DNA of 64,000 nucleotides, taken from contig NW_002476434.1 of NCBI RefSeq assembly GCF_000189635.1, positions 1,302,001 to 1,366,000 of the forward strand. The letters run 5' to 3'. Every line of letters starts with the position of its first letter. Position 1 is the stretch's first letter. Below are positions 1-64,000 of the stretch, piece by piece. The notes beneath the pieces were generated by a model, which saw only the letters and a list, made by a program, of their open reading frames with translations, was not told the origin of the DNA and did no database searches. The DNA is from Tetrahymena thermophila SB210. Its lineage: Eukaryota; Ciliophora; Oligohymenophorea; Hymenostomatida; Tetrahymenidae. The position numbers were made by a program, and so were the translations under genes.

Positions 1-1637
1 TCAAATATGGTCTGCAACTCTAATCTTCTTGTCGTGATAAAGATATAACAAATATGCTACCAGAGATTCTGGAGAAGGATATTTGAATAATCTTCTAAGT
101 AAACTATCTCCATCATGTCATCTATCTTCTTAGCTGAAAATATCTTGAAGAACTTTACCATAATACTTGTTATTATGTAAACTATTCTAAGCTTGTAGAC
201 TTCGCTGTCAATAATAAACATTTTAATTTCATTGAATTCCGTATCAAACAAATCACAAATGTACTCAATAAATTTTATTACTAATTTATTCGACAAATTG
301 AATTATTCGTTTTGACAGTTTTACTAAAACTAAACCAAAAAAAATTTTTGGTGGTTTTATAAGAAATTGAGTGTTAAGAGGTAATCTATCTTATTTAAAA
401 CATACATCAAAGACATTTCATTGTGATCTTTGATATATTTTAAATTCCATTCTTAGTTAACTATCAGTGAAATGTAGAATAAGATCTCGTGGGAATCAAA
501 ACCTTCATAGCACTGTCCAAAACATTTTGATAAGTGTTACCCATAAATGTTCTCACACTCTTGAGTATTCTTTGTTTTAGTGAAGTTTTAAATTTTAAAT
601 ATTTCTATGTAGAGTAGAGCATTAAATATCCCTTGAGAAGAGAAAGCATCCATCTTTTTATAGACAAAGTTGATAATATTCACTAACTCTAAAGCAGCAT
701 CAGCTATATTTATTTTAAATCCGTAGTATCCTAGCTTTAAAAGGTTCGAAGTTAAGGTTATTGCTTCAGTCAAACCATCGTATTTCTCATAATATATTTC
801 CAAATTCACCTCCTAAATCTTTATCATGAGAGAAATGTAGAATAAGATATCTTAAACTGGGTATTTTGCTGAAAGATCAAGACAAATTCTTTCAAATTTT
901 CTCAGTTTTTCTATCTACTTATTGATATCTTTTTTATTTGAGTAAATTTCATAATCGGAAAGTCTTAGAAGACAATCGAGGTACTTCTCAAACAAATCTA
1001 TAAAATAGAGCTTGTTTCCAACAAAATTTAAGCGATCTCCAGTCAACAACTTGATGTAGATGTCACAAAATAATATCTTTTCAATTTTTAACTGATACTT
1101 TCTGACATTGCTTTGCTGCAATTTTTTAACTTTTTATTCCTATTGTATTAACTCTCCTTACTTCTACTCTTTTTTAAGCTACTTCATTCTATATATCTCT
1201 GCTTAAAGCTGCTATGTCCCTTGCTGCAACTCCATTTACTAAAACTATAAGACCTCTTAATAGTCAGCAATTAAGTTATCGTTTTCATTTTATTCTACAT
1301 AATCTAATTCATTTTTAGAAAGAGTTTATAGCTTTTCATTGATCTTTTATGTATTAATTTTTGTATTTCCGCTACCACCTCCTCTGAGAAAAATATTTTA
1401 TTGAAACTGCTATATTCTAAACGCATAGTAATTTTCAAATAAATATTTTTTCAATAAGCTTTTACTGAATTGTCCTGATCTAAAAATCTTCGCTATATGA
1501 TGTTTTTTTGTGAAATTAATTTCTGATTTTGTTGAAGTTTTTTAGTTTAAAAAGAGAATTGTAATATTGCCTGCATCATCTATTTTAAACTCTATAGACT
1601 TGCCTTTTGCTAGCTATATTTCAATCTTTTAATTCAT
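1..1637 (-). CDS. Hypothetical helical protein, C-terminus cut by window edge
   Basis: Read with TAA/TAG as Gln, one frame stays open from an ATG at 1637 to the window start, giving 545 visible residues and no stop. I do not recognise the family. What is visible: a mixed N-terminal 90 residues; a Gly-rich turn (LRGGGSGNT) near residue 90; then a strongly charged Gln/Lys/Glu-rich stretch of about 70 residues, likely a coiled coil (QLKKEQKQGELIQQEQKVKK); then a Leu/Ile/Tyr-rich, probably all-helical region. Two segments look like internal repeats, DILFYISLMI and EILFYISLIV, so an ARM/HEAT-like helical repeat is possible but unproven. In-frame codons continue upstream of 1637 without an obvious ATG, so a further 5' exon cannot be excluded. 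No TGA occurs in 545 codons, which supports a real gene. No intron is evident. Confidence 0.75.
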
Positions 1638-3913
1638 AAATGTTCGCTATTAGCACCCCTTTAAGATTTTGTTTGAGAGCTTTAATGTTGATGCAAAATA
1701 GTACACTATTTTAAAAAACAAATATACAAAATTGAACTAATTTATGCAAACAATTTATTATTATATATGAATGTATGATTTATACTTTTTGATGATAGAT
1801 CAATTAAATAAATAAAAAATTACTGTATCTATAGATTGCTTAAATTACTTTAGTAATAAACTTTCATACAAAACAATATGATCGTACTTCTATAATAGCA
1901 CCACTTTATTTATTACAATATTTAAAAATTAGAATAAAATTTTAATGATTTAAAATATTAGAATTCTAATCGTAAATCTTAGAATAAAAAGATTGCTTAT
2001 ATTATATGATTACACTTATGTAGAGAAGTCTTTATTTACCTAATTTTTTTAAATTGCTAAAGGATAATTTAAATAAATATTTATACTTTCTTTCGAAACA
2101 GTAAAAGGTGTAAGGATAATAAATTATATTATATTTTATTGTTAAATTTCTAAAATCAAACACTCCTTTAAGTATTTTTCTAAATATTAAGAAATTACTT
2201 TTACATTTTCTTAACTTTATTCAGATTCTAACAAATTAAATAACTAAAATAGCTAAAATTTGATTGAAACTGATTTTAATTTCTTTAATTTTTTTTTTTC
2301 TACATGTTTTAATTACTGTATCTTTTTAATTTAAAAAATATAATATGACTAAAGTAAAAAATAATATAAATAATGGTCTTTGAAAATTTCTTTTAAAAGC
2401 GGATGAATAATTAATATATTTTTTAACAAAGAAACGAAGAATCATCATAATCCATGTATAAACAAAATAGTAAATCAAATGATGAATTATTTATTTAACA
2501 TATTGGCTTATAATTTTAATTAATTTTCAATAATAAATTAATTTTTGTAATTTTAGTTGGAGAATAAGAGCTTTTTTATATATATAACCTTTACTTTATG
2601 TATAAATTATATTATTTTAGAATAAACTGCACGCAATTAAAAATAATTTTAATATATTTTAATTAAATCATTTACCGTAAATCCTCATAAATTTTCACCA
2701 TATTTTCTAAATATTTATAAATAAATTAAATATCACTGATCACCATATAGTACTCTTGGAGTTTGGGGGGGAGGTTTGTGAGAATTAATGAGGATTTATG
2801 GTATATCTTTCATTTAAATAAATTTTTTTTATTTAAAAGTAAATATTTTGTAATAATCTCTAAATGTTTAAAATAAAAAAAACTTTTTTGTTGTTTGATT
2901 TTCAATATTAGTAGAAATAATTCAAAGCAAAATAATAAAATAAATATCTATTGATGACTTTGCAGACTTTGCAATTAACTAAATATTAACTTAATCAAAA
3001 TATACAGATGAAGTATATCAATATTTAAAATATCTAAAAATACGAATATATTAAATGTAATAAGATATATTCATATTTGTTAATATTTTGTAAAACAATT
3101 TTTTTGATTTTGAAAAATTTAGATATTTTGCAATTAAAAATAAATTGATATAATAATAAATTTATTTATATATGAATGGAAAATCAAAGTGAAGAAATAT
3201 ATTATTAATTACTAAGATTAAATATTTATCATTTTTATTTGCTTATATTTATTTATTTTTTATTATGACGTATAATTGCTTGAAATATCAATTGATTCTC
3301 TTTGGGGGTTTATATTTTATTTAAAATAGTACTTTTATTTTATATTTATTTACAAAATTTTTAGCTTACAATTTTAATTAATATTAAAAATTGAGCATAG
3401 AAAGACATATATTTTTCAATTAATTTAATTAAAATAAAAGTGATGCAAACAACCAAATAATTCGCAATCTTAATTTTGTGGTTAGCTTTATCATTTAGAA
3501 ATACTAACAAATTCATATCTAATTTTCATTCCTAAAATTTATTTGCCATATATCAAAATTTAAGATAAAAAAATAATATATTTAAAGTAGAAATAAGTTT
3601 TTTAAATTAAATGAGTTAGTTAGTATTCTATTTTGTTTCAATTTAATCTTTAAAAAGTAGAATTTTTATCTATACGAACAGATAACTTCTCATACTTCTT
3701 TTTTATTTTAATGATAGATTGATAAATTGGAAAGACTAAAAGAAAATCTGTATTTTGATAAGTTTTACACATATTTATAACAAATTAAAATGGATATAAA
3801 AGTTATTTAGAAGAGCTTTGTTAAAAGTAAAATTGCCTTAGAAGAGTATATAAGTATATATTAAAACAAATAAATACATTATAATGTAAAAATATTTTTT
3901 ATTTTAAGGTTTT
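1638..3913. other. AT-rich intergenic DNA with one foldback element
   Basis: About 2.3 kb of very AT-rich sequence between two minus-strand genes. I see no coding frame of convincing composition. The only structure is the inverted-repeat element at 2673-2803, annotated separately. Confidence 0.6.
2673..2803. mobile_element. MITE-like foldback element
   Basis: Two arms of about 28 bp face each other: left 2673-2700 begins TACCGTAAATCCTCAT, and the reverse complement of the right arm 2776-2803 begins TACCATAAATCCTCAT. About four mismatches separate them. The 75-bp loop contains a run of seven G's at 2765-2771, very unusual in this DNA. The outermost TA on each side fits a TA target duplication of Tc1/mariner/pogo type. 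No transposase is present, so it would be non-autonomous. A structured RNA hairpin is the alternative. Confidence 0.5.
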
Positions 3914-4333
3914 TCAGAAAGCTAAAGCGAAAATAGCCAAAAACAACAATGAAAAAACAATATTAACTGAGGAAGCGGTGATATTGTTTTACATGCAACT
4001 AAGAATTGAAGTACCATATGTAGCAAGATTAGCTGTATTTTGGGGATTACTAGTATTAGCGGGAGTGGCATATTTACTAAGAGGAATTTAAGTTATTGCA
4101 GTTTTAATACAGGTGTATTAGGTATTCCAGTCCATAGCTTAGCAGGCTTAGAAATTAGTCATAAAATCTTAGTAAAGTTATGCACCAGCAGCATCAATAG
4201 CTGAATAAGGAAGTGTTAAATTTTGAACACAACCCATCAAAGCAGTGTTTAATCCAGTAGTATCAACTGTAGTAGTAGTATCTGCAGAAGCTAAAGCTAC
4301 AAAAGAGATGAAAAGTAAGGCAGCGATCTTCAT
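3914..4333 (-). CDS. Small secreted, probably GPI-anchored Cys protein (139 aa)
   Basis: Complete single-exon ORF of 139 residues from ATG 4333 to TGA 3914 in the ciliate code. The start MKIAALLFISFVALASA is a textbook signal peptide, likely cleaved before Asp18, followed by a Thr run. The mature part holds four Cys (C35, C64, C75, C113), a pattern suggesting two disulphides, and is small-residue rich. The protein ends in a hydrophobic stretch with almost no tail (SLLFLAIFALAF then stop), preceded by Asn/Ser/Ala; that is the arrangement of a GPI-attachment signal. It is therefore probably a cell-surface or secreted protein. The gene at 7291-7644 has the same architecture without clear sequence similarity. 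GC content is clearly above the flanks. Function unknown. Confidence 0.85.
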
Positions 4334-7290
4334 TTTTGACTAAATATTGTAAATTTATTGAATTGCTTTTTTTAATAATTAATTAATTAATTAATCTCTA
4401 TAGACTACTTTTACAAATATTTAAACCAGAGATTACAAAATTTATAATTTTGTAATTCTTTTTTATGGTGAATGAATGGATTATTATTAACTTCTTAACT
4501 AGATAATTTCATAAAAAGTGCTTAGTGATGTATTACTCCAAATTAAGACACAACAAAACAAAAAATTAAGTATTAATCGCATGTCACTCCTTACGTATTA
4601 CTTTTTTGAGAAAAGTTATTAAAAATCATACAATTTTATAACAAAAGTTGAATATTTAATATTAATTTTTCTGCAAATCAAAATCTTCATTTACGAAAGA
4701 CTTTCCATATGTTTCTTCTAAAAATTAATGGTTAGTTTCATAGTAAAAGCTGATCAAATAAATAATTGCTTTCATACTTTATTATAATTTTTTAAATCAA
4801 ATCTTTGAAACCATTTTTTTTTTAATTTTCAAAAAATGGCTTCTTGATGAAATAAAATCAATTAAAACAAATAAACGACAAATGGATTTATAGATTTAAT
4901 TTAAGCTTTGCGTGATAATCAAGAAACATATTTTTTATTGATTTTGATGTGGAAAAATATGTAAATATTTACATAATTATATATGTTACATATAATTTAC
5001 CTTTGTTTATTTGTGATATATATTTCCAACAAAGTTTAGTAAGCTAAAACATATAAAGAGATTTATATTATTAATATAGCTATCTGTCTTTTTGTTTTAA
5101 TTTGCGACTAAGACATCACTCCAAATCTTATCAAAATTTTGTGGTAAAATTTTTAGTGAATCTGACAACTATGTAAAATTAATTAGATTAAATAAATATT
5201 AGAGATAGGCTAAATTAGTTTTTAAGTATATGAAAATCCGTCTTAGAGCTGTATTCACATAAATATTCTTAAACATGTTGGAAAATTATTTAAAAAAATT
5301 TGTTTAATTATGTATATAATTGCTTTTAAATACATAAAAAGCTAATTTATAGAGTTGATCTTATCAGAACAAGAACAACTATTATAATAAATAATAAAAT
5401 TATAATTTTATAATTACGTTACCTATTTATAATAACTTTTCGACTATATTTTCTTTTAGCTCAACTTATTCCCACTCAAATTAATTTGCAATATTAATTG
5501 CATCAATTTTAGATTAAATTAAATCAATAATCAATATTAATTTTATGTCACTTCATACGCAATATTTTTATAATACACAATGTTAAAAATAGCATTTATT
5601 TGAAATTAATATTCAATATTCTTAAATATAGAGGTACTTTTATATATTTGATTCTTCAATATTTACAAGTTGCTAGTCAAAGTAAGTAAATAATGTCTTG
5701 TTTTTATGATCTTCCAATACCAATAAATATAGAAAAAGAATTTAAGATGGAAAAAAGCTATATATTTATTTAGCTTACAGATATTAAAATTTAAAAGTCT
5801 TTATTTAGTATTGATTATAGTATTCTTTTACTTCTGATAATATTCAAAAGCTTTGAAATGTATCATATGAAGCAAAGAATCATTCATTTTATGGTATAAA
5901 ATTACTAAATAAAGAGCTATTAAATTTATCAAATCTACTTGTTGAAAGAATAAAATTATAATTTCTCAAAGTCATACATACAATTTAGAATTAATCTAAT
6001 TTTAAATTAGTTTTAAAATAAAAAATAAATTGATTGTTAATTTTTTACATATTAAATGTAATTATCATATTTAAATGTTAATAAAAAAATTAATTTTACC
6101 AAATATATAAATAGCTCTACAACAGAGCATAATTCTAACACTGCTTATAATCTAATCAATATAAAATAAATTTTATGGTAACTAAAATAAAAATAATTAA
6201 TTTATCATAATAAATATAGGATAAATGGATTGTATTTGTAAAAAATAGATTCTTATTAATAATAGTTGTCCCTTTTATTATCAATAAAATCCTACTATAG
6301 TGTTACTTTATTATAAAAAGAGAAAAAAATATTTTTCAAAATCCTTTGTTAATCAGGATAGACAATAATTTAATTTATTGTATCTTTATTTAATTGATTT
6401 AATTATTTTGTACTTTGTCTTAACCATAACCAAAATGAATGAATTACTTATTTCTTTAAATAAATGAAAAAAGTATTTCATTTTTTTTTTAATTTATTTT
6501 ATCATCTAATCTTTTCCAGGACTTAGAACTTTAGGAATTAAAAGTGTTCGATGGAATGGATGTCAGGGGGTATCTGTTGTTGCAAGATAGTTTTCTTTAT
6601 TTTTCCAGCTCTTTATTCATAAAAATATGTTATGTAAGAAAAAATAATTATACTATAGAAACAATTATTTTATTAGTAAAAAAATAATAAATTTAAATAA
6701 AATTTTATAGGTTATCTTATACTAAATTTTAATTATAAAAAGAATGATAAAGATAGGTAGGACCGAATTAATAAAATGAGGAATTAACTTTTACATAAAT
6801 TACATTTTTAATAAAGGTAGAATTAAACAAAAATAATATATTCCATTTACTATAATAAGCAAAGAAATAAATTTAAGCTAATGTGAGGGTTCAAATAATA
6901 CAAAGTGGAATTATTTTAAATTTTAGAAATAGATATTATGTTTTATAAAAATGAAATAAATATGATTTATTAAACATTCTGATAATATACTTTGCACATT
7001 TTTGTAAATTTTGTTAAATATTTTATAAATAAAATACAAATAATTTAAATAATTTGAACATTCATTTGCTTTTAGTCTTGCTTTTTTTACCAAATAAAAT
7101 TTAAATAAATTTTAAAACCATTTCTTTTTAAAGATTTTATTAGTAGAATAAATTAACTTAATAAATGATAAAATAAATAAGCTAAAAAAGTTTTAAAAAA
7201 ACCAAGAAACTAACTAACATGATAATATTTTAAATCTAAACATTATGCAAACATAAACGAAGTAGAATACAAATATCAAAATTATAATTC
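4334..7290. other. AT-rich intergenic DNA
   Basis: Nearly 3 kb without a gene I can defend. A short AATT tetranucleotide repeat lies at about 4372-4394, just upstream of the small Cys-protein gene. A frame open from 5693 to 6397 is discussed under rejected items. A small GC-richer island occurs at 6518-6590 (listed separately). The rest shows nothing. Confidence 0.5.
6518..6590. other. GC-richer orphan island
   Basis: About 70 bp with a base composition unlike its surroundings, including a run GTCAGGGGG and the string GTGTTCGATGGAATGG. On the plus strand one frame reads PGLRTLGIKSVRWNGCQGVS, which looks coding, but it sits in AT-rich DNA without a start or exon borders I can place. It could be a fossil exon or a small structured RNA; a tRNA does not fold from it. 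Confidence 0.3.
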
Positions 7291-7644
7291 TCAAAATATG
7301 ATAGATAATATTAATAAAATTGCTGATGATATTAATATATTTGATGAGTTAGTCCATGTACAACTTAAATACTAATTGTAGTATAAAATAAATTATCTAT
7401 TTTATGTTTTTGGATTACATTTATTTTAAAGTTAGGTTTAGAAATCTGCAGAAGTATCTGAGGCAGCCTGATTTATACATAATTTTAATGCCTAGCATTC
7501 ACTGTAATAAGAATCAGTTTATTTTTAATTTGATGGGCAATACAATTATTGCAGTTCTGTATCACAAGGTTATTTAGTTTTGTCCTCAGCATAGACAGTG
7601 CTTAAAATAAAAATAATTATGAAAACGAAGCTAATATTTTTCAT
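7291..7644 (-). CDS. Small secreted, probably GPI-anchored Cys protein (117 aa)
   Basis: Complete single-exon ORF of 117 residues from ATG 7644 to TGA 7291. The N-terminus MKNISFVFIIIFILSTVYA is a signal peptide with likely cleavage before Glu20. Six Cys follow (C27, C36, C50, C56, C76, C95), consistent with three disulphides, in a polar Gln/Thr/Ser-rich domain. The C-terminus is hydrophobic and ends the protein (SSAILLILSIIF), again like a GPI signal or a minimal membrane anchor. Many Gln codons are TAA or TAG, so standard-code gene finders would break it. Same strand and design as the gene at 3914-4333, suggesting a loose local cluster of small surface proteins. The family is not recognised. 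Confidence 0.8.
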
Positions 7645-9712
7645 AATGACTGTCAGTTTTTATCCTTATTAATTAGTTTTAATTTATTTTTTAATATTAT
7701 TTATTATTAATGCTCCTCAAACCAATTTACTATTAATAATCAAACAAACAAGCAAGCATTTATTATTTAATACAATTATAGAGCATATTTCATTTGTAAA
7801 ATTAAAAATTCATATTATTTTGAGAAATTAAATTAATTGTGCTTCAATAAAACTAAAATAGATTTGCAGATTTTTTGAAGGTAGTTGGTATAATTTGTTT
7901 GATTTTGATTTACATATTTTATTTTTGCAGAATTGTATTATAATAAATAAGATAAATTAAAAATAGAATAATTTTATAAAACTCCAAATATAATTCAAGA
8001 TGATTTTTTATTTTGCATTCAATAGGTTTTACTTTGATAGTTATAGATCACAAAGAAATAATATCCTTGTAGTTATCTATTTTATAATTTAAATATTGTT
8101 AGAGCTAATATTAAATATGAAAATCTCCTTAGTATATTCAAATTAAGCTAATATAATTGAAGTAAAAACAACATAATTATTTTTTTTCAACCTAAACAAG
8201 ACAGTAAACATCATTTTTTGTCATAATTTGTTGACGATTGGCTATTTATGAAGTATTTATATGAAATAAAATTTAAATTATGACTTTATATAACATTTCT
8301 TTCATATGAATTTAAAGTTAGATGAGTAACTAAGTATACTTATTTCATAGATTTAAAATTAATTTAATCCTAAATTAACTAAAATTTAAATTTATTTTTA
8401 CATTTTTCCATATTTTTGAGGTGGAGTTTTTCATTTTAAAAATTTTTTTTCCTTTTTATTTGATTTTATAAATTAAACTAACTAACAGAATAATTTATTT
8501 GAAACATACAAAAGTGTGTAAAAAAGATTATCTTTTAGATGATAAAAAAATATTGACTTACAATTTAAGTTGTGGGTAAAATGTAATATATTTTCTAGTT
8601 AAACTATATTATTATAAGATAAAAGTTAACATTAAGCTATTTTATGTTAAATTATTTTAATATTTGTATGGAGTTTTTTATAAAAAATCTATAAAAATTT
8701 AAATTATTTTACTTTTAGCAAAAAATTATTTATTACTTAGAAAAAATCTAATTTTTTTTAATTTTTATTAATGAGAAAGTGTTTTTTTTCTAATAACTTC
8801 AAAGGAAAATAATTATTTTAACTAAAACTTTAGTTTTTAGGAAATATTTTTATTTTTAAGCTGTATTGAATATTTTAGATATTTATTATTTGCCTCCATT
8901 TCATAAAATAGAAATCAAAATAAAAAATTAAATATTTAATATCAAAAATTAAAAATATAATGTAAAATTAATTTATAATAATATTCATCTTAACTTAGGA
9001 GCTTTAGGTTAAACTAATTCATACTTGACACAATAATTTCCAGGTCATGGAAGATGCTAATTTATAATATGAGGTATATTTTAATAAATAGGACTACTAA
9101 CTAACCTGCTTTTCATTCGATGTATCTCTTTTTATTTTTCTCTCTTTTATACCATTTGAAATAAATATTCGTTTTAAATAAATACATTTTATAGTAAGTT
9201 TTGTAGAGGTATTAAAATTAAATCCCTCAAAAATAGATAGATAATTGATAATTCTTTAAAATATTATTTTTTCAAGTGAATAAAAAATTGATTGATTTAT
9301 TCTTCACTTTTCAATAAATATTCAATTCTTTTTACTTCTACTTTACTTTGAAATAATCTTTTAACTTAACATTAAAATATTTTTTAGAAAAATCTCATTT
9401 GAAATGATTACTAATATAATTTATTAATTTCATAAACATTCTAGCATTCATTTTCATGAAATGCTTTGATAAATAAATATTTTATTTTATCTTCTGAATA
9501 ATTTTTTTAAAAACCTATTTTAAAATTATTTAGAGCAATCCATAAAAAACAAAAAATAAACTTCAAACATTTTTCAAAATACCAAAATTAATAAAATAAA
9601 TATTAAGATCGACCCTTAAGTTATAGCTGAATAGTTAGTTGAATAGCAATTTAAAATTGAACTTCCAAAAGACTGTACTAATGGATTCGGACATTATTTA
9701 ATACAAGTTTAT
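7645..9712. other. AT-rich intergenic DNA with a coding-like fragment near 9.0 kb
   Basis: Mostly featureless AT-rich DNA. At 8982-9073 a plus-strand frame reads IHLNLGALGQTNSYLTQQFP, then a few more residues to a TGA; its codon composition is gene-like but it has no start. It could be an exon or relic related to the open frame that begins near 9.56 kb. No splice pair linking the two could be fixed by eye. Confidence 0.35.
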
Positions 9713-10039
9713 ATGCATTCCTCATAAGATGGTAGTGATGTTGTTGAAGAAGCACAAGCCACATAGCATTAGCCGAAAGTTCCATAATCAACTTAGCAGA
9801 CAGTATCTGTTCCTGAACAAGGAGTTTTTATATTTTAAATGCATGAATATAATTTAGAACTCTGTATTGTTTGTTAAGCAAAAATAACTTATAAAATAGC
9901 AACTATTATTATTCCTCTTTTTAATTATTTCATCAGAATCTTATGTATATTTAAATATAAATATTTAAGATATCGTATGATATGTATAAAATTAAAAAAT
10001 ACCTATGAAAGTATTTATTTAAAGATATTATGCGTTTGA
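9713..10039 (+). CDS. Unresolved open frame, possibly the 3' exon of a larger gene
   Basis: Open frame ending in TGA at 10037-10039. The first in-frame ATG is at 9713 (108 residues), but the frame is open upstream to at least about 9560 with gene-like composition (KIELPKDCTNGFGHYLIQVY), so the true start or an acceptor site lies further left. The middle is polar and Gln/Val/Pro-rich (QPKVPQSTQQTVSVPEQG). The last 60 residues are hydrophobic and basic. No family recognised. This may be a degenerate gene or a terminal exon. Just downstream, around 10.05 kb, another frame encodes a very hydrophobic stretch but lacks a start. Confidence 0.4.
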
Positions 10040-10693
10040 GATGAACTAACTTGTTACTATTTTTCTTTGTAATTTTGTTGATTTCTTTCTTTTTATTCAA
10101 GATTTATATTATTTTAATATTAATTAATTCTTTAAATGACCACCAAAATAACCCTGATTCACATAAAATAAGGTCAATTTATTTTTCTTTATTATTTCCA
10201 CAAACAATAAATGAAAAATACAATTTTTATTTAAAATGTGAGATAAATTATAGAGTCAGTCATTTTTAATCATAATAAATTTTAAATTTCTACTAGAATA
10301 TTATTTAATATATTTCAATCTAAAACATTCAAATGGTATGAGTCCTTGTTTGTTTCACGTTTCATTGAAGAATATAAATTTTCTAAACCAAATAAAATTA
10401 TTTAAATATAATTTAAAATATTTGTATGTATGCTTACAATTTATTTTCTCTTCTTTTTTTTCTAAAAATTATATCAGTAATTTGATTTAAAAAATCTAAC
10501 TAATTCAAAGTTTAATTTATTATTTCTTTCAAAAAAAAATTAATTATTTATCAAGTAAATTTTATTTTGGTGAAAAATATTTTGTTTGTTTGTTTATTTA
10601 TTTATGATAATTTCTGAAATGTAAAACTAAATAATTATTAAGTACCAATTATTTAATTATGTGAGTATTATTTAAATAATGTTTTAATCGAAA
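10040..10693. other. Convergent intergenic region
   Basis: About 650 bp between the plus-strand frame ending at 10039 and the minus-strand coiled-coil gene ending at 10694. AT-rich, with T-runs and a short TTTG/TTTA repeat near 10585. Apart from the hydrophobic startless frame near 10.05 kb I see nothing here. Confidence 0.5.
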
Positions 10694-12788
10694 TCAAATA
10701 AAAGTTTATGAGCTTTTATTATCTAGGATACTTGATAGTATTTTATTTTTTTAAATTTTATCCTTAATTAAACGTGCTTTCTTTTCAAATTCAGATTTAG
10801 ATTCTTCGAAAACTTGTGGCTTTAAAGACATTAAACCTATAACTTAAACAGGAGTAGTATCTTTAAACGAATACCAGTCTAGTTAAAAGTCTTCTTTTTA
10901 GTATTCTTTTTTATACTTTTGGAGCTTATTATCTAGCATAGACTTCAAGGTGTCGTGAACCACATATCTCATCTCTCTATCTTATAGTTTAGGCTTAAAT
11001 TTTATTTTTTGTATTTTTTATTTAAGATCTAATTCTGTTAAAAACAATTCTGCTTTCTACATTTCAAATAGCAGAGATCCTTACAACCCTTAATCTTTCA
11101 ACACTTTTCTTTGTGATTTCTCCAAGTTTTTTCTTTCCAAATCAAGGCAATCTTCAAATAAGGAATATAACTCAAAGAAATTATTGCAGTTTTAAATTAG
11201 TTTATTTTTAATGTTCAAATTTTTAACTCTGTATTTTTCTATTTACTTATTAATTTGTTAAAGTTCAGCAATTTCTGTATTCTAAAAGTCTTGAGGGTTA
11301 AGAAAAGAGTAGTTATTATTCTTCTATTATCTAGAAAATTAAAAAATAAATAACTAAATTAGATTAAAAAAATAATTTATACCCTTGTTGTAATTGTATT
11401 GATTGAGAAAGTATTCTCTTAGATGCATTTGGATTGAGTGTTATATAGCTTTTAGAGTTATTGTTATTTTGCAATTTTTTGCTTATTATCGAAGAGTCAT
11501 TATAGTTTTCTTAAACTTACTAATGAGAAATTTAACTTAAATTTTATATGTTATTCAGTTATGAATTTTACAAAGTTTTCATACTGATTGAGTGATTTCT
11601 TTTAACCATTTTTAATGTTCCACAATAAGCTTCTATTTTAGCTAGAGGATCATTCTAAATAGCATACTTTTGAGTAGAGCTAGAGTTTCTTTTACTTTGA
11701 ACATTAGGAGAAATTCTTGATGTTTATGCTTTAGCTTGAGATTAATTATTAGTTGGAATATTTAAGTATGTGTTTTAATTATTCTTATTTGGTATACTTT
11801 AAATTGATTCATTTAAGCTAGGTTAGCTAGCACTGGCATTAAATTTTTAAGTTATATCCAAATGAGTATTATCTAGATGGGTGTTATTTTGAAAATCATT
11901 TAGGATGTTTATTTTAAATGGCTGGGTTTTTAATGCCATATCTCTTTGCTTTTAATAGTCCTCTAACATATTTTATAGCTCAATAATCTATTTAGAATAA
12001 TTTAAGTTTTCTCTGTTTTTTGATGATAATTAATCTTTACGATATTTGTATATTTAATATAAACCTAAAGCTTATTCCTCTTCTTTCTTGATATTCACTT
12101 TCATAATTTCTATATCACGCTTTAAATTCTCTGAAAACGTTTAATAATTTTCTAGTTGTTACATCATAACTTATACTTGCTGGTCTCTGTTGATTTTACC
12201 TTCCATATTTTTCAACTCTTCAAAATAAACTTATAACTTTTCGCGGACTTTTTATAAGTAATTAACCAAAAGATAATAGCGCCGATCAAGAAAGCCTCTC
12301 ATATCCATCATTGAATTATCTAAGTGATCCTGTAAATCAATGACATATCCGTCAACATTTTATTTCTATTTGACTGACTTTTGCAAATCTTATTCTTTGT
12401 ATTCAATAGATCCAAACCCTAATCTTTTAAATTTTAAATCGAATTCCTAATCTCTCTGCTTTTTCTTATTCCTTGACTAAGGAGTACCTTGCATAGAACC
12501 CTCCTCACTTAATGCAGACAACTTTCTTCCAATACCCATATCATTTTTTATCTAATCAATTTGCTTATTTATAATATTTTTATTAGTTATTATTTATGAT
12601 ATTTGTATGTCCTAAGAATAATCTTCAATTGATGCCTTTCTTGTAGGATCTTGATCCTTTATTTAACTTTTTGAAGACTAAACATTAGCATCTAAGTTCT
12701 TAGTGCTATTCTTTGAGTTTCTCAAGTCATTTTATTCCTAAATATTTTATTAACTATGATTATTCTACTCTCTCAGGTTTTCATTCAT
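10694..12788 (-). CDS. Coiled-coil protein, 680 aa, one intron
   Basis: Starts at ATG 12788 and ends at TGA 10694. One intron at 11331-11382 (52 bp, GTATAAAT..TTTCTAG) must be removed to keep the frame; the spliced length is exactly 681 codons. The N-terminal 100 residues are Asn/Ser/Gln-rich and probably disordered. Residues of about 110-270 are highly charged with heptad-like Leu/Ile spacing (for example YQKVREKLQVYFEELKNMEG), indicating coiled coil. A Ser/Asn/Gln-rich linker follows. The C-terminal third is again helical and charged (LEKSQRKVLKDQGLQGSLLF). The design suits a ciliary or cytoskeletal structural protein, but no diagnostic domain is visible, so this is inference. It is transcribed divergently from the S28 peptidase gene, 1.46 kb away. 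Confidence 0.85.
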
Positions 12789-14246
12789 TTTAATAAATTC
12801 TTTTTAAACCAATAAATAATTAAGAGTTACTTTTTTAATAAAAAAATAACAAAATATAAATTCAATATATTTATTTATTCACTCATTCATTCGTTTATTT
12901 TGCAATGAAAATTTATTATTTTGCACAGAGATATATAATATTTTAGCAATAAAAATGATAACAATTAATAATCATATTTTATTAATTTAATATAATTTTT
13001 TATTTTTTATCCAAAACATTTTATCCGTACTGTAATTAATTCAGATTTTTTTCTCTTTTTATTTATGAAGAAATTATAAAACTTTTATTTTCCTAACACC
13101 TTAAGATAGGTTAATCACTCAATTATTATTTCAAAATTATTTTGTTAGTAATATTGTAAAGCATTTAATCAAATTTTTTATTATTTCAATAGAATATAAA
13201 AGTTTATAATAGAGTATATTTTTAAGCTTTTAAAAATAGCTTTATTCTAAATAGAATAATAAAAAATAATAAATAAATTTTAACTTTTAAATTTTAATAT
13301 TTATTAAAAATTATTCTTAAAAAAGAAAACAATAAACAATTTATTTGCATTTTACGATTATATATATTAAAAGAAAACATTTGATTATTCAATTATTAAA
13401 AGATAATTTTTAAAATTAAAAATTTTATTTATTAAATATTTATACTTAGTTAAATACTTGATCATATTTTAAGCTAATAAGAAAAGCCAGTATTAGAACA
13501 ATTTATCAGTTTACTAATAATCTGAATATATAAATGCTTATGGAAATTCTTATACAAATCAATTCTTTTATTTGAAATTATAAATATTTCATATCTGAAA
13601 AATAAATAAAAATATATTAAAGCAATTTAAAATTATTAATTCTATTGTATACTCATTTTTTGCAAATATTAAATTAGTTTCAAAGTCATTTTTAATATTA
13701 TTCTCATTTTACTTATTAGTTATATTAACTTATTTGTTGCTTTCATTTTATATTACAAGTTAAAACAAAATTTTTTAGGTTTGATTATATTTAATACAAA
13801 TGTTAATCTCTTGAATTTAAAATTGAATATCAAATAAACAATTATCTTAATTTTCTAATTTATTACTTCTACATTAAAATATATGATAAATTTTAAATTT
13901 TAAATCTAAGTAAACATTTCACATTTGACAATTATTTTGTCCTTGTTATTTATTATTATGTTAAAGTTTTAAAAGTCTCATTTTTCTCACTAAAAGTTTT
14001 TTTATTTAAGAGTTTACTTATTTAGGATACAAACTGTTTATTAATAAGACAATTAATAGATTACTCGTACTCTTATTATAAAGATTGATTTTTTAGAAAT
14101 GAATAAATTTAATTTATAATATAAAAGAATTAAATAGTAAATGAATCCTTATTTTTTGATAAATGGATTTTCCTTATAAATTGTTTAAATTTTCTAAAAA
14201 CTTTTATTATTATTTATTATAAATTAAAGTTTATTTGGAAATTAAA
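12789..14246. other. Divergent intergenic region
   Basis: About 1.46 kb shared by the 5' ends of the coiled-coil gene (minus) and the S28 peptidase gene (plus). It presumably holds both promoters. Very AT-rich; no distinct element recognised. Confidence 0.5.
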
Positions 14247-15905
14247 ATGAAAAATTTAATTGTCTTAATTTTAATATTTGGTTTAGCTTGTTCTCAACAG
14301 TACTAAACAAAATACTTTGATTAACTGGTTGATCACATCGGCTTTGAAACAGGAGACAAAACTTTCAAGCAAAAATATCTTATTAAAGATGATTATTACA
14401 GATATGATAAAGGTCCTATATTATTTTACTGCGGTAATGAAGCTCCTGTAGATTTTTCTTTCGGTGGTGCAGGCTTTATGCACACTACGCTTGCTTAAGA
14501 ACTCAATGCTTTAGTTGTTTTTATGGAACACAGATATTTTGGCGAGTCTCAGCCCTTCGGAACAGAAAAAGAATCTTTTAAGAAAGGAAATAATAAATAC
14601 CTAACTAGTTTTTAAGCAATAAATGATTATGCTAAATTTTTAGTTTGGTTTAAGAAAAGTTTAGGTTGTGGAGATGATGAGTGCCCAGTTGTTGCTTTTG
14701 GAGGTAAATGAAATTAATAAAATTTTATTTTTAAAAGCCTTATCAAATATTTTTATCAATTACAAAGCATCTTATGGTGGTATGCTTTCAGCCTGGATTA
14801 GAATGAAATTCCCAGAAATCATTGATGTAAGCTTAGCCAGCTCAGCTCCTATCTTCTTGTATGAAAATAGAGAGGGTATAGATGAGACTCTTTTCTATAA
14901 GATTGTTACTGACACCTACGAATAAAATGGTTGTAATACATAAATTCACAGAGCTATGAACATTTTAACTGACTTGATAAATTCTCCTGTTCCATCTTTC
15001 TTATTTAAAATATAAAATAAAAAAATTTTAAATGAAATAAATGAAGGGATGAAAACTTGTAAACCTATTACAGATTAAGACAATTTAGATGTTCTAAGGT
15101 CTTACATAGATTAAGCATATAGTTATATGAGTATGTTTAATTATCCACAAGAAGGCCATTTTGTTTCAAAGATGCCTGCTTGGCCTGCAAATTATTCTTG
15201 TACTCCGTTTGAAGCTATTAATGATAAGTCAACTATTAGTTAACTCTTCTAGGCTGTAAAAAAGTCTGTTGATGTTTATTATGATTTTGAAGAATAAAAA
15301 GAATGTACTAATTTTAACACAGGTTCTACTGGAGAAATTAATACAAGTGCATATGAGATTCTTACATGTGCAGATATTGTTTAGCCTATTCACCCTAATG
15401 GTGTTACAGATATGTTTTACGATTAACCATGTAATTTACTTTTAAGCAAAAATCAATAATTTAATTTTCTTTTATTAAACAGGGGATAAAGATTCATATT
15501 AGCAATATTGTTAAGAAACTTTTGGATTAACTCCTAATTATGACTATGTCTTAAATTTTTATGGTGGTAAAAACGATGAAGAAATGAAGTAATTCACTAG
15601 AATTATTTTCTCAAACGGTTTACTTGACCCTTGGTAAAGTGGATCCCCAACAAAGTATATTAGCGACGATTTAGTAAATTAATTTATTATGCTTAATTAC
15701 CAAACTATTTAATTAATAAAAATTTATAAAAACAAAGCCTATTATCAATATGTACGCAGCTGCTCATTGTAGTGATCTTCGCTTACCTTAAAATGGAGAT
15801 GTAGAAAGTGTGATCTAAGCCAGAATACAAGAAGAAAAATATATAAAGCAGTGGATTCAAGAAAAGTTACCCACAGAATACTTTACTAAAAAATCCTAAA
15901 TTTGA
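14247..15905 (+). CDS. Serine carboxypeptidase, family S28 (Pro-X carboxypeptidase-like)
   Basis: Four exons with introns at 14704-14767, 15431-15482 and 15674-15737; the spliced frame is exactly 493 codons (492 residues), the usual length for S28 enzymes. A signal peptide (MKNLIVLILIFGLACS) sends it to the secretory/lysosomal route. Family hallmarks: YFDQLVDH near the mature N-terminus, GPILFYCGNE, FMEHRYFGES, the nucleophile motif GASYGGMLSAW (Ser154), FSNGLLDPW (Asp422) and AAAHCSDLR (His447). These form the Ser-Asp-His triad. Family members cleave peptides at prolyl or related bonds in acidic compartments (lysosomal Pro-X carboxypeptidase, DPP2, PRSS16). The AHC rather than AHH around the His resembles the PRSS16-like branch. 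The first intron splits the codon just before the catalytic Ser, so an unspliced reading loses the active site. Lysosomal or phagosomal digestion is the likely role. Confidence 0.95.
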
Positions 15906-16840
15906 ATGAAAAACAAAAAATAAACTAAAAAATATAATAGAATCTATTTATATAATTTAATATAATGAATTTTTTATAATAATTAAAAAAATTAATTAAA
16001 TGATTTTTTTATCAACTTTTTATAAAATAATTTCTAGATTTTTTTCTAATTTAAGAGACATTTTTAAAGTTATTTGAGCACTCTAATATGAAAAAAATTA
16101 TTGTGAGTACCTAATTAAAGTATTCAGCCTAAAATTTCATACATAAAAAAAACTTCCTTCTTAAAATAGAACACTATCTTAAATTTAAAAACACATTATG
16201 TTAAAGTAATTACTGTAATTTTATAATGTTTTAGACAGCCGATATTTTATTTTCATTAAATTTAATATTTATTATTTAAGAAAATAATAGAAATACATAA
16301 CAATACAAATAAAGTATGTATGTATGCATTCATGTATTGCTAGTTTTTTAAAAGCAGATAGTTACTTACTTACTAAAATATATTTTTAAACTTATTTAAG
16401 CTAACATATTTATTTCTTTATAAAGGTTTTAATATTTATGTAAAGAATAAAAATAAAATACAAATAAAGTTTATATTTCTACCTTTTTATTAACAAAAAA
16501 CAATTATTTAGATCAATATATTTTTTTTAATTTAATCAAGTTTTCTAAATTAAATATGATAGATTGATTATAACTAAAGACTCTTATATTTATGAGTAGA
16601 ATATAAATGGAATATAAATAAAGTAAGAATTGCTAGTTTTTATAAACATATAATTACTTACTTACTAAAACTTACTTTTAATTAAATTAAGTTTTCTAAA
16701 GTTTATTTTTTTTATTACAACCAATTAAAGACTCTTATATTTAGTAAAAAAAATTAGAATTTTAATATATTAAGTATTGTTAATTTTTTTATGGATACTT
16801 ATTTATTGATTTGAATATATTTACTCTCTTTATTGAATTT
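15906..16840. other. Convergent intergenic region with local repeats
   Basis: Lies between the 3' ends of the S28 peptidase and the TTLL gene. Contains short imperfect repeats: AAGACTCTTATATTTA recurs near 16577 and 16726, and a TAGTTACTTACTTACTAAAA-like string recurs near 16360 and 16650. A small palindromic TGTATGCATTCATG lies near 16320. No coding frame. Confidence 0.5.
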
Positions 16841-19800
16841 TCAAAAAGTTGATTTTTTTTATGAATGATTTGATTTTGGTTTAGGGCAATAAATATTTAA
16901 CAAAAATTCCCACATGTTTTCTTCATCTGGAAAACCGTCTACTGGCCAATTTGTTTCTTTTTTAGTAAGTCTTTGAGGAAGTGATTATTTTACTGTGCTT
17001 GAAACGTATATATAGTTGCTATTGTTTGGATGTCCTGGCTAAGAGTTAGATATTTAACTATCTTACTGAGTTGTACTACTGCATTTGGGAGATGCTGAAT
17101 CGCTATTTTCATTTTTATTCTCAAAGACGATAGATTTTCCATCTATCATATTGAGACTTTATGGTAGTTACTCATTTTCTACAATTACTTATTCTTCTTA
17201 TAAAACTAATTTTGTTTCATTTTATTCAGTTCTTATACTATTTGTTATATTTTGTAATGTTTTAGGGCTCTTAGCTTTCATCATTGCTTTTGCAGGGCTT
17301 ACTATTTGAGAAGGTGATTTGTTTATTTAAGGCTACTACTTTTAAAGAATTTTTGTTTTTGGAAATATTATATCCAGGGTTAATTTAAACGCATCGTCAA
17401 GCATACGAGGTAAAGCCTGCTGTAGGTGAGGTGAAGATTCATCTAAACATGGATTTGTATTAATTTCTAAAAGCCAAATATTAAATTTATCATCTACTAA
17501 AAAATCATAGCCATAAATTTCAAAAGTGTATTTTCTGTCTTCAGGATTAATTTTACGTTTAACACAATTCATAGTGTGGTAGACAATGTTTTTCATATCT
17601 TAATGCATTTTGCTTGTATCACACTCATTTGGGTGATGAGCTTAGCAGTATTTAAAGAAATTAGCCAGACTCATTTAATTTCCATTCTCAAATTCTCCAT
17701 AATTGTCAGCATATCTCTAAACAGCATTATTTGTGAGATGAATGAAATGATTATTAATTTGATTGTTGTCTAAGTTAAACTTTTAACCAGAAGTTCTTAT
17801 TACGCTTTCTTTAAAAAAATATACATCCATAGTATGTGTTACTAGGACCCAAGCACGGATATCAAATTTTCTATTGTTTATTAACATTGGACGTTCCACA
17901 TACTTTTATACTACAAATTGATGGCACTTGATGATACTCACAGGATCTTTATTTGCACTACTTTATGTATTTTTTCTCTTCTTAGATTAATCTGCATTTT
18001 AGTCTTACTAATTTTTTTCTGGAGAATAGTTTTCATTTGACCTTAAGTTTGGAGAAACAGACGTAATCTATTAATTAATTTTTAATTTAAAAATGTATTA
18101 TTTGCCATAAAAAACAAATTTACTTGCAATTATTACTAGTGGTTTTAGAGCTACTGAATCACTTTTTGTTAGAACTAAAATTTACTTTTGAAGTCAAGTT
18201 AATCTTAATCTTAAATCTAATTAGATTCTTTTTCTTAAGAGTTTTCTTTTTTCTGCTAACAATTTTAAGCTTCTATGATTTGTTGTTGGAGCTATTATTA
18301 TTATTATTATTATTATAATTATTCTTACTCCTGCTTATTAGGTACTATTTCTTTTTTTTTTGTTAAAGGTTTCTCTTCCATCCCTACGTAGTACTCTTAT
18401 ATGTATTTTTCTAATTATTCTATTTAATTGAATATGTAAATTCCTCTTCCTCGATTTGTGCCAGTTGGTTTTAAAAACCAGAAGTAGTTTTCTCCATTTG
18501 CAAAAGATTCATGCATCTTAGGCTTTGAAAAGGGATTCGGTTTTTCTTTTTTATCCTGCATCGGATATTGCATAAGAGGTTTTAAGCGTTTAACAAATTC
18601 ATTTACAGCCTTTTTAGGATTTTCTGGTTTTTTGAGAACTGAGCTGTTCTTCGGCATGTGCTTATAAAAAAACTTTGCAAATCTTTTCAGAGAAGAATCA
18701 CAATTTTCATCATCTAAGTCAATCAAAAATGTTAAAGGTGTTAAAGTGAACATATTTATCTTATTTTGTTCACAATAAGGCTTTAAGTTTTTTATCAGAG
18801 TGTATTTGCATGTTAATTCTTTGTGAAACTCTAAATGATTAACTAGCTATTTCATCCCTATTCCAATTCTATCAAATTTTACTGCTTAACTAATAGGACA
18901 CCACCTAAAGTTATAGGCTGTATTGTGAGTTTCAATTGCTCTCCAGTTCTCTCTTGTTTCCATGACTCTTTTAACAATAAGGCAATTATTCCCATAGTTA
19001 ACAATATACTTGTAATAGGATTCTTCTTTATTCTGAGCAATTTACTAGAAATTTTATTAATTAGGTGAAAACTATATATTTTGCATATAGTTTGAACTCT
19101 GCTATACTTATGAAGAGCTACTTCTTCCTCCTCCTTACTAATAAGTAAATGCTTACTAGCTGTAAGCAGATGTAAAATTGTTATTTTAATCAGATACTTA
19201 TCTATTCAATTCACTAACAAAAAACTATCTACCTTGAAGAGGGGATTTATGAGTCTAATTTGTGCTAGAATAATGTATTTTTAATAGTTGATTATTCTCT
19301 TACGACTTTTCATTTTAAATACTTTTCTATTTAGGAGAAGTATTTTAATTTTATGTAGCATTTTTGCTAGGTTAATTTTATTAAAAGTTTTGGATTTAGC
19401 TAAAAATGTCTGGCTTATTTGTTTGAAAACCTGTTAGCGGATAGTTTTTTACACTAGATAAAGTTCTGCCCATGTTATTTGCTGACTGATACTATGATTC
19501 GAATTATTATTGCTAGAAACCTGAATAGCTAAAAATTGAAGAAGGAGTATTGTTGTTAGCTCCTAAATCTTATTTAGTTTAATTAGAATAATAACCTGTA
19601 TCATAGAATGTCTATCCTTTTATTAGATTAGAAGTGAACTGCTAATTATAATTTCTTGTGTACTTGTTGCCATATTGTGCTGTTTGTATTCTATAATTAT
19701 TATCTCCCAGCAAACGCACTGGGCTTCCTTTGCTTTCTCTAGATTGTTTCTCTATTTTTTTGGCAATCAAAACTATATGTTAAACTTAGCTAGGCTTGAA

Positions 19801-19962
19801 ATCGCTTTTATATTCATTTTGATATTCATAATATCTTTTCTTATTGCTCCCTAAAAGAGGTGACTGCATCAAGCCTTGCGGAGTTGATTCCTTTTGTAGA
19901 TAATTGGATTATGAGATTTTATTAATCTCTGCTATACTATTACTAATATTCGCGGATTGCAT
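16841..19962 (-). CDS. Tubulin-tyrosine-ligase-like (TTLL) family protein, 1021 aa
   Basis: ATG 19962 is the first in-frame ATG after an upstream in-frame TGA; TGA stop at 16841. One intron at 18068-18123 (56 bp); the spliced length is exactly 1022 codons. Residues 1-380 are Gln/Asn/Ser-rich and probably disordered. The TTL/ATP-grasp domain spans about 390-840, with WFLKPTGTNRGRGIYIFN (495-512), RKFDIRAWVLV (about 675-685), HFIHLTNNAVQ (about 730) and the metal/ATP-binding core YGYDFLVDD..WLLEINTNP (798-819, with Glu814 and Asn816). These enzymes ligate amino acids (Tyr, Glu or Gly) to tubulin tails, typically in cilia. A Gln-rich insert of about 70 residues, partly encoded by a (TAA)n repeat, splits the catalytic domain at about 540-613. 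The C-terminal 180 residues are low complexity. Glutamylase versus glycylase cannot be decided by eye. It lies 245 bp upstream of, and collinear with, the TPR gene's 3' end. Confidence 0.95.
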
Positions 19963-20207
19963 AAGTTAGAGCTTTTTCTATAAAGTTATTATTATTATTA
20001 TTGCAAATTAACTTCAAATTAATAATTTTCTCATAAAGCAAGAAATAAAAAATACTAATTAAAATTAATTAAAGTTTGATTTTTTTTTTTAATAAACACA
20101 ATAATATTTTTAATATGATTCAATAGATTTAATTTGTGGTTTTAATCAAATTAACAAATTTATAAAATATAAACAGCAACTTTAAATATTAAATACGCAT
20201 TTCACTT

Positions 20208-22043
20208 TCAATTCTTTTAGTTTATTTTATATAAAGATTCGATAAATTAAATGTGTTGTTATTCTTCACTGAAAAAGTCAGGGAAGTACTACAACAAAGT
20301 GCTTTTGCACTATTGAGCTTCCTTTTCTTAGTTATTAAGCTTATAGCAATTATAAAGTTCAAAAAGACAGTAATCGTTTTCCCCACTGAGTTGAATAGCC
20401 TTGTTATAAGAAATGATTGCGTCTTTGACTTTGCCTGACTAGAGCTAAATCTATCCACAAAAGTAATGATAGTTAGCTTCTTCAGGTTATAGCTTGATCA
20501 ATTCTTAATATTAATAAATAGCTTTATCTAACTACTTCTGGTTACGATAAAGAGATGCCAAATTTACTCTATGCTGCAATGAATCTGAGTAAAACTCAAC
20601 CAATTTTTATTCTGATTAAATAGCTAAATCAATTTAATTGGTCAATAAAAAGAGTTGAGTGAAGAAATTAAACATTATGCACTTCTATTTGTCTAAATTC
20701 AATTTTTAGTTCATAAATTATTATTCCATCTATTTATACAAGTTCTCAGCCAACTTTTATGAAAATGGAATAGTATTTTAACAAAAGATTTCACCATTTT
20801 CAGATACTTTTTCGGCATTTAATTTTTCTTAAAGGCATTAAAGGAGATTAATACAATCAATATTTTCTCTAAAAAAGTCATCAGAATTAATTCCTTATTA
20901 AATATACTCCAAAGCCTTTTGAGTGTCTTTATTAACTGCAAAAATATTTGCTAATCTCAAGAAACTTTCAATATCAACTTCTTTAGCTTCGATATTTCTT
21001 TTTAAATATTCTATGCACTTTTCCATATTTCCTATTTGCTCGTAGCAGAGAGCTAAGTCATAGTAAGGAAGAGGATTTTCAGGCTATTGTTATAAACAAG
21101 CTTCAAGATTTTCAACTCCAAGCATACCTTCACCTAAAAATCTTAAATTTTGACCAAGATTAAATCTAGCTTTATAATTTTAAGGATCTGATTAGACAGA
21201 TCTCAATAAATAGCAAGTACTTGTTTCATAGTCTCCTTTTCTTTTTAAGATCATCCCTAAATTTAAATTAGCTTAAGGGTGATTTTGATCCTGTGAAACA
21301 TCAATAGCTTTTTAGTAGAACTAGACAGCTTCTTCCAATTATCCTTTACATTCCTACAAAACACCTAATGAATATAAGATAGCATCGTTTTGAGGTACTC
21401 TTTCGTGTTGTTGTTTTAAAAAAGCAATACCCCTATCAATTTAATTTTCAGCTATATAATGGTCAATTAAGTCTTAATTTACTAATAAAGCGTTGTATTA
21501 AATTGATTTTTCTGAATAGTTTAAATATTAAATCATATCTTTGATCTATAAATAAAGCTAAGCTAATTCATAGCATGATGCTTCAATTAAAAATGATACA
21601 TTTTCATTTTATTTGTCTAAATTGATAGCATTTTCTAAATGCTTAATCAAATTTTAAAACTCCTTAATTGAATCAAGTAGTAATCCTTCTTTCTTTAAAC
21701 TATAAGCTAATAAATATCTTACTCTACTCTCATCAGGAACAGTGTTTTATTGTAGAACTTCTCTGCATCTGCTAATTGCTTTTGAGTATTCATTCTTTCT
21801 TATTAATTCATTTATTTGCCTTGTTTCTTGATTTTAAATATAGAGCTCAGTTTGATTCAATAAAGTATTGATTTCTTGATCTAATTTAATTTATTCTTTA
21901 TCATTTTTAACACTAAACAACTTTGCCGCTTTGAAACACAGTTAATAACTACTACTTTGTTATCTAAATAAGTTTTAAGGAGATTGTTTTTGATAAGAGA
22001 GTCTTCTTGTAAGCTATACAATACTTTTTCTAAATAGTTCCAT
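20208..22043 (-). CDS. Tetratricopeptide repeat (TPR) protein, 611 aa
   Basis: Single-exon frame of exactly 612 codons, ATG 22043 to TGA 20208. After about 70 residues the protein is a series of 34-residue helix pairs with TPR consensus spacing, such as QANLNLGMILKRKGDYETST, YKARFNLGQNLRFLGEGM and PYYDLALCYEQIGNMEKC, ending with ANYHYFCGQIQLQSGKVKDA. At least eight repeats can be recognised. TPRs form scaffolds for protein complexes; ciliates use them widely in intraflagellar transport and basal bodies, but nothing here fixes the partner. There is no signal peptide or membrane segment. The reading depends on TAA/TAG as Gln throughout. Confidence 0.9.
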
Positions 22044-22630
22044 TTTAATATTTACCTACCTATGCTAATCTTTTATATCTTAATTAATTAAGTGAATATT
22101 TTTTTGATTAATATTTATACGATTAGATATCTTTGATCAGACTTTTCGAGAATATTGCATATTAACAAAAATATTTTGTAACAAATTTAACAACTAATTA
22201 ACTACATATCATTACAAAACTTTCTAGCATTCTCATATAAAACTGAAAAAAATAGCTTTTAAAAAGCATGTTTTTTATATAAATATCTAAAAATACTTAA
22301 ACTTTATGCATAATTTTTTAAAATAATAAATTTTAAAATAGAACATAATATCAAAAATTAAATTTTATTTTTTTAATGAATTAACTGTTTTAAAATGAAA
22401 ATTATTTTTATTTTAAACTTTTTTATTTTTAGTATTTTTTATAAAAATTATTTTAAATATAAACAAACTTTTTAATTTCAAATAAAATTTAATAAATTAA
22501 TATATACCTTTATCCCTAATAACTAAATCTAAAGTTTGAATTTCATCAGACATATATAAATTTACAATAAAAATTATTAATTTCAGATATAATCTAAATC
22601 AACAATTAAAAATTAAAGTATATATTACAA
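22044..22630. other. AT-rich intergenic DNA
   Basis: 5' flank of the TPR gene (minus) and left edge of the secreted-protein duplication. No element recognised. Confidence 0.5.
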
Positions 22631-22778
22631 TATATATATTAAAGTAACTTGGCATTTATTTAAGCATAGATGGTTAAGCTCTTATTTGATGAAGTTCTTT
22701 CTATGAAAAGTTTTTATAAATTAAAATTTAATTGTGTAATTTATGTTACAATAGCAAAACAGAAGAGTAATTCATTTA

Positions 22779-22847
22779 ATGGCTGAAAATACCTATCAAG
22801 ATCAAATAAATAGTGAAAAATCTTATACCACTTTGCAATTGTAATGA
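22779..22847 (+). CDS. Conserved 22-codon upstream ORF (copy 1)
   Basis: ATG at 22779, TGA at 22845-22847, encoding 22 residues beginning MAENTYQDQINSEK. It lies 207 bp before the start of the secreted-protein gene. The duplicate keeps the frame and length exactly while the surrounding noncoding DNA has gained and lost bases. One Gln codon changed CAA to TAA, silent only in the ciliate code. It may be a regulatory upstream ORF or a tiny peptide gene. Confidence 0.4.
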
Positions 22848-23054
22848 AATTTATACCACATCAAAATTTACAAAATTTGTTAAGGAAATCTAACATAAAT
22901 TTTATAACCATAAGTTCTTATATTTAATTTTAACAAAAAATGATTAGTGTGTTTTGAACAATTAATCTTTTGAAAAATAAAATCGCTTAAAAAGATTCAA
23001 ATAAATTAATAATTACAGTATTAAAGAATAATAATACAGAATAACCTAAAAAGT

Positions 23055-23989
23055 ATGATAATAAAAGGAAAAATCATTTTGATATTAGCTTTGCTAAACA
23101 TATGCTTGACAGCTCCTATTAACATTCCCCTCAATTCTAATAATTGGTAATTAGTATGGGGTGGAAATCAGTTTTAATATGCCACCATTGCAAATGGTAA
23201 CACAATATTAGTTTTTATATTTTAGTGGTTATAGATTACAAAGCATAATGTAAAAAATATTTCATATAAATAGGTCAAAAGATGTCATGGGTTGGATAAC
23301 AAGTCTCTTAGTGCTGCAGCTGCGGAGTAAACTATGATACCTATTCCACTTTGGTAGAGAGTACTAATATATGGGCCAGATACTTTAAATTAAATATCAC
23401 TGCTTCTACTCCTGCTTAAGCAAGATAGGGAAGTGCTCCTTGTGCTTGGGAGGTCTTCTGGGTTGGATTCAACTGGAGATGGACTACTTAACCTGAAAAA
23501 AACTCTAATTACGTAATTTATAAACCAGCTGAAACAGGTATAAATGGTGGTTTAGAATTAGGTACTATGTCTTAGACTGTTGGCTAAACGTTTTTGTACA
23601 CTCCTGGTACTTTACCTCAATATGGTGCCTTGCAAATAGGAAAATATTATACCTATAATATTAACAGAGGATTTAATAGTATACAATTAGGTTTAAATAA
23701 CACATACTATCCCGCTTAACCAAACACTGGCTTATTTGATTAGCTTGGTTCTATAATGCTTTATACTGAAGACTCTTCAGCCTCTATTTCTTCAGTCTCT
23801 ATTGATTTCTACTAGACTACTACCAGATATTATTCTAACACAACAATTTAGAATCTAGCTAATAATTATGTAAGTCTTGAATCAACAGTCGCTAGCTAAG
23901 TAGGAGTGAGTGCTAATAAAATTATTCTAACAGGCTTATAATAATTAAATTCAACTACTATTATAGGATATTTCTATTAAAATAGTTGA
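23055..23989 (+). CDS. Secreted protein, copy 1 (285 aa, one intron)
   Basis: ATG 23055, TGA 23987-23989; intron 23197-23273 (77 bp, GTAACACA..AAATAG); 286 codons after splicing. Signal peptide MIIKGKIILILALLNICLTA. The mature protein is rich in Trp, Tyr, Asn and Thr, with a Cys cluster (QCCSCG) after the intron and motifs WEVFWVGFNWRW and GSIMLYTEDSSASISSVSI. The closing segment resembles the last strands of concanavalin-like/DUF1080-type jelly rolls, so a carbohydrate-binding beta-sandwich is a reasonable guess, not a demonstrated homology. No membrane anchor, so it is likely secreted. Four introns' worth of alternative frames were not needed; the single intron restores a gap-free frame in both copies. 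Confidence 0.88.
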
Positions 23990-24850
23990 AATATATTAAA
24001 TACCAATAAAAAATATATATTAAATTAAAGTGATAGCTTGTTTTTTTCTTCTTTCTTTCCATTAATTATTTCATATGAGTACAACAAAAATAAATAATAT
24101 TTTTATAGCTATTTTGTTTATTTTTGAAAAAATAATTTTATTTAACGATTTTATATTTTAAATTATTAATAAATAATTAGATTATTAAGTATTTTAATAT
24201 ACTTATCATTAAATGTTTAGTTTAAATAGTATTTTTATTAAAAAAAACCATATAATAGCCAATATTAGTTTTTAAATTTAATTTATTCATTAAACATTAC
24301 TGTATTATTTATTCTTTTATAGATTATTTTATTCCCATTTCTGAATTTGTTTAAATTGATCTATTCTAAAAAAAATTAATATGATTATTTATATTGTTGA
24401 AAGATAAGCCAAATATGTGAAAGTAAACCACAAATTTATTGAATAAATCAATTTTCTTAAAAGCAAAATCATAAAAATAAATTAATACCACTATAATTTA
24501 TTGATGCATAAATTTTGTAAGAAATTATTTAAACTAAAATAATTCTACTTTAAAATAAGATTAGGTTTTTAACTAAGTTTATTAATCTATTTTATTTTGA
24601 AATTTAGAATTTTTATCTTAAATAAGTTTTAAGGTTGTGTCAATCTTAAAAATAATACCAGTATCCCTCTAAATTAAGGTGAAATGTAATTTAAGGTTTC
24701 AAAAAGGAAATACAATTATTTTAAAATTAAGATTTTTGGATTCAAAAACAAAATTTTTTTCATAAGAAAGAAAAAAATTGTGGTATATATTAAAAAAAAA
24801 ATGGGTTATTTCGATTATAATCTTAATGAGAAATTGAATAAAAACATATA
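23990..24850. other. Spacer between the duplicated secreted-protein units
   Basis: AT-rich 3' flank of copy 1. It aligns with 26192-26945 downstream of copy 2 but with many differences. No gene seen. Confidence 0.5.
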
Positions 24851-25005
24851 AAACTTCGATAATTATATATGCTTAAATTGTTAAGCTTTTATTTGAAGAA
24901 GTTCTTTTCTATGTAAAGTTTTTATGAATAAATTAAAAATTTTTTTGATAAAAATTTAAGATGTAATTGATGCTACAATAGCTAAACAAAAGAGTCATCT
25001 ACATA

Positions 25006-25074
25006 ATGACTGAAAATATCTATTAAGATCAAAAAAATAGTGAAAAATCATTTATCACTTTGCAATTATAATGA
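25006..25074 (+). CDS. Conserved 22-codon upstream ORF (copy 2)
   Basis: Counterpart of the ORF at 22779-22847: same 22 codons in length, starting MTENIYQDQKNSEK, ending Leu-Gln then TGA. It lies 194 bp before the start codon of copy 2. Confidence 0.4.
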
Positions 25075-25268
25075 AATTCATACCACACCAAAATGTATGA
25101 AATAAATCTAACATAAATTTTATAACCATTAATTCTTAGATTTAGTTTTAGGAAAATCTGATTAGAGTGTATTGAGAAATTTTTGAAAAATAAAATCACC
25201 TAAAAAGATTCAAATAAATTAATAATCGCAATTAAAAGATTAAAAGAATATTGAACAATCTAAAACGT

Positions 25269-26191
25269 ATGATAATCAAAGTAAAAATCATTTCCATATT
25301 AGCTTTGCTAAACATATGTTTAACAGCTCCTATTAACATTCCCCTCAATTCTAAAAATTGGTAATTAGTATGGGGTGGAAATCAGTTTTAATATGCTACC
25401 AGTGCAAATGGTAACATAATTATTTTTTAGTTATTATGGATTAAAAGCAGAATGTCATAAATTTAATATAAATAGGTCAAAAGATGTCATGGGTTGGATA
25501 ACACGTCTCTTAGTGCTGTAGCTGTGGAGAAGACTATGACACCTATTCCACTTTGGTAGAGAGTACTAATATATGGGCCAGATACTTTAAATTAAATATC
25601 ACTGCTTCTACTCCTGCTTAAGCAAGATAGGGAAGTGCTCCTTGTGCTTGGGAGGTCTTCTGGGTTGGATTCAACTGGAGATGGACTACTTAACCTGAAA
25701 AAAACTCTAATTACATAATTTATAAACCAGCTGAAACAGATATAGATGGTGGTTTAGAATTAGGTACTATGTCTTAGACTGTTGGCTAAACGTTTTTGTA
25801 CACTCCTGACCCTTTACCCAAATATGGTGCCTTGCAAATAGGAAAATATTATACCTATAATATTAACAGAGGATTTAATAGTATACAATTAGGTTTAAAT
25901 AACACATACTATCCCTCTTAACCAAACACTGGCTTATTCGATTAACTTGGTTCTATAATGCTTTATACTGAAGACTCTTCAGCCTCTATTTCTTCAGTCT
26001 CTATTGATTTCTACTAGACTACTACCAGATATTATTCTAACACAACAATTTAGAATCTAGCTAATAATTATGTAAGTCTTGAATCAACAGTCGCTAGCTA
26101 AGTAGGAGTGAGTGCTAATAAAATTATTCTAACAGGCTTATAATAATTAAATTCAACTACTATTATAGGATATTTCTATTAAAATAGTTGA
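25269..26191 (+). CDS. Secreted protein, copy 2 (285 aa, one intron)
   Basis: ATG 25269, TGA 26189-26191, intron 25411-25475 (65 bp); 286 codons, the same length as copy 1. By hand count the second exons differ at 17 of 716 positions: 10 amino-acid changes and 6 silent codons. Most replacements add acidic residues (V to E, N to D twice, G to D twice). The final roughly 250 coding bases are identical in both copies. The introns differ in length and sequence. Same likely role as copy 1. Confidence 0.88.
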
Positions 26192-28189
26192 AATATATAA
26201 ATATCAATAAAAAATTATATATGAAATTAAAGTGATAGCTTGTTTTCTATTTTTTTCATTAATTATTTCATAAAAGTGCAACAAAAATAATATTAATATA
26301 GCTATTTTTTTTATTTTGAAAACATAATTTTATTCAATGAATTTAGATTTTAAATTATAAATAAAAATATATAATAATTAGATTATTAAGTATTAAAATA
26401 TACTAATTATTAAATGTTTAGTTTAAATAGTATTTCTATTAAATAAATCCTATAACATTCGATATGAATGTTTAACTTTAATTTATTTATTCATTCATTA
26501 AATATTAATGAATTTATTATTTTATAAATTATTTTATTTGTATTTCTAAATTTTTTTAAATTGATCTATTCAAAACAATATTAATATTTTAAGTACATTT
26601 TTGAAATATGAATCAAAGTAAAATCATGTTTATTGAAAAAAATATTTAAAATTTTCTTAAAAGCAAAATCTTAAAAATGATTTTAATAAATATGAATTAA
26701 TATCACTATTTATTCATGTAAAATTTCAATTAGAATATATTTCAACTAAAATAATCCTAAGATTAAAAGAATATAATAGTAAGAAATTGTTTTTAACCAA
26801 GTTTATTATTTTATTTTAATATTTTAAATTCTTATCATAAACTCGTTTAATAGGGTTGTTTTAATCTTAAGAATAATACTAGTAACCCTCTAAGTTAATG
26901 TGAAATTTAATTTAAGATTTCAAAAATGAAAACAATTATTATACCCTCCATTTCAGTACAAAATTCTAAAATTTTCTTCTACCAAGATTAGAGGGAATAT
27001 TGTACTCATAATAAAAAGTTATTTAATCAAAAAAAGAAAATAAGTAAAATAAATATTCTATATGTATTAACAGATTAAGGTTTTTTTTAGTTAAGGTTAT
27101 CTCTAAATTATGTTCAGAAATTTGGTAAAAAATTATTTTTTTCTAAGAATTATAGTTACCTCTGATAATAAATAATTTTTTACTTTGCTTTTATTAAACA
27201 AAAGGAAAACTGAATATCTTCCATTCAATCTAATTTAAATAATATTTTATTCAATTTGATTTTTTTATTATCTAAATTTATTAACTGTTTGATGGCTATT
27301 ATACTAAATATTTTTAAATAATAAATAATATTTATTTATTTAAATTCAATTATGTTTATCATTAAGTATTTTATTAAAATGAATACTTTCTCTTAAAATT
27401 CTTCCATTTTTCTCAAAAGATAAATTGCATTTTTAGCTAATTAATACAAATAATAAATTCAATTTCATATTATAAATATTTATTATTAATTGAATTTCAT
27501 ATATTTATTAATAAGATAACAAAATAGTAAATATTTATATGATAGAAAAAACTTGATTATAACTAAAAAAAAACATAAGCAATAATTGTAAGTATTTTAA
27601 TGAGAGATTTTATATATTCATTCAGCTTAAAATTTAGATATTTTTTAAGACTTAATATAATAATACATTTATAAATATTTCGTTTGTTTTTTTAATCTAT
27701 ATTTAATTAATTATATTTGTTTTTGAGCATTGCATTCTTTCATTATATTTTATATTTTTCTAGTTGCTTTTGTCAAAATTAATAAAATTAAAAATATTTG
27801 CTTGCTATATGAGTTTAAGTATTTAGATGGAATGTAAAAAATATAAGTATAAATCTACTTTCAAAATATTTAATTTTGCTTCATAATTATCACTACTTGA
27901 GATTCCTCCTCTGATTTTTGATCATACTAAAATTCTTTAATAAAATTATTTTAAAAATTAATTAGAAAAAAAGTATATTTTTTTAGTACTAACTACTTTT
28001 TTGTTGATTAATTTAAATAATATAAATATAGAAGTAATAATTCATTTAGAATTTTATATTTTACTTTATAATTATAGAAGCTAACTAAAAGATATAGATA
28101 GATGGAAGGATGGATGGGATATTTTAATATTTTGATGAAAAATAAAACTAAATTTAAATTAATTATTTATGTTCATTTGTTTTTTTTTA
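26192..28189. other. Junction between the secreted-gene duplication and the large array
   Basis: AT-rich. From about 27060 the sequence aligns with parts of the array: 27060-27320 resembles 45700-45970, and 27880-28180 resembles 62050-62360. The array therefore begins near 27 kb. No coding frame seen. Confidence 0.5.
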
Positions 28190-28790
28190 TACACTTTTAT
28201 TTTTAAGGGCTTCTCTTTTTCAATTTATTTTGTAAGATCATCTATAAGATTTCGGTGATCCATTAAATTAAAAACCTTTAAACTAGCAATAAAATACAGA
28301 TTAAAAATTATTGTTTCTACAACTTTAGCTTAAAATTCTTTTGTAGTTATCTAATTAACTTTTCTTGATAAATATGTTTTAATTTCAGAGTAAAAAAATA
28401 AATTTAATACATTATACATAGATTAATTGATACTTTTATTTATTTAATAATAGTATCACTCATTTAAATATTTTATAAACTCTTTAAAATAATTTTTATA
28501 ACATTTTATCTTTGGAATATTTTTATGTTTTTATGTTACTCATCATTATTAAAGTCTTTTAAATGTTACATCTGGTAGTATATATCTTCTAATTTCCATT
28601 TTGATTATCATGAAAGTAGCCTAGATCAAATATGCTCATCAAGCTAGTACTCTAATAGAGAATATGCATAGTTTTAATTATCTTGATTAAACGATTAATG
28701 AAGTAATTTCTGTTTTTTTGTTGACTATAATTCAATAAATCTAAAAATATGTTAATGAAATTATTTGAAATAATTTAAGTGATGAAATTG
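28190..28790 (-). pseudogene. Old relic of the orphan gene family (relic I)
   Basis: Fragments of the family protein can be read on the minus strand in changing frames: NFINIFLDLLNYSQQ near 28760-28720, VIKIILKSL near 28500, and LKVFNLMDHRNLIDDL followed by IEKEKPLKIKV near 28270-28195. These match the family's start, core and C-terminus. Frameshifts and stops separate them, so the copy is dead. It is far more decayed than pseudogene F. Confidence 0.65.
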
Positions 28791-29220
28791 ACTTTTTTTT
28801 CTTTTACTACAAAAAAATAATACAAACTAATCATTTAAATATTTCTAAAAAAAGTTTTTTGCATGATGTTTTTTTTAATTATAATTCCTGCTTTTTTAAT
28901 TAAAAATATTTGAGTTAGAGCAAAAAAGAATATTAATAAAGCTTGAATTCAAGGTATTTTAAAAATTTGTGGCTTTTTTACTCATTAAATTTATAATGTA
29001 AATGGTGAAAGTGGATATTTGTTTGAAAAATTACCTTATTAAAATGATATTTTAATTATTATGAAATAAAAATTTATACTATTATTTTTGAGTGCATAAA
29101 ATTAGAGTAAACATCTCTTTTTACAGTAATAAATTTCAATTAAAACTCTCTTTTAAATGAGAGTAAGATATATTGTTTGCTATTATAGTTTATGTAAAAA
29201 AATATTAATTTACTTCTTCA

Positions 29221-29280
29221 ATAATAATTTATCAGATTTTTTTGATAATTATAATAATCAGAAAGCTTCAGAATTTATAA
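29221..29280. repeat. Conserved noncoding block, occurrence 1 of 7
   Basis: Contains ATAATAATTTATCAGATT followed by TTTTTGATAA and then AGAAAGCTTCAGAA. The ATCAG..TTGAT part can pair as a small stem. Further occurrences start at about 34790, 40470, 46637, 51466, 57784 and 63308, which sets the block period at about 5.7 kb (range 4.8-6.4). Confidence 0.75.
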
Positions 29281-30390
29281 AGGCTCATAACAAAAAATAG
29301 AAAAAAATAGTTATTAAATTAATTTAAAATATTACATATAAATTTCAATCATATTACTTGTAAACCTGATAATCATTTTCAATATTAGGTTTGAAAATAA
29401 TTTAATTTATTTCCATCGAGTATTAAAACTAATATTAATTTTAGAAAATGTTATTGCAAGTTTTAAAAGATATAAAAAATAATTATTAAAAGCATCTAAA
29501 AAAATATGCTAATTACTCTACATCATATTGTCAAGTATTTTAAATAGATAGTTTTTACTGAATTTAGATAAAATTATTTTTAATATTTTTCAAAAAAATG
29601 AGAGGAAAAAAAAAATTTATGAAGAATTTAAAATTCAACTTATAAACTATTTTAGATTATGCAAAAAGTAATTTAATTTTTATAAATTAAGTTAATAACT
29701 TTCATCTCAAATATGAAATAAACACAATTAAATGTGTATGAAAAATAATCAGCTGAAATAAAATTTAAATTATTTATTATTTTCTAATTTCTTAACTTAC
29801 ACTCTTTGATATTAGGAGAGTGATAATTCATTATTAAGTGGTTAATCAAATTTTGGTATATCTAGCTTAAAAGCGTTTAGAAACTTTATAAAATGATTAT
29901 ATAATATCCTCTTTAGTTTCTTTATCAATTTAAAGAATAATGACTATTAATTATTCTAATCCATTTTTATTACTTTTTATCATGTATTAAATTTCAGTTT
30001 AACATGAAAAATATATTTTTTTAAACAATTTTTTTAGATAACAAAAACAGAAACGTGAATGATCAATATAATTATAAAAGAAAATAATAAGAAAAATGTG
30101 AAATATTGGTAATATAAATCAGTCGATGTTTCTTTCTTTTTAATTTAAGATTGAAAAATTAACAAAATCTATATTTAACCACCACATTCATAAAAAACTT
30201 AGCTGTTTATTTTAGACTCTTTAATTACAAATATTATTTAAATTGATAAGTATGTGTTTTTCTCTCTTTTTTTACAACTTGATTTTAAAGGTTGAATTAC
30301 GTTTATCACCTAATAATTTCCACAATTTATTCTTGTTAAAAATTTTTATAGGATGCATTATTTTTTGTTGATTTTAAAAATTCATTTGGT

Positions 30391-30411
30391 TTGATTGAAA
30401 AATTGAATCAA
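30391..30411. repeat. Conserved hairpin, occurrence 1 of 6
   Basis: TTGATTG, a 7-bp spacer and a nearly exact complementary arm. The other blocks have it at 36388-36408, 41895-41915, 48130-48150, 52190-52210 and about 59187-59212. At 41895 and 48130 the arms pair perfectly (TTGATTG/CAATCAA). Confidence 0.65.
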
Positions 30412-31243
30412 TGAAATTATTTAAAAATAGCTAATATTAATTTTACTAAATCTTTTTCATTTTACATTTTTAGAAACTATTTCAGCAAATTTTAAGTAAT
30501 AAAATAGCTATTTATCTTCTTGAAATAAACTCTTTCCAAGTATTTATTTGATAATATTCATAAAGATATAATTTTATGTTTCAATAGTCTATGTTTTTAT
30601 CACAATTTTTGAGAGAAATAGTGACCTAATTTTTAAAAGACTTTCATGTAAATTTAAAAATTTTATTTTTAATTGAACCTATTATTAGAATAAAAATGAG
30701 CAAATTTAAAAAAATAAAATAAAATATTAACATTTTCCTGTAAAGATATTTAAATTTATTTACTTTATTTTCTAGCGTATCATTGAAAATAAATTATTAT
30801 CAATTATAGATTGAACCATTTCTATTCAATTTTTAAAAAAATTCAGAAAAGTGTAATAATTTGTGGGGAAAATGATCAAGTACATCTATTTAATGTTAAT
30901 TTAAATTTACAGAATAAATTGTAAAAATTAATTTTCTTTTTAGGCTAGAAAAAAATGTAAATTGTTTAAGGTAAACAGTTAATTTAGTATATACTTCAAT
31001 GGAATAAAAAGAATTTATATTTAAAAAAGCTGACTCAATAATCCTGGCTAGATAACTTTTGATTCATTTATGCTATAGTGTAATTATTTAAATAATTAAT
31101 AATGAATTTTTAAGAATATATTTCTAAAGTAAAAGGATTGTATTTTATTTCTTGAATTAAAATAAACTAGAAATATAGGTTAAAGTATTTATAAGAACCC
31201 ACAAACTATATTCAATAAATTAAAATAATATGATTTATATATA

Positions 31244-31632
31244 ATTGCCAAAATATATTTTAATTAGGGAGTTAAGGAAGGAATTTATTTGTAAAAGACT
31301 CAAATTAATTAATAGAAATCAATCATTATAATATATAATATTGCCAAAACATATTTTAATTTGGGAGTTAAGGAATGAAGGAATTTATTTTTTAAAAGGT
31401 TCAATTTAATTAATATATAGAAATCAATTATTTTAATATATCATATTTCCAAAACATATTTTAATTTGGGAGTTAAGGAAGGAAGGATTTTATTTTTTAA
31501 AGATTCAATTTAATTAATAAAAATCAATGATTTAATAAATGATATTGCCAAAACATATTTTAGTTTGGGAGTTAAGGAAGGGAGGAATTTATTTTTTAAA
31601 AGATTCAATTCAATTAATAGAAATCAATCAAT
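31244..31632. repeat. Four-copy minisatellite, period about 100 bp
   Basis: Four tandem copies beginning near 31244, 31341, 31446 and 31544. Each has TTGCCAAAACATATTTTA, then GGGAGTTAAGGAAGGAA, then TTCAATTTAATTAATAGAAA. The other blocks carry this segment only once (near 37225, 42750, 48830, 52655 and 60090), so the expansion is specific to the block of gene A. Confidence 0.85.
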
Positions 31633-31913
31633 GATTATAAATACAACCAACAAAATTTTGATTTATTTATAGCTAAAAACTTATATGCTTAAAAACAATA
31701 ATAAACGCAAAAAACAATCTTTTTATTTAAATTGCTAGTGTTTTCAGGAAATGTTTTATTTAGATTAAGTATATTTTTTTGTTAACAATAATAAGAGTTA
31801 ATACAATCGTATAAATAAAATATAAATAACACTTAAAGGATAATTATATATTGATTTAATTGTAAATATTAATTATTTGCAAATTGTATTCATGCATACA
31901 TGGTTTTGAAATA

Positions 31914-32555
31914 TCATTTCTTTTTCTTATATATTTTTATGTCTAATGGTTAGTTATTTTCTATGCAATTTAAAAGAACATCAATTAGCCTCTGATGTTC
32001 ATCTAAATTAGACACTTTAGATTTTGAAAGCCATTATTAGGAGTTGTTAAATAGATAATCATAAAATATAAGCTTTAAACTCTAACTTTGTAGAAGACTT
32101 CTAAGCTAAAAATTCCATCTATTTGTTTTGACATTCACTTTCTTAGACACTGCTTTTTTAATTTCAGAAAAAGGCTTATTGTTTTTTTTGAAGTACATTT
32201 ATTAATATTTTTATTTCTTGTTTGAGTCTGATAAATTTACTAAATAGCTAAGGAAGCTCTTTAAAATATTTTTTATTATATTTTATTATTGATTTTATTT
32301 CAATTTAGAATCAATCCTTTCTTCAAAATAGTCATAATCATCTAATTATTTAGTAGGTTCATTATAGCATTGCTATGATTCAAAGCTAGAATCCTCCTAT
32401 TTTTTAAAATTTAGCTCCTTTAAAAAACAGCTATCGCATTCATAGTTCAACACAGATAAAGTATTTAATTTGTTTTATGGAATTTATTAAGCAACTACAT
32501 CAAGAAATATGTTTATTACGCTACCTAGAGCGTTATTACTTTGTAAAGAATTCAT
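31914..32555 (-). CDS. Orphan array protein, copy A (213 aa)
   Basis: Complete single-exon ORF, ATG 32555 to TGA 31914, in the ciliate code. No known domain recognised. Visible layout: a hydrophobic helix at 11-22 (GSVINIFLDVVA); a Cys pair C40-x2-C43 in YECDSCF; an acidic stretch DDYDYFEER (72-80); then a conserved core with IIKNILKSFLSYL (93-105), KKAVSKKVNVKTNRWNF (133-149), LIFYDYLFN (162-170), WLSKSKV (175-181), EHQRLID (186-192) and LNCIENNQPLDIK (195-207); and a basic end KKKK. No signal peptide. Lys-rich composition would suit a nuclear or nucleic-acid-associated protein, but that is a guess. Four other copies keep the same frame, the best evidence that it is a real gene. Confidence 0.85.
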
Positions 32556-32619
32556 ATACTTTTTTTTAAGTTTTATATTTTTAATTATATTAATTATTTC
32601 TTACTTTTTACAAACCAAG

Positions 32620-32800
32620 ATTTTTTTTAAAGCATAAAAAATTATGCTCTCTCAATCAATTTTCTTTTTTTATGAAGCAACTCAAAAAAGCAAAATATAT
32701 ATTATATATGTTTATTTATTTATTGGAAACAAGAATTGCTAAAATTAAAGCCAGTGATTGATTAGTGATTGTGATAGCACATCATTCCCGAAGATATATT
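32620..32800 (-). promoter_or_regulatory. Conserved upstream block of copy A
   Basis: Upstream (5') of gene A on its strand. Conserved strings include AGCATAAAAAATTATGCT, TCAATTTTCTTT, ATGAAGCAACTCAAAAAAG and AGCCAGTGATTG..GATAACACATCATTC. Equivalent blocks lie at 38265-38400 (B), 43855-43990 (C) and 49915-50060 (D), and a decayed one upstream of F (about 61080-61200). They are absent or unrecognisable at E. A promoter/5' UTR role is inferred from position and conservation only. Confidence 0.5.
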
Positions 32801-32949
32801 ATGATAATATCTAACAATTATTATTTATTAGAAATACAATAAATTTCTATTCAAAATTTTATAGTATTGAATATGTCTTACCACACAATGTGATTTTCAA
32901 TAATATTTTTAACAAGCTAATTTATAGTGATAAAAAACATTTTTTAATT

Positions 32950-33078
32950 TATACTGTAACCTCTCATTGGTAAAGACCTCTATTAATTAATAATTTTAAA
33001 ACTTTTGAAAAGACTAAAAAACTGAGCAAAGAATTAGGAGGAGGGGTATGGCCTTAATTAACTAGTGTTTACAGTATA
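32950..33078. mobile_element. MITE-like insertion with pogo-like inverted ends (unit I)
   Basis: Begins TATACTGTAACCTCTCATT and ends TGTTTACAGTATA; the outer 10 bp are perfect inverted repeats and the arms stay partly complementary further in (TTAATTAA on both sides). TA at both ends fits a TA target duplication. It is about 129 bp, with an unusual GGAGGAGGGGTATGG near the right end. The site is empty in the blocks of B, D and F. Confidence 0.65.
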
Positions 33079-34999
33079 ATATATTATTAATATTAGTTAA
33101 AATAAGCAATCATTTAAATTTTGTTGGATTGTATTTTATATTAGCTATAATTTCTATTTGAGAATTTACTAGTAATTATAAATGCTAATGGACTTATACA
33201 TGCTATATTATTTTAAAAAAACAATAATCAATCTCTGCAAATTCTCAAGTGTATATTTAATTTAATAAGTGATAAATCAAATTAAGGAAAGACAAATATA
33301 ACATTTAAAATAAATTATTTACTATTTATTTAAGAATATTTTTTTGTCCAATACTTTTCTTTGAATATATTTAAAGAATAAATTTGAATAATTGATCAAA
33401 TTTGAAGATAAAAACTATGAAAATATTCTAATTCTTTTTAATCATCTTTTCATAAGAAATTAAAAAGAATAACTAATTGTATTTATTTCAATCCAAATTA
33501 TAAAATATTTCTTTCACTAAAATTTGAAGAGTTTATTTAATTTTCCTTATTATTTTATTTAACACCATGTAAATCTGCTTTCGTATTACAAGCTAAAATT
33601 TTAATATAGAAGGATCGTGGGGAATTTAGTTATACAAATGAAATTAGCTTTTATTAGATTGTTGTTATGATTATTTTTACAATTTTTTAATATAATGAAA
33701 TTCCAAAATCAAAAGAATTTTTAAAGTTAATTTACTTTTTTCCTCACCAAGATTATTAATTTAGATTTGTATAATCAATTAAATTTCATCAAAAATTTAT
33801 ATTTGCTTGGTTTCACAAAAAATATAAACAATTAATTAGATTTAAAAGGATGTTTAATGATTAATTATTTACAATTACAATCACCTTTTTAATTGAAATA
33901 ATTAACTATTTACATAATTAATCAACAGGAGATTAAGAATCAAAATTTAAAATTTAACTTTATTAAAAATAACTTTTTATCATAAATGTGTATTAGCTAA
34001 ATCAAATAATAGAGATCATTAAACATTTTTAGTATTTTATGATTTTTCTGAATAATCTTTATTTATTTACTTTTAATATTATCTCTAATAATAAATAAAA
34101 TATTTACTTTTTTTTATTGAATGAATTTTTATTTAATCTAATTTAAGTAGTTATTTTTCAATATTATTTATTGTTGTATTGATTAGCTGTTTGATGATTA
34201 TTAAACTAAAGATCTTTCTTAAATTTAAATTTAATTCATTCATGATTTCTTTAATTATATAATTAAATCAAAATTTTCTCATGGTTTTTTTTATTTCTAT
34301 AAATGCTTTTTGAATTTGAGATAATAAATATTTATAATTAATTCTAATTTGATATTTATAAATCAACAAACAAATAGTGAAAAAGCTTCTTTTATATTAG
34401 AGAAAATTTTATTTAATTACTAATAAAATAAAAGAAAAACAAGGATTTTTTGTTTTATCAACTTTAAATTTAAATTTTTTATTAAGACTTATTTAAACAT
34501 TTGTGTATTAATAATTAACTTTTTTATCTCAAGTTAATTTTATTTAAATACTAGGATATGGAATTCAATCTTTATATTTTTACATTATATTAATTGCTTG
34601 AATCAAAGTAAAAAAATAAAAAAATCTTTGGTTGATATTTGTGTTTGAGTATTGATAAGAATGTAAAAAATATAAAGGATAATTTAATAATTGATTCACA
34701 TTCAATAATTTTATTTTATATTCTTTCAATTTAATAGTATTTATTATTAGTTTTTTAAAGTTCGCGTAAACTAATAAATTTTCATTTCCAATAATAATTT
34801 ATCAGATTTTTTGATAATAATAATTAGAAAGCTTCAGAATAGATCAAGCCTCATAACAAAAAAAAAATTAAAAATATCAAATAGAAATTTCAAGAACACT
34901 AATTGTAAATCAGAAAATTATTTTTTATATTATTTAAAATATAAAAAAATATATTTCAATATTGAGTTTTTAATATAAAAGCATTAACTATGGATAAAA

Positions 35000-35880
35000 A
35001 GTATATATCAAAATCATCTAATTGTTAAAAATATACCAATAACTACAATTGATCAAAAATTTAAACTAAAAATTTTTTACTGAATTTAGATAAAATTATT
35101 TTTAATTTAAGAAAAATTAAAAAATTTATCTAAAATTTAAAATTCAACTTAAAGACTACATTATAATTTGCTTTTGAAAATACTCATAATTATATTAAAA
35201 TTAGACAATTATACTTCGTTAATGATAACTAATTAAATAAATAAATAAAAAATTGTTTTGAAGATGCCTTAAAGATAATTTCAAATGTATGAAAAATTAA
35301 CCAGCTGCAATAAAATTAAAACTTTTTAATACTTTTGTAATTTATTAATTTATTTACACTTTTTGATATCATAGGAGTGATAATTGATTATTAGAGTGGT
35401 TAATCAAATTTTGGTATATTTACCTTACAAGTGTTTAGAAACTAAATAAAGTATATATTAAAAGCATCTAATTGTTAAAAATATACCAATAACTACAATT
35501 GATCAAGAATTTAAACTAAACAATTATACTTCGTTAATGATAACTAATTAAATAAATAAATAAATAAAAAATTGTTTTGAAGATATTTGTAAAGCAAATA
35601 GCCACTTTAAATGTTTATTATTTTTTTGTTTTAGATTACGCAAAATATAATTAAATTAATTCTTATGGTTAAGTTAATTATTTTCTTCTAAAATATGAAA
35701 TAAAGATAATTTGATATGTATGAAAAATTAATTAGCTGCAATAAAATTAAAATTTTTTAATACTTTGTAATTTATTAATTTATTTACACTCTTTGATATT
35801 ATATGAGTGATAATTGATTATTAGAGTGGTTAATCAAATTTTGGTATATTTACCTTACAAGTGTTTAGAAACTAAATAAA
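35000..35880. repeat. Local tandem duplication (period about 430 bp)
   Basis: Segments near 35010-35449 and 35440-35880 repeat the same motifs in order: TAATTGTTAAAAATATACC, AATTATACTTCGTTAATG, and TTTGGTATATTTACCTTACA followed by AGTGTTTAGAAACTAAATAAA. The second copy carries about the same order with indels. Specific to the block of gene B. Confidence 0.75.
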
Positions 35881-37575
35881 ATGACTATACAATACTCTCT
35901 TTAGTCTCATTATATTTTTAAAAAATAATAACTATTAATTATTACAACGCATAGTTATTATTTTTAATTATGTATAATATCTCGCTTTAACATAAATAAT
36001 AATCCTACCTAAACAATTTTTTTGGATGGCAAATACATAAATATGTAAACAGAAACAAATATTATCATCGTTAGAATAGTATATACTTAGAAAAATGTGA
36101 TAGATTTAAAATTTAAAAGTAACATAATTTATATTTAACCACCATATTTACAAATAACTAAGTGTTTTTATTGACTCTTTTATTACAAATATTATTTAAA
36201 TTTATTATTATGTGTTTTCAAGAAAGGAAGTAATTAATTTTTCTCTCTTATTTTACAACTTGATTTTAAAGGATGAATTACATTTAATATATTACCTCTC
36301 AAATAATGTTCACAATTTATCTTTATCAAAAATTTTTAGAAGAAGCATTCTTTTTTCTTGATTTTAAAAATTCACTAGTCATTTGCTTTGATTGAAAAAT
36401 CCAATCAACAGAAATCATTTGAATACAGTTGATAATATTTACTAAGTCTTTTTTATTTGACATTTTTAGAAACTATTTGAGTAAATTTTAAGTAAAAAAA
36501 TAGTAATTCATCTTCTGGTAAATAAGCTCTACCATAGCACTTATTTGAAAAATACACAAAGAGATATTTTTGTGGTTCTTCAGCCTAATTTTTCATCAAA
36601 ATTTCTGAAATAAATAATGATCAAATTTTTAAAAGATTTTCATTAGAATTTTAAATTGCTAAATATTATTTGTAATAGAATTAATAAGAATAAAAAACGA
36701 GCAAAATTTTTATAAGCTAAAATATTAAAATGGTGGTGTTAAATTTAATTATATGTACTTTATTTTCTAGTTGAAAATTGTCATCAATAAATAATAAATA
36801 GAACCATTTCTTTTAAATTTTAAAAAAACTTAGAAAAGTGTAATAAGTGTGGGGAAACAAACGATCAATTATTTGTATTTAATATTTATTTAAATTTACC
36901 TTTTCTTGTATGCTTGAATCAAATGTAAATTATTTAAGGTAAACAGTTAATTTACTGCATATGTCAATAGAATAAAAACATATTATATTTAAAAAAGCTG
37001 ACTCAATTATCAGGCTAGATAACTTTTGATTGATATTATTTTACAGTGTAATTATTTAAATAAATTTGAATGATATTTTTAAGAAAATATTCTTCAAGTA
37101 AAAGGATTTGATTTTGTTTCAATAATTAAATAAGCTATAAAGAAAAAAATTGGTTAAAGTATTTTTATAAACACAAAAACTATATTCAATAAAATAAATC
37201 TTTATGATTTAAAATTCTATGAATTATATTAAATAGTCAAAATGTATCTTGGTTAACAAGTTAAGCAAGCAAGGAATATATTTTTTAAAAGATTCAATTT
37301 AATTAATAAAGATTATTAATACAACCAACAGAATCTTGATTTATATAAAGTAAAAACTAATATATTTGAATATAATCATAAACGTTTTTAAATCGCTAAT
37401 GTATTCAGAAAAAGTTTTATTTAGATTTATTAAAAGTAATAAGAAAATACAAAAGTATATAATTAGAGCGAACTCATATAAATAACACTTAAAGATGCTT
37501 TATATATTTATATTGTTTTGATTGTAATTATTAATAATTAACAAGTTATATTCATTCATGCAAGGTTTAGATTTG

Positions 37576-38208
37576 TCATTTCTTTTTCTTATATATTTTT
37601 ATGTCTAATTGTTAATTATTTTCAATGCAATTTAAAAGAACATTAATTAGCCTCTGATGTTCTTCTAAATTAAACACTTTAGATTTTTAAAGCCATTATT
37701 AGGAATAATTTAGTAGATAATCATAAAATATAAGCCTTAAACTTTAACTTTAAAGAAGACTTTACAGCTAAAAATTCCATCTATTTGTTTTAACATTAAC
37801 TTTCTTTGACACTGCTTTTTTTATTTCAGAAAAAGACTTATTGCTTTGTTTAAAATATATTTACTAATATTTTTATTTAGTGTTTGAGTCTTATAATTTG
37901 GCTAAATAGCTAAGGAAGCTCTTTAAAATGTTTTTTATTATATTTTATTATTGATTTTATTTGGATTTAGGATCAATCCTTTCTCCAAAATAGTCATAAT
38001 CTTCAGATTATTTAGTAGATTCTTAATAGATTTGCAATTGTTCAAAGCTTGGATCCTGCTGATTTTTCAAAATTAACTCCTTTTAAAAACAGTTATCGCA
38101 TTCATAATTTGTCGCAGATTCAGTATTTAATTCATTTTATTAAGCTACCACATCAAGAAATATGTTTATTACGCTATTTAGAGCACTGTTATTTTGTTGA
38201 AAATTCAT
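37576..38208 (-). CDS. Orphan array protein, copy B (210 aa)
   Basis: Intact ORF, ATG 38208 to TGA 37576. Starts MNFQQNNSALNSVINIFLDV; Cys pair in YECDNCF; C-terminus identical in pattern to copy A. Relative to A it lacks three codons after VVAQQ, an in-frame deletion. It shares CFQKELILK-type sequence with D rather than the CFLKELNFK of A and C, placing it in the second slot of the 11.4-kb unit. An opposite-strand frame at 38049-38270 is only its shadow. Confidence 0.85.
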
Positions 38209-38264
38209 ATACTTTTTTTGAGTATAATATTTTTAGCAAGTTTAATTATTCTTTAGTTTATTTT

Positions 38265-38400
38265 TTTTAAAGCTTAACAAATTATGCTTTATCAATTTTC
38301 TTTATTTTATGAAGCAACTCAAAAAAGGCAAAAAATATATTTTTATTAATAGCAAGAATTTTAAAAATTTTAGCCAGTGATTGAGATAACACATCATTCA
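38265..38400 (-). promoter_or_regulatory. Conserved upstream block of copy B
   Basis: Same strings as upstream of copy A: AGCTTAACAAATTATGCT, TCAATTTTCTTTATTTTATG, AAGCAACTCAAAAAAGGC and GATAACACATCATTC. Confidence 0.5.
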
Positions 38401-39230
38401 TATTACGAAGATATCTATCAATTATTATATATTAGAAATAATATTAATTTCTATTCAAAATTATATAAAATTAAATGTGAATTACAACAAAATATGATTT
38501 AAAAATAATATTTTTAATAAGTTTTTTTACAATAATAAACATTTTTTTAATTTATTCTTAATATTAGTTTACAAAAGTAATCTTTTAAATTTTGTTGTAT
38601 TGTATTGTATTTTAACTATTATTTATATTTTAAAATTTACTAATTATTGTATTAATTTTGATATATTTTTACATGCTATCTTTGTTTAAATATAAAATTT
38701 ATTTTACTTAGCAAATTTTATTATGAAGATTTAATTCAATAAACAATAAATTAAATACAGGAAAGAAAAATATATCATTAAAAATAAACTATTAACTATT
38801 TATTTTAGAATCATATATATCAAATTAAAAAGTATTTTATATCTAAAGCCATTATTTGAGCAATATTTAAGTTATGTATTTGAATAAATGATCTAATTTC
38901 AAGTTAATAATTGAAAATTGAATGAGAGAGTATTTGTAAAAGAAGCTAATTATTATCATCAAATAAGCATAATTTGATGCTATTAAAAAATAATCAGCTG
39001 CAACAAAATTTAAACTTTTATAAAATTTTATTAATTTACACTCTTTGATATCTGATTAATCAAAATTGATTATAAGAATGGTTAACAAATTTTGGTATAT
39101 TTAGTTTATAAACACTTAGAATAATTACTAATTAGAAATATTTACTTGGATGATTTGTTATATAATAAAAGAATATGAAAAAAAAGTATAAAATATTAAT
39201 TATATTTTTCAATCAGAGGAAAATGTTAAA

Positions 39231-39572
39231 CCTATTTAATAACAGAGGATTTAATAGTATAATTAGATTTAAATAATACATACTATCTCGCTTAACCAAA
39301 CACTGGCTTATTCGATTAACTTGGTTTTATAATGCTTTATACTGAAGGCTCTTCTGCCTCTATTACTTAAGTCTCTATTGATTTCTACTAGACTACTACT
39401 AGATACTATTCTAACACAACAATTTATATTCTAGCTAATAATCATTTAAGTCTTGAATCAATAATCCCATCCTAAGTAGAAGTTAGGGCTAATAAAATTA
39501 TTATAACAAGCTCTTAAATATTAATTTCAACAACTATAATTGGATAATTTTGTTTAAGTAGTTGAAATAAAT
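39231..39572 (+). pseudogene. 3' pseudogene fragment of the secreted-protein gene
   Basis: Matches the last third of the secreted-protein gene, from the AACAGAGGATTTAATAGTAT position to the TGA. A small deletion after TAGTATA breaks the frame near the start, and substitutions follow (for example EDSSASISSVSI became EGSSASITQVSI). The signal peptide, intron and first two thirds are missing. It abuts old family relic II, so the secreted gene was once part of, or inserted at, the unit boundary. Confidence 0.85.
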
Positions 39573-39589
39573 AAAACACCAATAAAAAA

Positions 39590-40030
39590 TTCTTGTTGTT
39601 TTCTAATTAAATTTTCTTGAAAAATATTTTTTAATTTCAGAGTAAGAATTTAAATTGAATGCATTAATTATATATAGATAGATTGATACTTTTTTTTAAT
39701 AGCAGCATCATTTTATTCATAAAAATATTTTTAAAAACTCTTTAAAATATTTTTGATAACATTTTAATTTTGGAATATTTTTAGGCTTTTATGCTGCTCA
39801 TCATTATTATTAAAGTTTTATGGTTGTTACACCTGGTAGTATTTATCTTCTAATATCTATTTTGATTATGATGAAACTAGCCTAGGGCAACTATAATTCA
39901 TCAAGTTAACATTCTACTGAAAATATTTTAAATTATCTTAGTTAAATAAGTAATCAATAAACTGCTTTATTGTAGATTACTATTCAAAAATCTCTAAAAA
40001 TATGTTAATAAAATTATTTGAAATCATTTG
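39590..40030 (-). pseudogene. Old relic of the orphan gene family (relic II)
   Basis: On the minus strand NNFINIFLEIFEQQ is readable near 40020, and VIKNILKSFQKYF followed by KKKYQSIY near 39750-39690. The C-terminal third is missing: the relic ends at the junction with the secreted-protein pseudogene near 39590. Multiple frame breaks. Confidence 0.65.
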
Positions 40031-43000
40031 TGTGATGAAATTGTCTTTTTCTTCTATTGCTATAAAAAAATAATATAAACTAATCATAAAGAGCTATTTT
40101 CAAAAAAAAGTTTTTAGTATAATTTTCTAATTACAATTCCTGCTTTTTTAATTAAAGGTGAATAAATATTTAGAGCAAAAAAAATTATAAAAGCTTGAAT
40201 TCAAGATACTTTAAATATTTGTGGCTTTTTTACTCAATAAATTTACAAAGTAAAAGATGAAAGTTGATATTTATTTTAAAAATTATCTGATTAAAATGAT
40301 CTTTTAATTATTATCAAATAAATATTTATGCTATAATTTTTATGCTTAAAATAGTAGTAAGTATCTCTTTTTTTAGAGTAATAAATTTCAATTCCAAGTC
40401 TCATTTAAATAAAAGTAAGATATATTATTTGATATTGTAGTTTGTGTAACAAATTAATTTACTTTTTCAATAATAATTTATCAGATTTTTTTGATAATTA
40501 TAATAATCAGAAATCTTCAGAATTTATCAATCATAACCAAAATAGTTATTAAATTAATTTAAAATATTAAAAATGAATTTCAATTTGACTACTTGTAAAT
40601 CAGATAATTAATTATTTTTTATATTATCTAAAATATTAAAAAATAGATTCCAAAAATATTTTTAAAAATAATTTAAAGGATTAGTTTTGAGTTTTAAAAC
40701 TATTTACAGCTTTTAAAAAGTGTTTTTTCAAATTTTAAAAGTTACAAAATATAAAAGCATTATTTGTTAAAAAAATACTAAGAACTACATTTCACATTAT
40801 TATCAAGTATTTTAAATATATAATTTTTACTGAATTTAGATGAAATCATTTTTAATATTTTCGAAAAATGAGAGAAAACTAAAAAGAAATTTATCAAAAT
40901 ATATTATAAAATTCAACTTAGTAACTAACTATATTAAAAGTTATGTTTAAAAACAACCATAAATAGATTAAAAAATAGACAATTACTTTACAATAATAGT
41001 AACTCAACTGTATTTTTAATAAAATAAGAAAAAATATTTTGATGTTGCTTGTATAACAAATAGAAATTTAACATTTTTGTCTTTTTTTGCTTTATATTAA
41101 GCAAAAAGTAATTATGTTTTTATAAATTAAATTAATAATTTTCATCTAATTTATGAAAAAGCATAATCAATCAGATGCGTATCAAAAAATAATTAGCTGT
41201 AATAAAATTTAAATTATTTCTTACTTTTCTAATATCTTAATTTATTTACACTCATTAATATCATATAATTTATAATTGATTATTAGAGTGGTTAATCAAA
41301 TTTTAGTATATTTAGCTTATAAGTGTTTAGAAACTATTTAATGAACTGATAATATTCTCTTTAGTTTCATTATATTATTTAAAGAATAGCGGTTATTAAT
41401 TACGATGGCCCATTTTTATTATTTTTTATCATGTATTATTTAGTTTTAAATGAAGAAATATCCACCATAAACAATTTTTTAGATAAGAAATACCTATAAA
41501 TGTAATAAGAAAGGCGAATGATCAATATTATTATAAAAGAATACAATAAAAGAAATGTGAAATTTTATCAATATAAATTAATCAATCAGATCTATCTATC
41601 TATCTTTCTTTCTTTTAGATTTAAGATTTAAAAATTTAACCCCATTCATAAAAAAATTAAGTGTTTTTTTAATCTTTAATTAAAAATATTATTTAAATCA
41701 AATATTATGTTTTTTTAAGCAAAGGAAGGAGCGTATTTTTCTCTCTTTTTCTACACCTTGATTTTAAAGGATGAATTACGAATAATTAATATATAATATC
41801 TCAAATAATTTTCACAACTTTATTCTTGTTAAAAATTTTGAGAGGATACATTCATTATTTTTTCATGATTTTAAATATTTATTAATTATTTTCTTTGATT
41901 GAGTAATTCAATCAACAGAAATCATTTAAATACAGATGATAATAATTTTACTAAGTATTTTTTATTTTACAATTTTAGAAACTATTTGAGCATGTTTTAA
42001 GTAAAAAACTAGCTATTTATCTTCTTAGAAAAAAACTCTGTCCAATCATTTATTTGATAATATTCATAAAAATATAATTTTATGTTTCTATAACCTGTGT
42101 TTTTACCATAATTTTTGAGTGAAATAATGACCAATTTTTAAAAAGTTTTTTATGTTAATTTTAAATATTTAAACTTTGTTTCGGATAGTGCCTACAAGAA
42201 TATAAATTAGCAAATTTAAAAAATAATAACTAAAATATTAAGATTTTAGTTTGAAAACTATTTAAATATAGTTAATTTTTAGTGTATCACTGAAGATTGT
42301 CATCAATTATAATTAGAGCCATTTATTTTGCATTTTTAAAAATTCAGAAATGTGAAATAATTTGTGGGGAAGATAATCAAATACATCTATTTAATGTTAA
42401 TTTAAATTTACATAATAAATTGTAAAAATTAATTTTCTTTTTACACTAGAAAGAAATGTAAATTATTTAAGGTAAACATTTAATTTAGTACATACGCTAA
42501 TAAAAACAGCTTAAAAAAGCTGACTCAATTATCTGGCTTGATAGCTTTTGATTCATTTTGTTTTAAAGTGTAATTATTTAAATAATTAAAAGTGAGTTTT
42601 TCAAGAGCATATTTCTAAAGTAAAAGGATTGTATTTTGTTTCTGGAATTAAAATAACTAGAAATAAATATTTTAGTATTTATATGAATGAACCCACAGAT
42701 AATATTCGATGAAATAAATCTTTAAGAATTCAAATACTAGAATTTATATCAAATATCCAAAAGATATTTTAATTAGGGAGTTAAGGAAGGAAGCAATATA
42801 TTTTTTAAAAGATTCAATTTAATTAATATAAATCAAAAGGTTATAAAAACAACCAACAAAAATTTGATTTATTTAAATCTAAAAACTAATGCGTTTAAAT
42901 ATTATGCCAATAGAGTTTTTCTATCTAAATCGCTCATGTTTTTAGGAAATTATTTATTTTGATTAAGTATATTTTTTAATAGCAATAAGAGTTAATACAA

Positions 43001-43127
43001 CATAAAAATAAAATATAGTTTTGAACAAATTCATTCAGAATAACGCTTAAAGATATATTATATATTGTTTTAATTATAAATATTAATAATTAATAAATTA
43101 TATTCATGCATGTATGGTTTCGAAATA

Positions 43128-43772
43128 TCATTTCTTTTTCTTATATATTTTTATGTCTAATGGTTAGTTATTTTCTATGCAATTTAAAAGAACATCAATT
43201 AGTCTCTTATGTTCTTCTAAATTAAACACTTTAGATTTTTAAAGCCATTATTAGGAGTTATTGAATAGATAATCATAAAATATTAGCTTTAGACTTTCGC
43301 TTTATAGAAGGCTTCTAAGCTAAAAATTCCATCTATTCGTTTTGACATTCACTTTCTTCGACACAGCTTTCTTTATTTCAGAAAAAGAATTATTGTTTTT
43401 TTTGAAATACATTTATTAATATTTTTGTTTTGTTATAGAGTCCTATAATTTTACTAAATAGCTTAGGAAGCTCTTTAAAATGTTTTTTATTATATTTTGT
43501 TACTGATTTTATTTCAATTTAGAATCAATCCTTTCTTCAAAATAGTCATAATCTTCAGATTATTTAGTAGGTTCTTAATAGCATTGCAATGACTAAAAGC
43601 AAGAATCCTGTGATATTTTTTTAAAATTTAGCTCTTTTAAAAAACAGCTATCGCATTCATAGTTCAACGTAGATAAGGAATTTAATTTGTTTTATGGAAT
43701 TTATTAAGCAACTACATCAAGAAATATGCTTATTACACTATTTATAGCATTATTACTTTGTAAAGAAATCAT
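43128..43772 (-). CDS. Orphan array protein, copy C (214 aa)
   Basis: Intact ORF, ATG 43772 to TGA 43128. Starts MISLQSNNAINSVISIFLDV; YECDSCFLKELNFKK as in copy A; conserved core and KKKK tail retained. First-slot member, clearly the closest relative of A. Differs from A by one extra codon near residue 53. Confidence 0.85.
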
Positions 43773-43854
43773 ATACTTTTTTTTTATGTTTTATATTTTT
43801 AATAATAATATTAATTATTTTTATACTTTTGAAGAGATCAAGATTTTTTTTAAA

Positions 43855-43990
43855 GCCTAAAAAATTATGCTCAATCAATCAATTTTCTTTATGAATAAAC
43901 CAACTCAAAAAAGACAAAATATATATTTACCAGAAACAAGAATTATTAAAATTTAATCCAGCAATTATGATAACACATCATTCAAAAATA
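43855..43990 (-). promoter_or_regulatory. Conserved upstream block of copy C
   Basis: Same motif order as upstream of A: AGCCTAAAAAATTATGCT, CAATTTTCTTTATG, CCAACTCAAAAAAGAC and GATAACACATCATTC. Confidence 0.5.
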
Positions 43991-44129
43991 TATAATGATA
44001 ATATCTAGCAATTATTATTAATTAGAAATAGTATATATTCCTAATCAATATTTTATAGAATTGAATATGTATAACCACAAAATATTATTTTAATAAGCGA
44101 TAAACAGTGATAAAAAATATATTTTATTT

Positions 44130-44264
44130 TATACTGTAAACTCTTATTGATTAATGACTCTATTAACAAAGGATAAATTTTTAAAAACTTTTGAAACAAT
44201 AAAAATTGACCAAAAATAAATTAGGTGGAGGGGTATGGACTTAATTAAATAGAGCTTACAATAT
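44130..44264. mobile_element. MITE-like insertion with pogo-like inverted ends (unit II)
   Basis: Counterpart of the element at 32950-33078, at the same position relative to gene C. Left end TATACTGTAAACTCTTATTG; the reverse complement of the right end reads TATATTGTAAGCTCTATTTA, so the inverted repeat extends about 26 bp. Internal GGTGGAGGGGTATGG is conserved with the unit I copy. Confidence 0.65.
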
Positions 44265-46924
44265 AATTTATTCTTAATATTAGTTGACAAAAGCAATCTT
44301 TTAAATTTTGTTGTAATGTATATTACATTAGCTATAATTTCTATTTTGGAATTTGCTATTAATTATAAATGTTATTATATATACATTCTATCTTTATTTA
44401 AATATAACGTTTATCATTCTAAGAAAATTCTATTGAATAAATAATAAATTAAATTCAAATAAAAATATATCATTTAAAATAAATTATTTATTAAAGAATT
44501 TGTTTTATTATTTAAAAACTTTTTTTATCCACTACTTTTCTTTGAGTAATATTTAAATAATTGATCAAATTTCAAGATAAAAAACTCTGAAAAAATACTA
44601 ATACTTTTTGATCAATCAGCTTATCAAATGAAATAAAAAAAAATAATTGTATTTACTTAAATCTAAATAAAATATCTTCATTCACTAAAATTTGTAGAGT
44701 TTATTTTATTTTTCCAGATTTTTCTATTTTCACCATTTGTAAATTCTTTTTCATTCTTTCTTACTATGAGCTAGCATTTTTTGAAAGAAGGATTGTGGGG
44801 TATTTAGATATACAAATGAAATTTAATTTTATTAGATTTATTTTTTGATAATTATTACAATTTTTTAATTATATAAAATTCATAAATCAAAAGAAAAGTT
44901 GATTTACTTTATCACCTTACTAAAATTGTTAATTTAGATTAGTTTTATAAATATATTTTATGAAAAATTTGGAATTGCTTGATTTCACAAAAAGTTTAAA
45001 CAATTAATTAGATTTAATAGAATTTTTTCGATTGATTATTAATAATTAATTACATTACGATCAAGTTTTTTAATTTAAATAGTTAATAATAATTTATCTA
45101 ATGAGGAAAGATTATGATCAAAATTCAAGATTTTACTTCATTAAAAATAATTTTTTTATTTCTAAATATGTAAACTATCTCTATCAAATAATAGAGATCT
45201 TTAAAATTATAAAGTATTTTTTGATGTTTCTGAATAATCTTTTTTAATTATTTATAAATGTTTACCCATTTTGAAACCTTTTAAATAGCAAAAAAAGTAT
45301 AAATAATTGAATGGATAATCCTTCTTATAATCATACAAAAATAAATATGAACTTTCTCAAAATATTAGTTTTGCTAAAAAATTAAATTATTAAAATACAC
45401 TAATGTAGTTTTTTATCATAAAACCTCAAATGAATAAAATTTTTTTAAGGGTTGCATAAATATTATATTCCTTTTATTTTACAACTAATATAACTTCTAA
45501 AATGCATAAGTTAATTTAATTTAATTACTATTTTTTGGGAGTTTTTTTATATAATTTTTATTTTTAATATTTTATTGGTAAATAACAATATTTTAGAGTA
45601 ATTCTCAGAATTTTATTTTGAAATAAATATCTACCAAGGTTTAGAGAAAATTCTTTACTTCTAATATGATAAATTTATTTAATGAAATGAAGAAAAATAA
45701 ATCTAGACTAAAGATTTTTTTTTATTTTATGTTAAAGTTATCTAATGTTAAGAAATTTGTTTAAAAATAATTTTTTCTTCTTATAACCTTAACTTAGAGG
45801 ATTATTAACAGTATCTCTAATAATAAATAAACTATTTACTAATTTTTATTTAATGAACTAAAACTTAATATGTTTCACTAAATCTAATTTAAATATGTAT
45901 TTTTCAATATTATTATTTAGTGAATAAATTAATAACTGGATGATGATTATTACACTAAAGATATAATTTATATTTATTTATTTTAATTTAATCAATATTG
46001 CTTTTAATTATATTTTTAAATTAAAATTTTCTAATGGAATTCTCTTTGTCCCTATAACTTCTTTTTCTCAAAAAAAAAATAATTGAATTTTTGCTAATGG
46101 ATTGATCAAAAAAATAATAAATGAACTTGAGCTAATAAATATTTATTATTAATTTTAATTTGATATTTATAAATAAACAAACAAATAGTATAAATATTTA
46201 CATGATATTAGTGAAAAAATGATTAAAATACTAAAAAAAACCAAGAAATACTTGTTTACTTTAATACGATGTTTAGTAAAATCAGCTCAAAATTGAAATT
46301 TTTTTAGGATTTAATGAAATATTAATAAATATAATTCATTCACTTTTATTAGAAATTAATTTTATTTTCTGCTAGGATACTAAGTTTAATCTCTATATTT
46401 TTATTTAATGTTATTTGCATTAATCTAAATTATAAAATAAAAAAATCTTTTGTTGCTATTTGTGTTTGAGTATTTAGAAGGAATGTAAAACATATAAACG
46501 ATAATTTAATAATAAATTTATATTCCATAACTTTATTTTATATTCTTTAAATTTAAAAAAGATAGATACTATCATTTAAGATATCTCATTTGCTATTTTA
46601 ACTTGTGTAAAACAAACTAATTAATTGACTTTTTTAATTGTAATTTATCAGATTTTTTTTGATAGTAATAATAAAAATTAGAAAGCTTCAGAATTTATCA
46701 AGGCTAAAAATAATAGTTATTAAATAAATTAAAAATTAAAATAGAAATTTCAAGAAGACTACTTGTTTAATAAATACTAATTAAATAGATTTTTTTCTAT
46801 TGAAATAAAATTATTAATATTTTGTCTAATATAAAAAATAAGTATTAAAACTAATTATAACCTTGAGAAAGTATTAACACTAGTTTTTATGGATAAAAAA
46901 TAAAGCATCTAGTTGTTAAAATTA

Positions 46925-47045
46925 TATTGTAGACTAGAGAAGTCAAATGTTGCTTTTCATGTGAGTGAACATCTGCTAAGCTCACAACTTAGACAATTTT
47001 TAGACACCGCTAAGAATAAGATGAGCATCGTAAAGCAATACTTCA
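46925..47045. other. GC-richer insertion with a coding-like frame
   Basis: About 120 bp interrupts an otherwise aligned block: the flanks match 35030-35060, but this stretch is absent there. On the plus strand one frame reads RLEKSNVAFHVSEHLLSSQL, then RQFLDTAKNKMSIVKQYFIQ without a stop, and base composition is gene-like. It may be a captured exon fragment or a small RNA gene. No start or splice borders identified. Confidence 0.35.
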
Positions 47046-49210
47046 TACAGTTGATCAAGAATTTAAACTAAAAAATTTTACTGTATTTAATAAAATTATT
47101 TTTAGTTTTTTCAAAGAAATGAGGGAAATTTTATCTAAAATTTAACAATTTAGAAACTATCTTCTAAATTGCTTTGTAAATATCCATAAAAAAATTATAA
47201 TTAGACTATTTTTCTTTGTTGATGATAACTAATCTATATTTTTAATTCAATAAATACATAATAAATTGTTTTGAAGATGCTTCTATAAAAAATAGAAAAT
47301 TAACATTTTTATCAATTTTGCTTTAGATTATACAAAAAGTAATTAAGTAAGTTTTTATAAATTAAGTTAATTATTTTCTTCTAGAATATGAAATAAAGAT
47401 AATTTGATGTGCATGAAAAAAGAATCAATCAGCTACAATAAGATTTAAATTTTTTATTATTTTTATAATTTCTTAATTTATTTACACTCTTTGATATCAG
47501 ATAAGTGACAATTGATTATAAGAGTGTTTAATCTAATTTTGGTATATTTAGCTTAAAATTATTTAAAATTATAGTATAATATTCTCTTTAGTTTTATTAT
47601 ATTTTTAATGAATAATGATTATTAATTATTATAGCAAATAGTATTTATTTTTTATTATGCGTTATATTTCGCTTTAATATGAATAATAATCCTTCCTAAA
47701 CATTTTTTTGGAAAGCAAATACATAAAAAAATATATAAACAGAAACGAACATAATCATTATTATAAAAGAATATACTTAGAAATATGTGTAATGTTAAAA
47801 ATATAATAAATCAATTAAATGTTTCTTTCTTTTAGATTTAAGATTTAAAAAGTAAAAATGTTAATATTAAATCGCCATATTCAAAAAATAGCTAAGTGTT
47901 TTTTTTGACTCTTTAATTACAAATATATATTACTTAAATTGATTACTATGTGTTTTCAACAAAAGCAATAATTAATTTTTCTCTTTTTTTTAATAACTTG
48001 ATATTAAAGGATGAATTACGTTTGATTGATATATTACCTCACAAATAATGTTCAGAACTTATTCTTGCCAAGAATTTTTAAAAAAAGCATCCTTTTTTCT
48101 TGATTTTAAAAATTCACAAATCATTTGCTTTGATTGAAAAATTCAATCAACAGAAATCCTTTAAATACAGCTTATTTTTTCATCAAAATTTTTGATAGAA
48201 AAAATGACCAAATTTGTAAAAGACTATCATCTAAATTTTAAATATTTAAATATTATTTGTAATAGAATTTATAAGAATACAAAATGAGCAAATTTAAATT
48301 TTATTTGCTAAAATATGAAAATTTTAGAGTTAAATTTATATAAATCTATTTTATTTTCTAGTTTATCACTGAAAACTGTCCAATAACTAATAGAGTCATT
48401 TCTTTATGATTTTAAAAAATCATAGAAAAGTATAATAAGCGTGGGGAAAATGATCAAGCCTTTACATTGAATATTAATTTAAATTTACCTAATAAAAAGT
48501 AAAAATTAATTAATTTTCTTTTTAATCCTAGAATCGAATGTAAATTATTTAAGGTAAACAGTTAATTTACTGTGTACGTCAATAGACTAAAAACATATTA
48601 TATTAATAAAGCTGACTCAATTATCTTGACTAGATAACTTTAGATTGATATTATATTGCAGTGTAATTGTTTAAATAAAATGAATGTAATTTTTAAAAAC
48701 TTATTTCTAAATAAAAAGGATTTTATTTTGTTTCAATAATTAAAAAAGAAAAATTGGTTAAAGTTTAACGTAAAAACTATTTTCAATAAAATAAATCTTT
48801 AGAATTTAAAATTATATGATTTATCTCAAATAGCCAAAACATATTTTAATTAGGAAGTTAAGCAAGGAATATATTTTTTTAAAATTCAATTTAATTAATC
48901 GAAACCAAAAATTATAAATAAATACAACCAACAAAATTTTGATTAATATAAAGCTAAAAACTAATATGTTTGAATATAATGATAAATGCAAAAAAAAAAT
49001 CTTGCTTTTTAAATCGCTAATTTTTTCAGAAAAATTTGTATATAGAATAAATATATATTTATTAATAGTAATAAGAGTTAACAGTATAAATAAAATATAA
49101 TAACTATTTCAATGAATTCATTCAAAATAATGCTTAAAGATGCTTTATATATTGTTTTGATTGTAAATATTAACAATTAATAAGTTATATTCATGTAAGG
49201 TTTAGATTTG

Positions 49211-49852
49211 TCATTTCTTTTTCTTATATATTTTTATATCTAATGGTTAGTTAGTTTCTATGCAATTTAAAAGAATGTTAATTAGCCTTTGATGTTCATC
49301 TAAATTAAACACTTTAGATTTTTAAAGCCATTATTAGGAGTAATTAGCTAGATAATCATAAAATATAAGCTTTAAGCTTTAACTTTAAAGAAGGCTTCTA
49401 AGCTAAAAATTCCATCTATTCGTTTTGATATTTACTTTCTTAGAAACAGCCTTTTTTATTTCAGAAAAATGCTTATTGTTTTGTTTGAAATACAATTATA
49501 AGTATTTTTATTTCGTGTTTGAGTCTTTTAATTTTACTAAATAGCTTAGAAAGCTCTTTAAAATGTTTTTTATTATATTTTATTATCGATTTTATTTCAA
49601 TTTAGCATCAATCCTTTCTTCAAAATAGTCATAATCTTTAGATTATTTATTAATATTTTAATAGCTTTGCGATGGTTCAAAGCTTAAATCCTGCTATTTT
49701 TTCAAAACTAACTCCCTTTAAAAGCAGCTATCGCATTCATATAATGACGCAGATTCAGAAGTTAATTCATTTTATGGAATTGATTAAGCAACTACATCAA
49801 GAAATATGTTTATTACACTATTTAGAGCGTTGTTATTTTGTTGAGAACTCAT
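49211..49852 (-). CDS. Orphan array protein, copy D (213 aa)
   Basis: Intact ORF, ATG 49852 to TGA 49211. Starts MSSQQNNNALNSVINIFLDV; YECDSCFQRELVLKK marks it as second-slot type with B. Core and basic tail conserved; KTNRWNFQL and LNCIETNQPLDIK present. The opposite-strand frame at 49672-49866 is a shadow. Confidence 0.85.
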
Positions 49853-49914
49853 ATACTTTTTTTTAATTTAATTTTTTGAGTAATTTTAATTATTTCTTAC
49901 TTTTTTATAAAATC

Positions 49915-50060
49915 AAGATTTTTTTTAAAGCTTAACAAATTTTGCTTTATCATCAATTTTCTTTATTTTATGAACCAACTCAAAAAAAAAAAAAAAACAT
50001 ATATTTATTGAAATCAAGAATTGTTAAAATTTTAGCCAGTTATTGCGATAACACATCATT
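49915..50060 (-). promoter_or_regulatory. Conserved upstream block of copy D
   Basis: Same motif order as at A-C: AGCTTAACAAATTTTGCT, TCAATTTTCTTTATTTTATG, ACCAACTCAAAAAAA and GATAACACATCATT. Contains a long A-run. Confidence 0.5.
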
Positions 50061-50649
50061 AAAAAATATATTACGACAATATCTAACAATTATTGTTTTT
50101 TAGAAATAACATTAATTCCCATTCAAAGATTTGCAAAATTAAATATGACCAACCACAAAATATTCAAATAATATTTTAAATAAGCTAATTTAGATTGATA
50201 ATTTTTTTTAAAATTTATATAATCTATTCTTAATATTAGTTTACAAAAGTAATATTTTAAATTTTGTTGTATTGTATTATATATTTAGAAGCTATTTTTG
50301 TTTAAATCTAACAATTATTTTACTAGACAAATTCTCTTGAGTATATTGAATTAAATAAACGATAAATTGAATTCAGTAAAGAAAAATATTAAGAACAAAT
50401 ATTAACTATTAATTAAAGAATCTTATTTATCAAATTAAATAACTTTTTTAAATTCAATACTTTTATTTGAGTAATATTTAAGCAATATATTTGAATAACT
50501 AATTTAATTTTAAGTAAAACAAAATATATGAATTTTTTCTAAATAATAATTTGGTTAAATTAAATTATTGAAAAGTAGTAAAAAAGTATTAATCATAAAA
50601 CCTCAATTAAATAAAAATGTTTTAGGGTAGCATAAATATAATAATCCTT

Positions 50650-51080
50650 TTATTTAACTTTTTTTGAAAAAAGATTTTTTAATTTCAAATGAGTAAGAAA
50701 TTAAATTGAATACATTATATATAAATTGACACTTTGATTTGATAATAGAATTGCTTGTTTTACTCAAATAAATATTTTAAAAAAACTTTTTAAATATTTT
50801 TTATAACTTTTTTATTTGGAGTATTTTAAGACTATTATGTTACTCATCCTCATTAAAGCCTTCTGTATGCTATACTTAGTAATATTCATCTTCTACTATT
50901 TATTTGGATTATGATGAACCTAGTCTATGGCTCTTTCTGTTATGCTAGCTCTCTACTAGAGAATTTACCACTTTAATTATTTTAGTTAAATCAGGTATCA
51001 AGATATTGCTACTTTATTTATTAATTACTACTACTATTCAACAATTTATTTCTAAAACATATTGATGAAATTACTTTAAA
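50650..51080 (-). pseudogene. Old relic of the orphan gene family (relic III)
   Basis: Minus-strand remnants: EGFNEDEQHNSLKILQ near 50870-50820 and VIKNI..VFLKYLFEQ near 50790-50745. Truncated at its C-terminal side near 50650, like relic II. Several frame breaks. Confidence 0.55.
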
Positions 51081-52914
51081 TCATTTATTTTATAAATAAA
51101 AAATTATCAGAACTATTTTTAAAAGAAATGTTCTAATTATAAATAATACTTTTTTTTAAAAGATAATAATTAATTGATTAAGGGTAAAAAAGAATATTAA
51201 AATTTAATTCATGATATTTTGAAAATTGTGTGTGGTTGTTTTACTCAATAAATTTGCAATCTAAATGGTGAAAATGGAACTTATTTTAAAAATTATCAAA
51301 TTAAAATGATATATAAATCTTATGAAGTAAAAGTGAAAAAAACTAATTTTGTTTTCTTGATTTTAAACTAGCACCTCATTTTGGAGTGATAAAATTCAAC
51401 TATAAATTAGAGTAAAATACTCATTTGTTATTGGAGACTGTGTAAAACTAATTAATTACCATTCTAATATTAATTTATCAGATTTATTTTGTTTAATAAT
51501 TAATTAGCAAGCTACAGAATTGATAAAAATTCATAAAAAAAGATAGAAAAATTAGTTATTAAATAAATTTAAATATCAAATAGAAATTTTTAACCAACTA
51601 CTTTCTTTCTAATCAGATCATTATTGTATAAATTATCTAAAAAATATATTTCATATTTTGAAAATAATTTATTAATTTTCATTTTTAAAATAAATTTTCA
51701 CCTTTAGAAAAAGATATCAAGAGTTTTAATAGATACTTATTATTAAAAGTGTTGAATAATTAAAAATAAATATACTAATTTCTTTAAATTTTATGATCAA
51801 AAATTTGTAATTAAGAATTTTTACTGAATTTATATAAAATTATTTTAAAGTTTTATAAAAAAAGATTAAAAGCATTTTCTTATCTAATTGCATTTATTCT
51901 TAAAAGAACCTTATTTAATTTAGATTTAAGATTTTCAAAATAATAAAGCTTTTATTTAACCAGCGCGCTCATATAAAAATTAAGTGTTTTTCTTTTGCTC
52001 TGTATTATTTAAATTTATTACTGTCTGTTTTTTAGGCTAAGAAGTAAAGAATTTTTCATTCTTTTTTTTAAAACCTCAATATAAATGATGAATTACATAT
52101 AAAAAATTACATCCCAAATAATTTCGCAATCTTATTCTTGTCAAAAAAAATTTATAAGAAGCATTAATAAATTTAATTAATCATTTACTTTGATTGATAA
52201 ATTCAATCTACAAAAATCATTTAAATAGATGATAATAATAATATAATAATAGTAATAAAAAAATAATAATAACTAATTAAGTCTTTTATATTTTGTATTT
52301 TCAGAATTATTTGAATTATTTTATTACAAATTATCTTCTTTTGAAATAAGCTAAAATCAAAGTAAATTATTTAAGGTAAGCAGTTAATTTACTTATATAA
52401 ATACATCAATAGAATAAAAACAGAAAAAAGCTGATTTAATAATCTTGCTAGAAAATTTCTGATTATCATGATTTTAAAATGCAATTATTTAAATCAATTT
52501 TAGTACTATTTTTCAGTGCATATTTCTAAATCGAAAGAATTGTATTTTTTTTCAAAAATTAAAAAATATAGATTACATTTCATATTGATCCAAAGGCAAT
52601 ATTCAATAAATAACTCTTTACGAATCAAAATACTTTGATTTTTTATCAAATAGTAAAAGCTTATTTTGATTAAGAAGTTGATGAAGGAATATATATACTT
52701 TTAAAAGATTCAATTTAATTAATAGAAATCAAAAATAATAAATATAATCAATCAAAGAAATTTATTTAGATTAATTTAAATCTAAAAAATTTGTTTAAAT
52801 ATAATTTTAAGCATAATAACAAACATTAATTACTATTATTGCTACTGTTTTAAAAGATGTTTTATTTAGATTAAATATATTTCCTAAAAGAAATCTAAGT
52901 TAATAAATATTTAT

Positions 52915-52985
52915 ATATATCACATAGCACTTCCAGGATTAAAGTTTTGTGGTAGCTCTATCGCAAGGGTAAAAATTTTGGAATT
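52915..52985. other. GC-richer island 3' of copy E
   Basis: About 70 bp (CACTTCCAGGATTAAAG.. to ..TCGCAAGGG) found only in this block, with composition unlike its surroundings. Both strands give short gene-like frames; a small RNA is also possible. No boundaries assigned. Confidence 0.3.
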
Positions 52986-53423
52986 CATAATTTTTGCACA
53001 AAAATTAAAAAATTTTTTGATGGCACACTTACTATTTTTCTTTTAATTTATCAAAATATATTAGAAGATAAATTTTTGTTTATAAATAATCAATTCAATT
53101 AATTATATTGCAAAATGATATATATTTTAAAAAACATTGAGAAATAAATAGCTTGCGCGGTAAAATAAATAATAAAAGAAATATAGTGGATTAAAATAGA
53201 AACAATAAATATAAAAAAATGGATACTTAATTAACACTTGAATAAATAATAGAGAAGAAAAATAAGATATAGCTTTGAATAAATTAAGAATAAAAAAAAA
53301 TGAATTTTTCATAATTGGTTCATAATGTTATGCTAAAATAATTTAAATTAAAGTCTAATAAATAAATATATAAATAAATAAACAAATAGATTTTCTTAGC
53401 TTATTTTAAGCGTTTATATAATT

Positions 53424-54062
53424 TCATTTCTTTTTCTTATATGTTTTTATTTTTAATGGTTAGTTATTTTCGATGCAATTTAGCATAAAGAAAATTAGCG
53501 TTTGATGTTCATTTGTATTAGAAACTTTTGATTGTATTAACCATGATTCAGATGAATTAACTAGATAGTGATAGAATATATTCTTTAATTTTTGACTTTA
53601 AACAATGCTTTGTAGCTGAAAATTCCATCTATTAGCCTTAATATTTACTTTCTTAGATACAACTTTTTTGATTTAGGAAAAGGTTATTAGGGAGTTTTTA
53701 TTGTACATTTATTAATATTTTCTAATAGTATCCCCATCTTACAATTTAATTAAATAATTTAGAAAACTTTTTAAGATGTTTTTTATCATATTTTATAATT
53801 GGTTATGTTTATTTTTAGAGACTTCAAACTATTCATCATCAACATCAGAGTATTAAGCAGATCTCTATTATGAATTCTAAAATTCTCTGCAAGAAACTTG
53901 TAATTAATTTTGAGAAGATATCTCTTTTAGACTAATGTCATTGCACGTACTATTCCATGAAGACTCTACATTTAGCTCATCCTCAGAAATTTTTTCATAA
54001 ACAATATCTAGAAATATGTTTATGATACTATTAAGAGCAGTTTATTTTGGTTAGCTGGTCAT
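53424..54062 (-). CDS. Orphan array protein, copy E (212 aa, diverged)
   Basis: Intact ORF, ATG 54062 to TGA 53424. Starts MTSQPKQTALNSIINIFLDI. Much diverged in the first 90 residues: the Cys pair is lost (STCND). The core is retained: MIKNILKSFLNYL, KKVVSKKVNIKANRWNFQL, NIFYHYLVN, LNCIENNQPLKIK and KKKK. Numerous nucleotide changes without a frame break argue for selection on the protein. It lacks the conserved upstream block of A-D, so it may be regulated differently or represent an older lineage. It occupies the first slot of unit III. Confidence 0.8.
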
Positions 54063-57000
54063 TATTTATTTTAATTATTAATTGTTATTTTGATTTATTT
54101 ATTATACTTCTTCTGTATTTATTGATCGCTTTAATACAAATAAGAGCAATGATAAATTATTACCCTTACTTTTCTAAAAATCAAGCTAATTTTTGTTTAA
54201 GTAACAAATGATTTGAAAAGCATAAACCAAAAAGTATGATAATTCCTTATTTTAAAACTTTATCTGAAGGCAAGATTTAATTAATTATTTAAAAAAAATA
54301 GTAAAGTAAAGTCATAAAGTAATTTCAGCAAATTGGTCTTCTTTGGATAACTTATAATAAGCAATTATTGTTTAGAAAATATTTTTTATTAATTTGAAAT
54401 AAGTTAAATCCTTTTATTGATGTTTTTCATCATTCAATATTTTTTGAAAAAATATTTTAATCTAATATTCTCTAGCCTTAATTTATAATTTTAATTTTTG
54501 GGAATAAAATAGGTAATATATTAGCTTTATTTTAAAAGATCACAAAAATATACACATTTTACTATTATTTAAAGTATTTATGTATGGAAAAGTGAATAAA
54601 TTTAAAAAATAAAAAGCTATTTGTTATCTAAAAATGAAATTCTTTTTGCTAAGAGACATTTCTATATTTAAATAAATAATGGTAAATAAGCATAAAGAAA
54701 GAAAGAACATTATTGCGATAATTTAATTTAGTATATTTTTAAAAATGTTAGGAGTTAATTTCAAATTTAATGCTGGGAGATAACAACAAAATATTAAAAT
54801 AGCTTTTGTTTCTGAATATAATGTTATATCACATTAATTAATATGTTAGTAAAGTCTTTATTACTTTTATTAGGTGTGATTATTGCTGTTGATATTATGA
54901 TGAAAGATACAAGTAAAAAAACACAAAAGTATGTTTATATTATTAACTTATTTTAGAAATAATAATTGCAAAAAATATCTTAGCAAAAATGATTTATCTG
55001 TTTTTGCTTATTAAAATTATGCTTTTTAGCATTAAAAATCTATCATTTAATTTGAGTAGAAAAAAAATCCAATAAGATGAAAATAATTTTTGGAAAAATT
55101 AGGCTTTTTTATAGTAAGCAAACCATTTATTTTTTTTATCTATTTCTTTCAATGAATAAATAAATATACATATCTGTTATTTAAATATTGTAAAAAGTTC
55201 TTCTTAGACGTGTTTAATAATAGAAAATTTTTAAATTATTTTCTATTTTCTCAAAACCTTATAATTATTTCATAGATTAAAGAGAATTCATATAATAAAT
55301 ATACCATAGCATATATAAAGAAAACAGAAGTAAAGAATAAGAAAATTTATATGTATGGTGAAATTTTTAATAAAAAATATTGGAAATTATTATTCGATAT
55401 TTCAATCAATTAATTTCACAATTAGAAAGAATCTCTTATCCACTTTTTGTATTTTCCAAATTATTTATTATTAATCAATCTCTCTCCCACTTTTATTTGA
55501 ATATACAGAAACTAAATTATTTATGTGTAAGGAACTAAGTCACAAAAAGATTTTTAGAATTTATTTTTCTTCCTTATCACTAAAAAATAATCTTACCTAA
55601 AATGCGAAAAACAAACATGCATATTTAAATCGAATACTAAAAAAGCATAAAATAAATACTTTTTAGATTATTTTTATAAGTTACTTATAAAATATTTAAT
55701 AATCTTATCTAACTTTTTAATTGATTGCTAAATGATTAACTAACTACTCACTAAAAAATGATTCATTGTATTTAACATTAATAAATTTGAGCTAATTAAT
55801 TTATTTCTATGCAAAGATAACTCATTATTAAAGTAAACTTTGAATATTTTAATCAAAATATTTTTTATTTTGAATTTGCTTACTTGAATACTTTTTGCTT
55901 CTATCTATCTATTTATTTATGAAGTGCTTGAATTTATATCCAACATTATTAATTTACTTCAAATAATGTTATTAATTAAAATCTATTATTATAGTATTTT
56001 TAATTATTCTGCCCCCACCAAATTATGATATCAAAAGAATACTTTATAATTGATAATTGAAGGATCTAGAAAGTAAATCAATTTTCTATTTTAAATTACT
56101 CATAGAAGACTTAAACTATACATTATCATTTTGCAATTGCTTGTGTGCTAAAAAACGACTCTAATATTTGATATAATTTTCTGTTATGTTAGCCTTATAA
56201 TTTATTCCCTTTGAAATGTTTATTTCAATCAAAGTAATAGAGAGTCACTTTTAATTATAAAATAATATTTTATATCAACAGATAAGCAAAAAATAAATAT
56301 AAATACTTTTCCTAAGCAATTAAAAATAATCTCAAAATACTTTTAAATATTTCAGCTTCTACGTTTACATCAAATAGTCTTATTAGTTATATTTCATTAA
56401 AGTATCTTCTTTCAATTATTATTGATTAATCAGGAATACGTATTACTCGCTTAAGCTTAATTTTTCAGAATTACTCTGCTGATAGGGTAGGGATATAGTA
56501 TAAGAATTTACAAATTTATTTGGCATAATCATTCATTAATTGCTTTAGCTCACCAACTCAGAATTCCCCTCTTTGTAACTCTTTTGATAGGGATATTGTA
56601 TAAGAATAATATTCCTAGCTATACCTAAATAAATGAACGAAATTTTTAATAAAAAACTCAAAATAATTTCAAAATTTAAGAAATTAAAAAATAATTTTTC
56701 TAAAATTAAACAAATAAAATAATTTTTAATAATTAAATTCATTTAATATACTTAAAAATTTAATAATAAGTTCAAGATTAATGAGAATTATCTCAATGAG
56801 TAAGATAAAGGGAGAACAACTTTGATATTCATTAAAGATGAATAACTAAATCAATTTTGTTTACAACTCTCTCTACAATAGCTAACGATATTAATTAGTA
56901 TAAAGTTGAAAACCATTTTCATATGCCTAAGGAGTAAAAAATTTGCAAGAAATATTAAAAATAATATTTATTTTCTGAACATATCATTGAGGTGAGAATT

Positions 57001-57780
57001 TTAAAATATTGAATGTAATTTATTGTAATATAAATGGTTGTTGAGTAGCAAATCTAAAAAAAGAAACAATAGACACTAACTATTAGGTTTATAACATCAC
57101 TTAATTTCTAAATTACACAAATAATAGCTTGTTTGATTTATAAGATATAACAAATATTATATACATATTAGATACTTCTACTTTTATTATTTCAATTTCT
57201 ACTAATAAGAAATAACTTTATATTATTCTTAATAATTTATTTACAAGATAAAAATAGTTATATAGGGAGGGAATAAGTAATTGATGGTTTTTGAGCATCC
57301 TCAAAAAAAACTATTTCTAACATAGACAGACATATTTTACTGTACTTATTTATAGCCTAAAACACCCTTCCTAAGTATAAAATACTGAAGATTTTTTTAC
57401 CAAGGTTTAAAATGAATATGGTATAGAAAATAGAATGATGTTCTAAAAATAATTTTACTTTTTTTAATTAAAGATGATGGAATAGCAGATTTAGAGTAAA
57501 AAACAATATTAAAACTTGAATTCATTTATATATTTGTGGTTTTTTTACTCAATAAATTTACAATGTAAATGGTGGAATAGGAAATATATTTTAATTGTTA
57601 TCTTATTAATATGATATTTTGATTCTTATGAAATATATTTATAATAAAACTTTTAATAACTTCTAAGTAGACTAAGCATCTCTTCTTAGAGTGCTAAATT
57701 TCAATTCTAAATTTGTATGGAAATGAGAGAAAAATATCTTTTTTGCTACAGTAGTTCTTGTATAGATAATTAATTTACAT
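54063..57780. other. Noncoding part of unit III
   Basis: AT-rich spacer. A 49-codon plus-strand frame at 54843-54992 begins with a signal-peptide-like MLVKSLLLLLGVIIAVDI but has no support beyond that. A direct repeat of GATAGGGATATTGTATAAGA-like sequence lies near 56481 and 56587. A short run of five C's occurs near 56012. Confidence 0.4.
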
Positions 57781-60382
57781 TTTCAATAATAATTTATCAG
57801 ATTTTTTTGATTAACAATAATCAGAAAGTTTCAATATTAATCAAGATTCATAACAAAAGATAGAAAAATTAGCTATTAAATAAATTAAAAGTATCATAAT
57901 GAAATTTCAAGTAGGCTAATTATAAATCAGAAAAATATTTTTTATATTGCTTAAAATATCAAAAAATGAATATCAATAATGTATTTTAAATATAATTTAA
58001 TCGATTAGCTTTGACTATTAAAGCTAATTATAACTCTGTGAAAGCATTATCGCAAGCAAGCAAGTTTTTATGGATCAAATATATTTATTAAAGCATCAAA
58101 TTTTTAAAAATATTATGATCAATAATTGTAATCTAAACATTTTTTACTTGATTTAGATAAAATTATTTTTAATATTTTATCAAAAAAATGAGAGAAAACT
58201 AAAAAAATTTTATCAAATATTTAAAATTCAACTTAGAAACTATATTATAAGCTACTTTAGCAAATCCCATAAAAAGACTAAAAATTATACAATTACTTTT
58301 CACTGAGCTCATCTATATTTAAATTAGATAGATAGATAAACAAATAAAATTGCTTTTAAAGATAGCAAACAATAACTTTAATATTTGAATTTTTGCAAAA
58401 TGTAATAAATTTCTTATAAGTTAATTAATTATTTCATCTAAAATACAAAGTGAAAATAATTTGATGTGTATGAAAAAATAAATAATCAGCTGTAATAAAA
58501 TTTAATTTTTTTATTACTTTTGTAATTTCTTAATTTATTTACTCTTTTTAATATCAGATATGTGATTGATTACTCATTTATTTTGAGAGTGGTTTATCAA
58601 ATTTTTGTATATTTTGCTAATAATTGTTATAAATTATATAATATGACATATACTATTCTTTTTAGTTTGACTGCTGTATTTTTAAAGAATAATAAGATAT
58701 TAATTATTTTTTTCATGTATTATATCTCTCTTTAACATGAATAACAATCCAACCTAAACAATTTTTTTGATACCAAACATATGGCAATATTAATAGATAT
58801 TTATTTACATGATCATTGTTATAAAAGAATAAACTAAAAAAATGTGAAATATTAATTTTCTAAACCAATCAGGTGTTTCTTTCTTTTAGATTTAAGATTT
58901 AAAAAGTAGTAAAATTTATACTTTACAACAACATTCATGATAATTAATAACTAAGTATTTCTTTACTTTTTGACACTTTAATTACAAATTTTATTTAAAT
59001 TAATTATTTTGTGTTTTGAAGAAAAAAAGTATTAAATTTTTCCCACTTTTTTTAAAACTTGATTGTTAAGGGTTAATAGCATTTAAAATATAATTCAAAT
59101 AATGTTCACAATTTATACTTGTCAAAAATTTTTAGAAGATGCATTATTTTTTAATGATTTTAATAATTCATTAATTATTTTCTTTTTTGATTGAAGAATT
59201 CAGTCAGTCAACAGAAACCATTTATAAAAAAGCTGAAAATAATTAATTACTAAATCCTTTATACTTTAAATTTTAGAAACTATTAGAGCAAGTTTAAAGT
59301 AAAAAAAAATAGCTATCCCTCTTCTATAACATAAGCTCTGCTCTGCCCTGCATTAATATGATAACATAAAAGGTATATTTTAGAAGTTCTACTAACTGTG
59401 TTTTCATCAAAATTTTTAAAAGAAATAATGATCAAATTTTTAAAAGACTTTCATGTAAATTTTAATTATTTAAATCTTATTTGTCGTAGAAATTATAAGA
59501 ATAAAATATTAGCAAATTTAAATTTAATAAGCTAAAGCATTAAAATGGGGGAGTTAAATTTATTTAGCGTACATTCATTATTTTCTATTAATCATTAAAA
59601 ATTGTCATCAATTATAGATCGAGCCATTTCTTTTCAATTTTAAAAAATCTAAGAAAAGTATAATAAGTGTGGGGAAAATGATAAAGTGTTTATATTGAAT
59701 ATTAATTTAAATTGACCTAATAAAAAGTAAAGATTAATTTTCTTTATAATGCTTGAATTCAATTTAAATTATTTCAGGAAACAGTTAATTTACTACATGC
59801 ATAGGTCAATAGAATAAAAAAAATTTATCTTTAAAAAAAGCTGACTCAGTTATCTGACTAGATAACTCCTGATTGACATTTTAATTATTGCGGTGTAATT
59901 ATTTAAATAAATATTAGCGAATTTTTAAAAACATATTTTTCAAGTAAAAGGATTGATTGTATTTCTTTTCAAGAATTAAAAAAAGCTAGAAAAATTGTGA
60001 AAGTATTTATATAAATCTAAAAAGTATTTTCTATAAGATCAATCCTTTTAATCCTTACAATTTAAAATGTTATGATTTATACCAAATTGCAAAAACATAT
60101 TTTAATTAAGAAGTTAAGGAAGGAATATATTTTTAAAAGTTACAATTTAATAAATAGAAATCAAAAGTTATAGATACAACCAATTAAATTAATTTGATTT
60201 CTATATGGCTAAAAACTAATGAGTTTTATTTAGATTAAATATATTTATTAATAGTAATGGGAATTAATACAACAGTTTAAAGAAAATTTAAATAATAATT
60301 TTAATGAATTTTTCATTCAAAATAACACTTAAAAATGTTTTATAAAATGCTTTTATTTTAATTAATAAACTATGTTTCTGTA

Positions 60383-61022
60383 GTTCTTTGAAATATTTAT
60401 TTTATGTTTTAATGTCTTATGGTTAGTTACTTTCTATGCTGTTTAAAAGAATATTAATTAGTCTCTAATGTTCATATAAATTAAACACTTTAAATTTGTA
60501 AAGCTATTGTTAGGAGTAATTGACTAGATAATCTTAAAATATAAGCTTTAAACTTTTATTTTATAGAAGGCTTCTTAGATTTTTCCATCTATTTATTAGT
60601 TATGATATTCACTTTCTTTGACACATATTTTTTAATTCAGAAAAAGGCTTATTGCTTTGTTTGATATATTTATTTACTAATACTTTTATTTTGTGTTTGA
60701 GTCTTATAATTTTATTAAGTATCTTAAAAAGCTCTTTAAAATGTTTTTTATTATTAATTTTGTTTCAATTTAGAGTCGATTCTCTCTTCAAAATAGTCAT
60801 AATCTTCAAATTATTTAGTAGATTTTTAATAGCCTTGGAATGATTTAAAGCACAAACCTCACTATTTAAAAAAAAAATTAATTCATTTTAAAAGCATCTT
60901 TAGATTTAATTGTTTGATGCAGATTCAGTATTTAATTCATTTTATGGAATTTATTAAGCAACTAAAACAAAAAATAAGTTTATTACACTATGCAGAGCAA
61001 TATAATTTTGTTAAGTGTTCAT
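60383..61022 (-). pseudogene. Orphan array protein, copy F (recent pseudogene)
   Basis: Aligns with second-slot copies B and D over the full length from an ATG at 61022 (MNTQQNYIALHSVIN). The frame is lost near 60870-60880 at an A/T homopolymer, and further indels occur in the SEIKKAVSKK and TNRWNF regions. The Cys pair and the KKKK-TGA ending are gone. The degree of decay is modest, so inactivation is more recent than in relics I-IV. Confidence 0.8.
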
Positions 61023-61527
61023 ATACTTTTTTAAAAAAATAATATTTTTATTCATTTTAATAACTTTTTATATCAAGATTTATATATTTTAATGCCACAC
61101 AAATAATTTTCTATCAGCTTTCTTTATTATATGAAAAAATAGAGAGACAAAATATTTATTAAAATTTTAGCTAGTTAAAAGTAAAATATCATTCAAAGTT
61201 ATATTAAGACAATATCTAACAGTTTTTGCTTATAGGAAATTATATAAATTTTTATTCAATATCTTGTAAAATAGAATATTCCTTACCATAAAATAAAGTA
61301 TTAAATAATATTTTTAATAAGCTAATTTATAGTAATAAAAAAGCTTTTAATTTAAATATGTATTATTTAATATTAGCTTACAATGTAATATTTAAAATTT
61401 TTAATTATATATTAGTTAAAATTCATATTACAAAATTTAATAGTAATAACAATTTTAAAATACACTTAAAAGCTATATTTATTTATTTATTTATTTGTTT
61501 AAATTTAACAATTATTTATTTCAATAA

Positions 61528-61549
61528 ATTCTCTAGGGTGCTAGAGAAT
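61528..61549. repeat. Perfect 9-bp-arm hairpin
   Basis: ATTCTCTAG, loop GGTG, CTAGAGAAT. Lies in the spacer between pseudogene F and relic IV. A terminator, protein-binding site or small foldback remain possible; no duplicate seen elsewhere in the window. Confidence 0.5.
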
Positions 61550-62369
61550 ATAACACCAGTCTCATTTTCTTACCAGTATAAAATCAGTCAGCGTAATATT
61601 TGACTCATTTTTATATATTAATATTTTTAAAATAATTTTTATCATATATACATACCTTCTATTATAGATAAATATATTTTCATTTATCATTATATTTTAA
61701 TTCATACAAATTTTTCAAAGTAAATTAATAGTTTTTCGAAAATTAAATTTTTTTTGGGTTGTTTTTGAAAAATTATTGTGAGTAAAAACATAAATAAATA
61801 AATAATTTTCATTTTTATAATTCAATTAAATCTAAATATATCAGAGTTTATTATTAAGTAACTGTTCTTTATATAATCTATATACTGTAAATTTAATTTT
61901 CAAACATAACTTTAAATTTGTTTAATAATTAATTATGATGAGTTTAAAATTTATGAAGATATTATTATTCTCATAAGTAATGTAAAAAATATATTGTAAA
62001 ATCAACTTTCAAAATAAAAGTATTATTTTGTTTAATAATTATCAATCCTTAAGATTCATCTTTTGATTTTTAATCATCCTGGAACTCTTAAATATTAATT
62101 AAAAAAGCTATAGCATAATTAATTAGAATTTTAAAATAAAAAACTTAGATTTTTTTAGTACTAACTTTTTATTTGTTGATTAATAATAAATAAATCAATA
62201 ATAATTCAAATAGAATTTTGCATTTTACTTTATTATAATAGAAATTAACTAAAAGACATAGATAGATTTATAGATGAGTGGGATATTTTTTATTTTGATT
62301 AAAAACAAATAAAAAGGCTTAGCTTGATTATTTATGTCCATCTCTTTATTTATATATTTATATTTTTAT

Positions 62370-62900
62370 GGGTTTCTCTTTTTCAATTTATTTTGTAAGA
62401 TCATCTATCTATCTATAAGTTTTTCATGATTAATTAAATGAGAGCGAGACTTTTGATCCTTGATGCAAAATTTTAGAAGCATTTTTTAAATATTAGTAAA
62501 TTATTGCTTAAAAATTATGGCTTTAAACAACACTCATTAGCAAAATTCCATCTTGTTGTTTTCTAATTAACTTTTTTTTATAAATATTTTTTAATTTCAG
62601 AATAAGAAATTAAATTAATTATAAATAGATTGATACTTTTTTTGATAACAGCATTATTTTACAAGTTTTTAAAATATTTTTGATAACATTTTATTATTGG
62701 AATATTTTGAGGCCTTTATATTATTCATCGTTATTAAAGTCTTTTAGATCTTATACTTAAGGAAAGTATACTCATCAAGCTAGTATTTATTCTACAAGAG
62801 AATATTTCTAATTGTCTTAATTAAATGAATAATCAAATAATTTATGCTTTTATGTTCATCTTTAAAATATGAAATTATTTGATGAAGTTGCTTTTTCTTC
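62370..62900 (-). pseudogene. Old relic of the orphan gene family (relic IV)
   Basis: Aligns at DNA level with relic I (for example AATTTCAGA..TAAATTAAT and TATTCATCGTTATTAAAGTC). The C-terminal end, HEKLID then the KKR-like tail, is readable near 62440-62370 with a frameshift. Unlike relics II and III it keeps the C-terminal region. Confidence 0.55.
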
Positions 62901-64000
62901 TATTGCTATAAAAAGAAAAAATAAATTAATCATAAAAAATTATTTTTAAAAAAGTTTTTAGTATGATGTTCTAATTATAATTCTTGCTTTTTTTAATTAA
63001 CTATTTGATTTAGAGCAAAAAAAATATGAAAACTTGAATTCAATAATCTTTAAAGTTTTTGACTTTTTTACTCTATATTTTTACCATGCAAAAGGTGAAA
63101 GAAAGCAGAGATTTATTTTAAAAATTATCTAATTAAAATGATATTTTAATTTTTATGAAATAAAAATGTATACTATAATTTTTGAGTGCTTAAAATTAGA
63201 GTAGGCATATCTTTTTAAGTAAGAAATTTCAATTTCAACTCTCTATTAAATCAAAATATGATATCTTATTTGTTATTATAGTTTGTGGAAAAATTGATTT
63301 ACTTCTTCAATAATAATTTATCAGATTTTTTTTGATAATAACAATAATCAGAATGCTTCAGAATTTATAAAGGCTCATAGCAAAAAATAGAAAAAAAATA
63401 GTTATTAAATAAATTTAAAATATTACATCTAAATTTCAAGTAGATTACTTGTGTAATCAAATAATTATTTTCATTATTAGCTTAGAAAATAATTTAATTT
63501 ATTAGTATCGAGTAATAAAACTAATTGTAACTTTTTGAAAGTGCTATTGCAAGTTTTTGTAGAAACAAAATATTATTTTTAAAAGCATATTATTATTAAA
63601 AATATACTATTTAATATTAATCTTATTACTAAGTATTTTAAATGGATATATTTTAGTGAATTTAGATAAAATTATTTTTTAAAATTAAAAAAACAAGAAA
63701 AAATTAAACAAAAATTAGCAAAAATTAAAAATTCAACTTAGAAGTAATACGATAAGTTGCTTTTAAAAACAACCAAAAATAGATTAAAATTAGACAATTA
63801 CTTTTTAATCATGATATCTCATCTGTATTTTTAATTAAATAAATAAAATAGTTTTTGACAATATTTACATAGCAAATAGAAATTTATCATTTTTATCTTT
63901 TTTTGTTTTAGATTATGCAAAAAATAATTTAGTTTTTATAAATTTACTTAATAATTTTCATCTAAAATATGAAGTAAGGATAAATAATTAGACGTATATG
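62370..64000. repeat. Higher-order repeat unit IV (partial, runs off the window)
   Basis: Starts with relic IV and includes the TTTATCAGATTTT block at 63308. Its first 1.6 kb aligns with 28190-29800 of unit I. By spacing, the next family gene is expected about 2.6 kb beyond the conserved block, near position 66 kb, outside this window. Confidence 0.7.

Follow-up and report, generated by a model that had tools for sequence, protein, structure and literature searches.

Organization of the locus

The window, a stretch of 64,000 nucleotides of the Tetrahymena thermophila SB210 genome, contains between 28.2 and 64.0 kb an array of seven blocks of repeated DNA (B1 C1 B2 C2 D3 C3 and the start of B4), as counted in a preliminary description of the sequence. 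In a self-comparison of the window together with 80 kb of flanking DNA (matches of >150 bp at E 1e-10), 219 of 219 self-matches were in direct orientation and 0 of 219 were inverted; the control with the reversed sequence gave 1 short match. Diagonals at 5.7 and 11.4 kb had been predicted, and for the self-matches starting right of 27 kb the aligned length indeed peaked at offsets of 5.5-6.0 kb (9,832 + 7,903 bp) and 11.0-11.5 kb (6,936 + 10,631 bp), with further maxima at 17.5 kb (6,990 bp), 23.0 kb (10,420 bp), 28.5 kb (9,478 bp) and 34.0 kb (9,033 bp). The proposed pairing of the blocks into 11.4-kb units is reflected in a DNA tree of eight blocks, in which B and C blocks are split with 100% ultrafast bootstrap. 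In the protein tree, the B group received a support of 0.92 and the C group was weakly resolved (0.61-0.76). The GC content per 2 kb is 16-21% across 28-64 kb, and no known RNA families or tRNAs were found in the window using Rfam gathering scores and ARAGORN.

The array comprises five units of 11.0-12.1 kb each, three in the window and two beyond it (read from contig G000:C114), and repeat DNA reaches ~86 kb in window coordinates rather than being confined to 28190..64000 as originally described. Unit boundaries are approximate and were placed at the gene relic. Units U1 (28150..39640, ~11.5 kb), U2 (39640..50620, ~11.0 kb) and U4 (62315..64000 in the window, running on to ~73860) are of type I, which combines a relic with genes B and C, whereas U3 (50620..62315, ~11.7 kb; relic, gene D and a C pseudogene) and U5 (beyond the window, to ~86000) are of type II. 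With gaps excluded, the identity of U1 across 9.5-10.2 kb is 83.5% with U2 and 82.9% with U4. U3 shares 82.7% identity with U5 but 68-69% with U1, U2 and U4. The divergence among units is 16-32%. The preliminary description needs amending in that the units fall into two kinds. Genes of the same family continue to ~100 kb, with one fragment at 104.5 kb, and the whole cluster contains 13 open genes and one pseudogene.

Each unit carries three members of the family DUF4441 (Pfam PF14536) on the minus strand: a gene relic (gene A), a gene of type B or D and a gene of type C. A family HMM recovered exactly the ten members that had been noticed in the window (five open genes, one pseudogene and four relics, one of which is marginal), whereby the five open genes were seed members of the HMM and the pseudogene and the four relics were outside the seed. 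The open genes are the type B genes of U1 (31914..32555, 213 aa; HMM E 9e-106, match 31917-32549; Pfam E 4.5e-25; TGA stop included and start placed by choice at a conserved ATG) and U2 (43128..43772, 214 aa; HMM E 5.9e-104, match 43131-43766; Pfam E 1.4e-24), the type C genes of U1 (37576..38208, 210 aa; HMM E 4.2e-101, match 37579-38199) and U2 (49211..49852, 213 aa; HMM E 2.8e-102, match 49214-49846) and the type D gene of U3 (53424..54062, 212 aa; HMM E 1.3e-94, match 53427-54056; Pfam E 1e-24). The open frame of the type C gene of U1 continues farther upstream. Glutamine is encoded by TAA or TAG at 87 of 122 positions in these five genes, in agreement with the preliminary description; the genes are accordingly hidden from gene finding under the standard code, as claimed there, but under the ciliate code (table 6) their frames are open.

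In each of the five units, gene A has been reduced to a relic or a truncated copy. The relic of U1 (28180..28554, HMM E 1.2e-13) has three in-frame TGA stops and that of U4 (62343..62930, E 3.3e-12) also contains in-frame stops. The relic of U2 (39668..40024, E 2.3e-13, model positions 7-121) is missing the second half of the domain, yet sits inside a 186-aa open frame (39527-40087). The relic of U3 (50648..51031) is weak when taken alone (E 0.031), but is located at the expected position, and its DNA shares 76-77% identity with the regions of the relics at 28.35 and 39.6 kb. In the protein tree, the relics form a group with one of the open genes, located at 91.2 kb (support 0.994). The type C gene of U3 is a pseudogene (60396..61013) with two in-frame TGA codons, whose matches to an intact relative span three frames; its description as recent was not borne out, as the longest branch is that of its block C3.

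Selection on the array genes

The open B/D and C genes are under purifying selection. Ka/Ks ranged from 0.19 to 0.42 across 21 pairs of B/C genes, and omega estimates for seven B/C genes were ~0.17 for the domain, 0.34 for the N-terminal motif region and 0.48 for the linker between them. The linker of the D pair gave an omega of 1.06 and, therefore, constraint is absent from some parts of the proteins. In a pN/pS scan of the type I units (653 windows in all six frames, median 0.80), the five lowest values (0.09-0.18) belonged without exception to the reading frames of genes B and C. Eleven of the 30 lowest windows were free of TGA and all of these overlapped gene B or C, either in sense orientation or antisense to the same bases. 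The possibility of another conserved ORF was considered for the type I units, but these 30 windows contained none. Identity within the units peaked on the two genes (0.86-0.95), although two non-genic 150-bp windows at 30.85 and 36.25 kb reached 0.89 and thus equalled parts of the genes. The preliminary description of a conserved gene family carried by a higher-order tandem array is confirmed and holds in nearly all details.

Identity and distribution of the gene family

The designation of the family as orphan and unknown is rejected in view of its matches to PF14536. All three window genes scanned (of the five open ones) matched this model with 87-88.5 bits compared to a cut-off of 24 bits. 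In the three proteins, 117-119 residues at the C-terminus align with 113-116 of the 116 model positions; the N-terminal motif and the linker of the array genes lie outside of the match. The T. thermophila genome contains at least 150 matches above the cut-off, spread over at least 57 contigs. Among the 150 matches listed, 103 are located in 24 tandem clusters, with the same strand for 78 of 79 neighbouring pairs. An alignment of 11 sequences (two window genes and nine from other contigs) revealed the invariant residues N93, K96, N97, F102, K135, R147-W148-N149, L169, W176-L177, S180-K181, Y210 and K212. None of 400 stretches of viral contigs that fit a pattern codes for a relative.

The name of PF14536 carries no function, and neither 'DUF4441' nor 'PF14536' appeared in the main texts of the papers searched. 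We are dealing with a large family under selection that has a Pfam number but no study in these papers.

Protein layout and candidate function

Visual inspection revealed the N-terminal motif in all of 15 family loci on other contigs, which had been picked by similarity to a window gene. All 13 open array genes show a charge split between an acidic linker and a basic C-terminal domain (pI ~10). This combination of N-terminal motif, acidic linker and basic domain suggests a docking or regulatory protein. Based on charge and motif, we tentatively propose a model, doubtful as it is, in which the short N-terminal motif of the ~213-aa protein would dock a partner, the acidic linker would be free to diverge fast and the basic C-terminal domain would bind nucleic acid or an acidic protein, with the copy number supplying variants of a regulator or adaptor.

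A different function would follow from the mitochondrial complex IV deposit 7w5z. Its chain U5, a sequence of 172 aa labelled 'Uncharacterized protein', belongs to DUF4441 according to both the family profile (E 3.3e-14) and Pfam (E 6.5e-29), and is encoded at C127:231160 with 159 of 159 aligned residues identical. Such a chain would point away from the docking or regulator model. In ciliates, whose respiratory complex IV is highly divergent, DUF4441 proteins could then be peripheral subunits of this complex, for which the array would provide alternative subunits; we consider this unlikely. U5 is, like the array genes, a T. thermophila DUF4441 protein, in its case with a solved structure, but its gene is the only listed DUF4441 copy on its contig and it lacks the N-terminal motif by eye. 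In the PDB library searched, which omits chains of unknown residues, the U5 sequence occurs in a single entry (two chains) and other DUF4441 chains are absent, whereas a carrier subunit of this deposit occurs in four entries (7w5z, 8b6h, 8gym and 8gzu). Because of this omission, the search would miss a chain left unassigned in the later models. In a follow-up study, ciliate-specific sequences were identified by building into density and subsequent BLAST and, therefore, a misassignment of U5 is possible. A combination of both ideas, in which the at least 150 DUF4441 proteins of this one ciliate would be two-module adaptors or regulators diversified by tandem arrays, with at least one paralogue recruited to the respiratory chain as U5, appears quite improbable to us. 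The presence of U5 in a deposited complex IV structure merits re-examination. The other distant PDB matches (VPS28, E 0.019 and worse) were taken as chance. Searches for COX6B and CDGSH gave no match, and a search for RIB43A gave one.

Origin of the array

The repeats are arranged head to tail on one strand with their flanks duplicated as well, as is characteristic of a cluster of tandem paralogues. We are confident that the locus is a birth-and-death tandem array of the DUF4441 family in the T. thermophila macronuclear genome. A segment of ~11.4 kb with three genes (A, B and C) on one strand was duplicated head to tail into five units, probably via unequal crossing over in the germline, judging from the pattern. 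Gene A decayed, B/D and C were retained under purifying selection, and C decayed in U3.

It seems very unlikely that the array is a structural higher-order satellite with the genes as passengers. The long regular period, the AT-rich DNA and the relic in every unit are in line with such a satellite, but there are five units only, selection acts on the protein, and both the lowest pN/pS and the highest identity coincide with the genes rather than with DNA conserved independently of protein. Moreover, the array DNA is local, as 24 of 25 listed matches of a 2-kb probe (the probe itself counted) were within this cluster, while DUF4441 genes as such are found on the many contigs mentioned above. We give equally little credence to a spread of the copies by a mobile element or retroposition, which would account for single-exon genes and for their presence on that many contigs. 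The copies, however, are head to tail, carry flanking DNA along and show no inverted self-matches, and no element gene was detected among the 10 of 94 listed ORFs scanned with Pfam (three of them in the array). An assembly artefact, for which nothing but the general difficulty of repeats speaks, is highly unlikely since the units differ by 16-32%, presumably more than an assembler could invent.

The birth-and-death array is a gene-family expansion that is striking yet ordinary in kind, and a clean example of gene birth and death within a tandem array. Species-specific tandem gene clusters of Tetrahymena were described by Xiong et al. 2019 (PMC6564038), who gave Ka/Ks medians of 0.25 and 0.30 for genes present in one or two species. 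Both those clusters and the array consist of same-strand tandem paralogues with Ka/Ks values that are raised, yet below 1. The emphasis in that article is on LRR, TPR, WD40, kinase, CNBD, GFR and P-loop families, as opposed to DUF4441 here, and 'DUF' is absent from its main text. The largest strict cluster given there contains 17 LRR genes, compared to the 13 open genes plus one pseudogene of the present cluster.

Extent and periodicity of the array

We compared with itself a stretch of 144 kb consisting of the window (C114:1302001-1366000), 10 kb of left flank and 70 kb of right flank. All 219 self-matches longer than 150 bp were direct, and the reversed-DNA control gave one short match. For self-matches starting right of 27 kb, the summed match length was maximal at offsets of 5.5-6.0, 11.0-11.5, 17.5, 23, 28.5 and 34 kb, which bears out the periods of 5.7 and 11.4 kb proposed in the preliminary description. 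Self-matches covered most of 26-86 kb (window coordinates), with a mean depth per 4 kb of 1.2-6.5 and minima at 54-58 and 78-82 kb, and were sparse at 86-98 kb; the array extends past the right end of the window. Beyond 26-98 kb, the only self-matches in the 144 kb were those of two duplications, a local one at 22.6-27 kb and a small one in the left flank. The array DNA is local, as 24 of the 25 matches listed for a 2-kb probe, the probe itself counted, lay within this cluster on contig C114; the genome assembly searched comprised 101.0 Mb in 445 contigs. A ribosomal protein L3 exon of this assembly agrees with T. thermophila chain 4v8p_BB of the PDB at 190 of 190 residues, and the gene of the T. 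thermophila chain 7w5z U5 is likewise identical (see below). We take the window DNA to be T. thermophila macronuclear genome. Among the matches listed, C4A2 telomere repeats were found at the start of another contig, C4, and in the opposite orientation around 465.6 kb on the same contig.

Directly left of the array, a tandem duplication (22656-24720 and 24863-26940, 85% identical) carries in both copies a plus-strand reading frame whose start looks signal-peptide-like by eye; the main ORF of copy 22656-24720 had no Pfam match.

Comparison of units and blocks

Cutting at the relics yielded five units, each consisting of a relic, gene B (type I: U1, U2, U4) or gene D (type II: U3, U5), and gene C (a pseudogene in U3). 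With gaps excluded, U1, U2 and U4 were mutually 81.7-83.5% identical and U3 and U5 82.7%, compared to 68-71% between the types. In a DNA tree of the B and C blocks (2,891 of 4,069 columns kept after removal of those with more than one gap; D3 and D5 left out), the split of B1, B2 and B4 from C1-C5 and the grouping of C3 with C5 each had 100% bootstrap. The raw identity gap between block kinds was small (B-B 0.83-0.86, B-C 0.77-0.82, C-C 0.79-0.87). D3 and D5 were each other's best match.

U1 differs from U2 and U4 at 39217-39590, where it contains 375 bp that share about 87% identity with the duplicated genes left of the array (22656-26940) and lie on the same strand. A 105-bp tandem repeat in four copies lies at 31186-31643, downstream of the first gene B; other blocks seem to have fewer copies. 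The 180-bp direct duplicates at 35270-35450 and 35701-35880, 431 bp apart, are 95% identical and thus far closer than the units are to each other.

Gene copies in the array

The array genes were assigned to DUF4441 (PF14536) by Pfam, three of the five open window genes being scanned. A family HMM seeded with 13 full-length copies, the same 13 open genes of the array, recovered in the window the very ten members counted from sequence alone. Right of the window, it detected eight further open genes, all seed members (65919, 71691, 76950, 84642, 87845, 91229, 94925 and 99669), one relic (73884) and one fragment (104.5 kb); two matches with E >1 were excluded from the tally. Of the copies in the array, 13 are open, one is a pseudogene and five are relics. 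The U2 and U3 relics contain no stop in the matched stretch, yet are truncated or badly diverged. The relics and the open gene at 91.2 kb fall into a single group (support 0.994), so that the ancestral unit had a third gene similar to the latter. Most Gln codons are TAA/TAG, as had been claimed, with 87 of 122 in the five open genes of the window and 238 of 320 in all 13.

Selection on the genes

Omega was estimated by simple counting with JC correction from pooled, non-independent pairs. For the first 24 columns, linker and domain, respectively, it was 0.34, 0.48 and 0.17 in seven B/C genes, 0.62, 1.06 and 0.20 in the D pair, and 0.28, 0.57 and 0.20 in all 13 open genes, across which synonymous sites are close to saturation. 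In type I units, the five smallest pN/pS values (0.09-0.18) of 653 windows all lay in gene B/C frames, the remaining gene-frame windows among the 30 lowest listed reached 0.38, and the median of all 653 was 0.80. U1/U2/U4 identity per 150 bp was 0.86-0.95 on genes (0.81 in a window extending beyond the gene C stop) and mostly 0.66-0.83 off genes, lower still where gapped, with exceptions of 0.85-0.89 near 29.2, 30.85, 36.25 and 36.85 kb and of 0.88 at 38.2-38.35 kb, directly upstream of gene C.

The non-genic stretches 30850-31000, 36250-36400 and 36850-37300, with identities of 0.82-0.89, exceed most of the non-genic background; TGA is present in the low-pN/pS windows near them (among the 30 lowest listed).

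Protein architecture and structural relative

Near the N-terminus, outside the Pfam domain, an IxxFLEIV-like motif was recognized by eye at 15 of 15 loci on other contigs, picked for similarity to a window gene, where motif, linker and domain follow each other in a single open frame. Residues F17 and L18 of the motif were almost invariant among 11 aligned sequences. The 13 open array genes all combine an acidic N-terminal part (pI 4.2-5.8) with a basic domain (pI 9.8-10.1). Tentatively, such a protein could combine a docking motif with a domain binding nucleic acid or an acidic partner.

The only DUF4441 relative of solved structure found in a PDB search was chain U5 of 7w5z, which belongs to the model of T. 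thermophila complex IV (called Tt-CIV2 in PMC10227065). The gene of U5, on contig C127 near 231160-231636 (1474-1992 of the separately read stretch L049), has the length of the whole chain (172 aa), with 159 of 159 aligned residues identical. As the chain's sequence occurred in one PDB entry of the structure library searched versus four for a control subunit of the same deposit, we rested no functional argument on it.

DUF4441 in the genome

DUF4441 was absent from all 14 control genomes searched. The T. thermophila genome has at least 150 matches, all above cut-off (150 scored of 176 candidates), and the real total is higher, since four known array copies are absent from these 150. With neighbours defined by a distance <20 kb, 103 of the listed matches fell into 24 clusters, of which the three largest comprised 13, 12 and 10 of these matches, and 78 of 79 neighbouring pairs were on the same strand. 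A full-text literature search retrieved no paper naming DUF4441 or PF14536, and the best-ranked papers on Tetrahymena gene families included no DUF4441 study, judged by title and start of abstract. Young genes of Tetrahymena are described as generally tandem, fast-evolving and weakly expressed (PMC6564038). The array reflects an ordinary process in a catalogued family, unstudied as far as the literature was searched, and its preliminary description was correct and unusually precise.

On contig C91, two DUF4441 pairs with almost equal scores (337150-339824 and 381997-385401), about 45 kb apart, are perhaps a recent segmental duplication.
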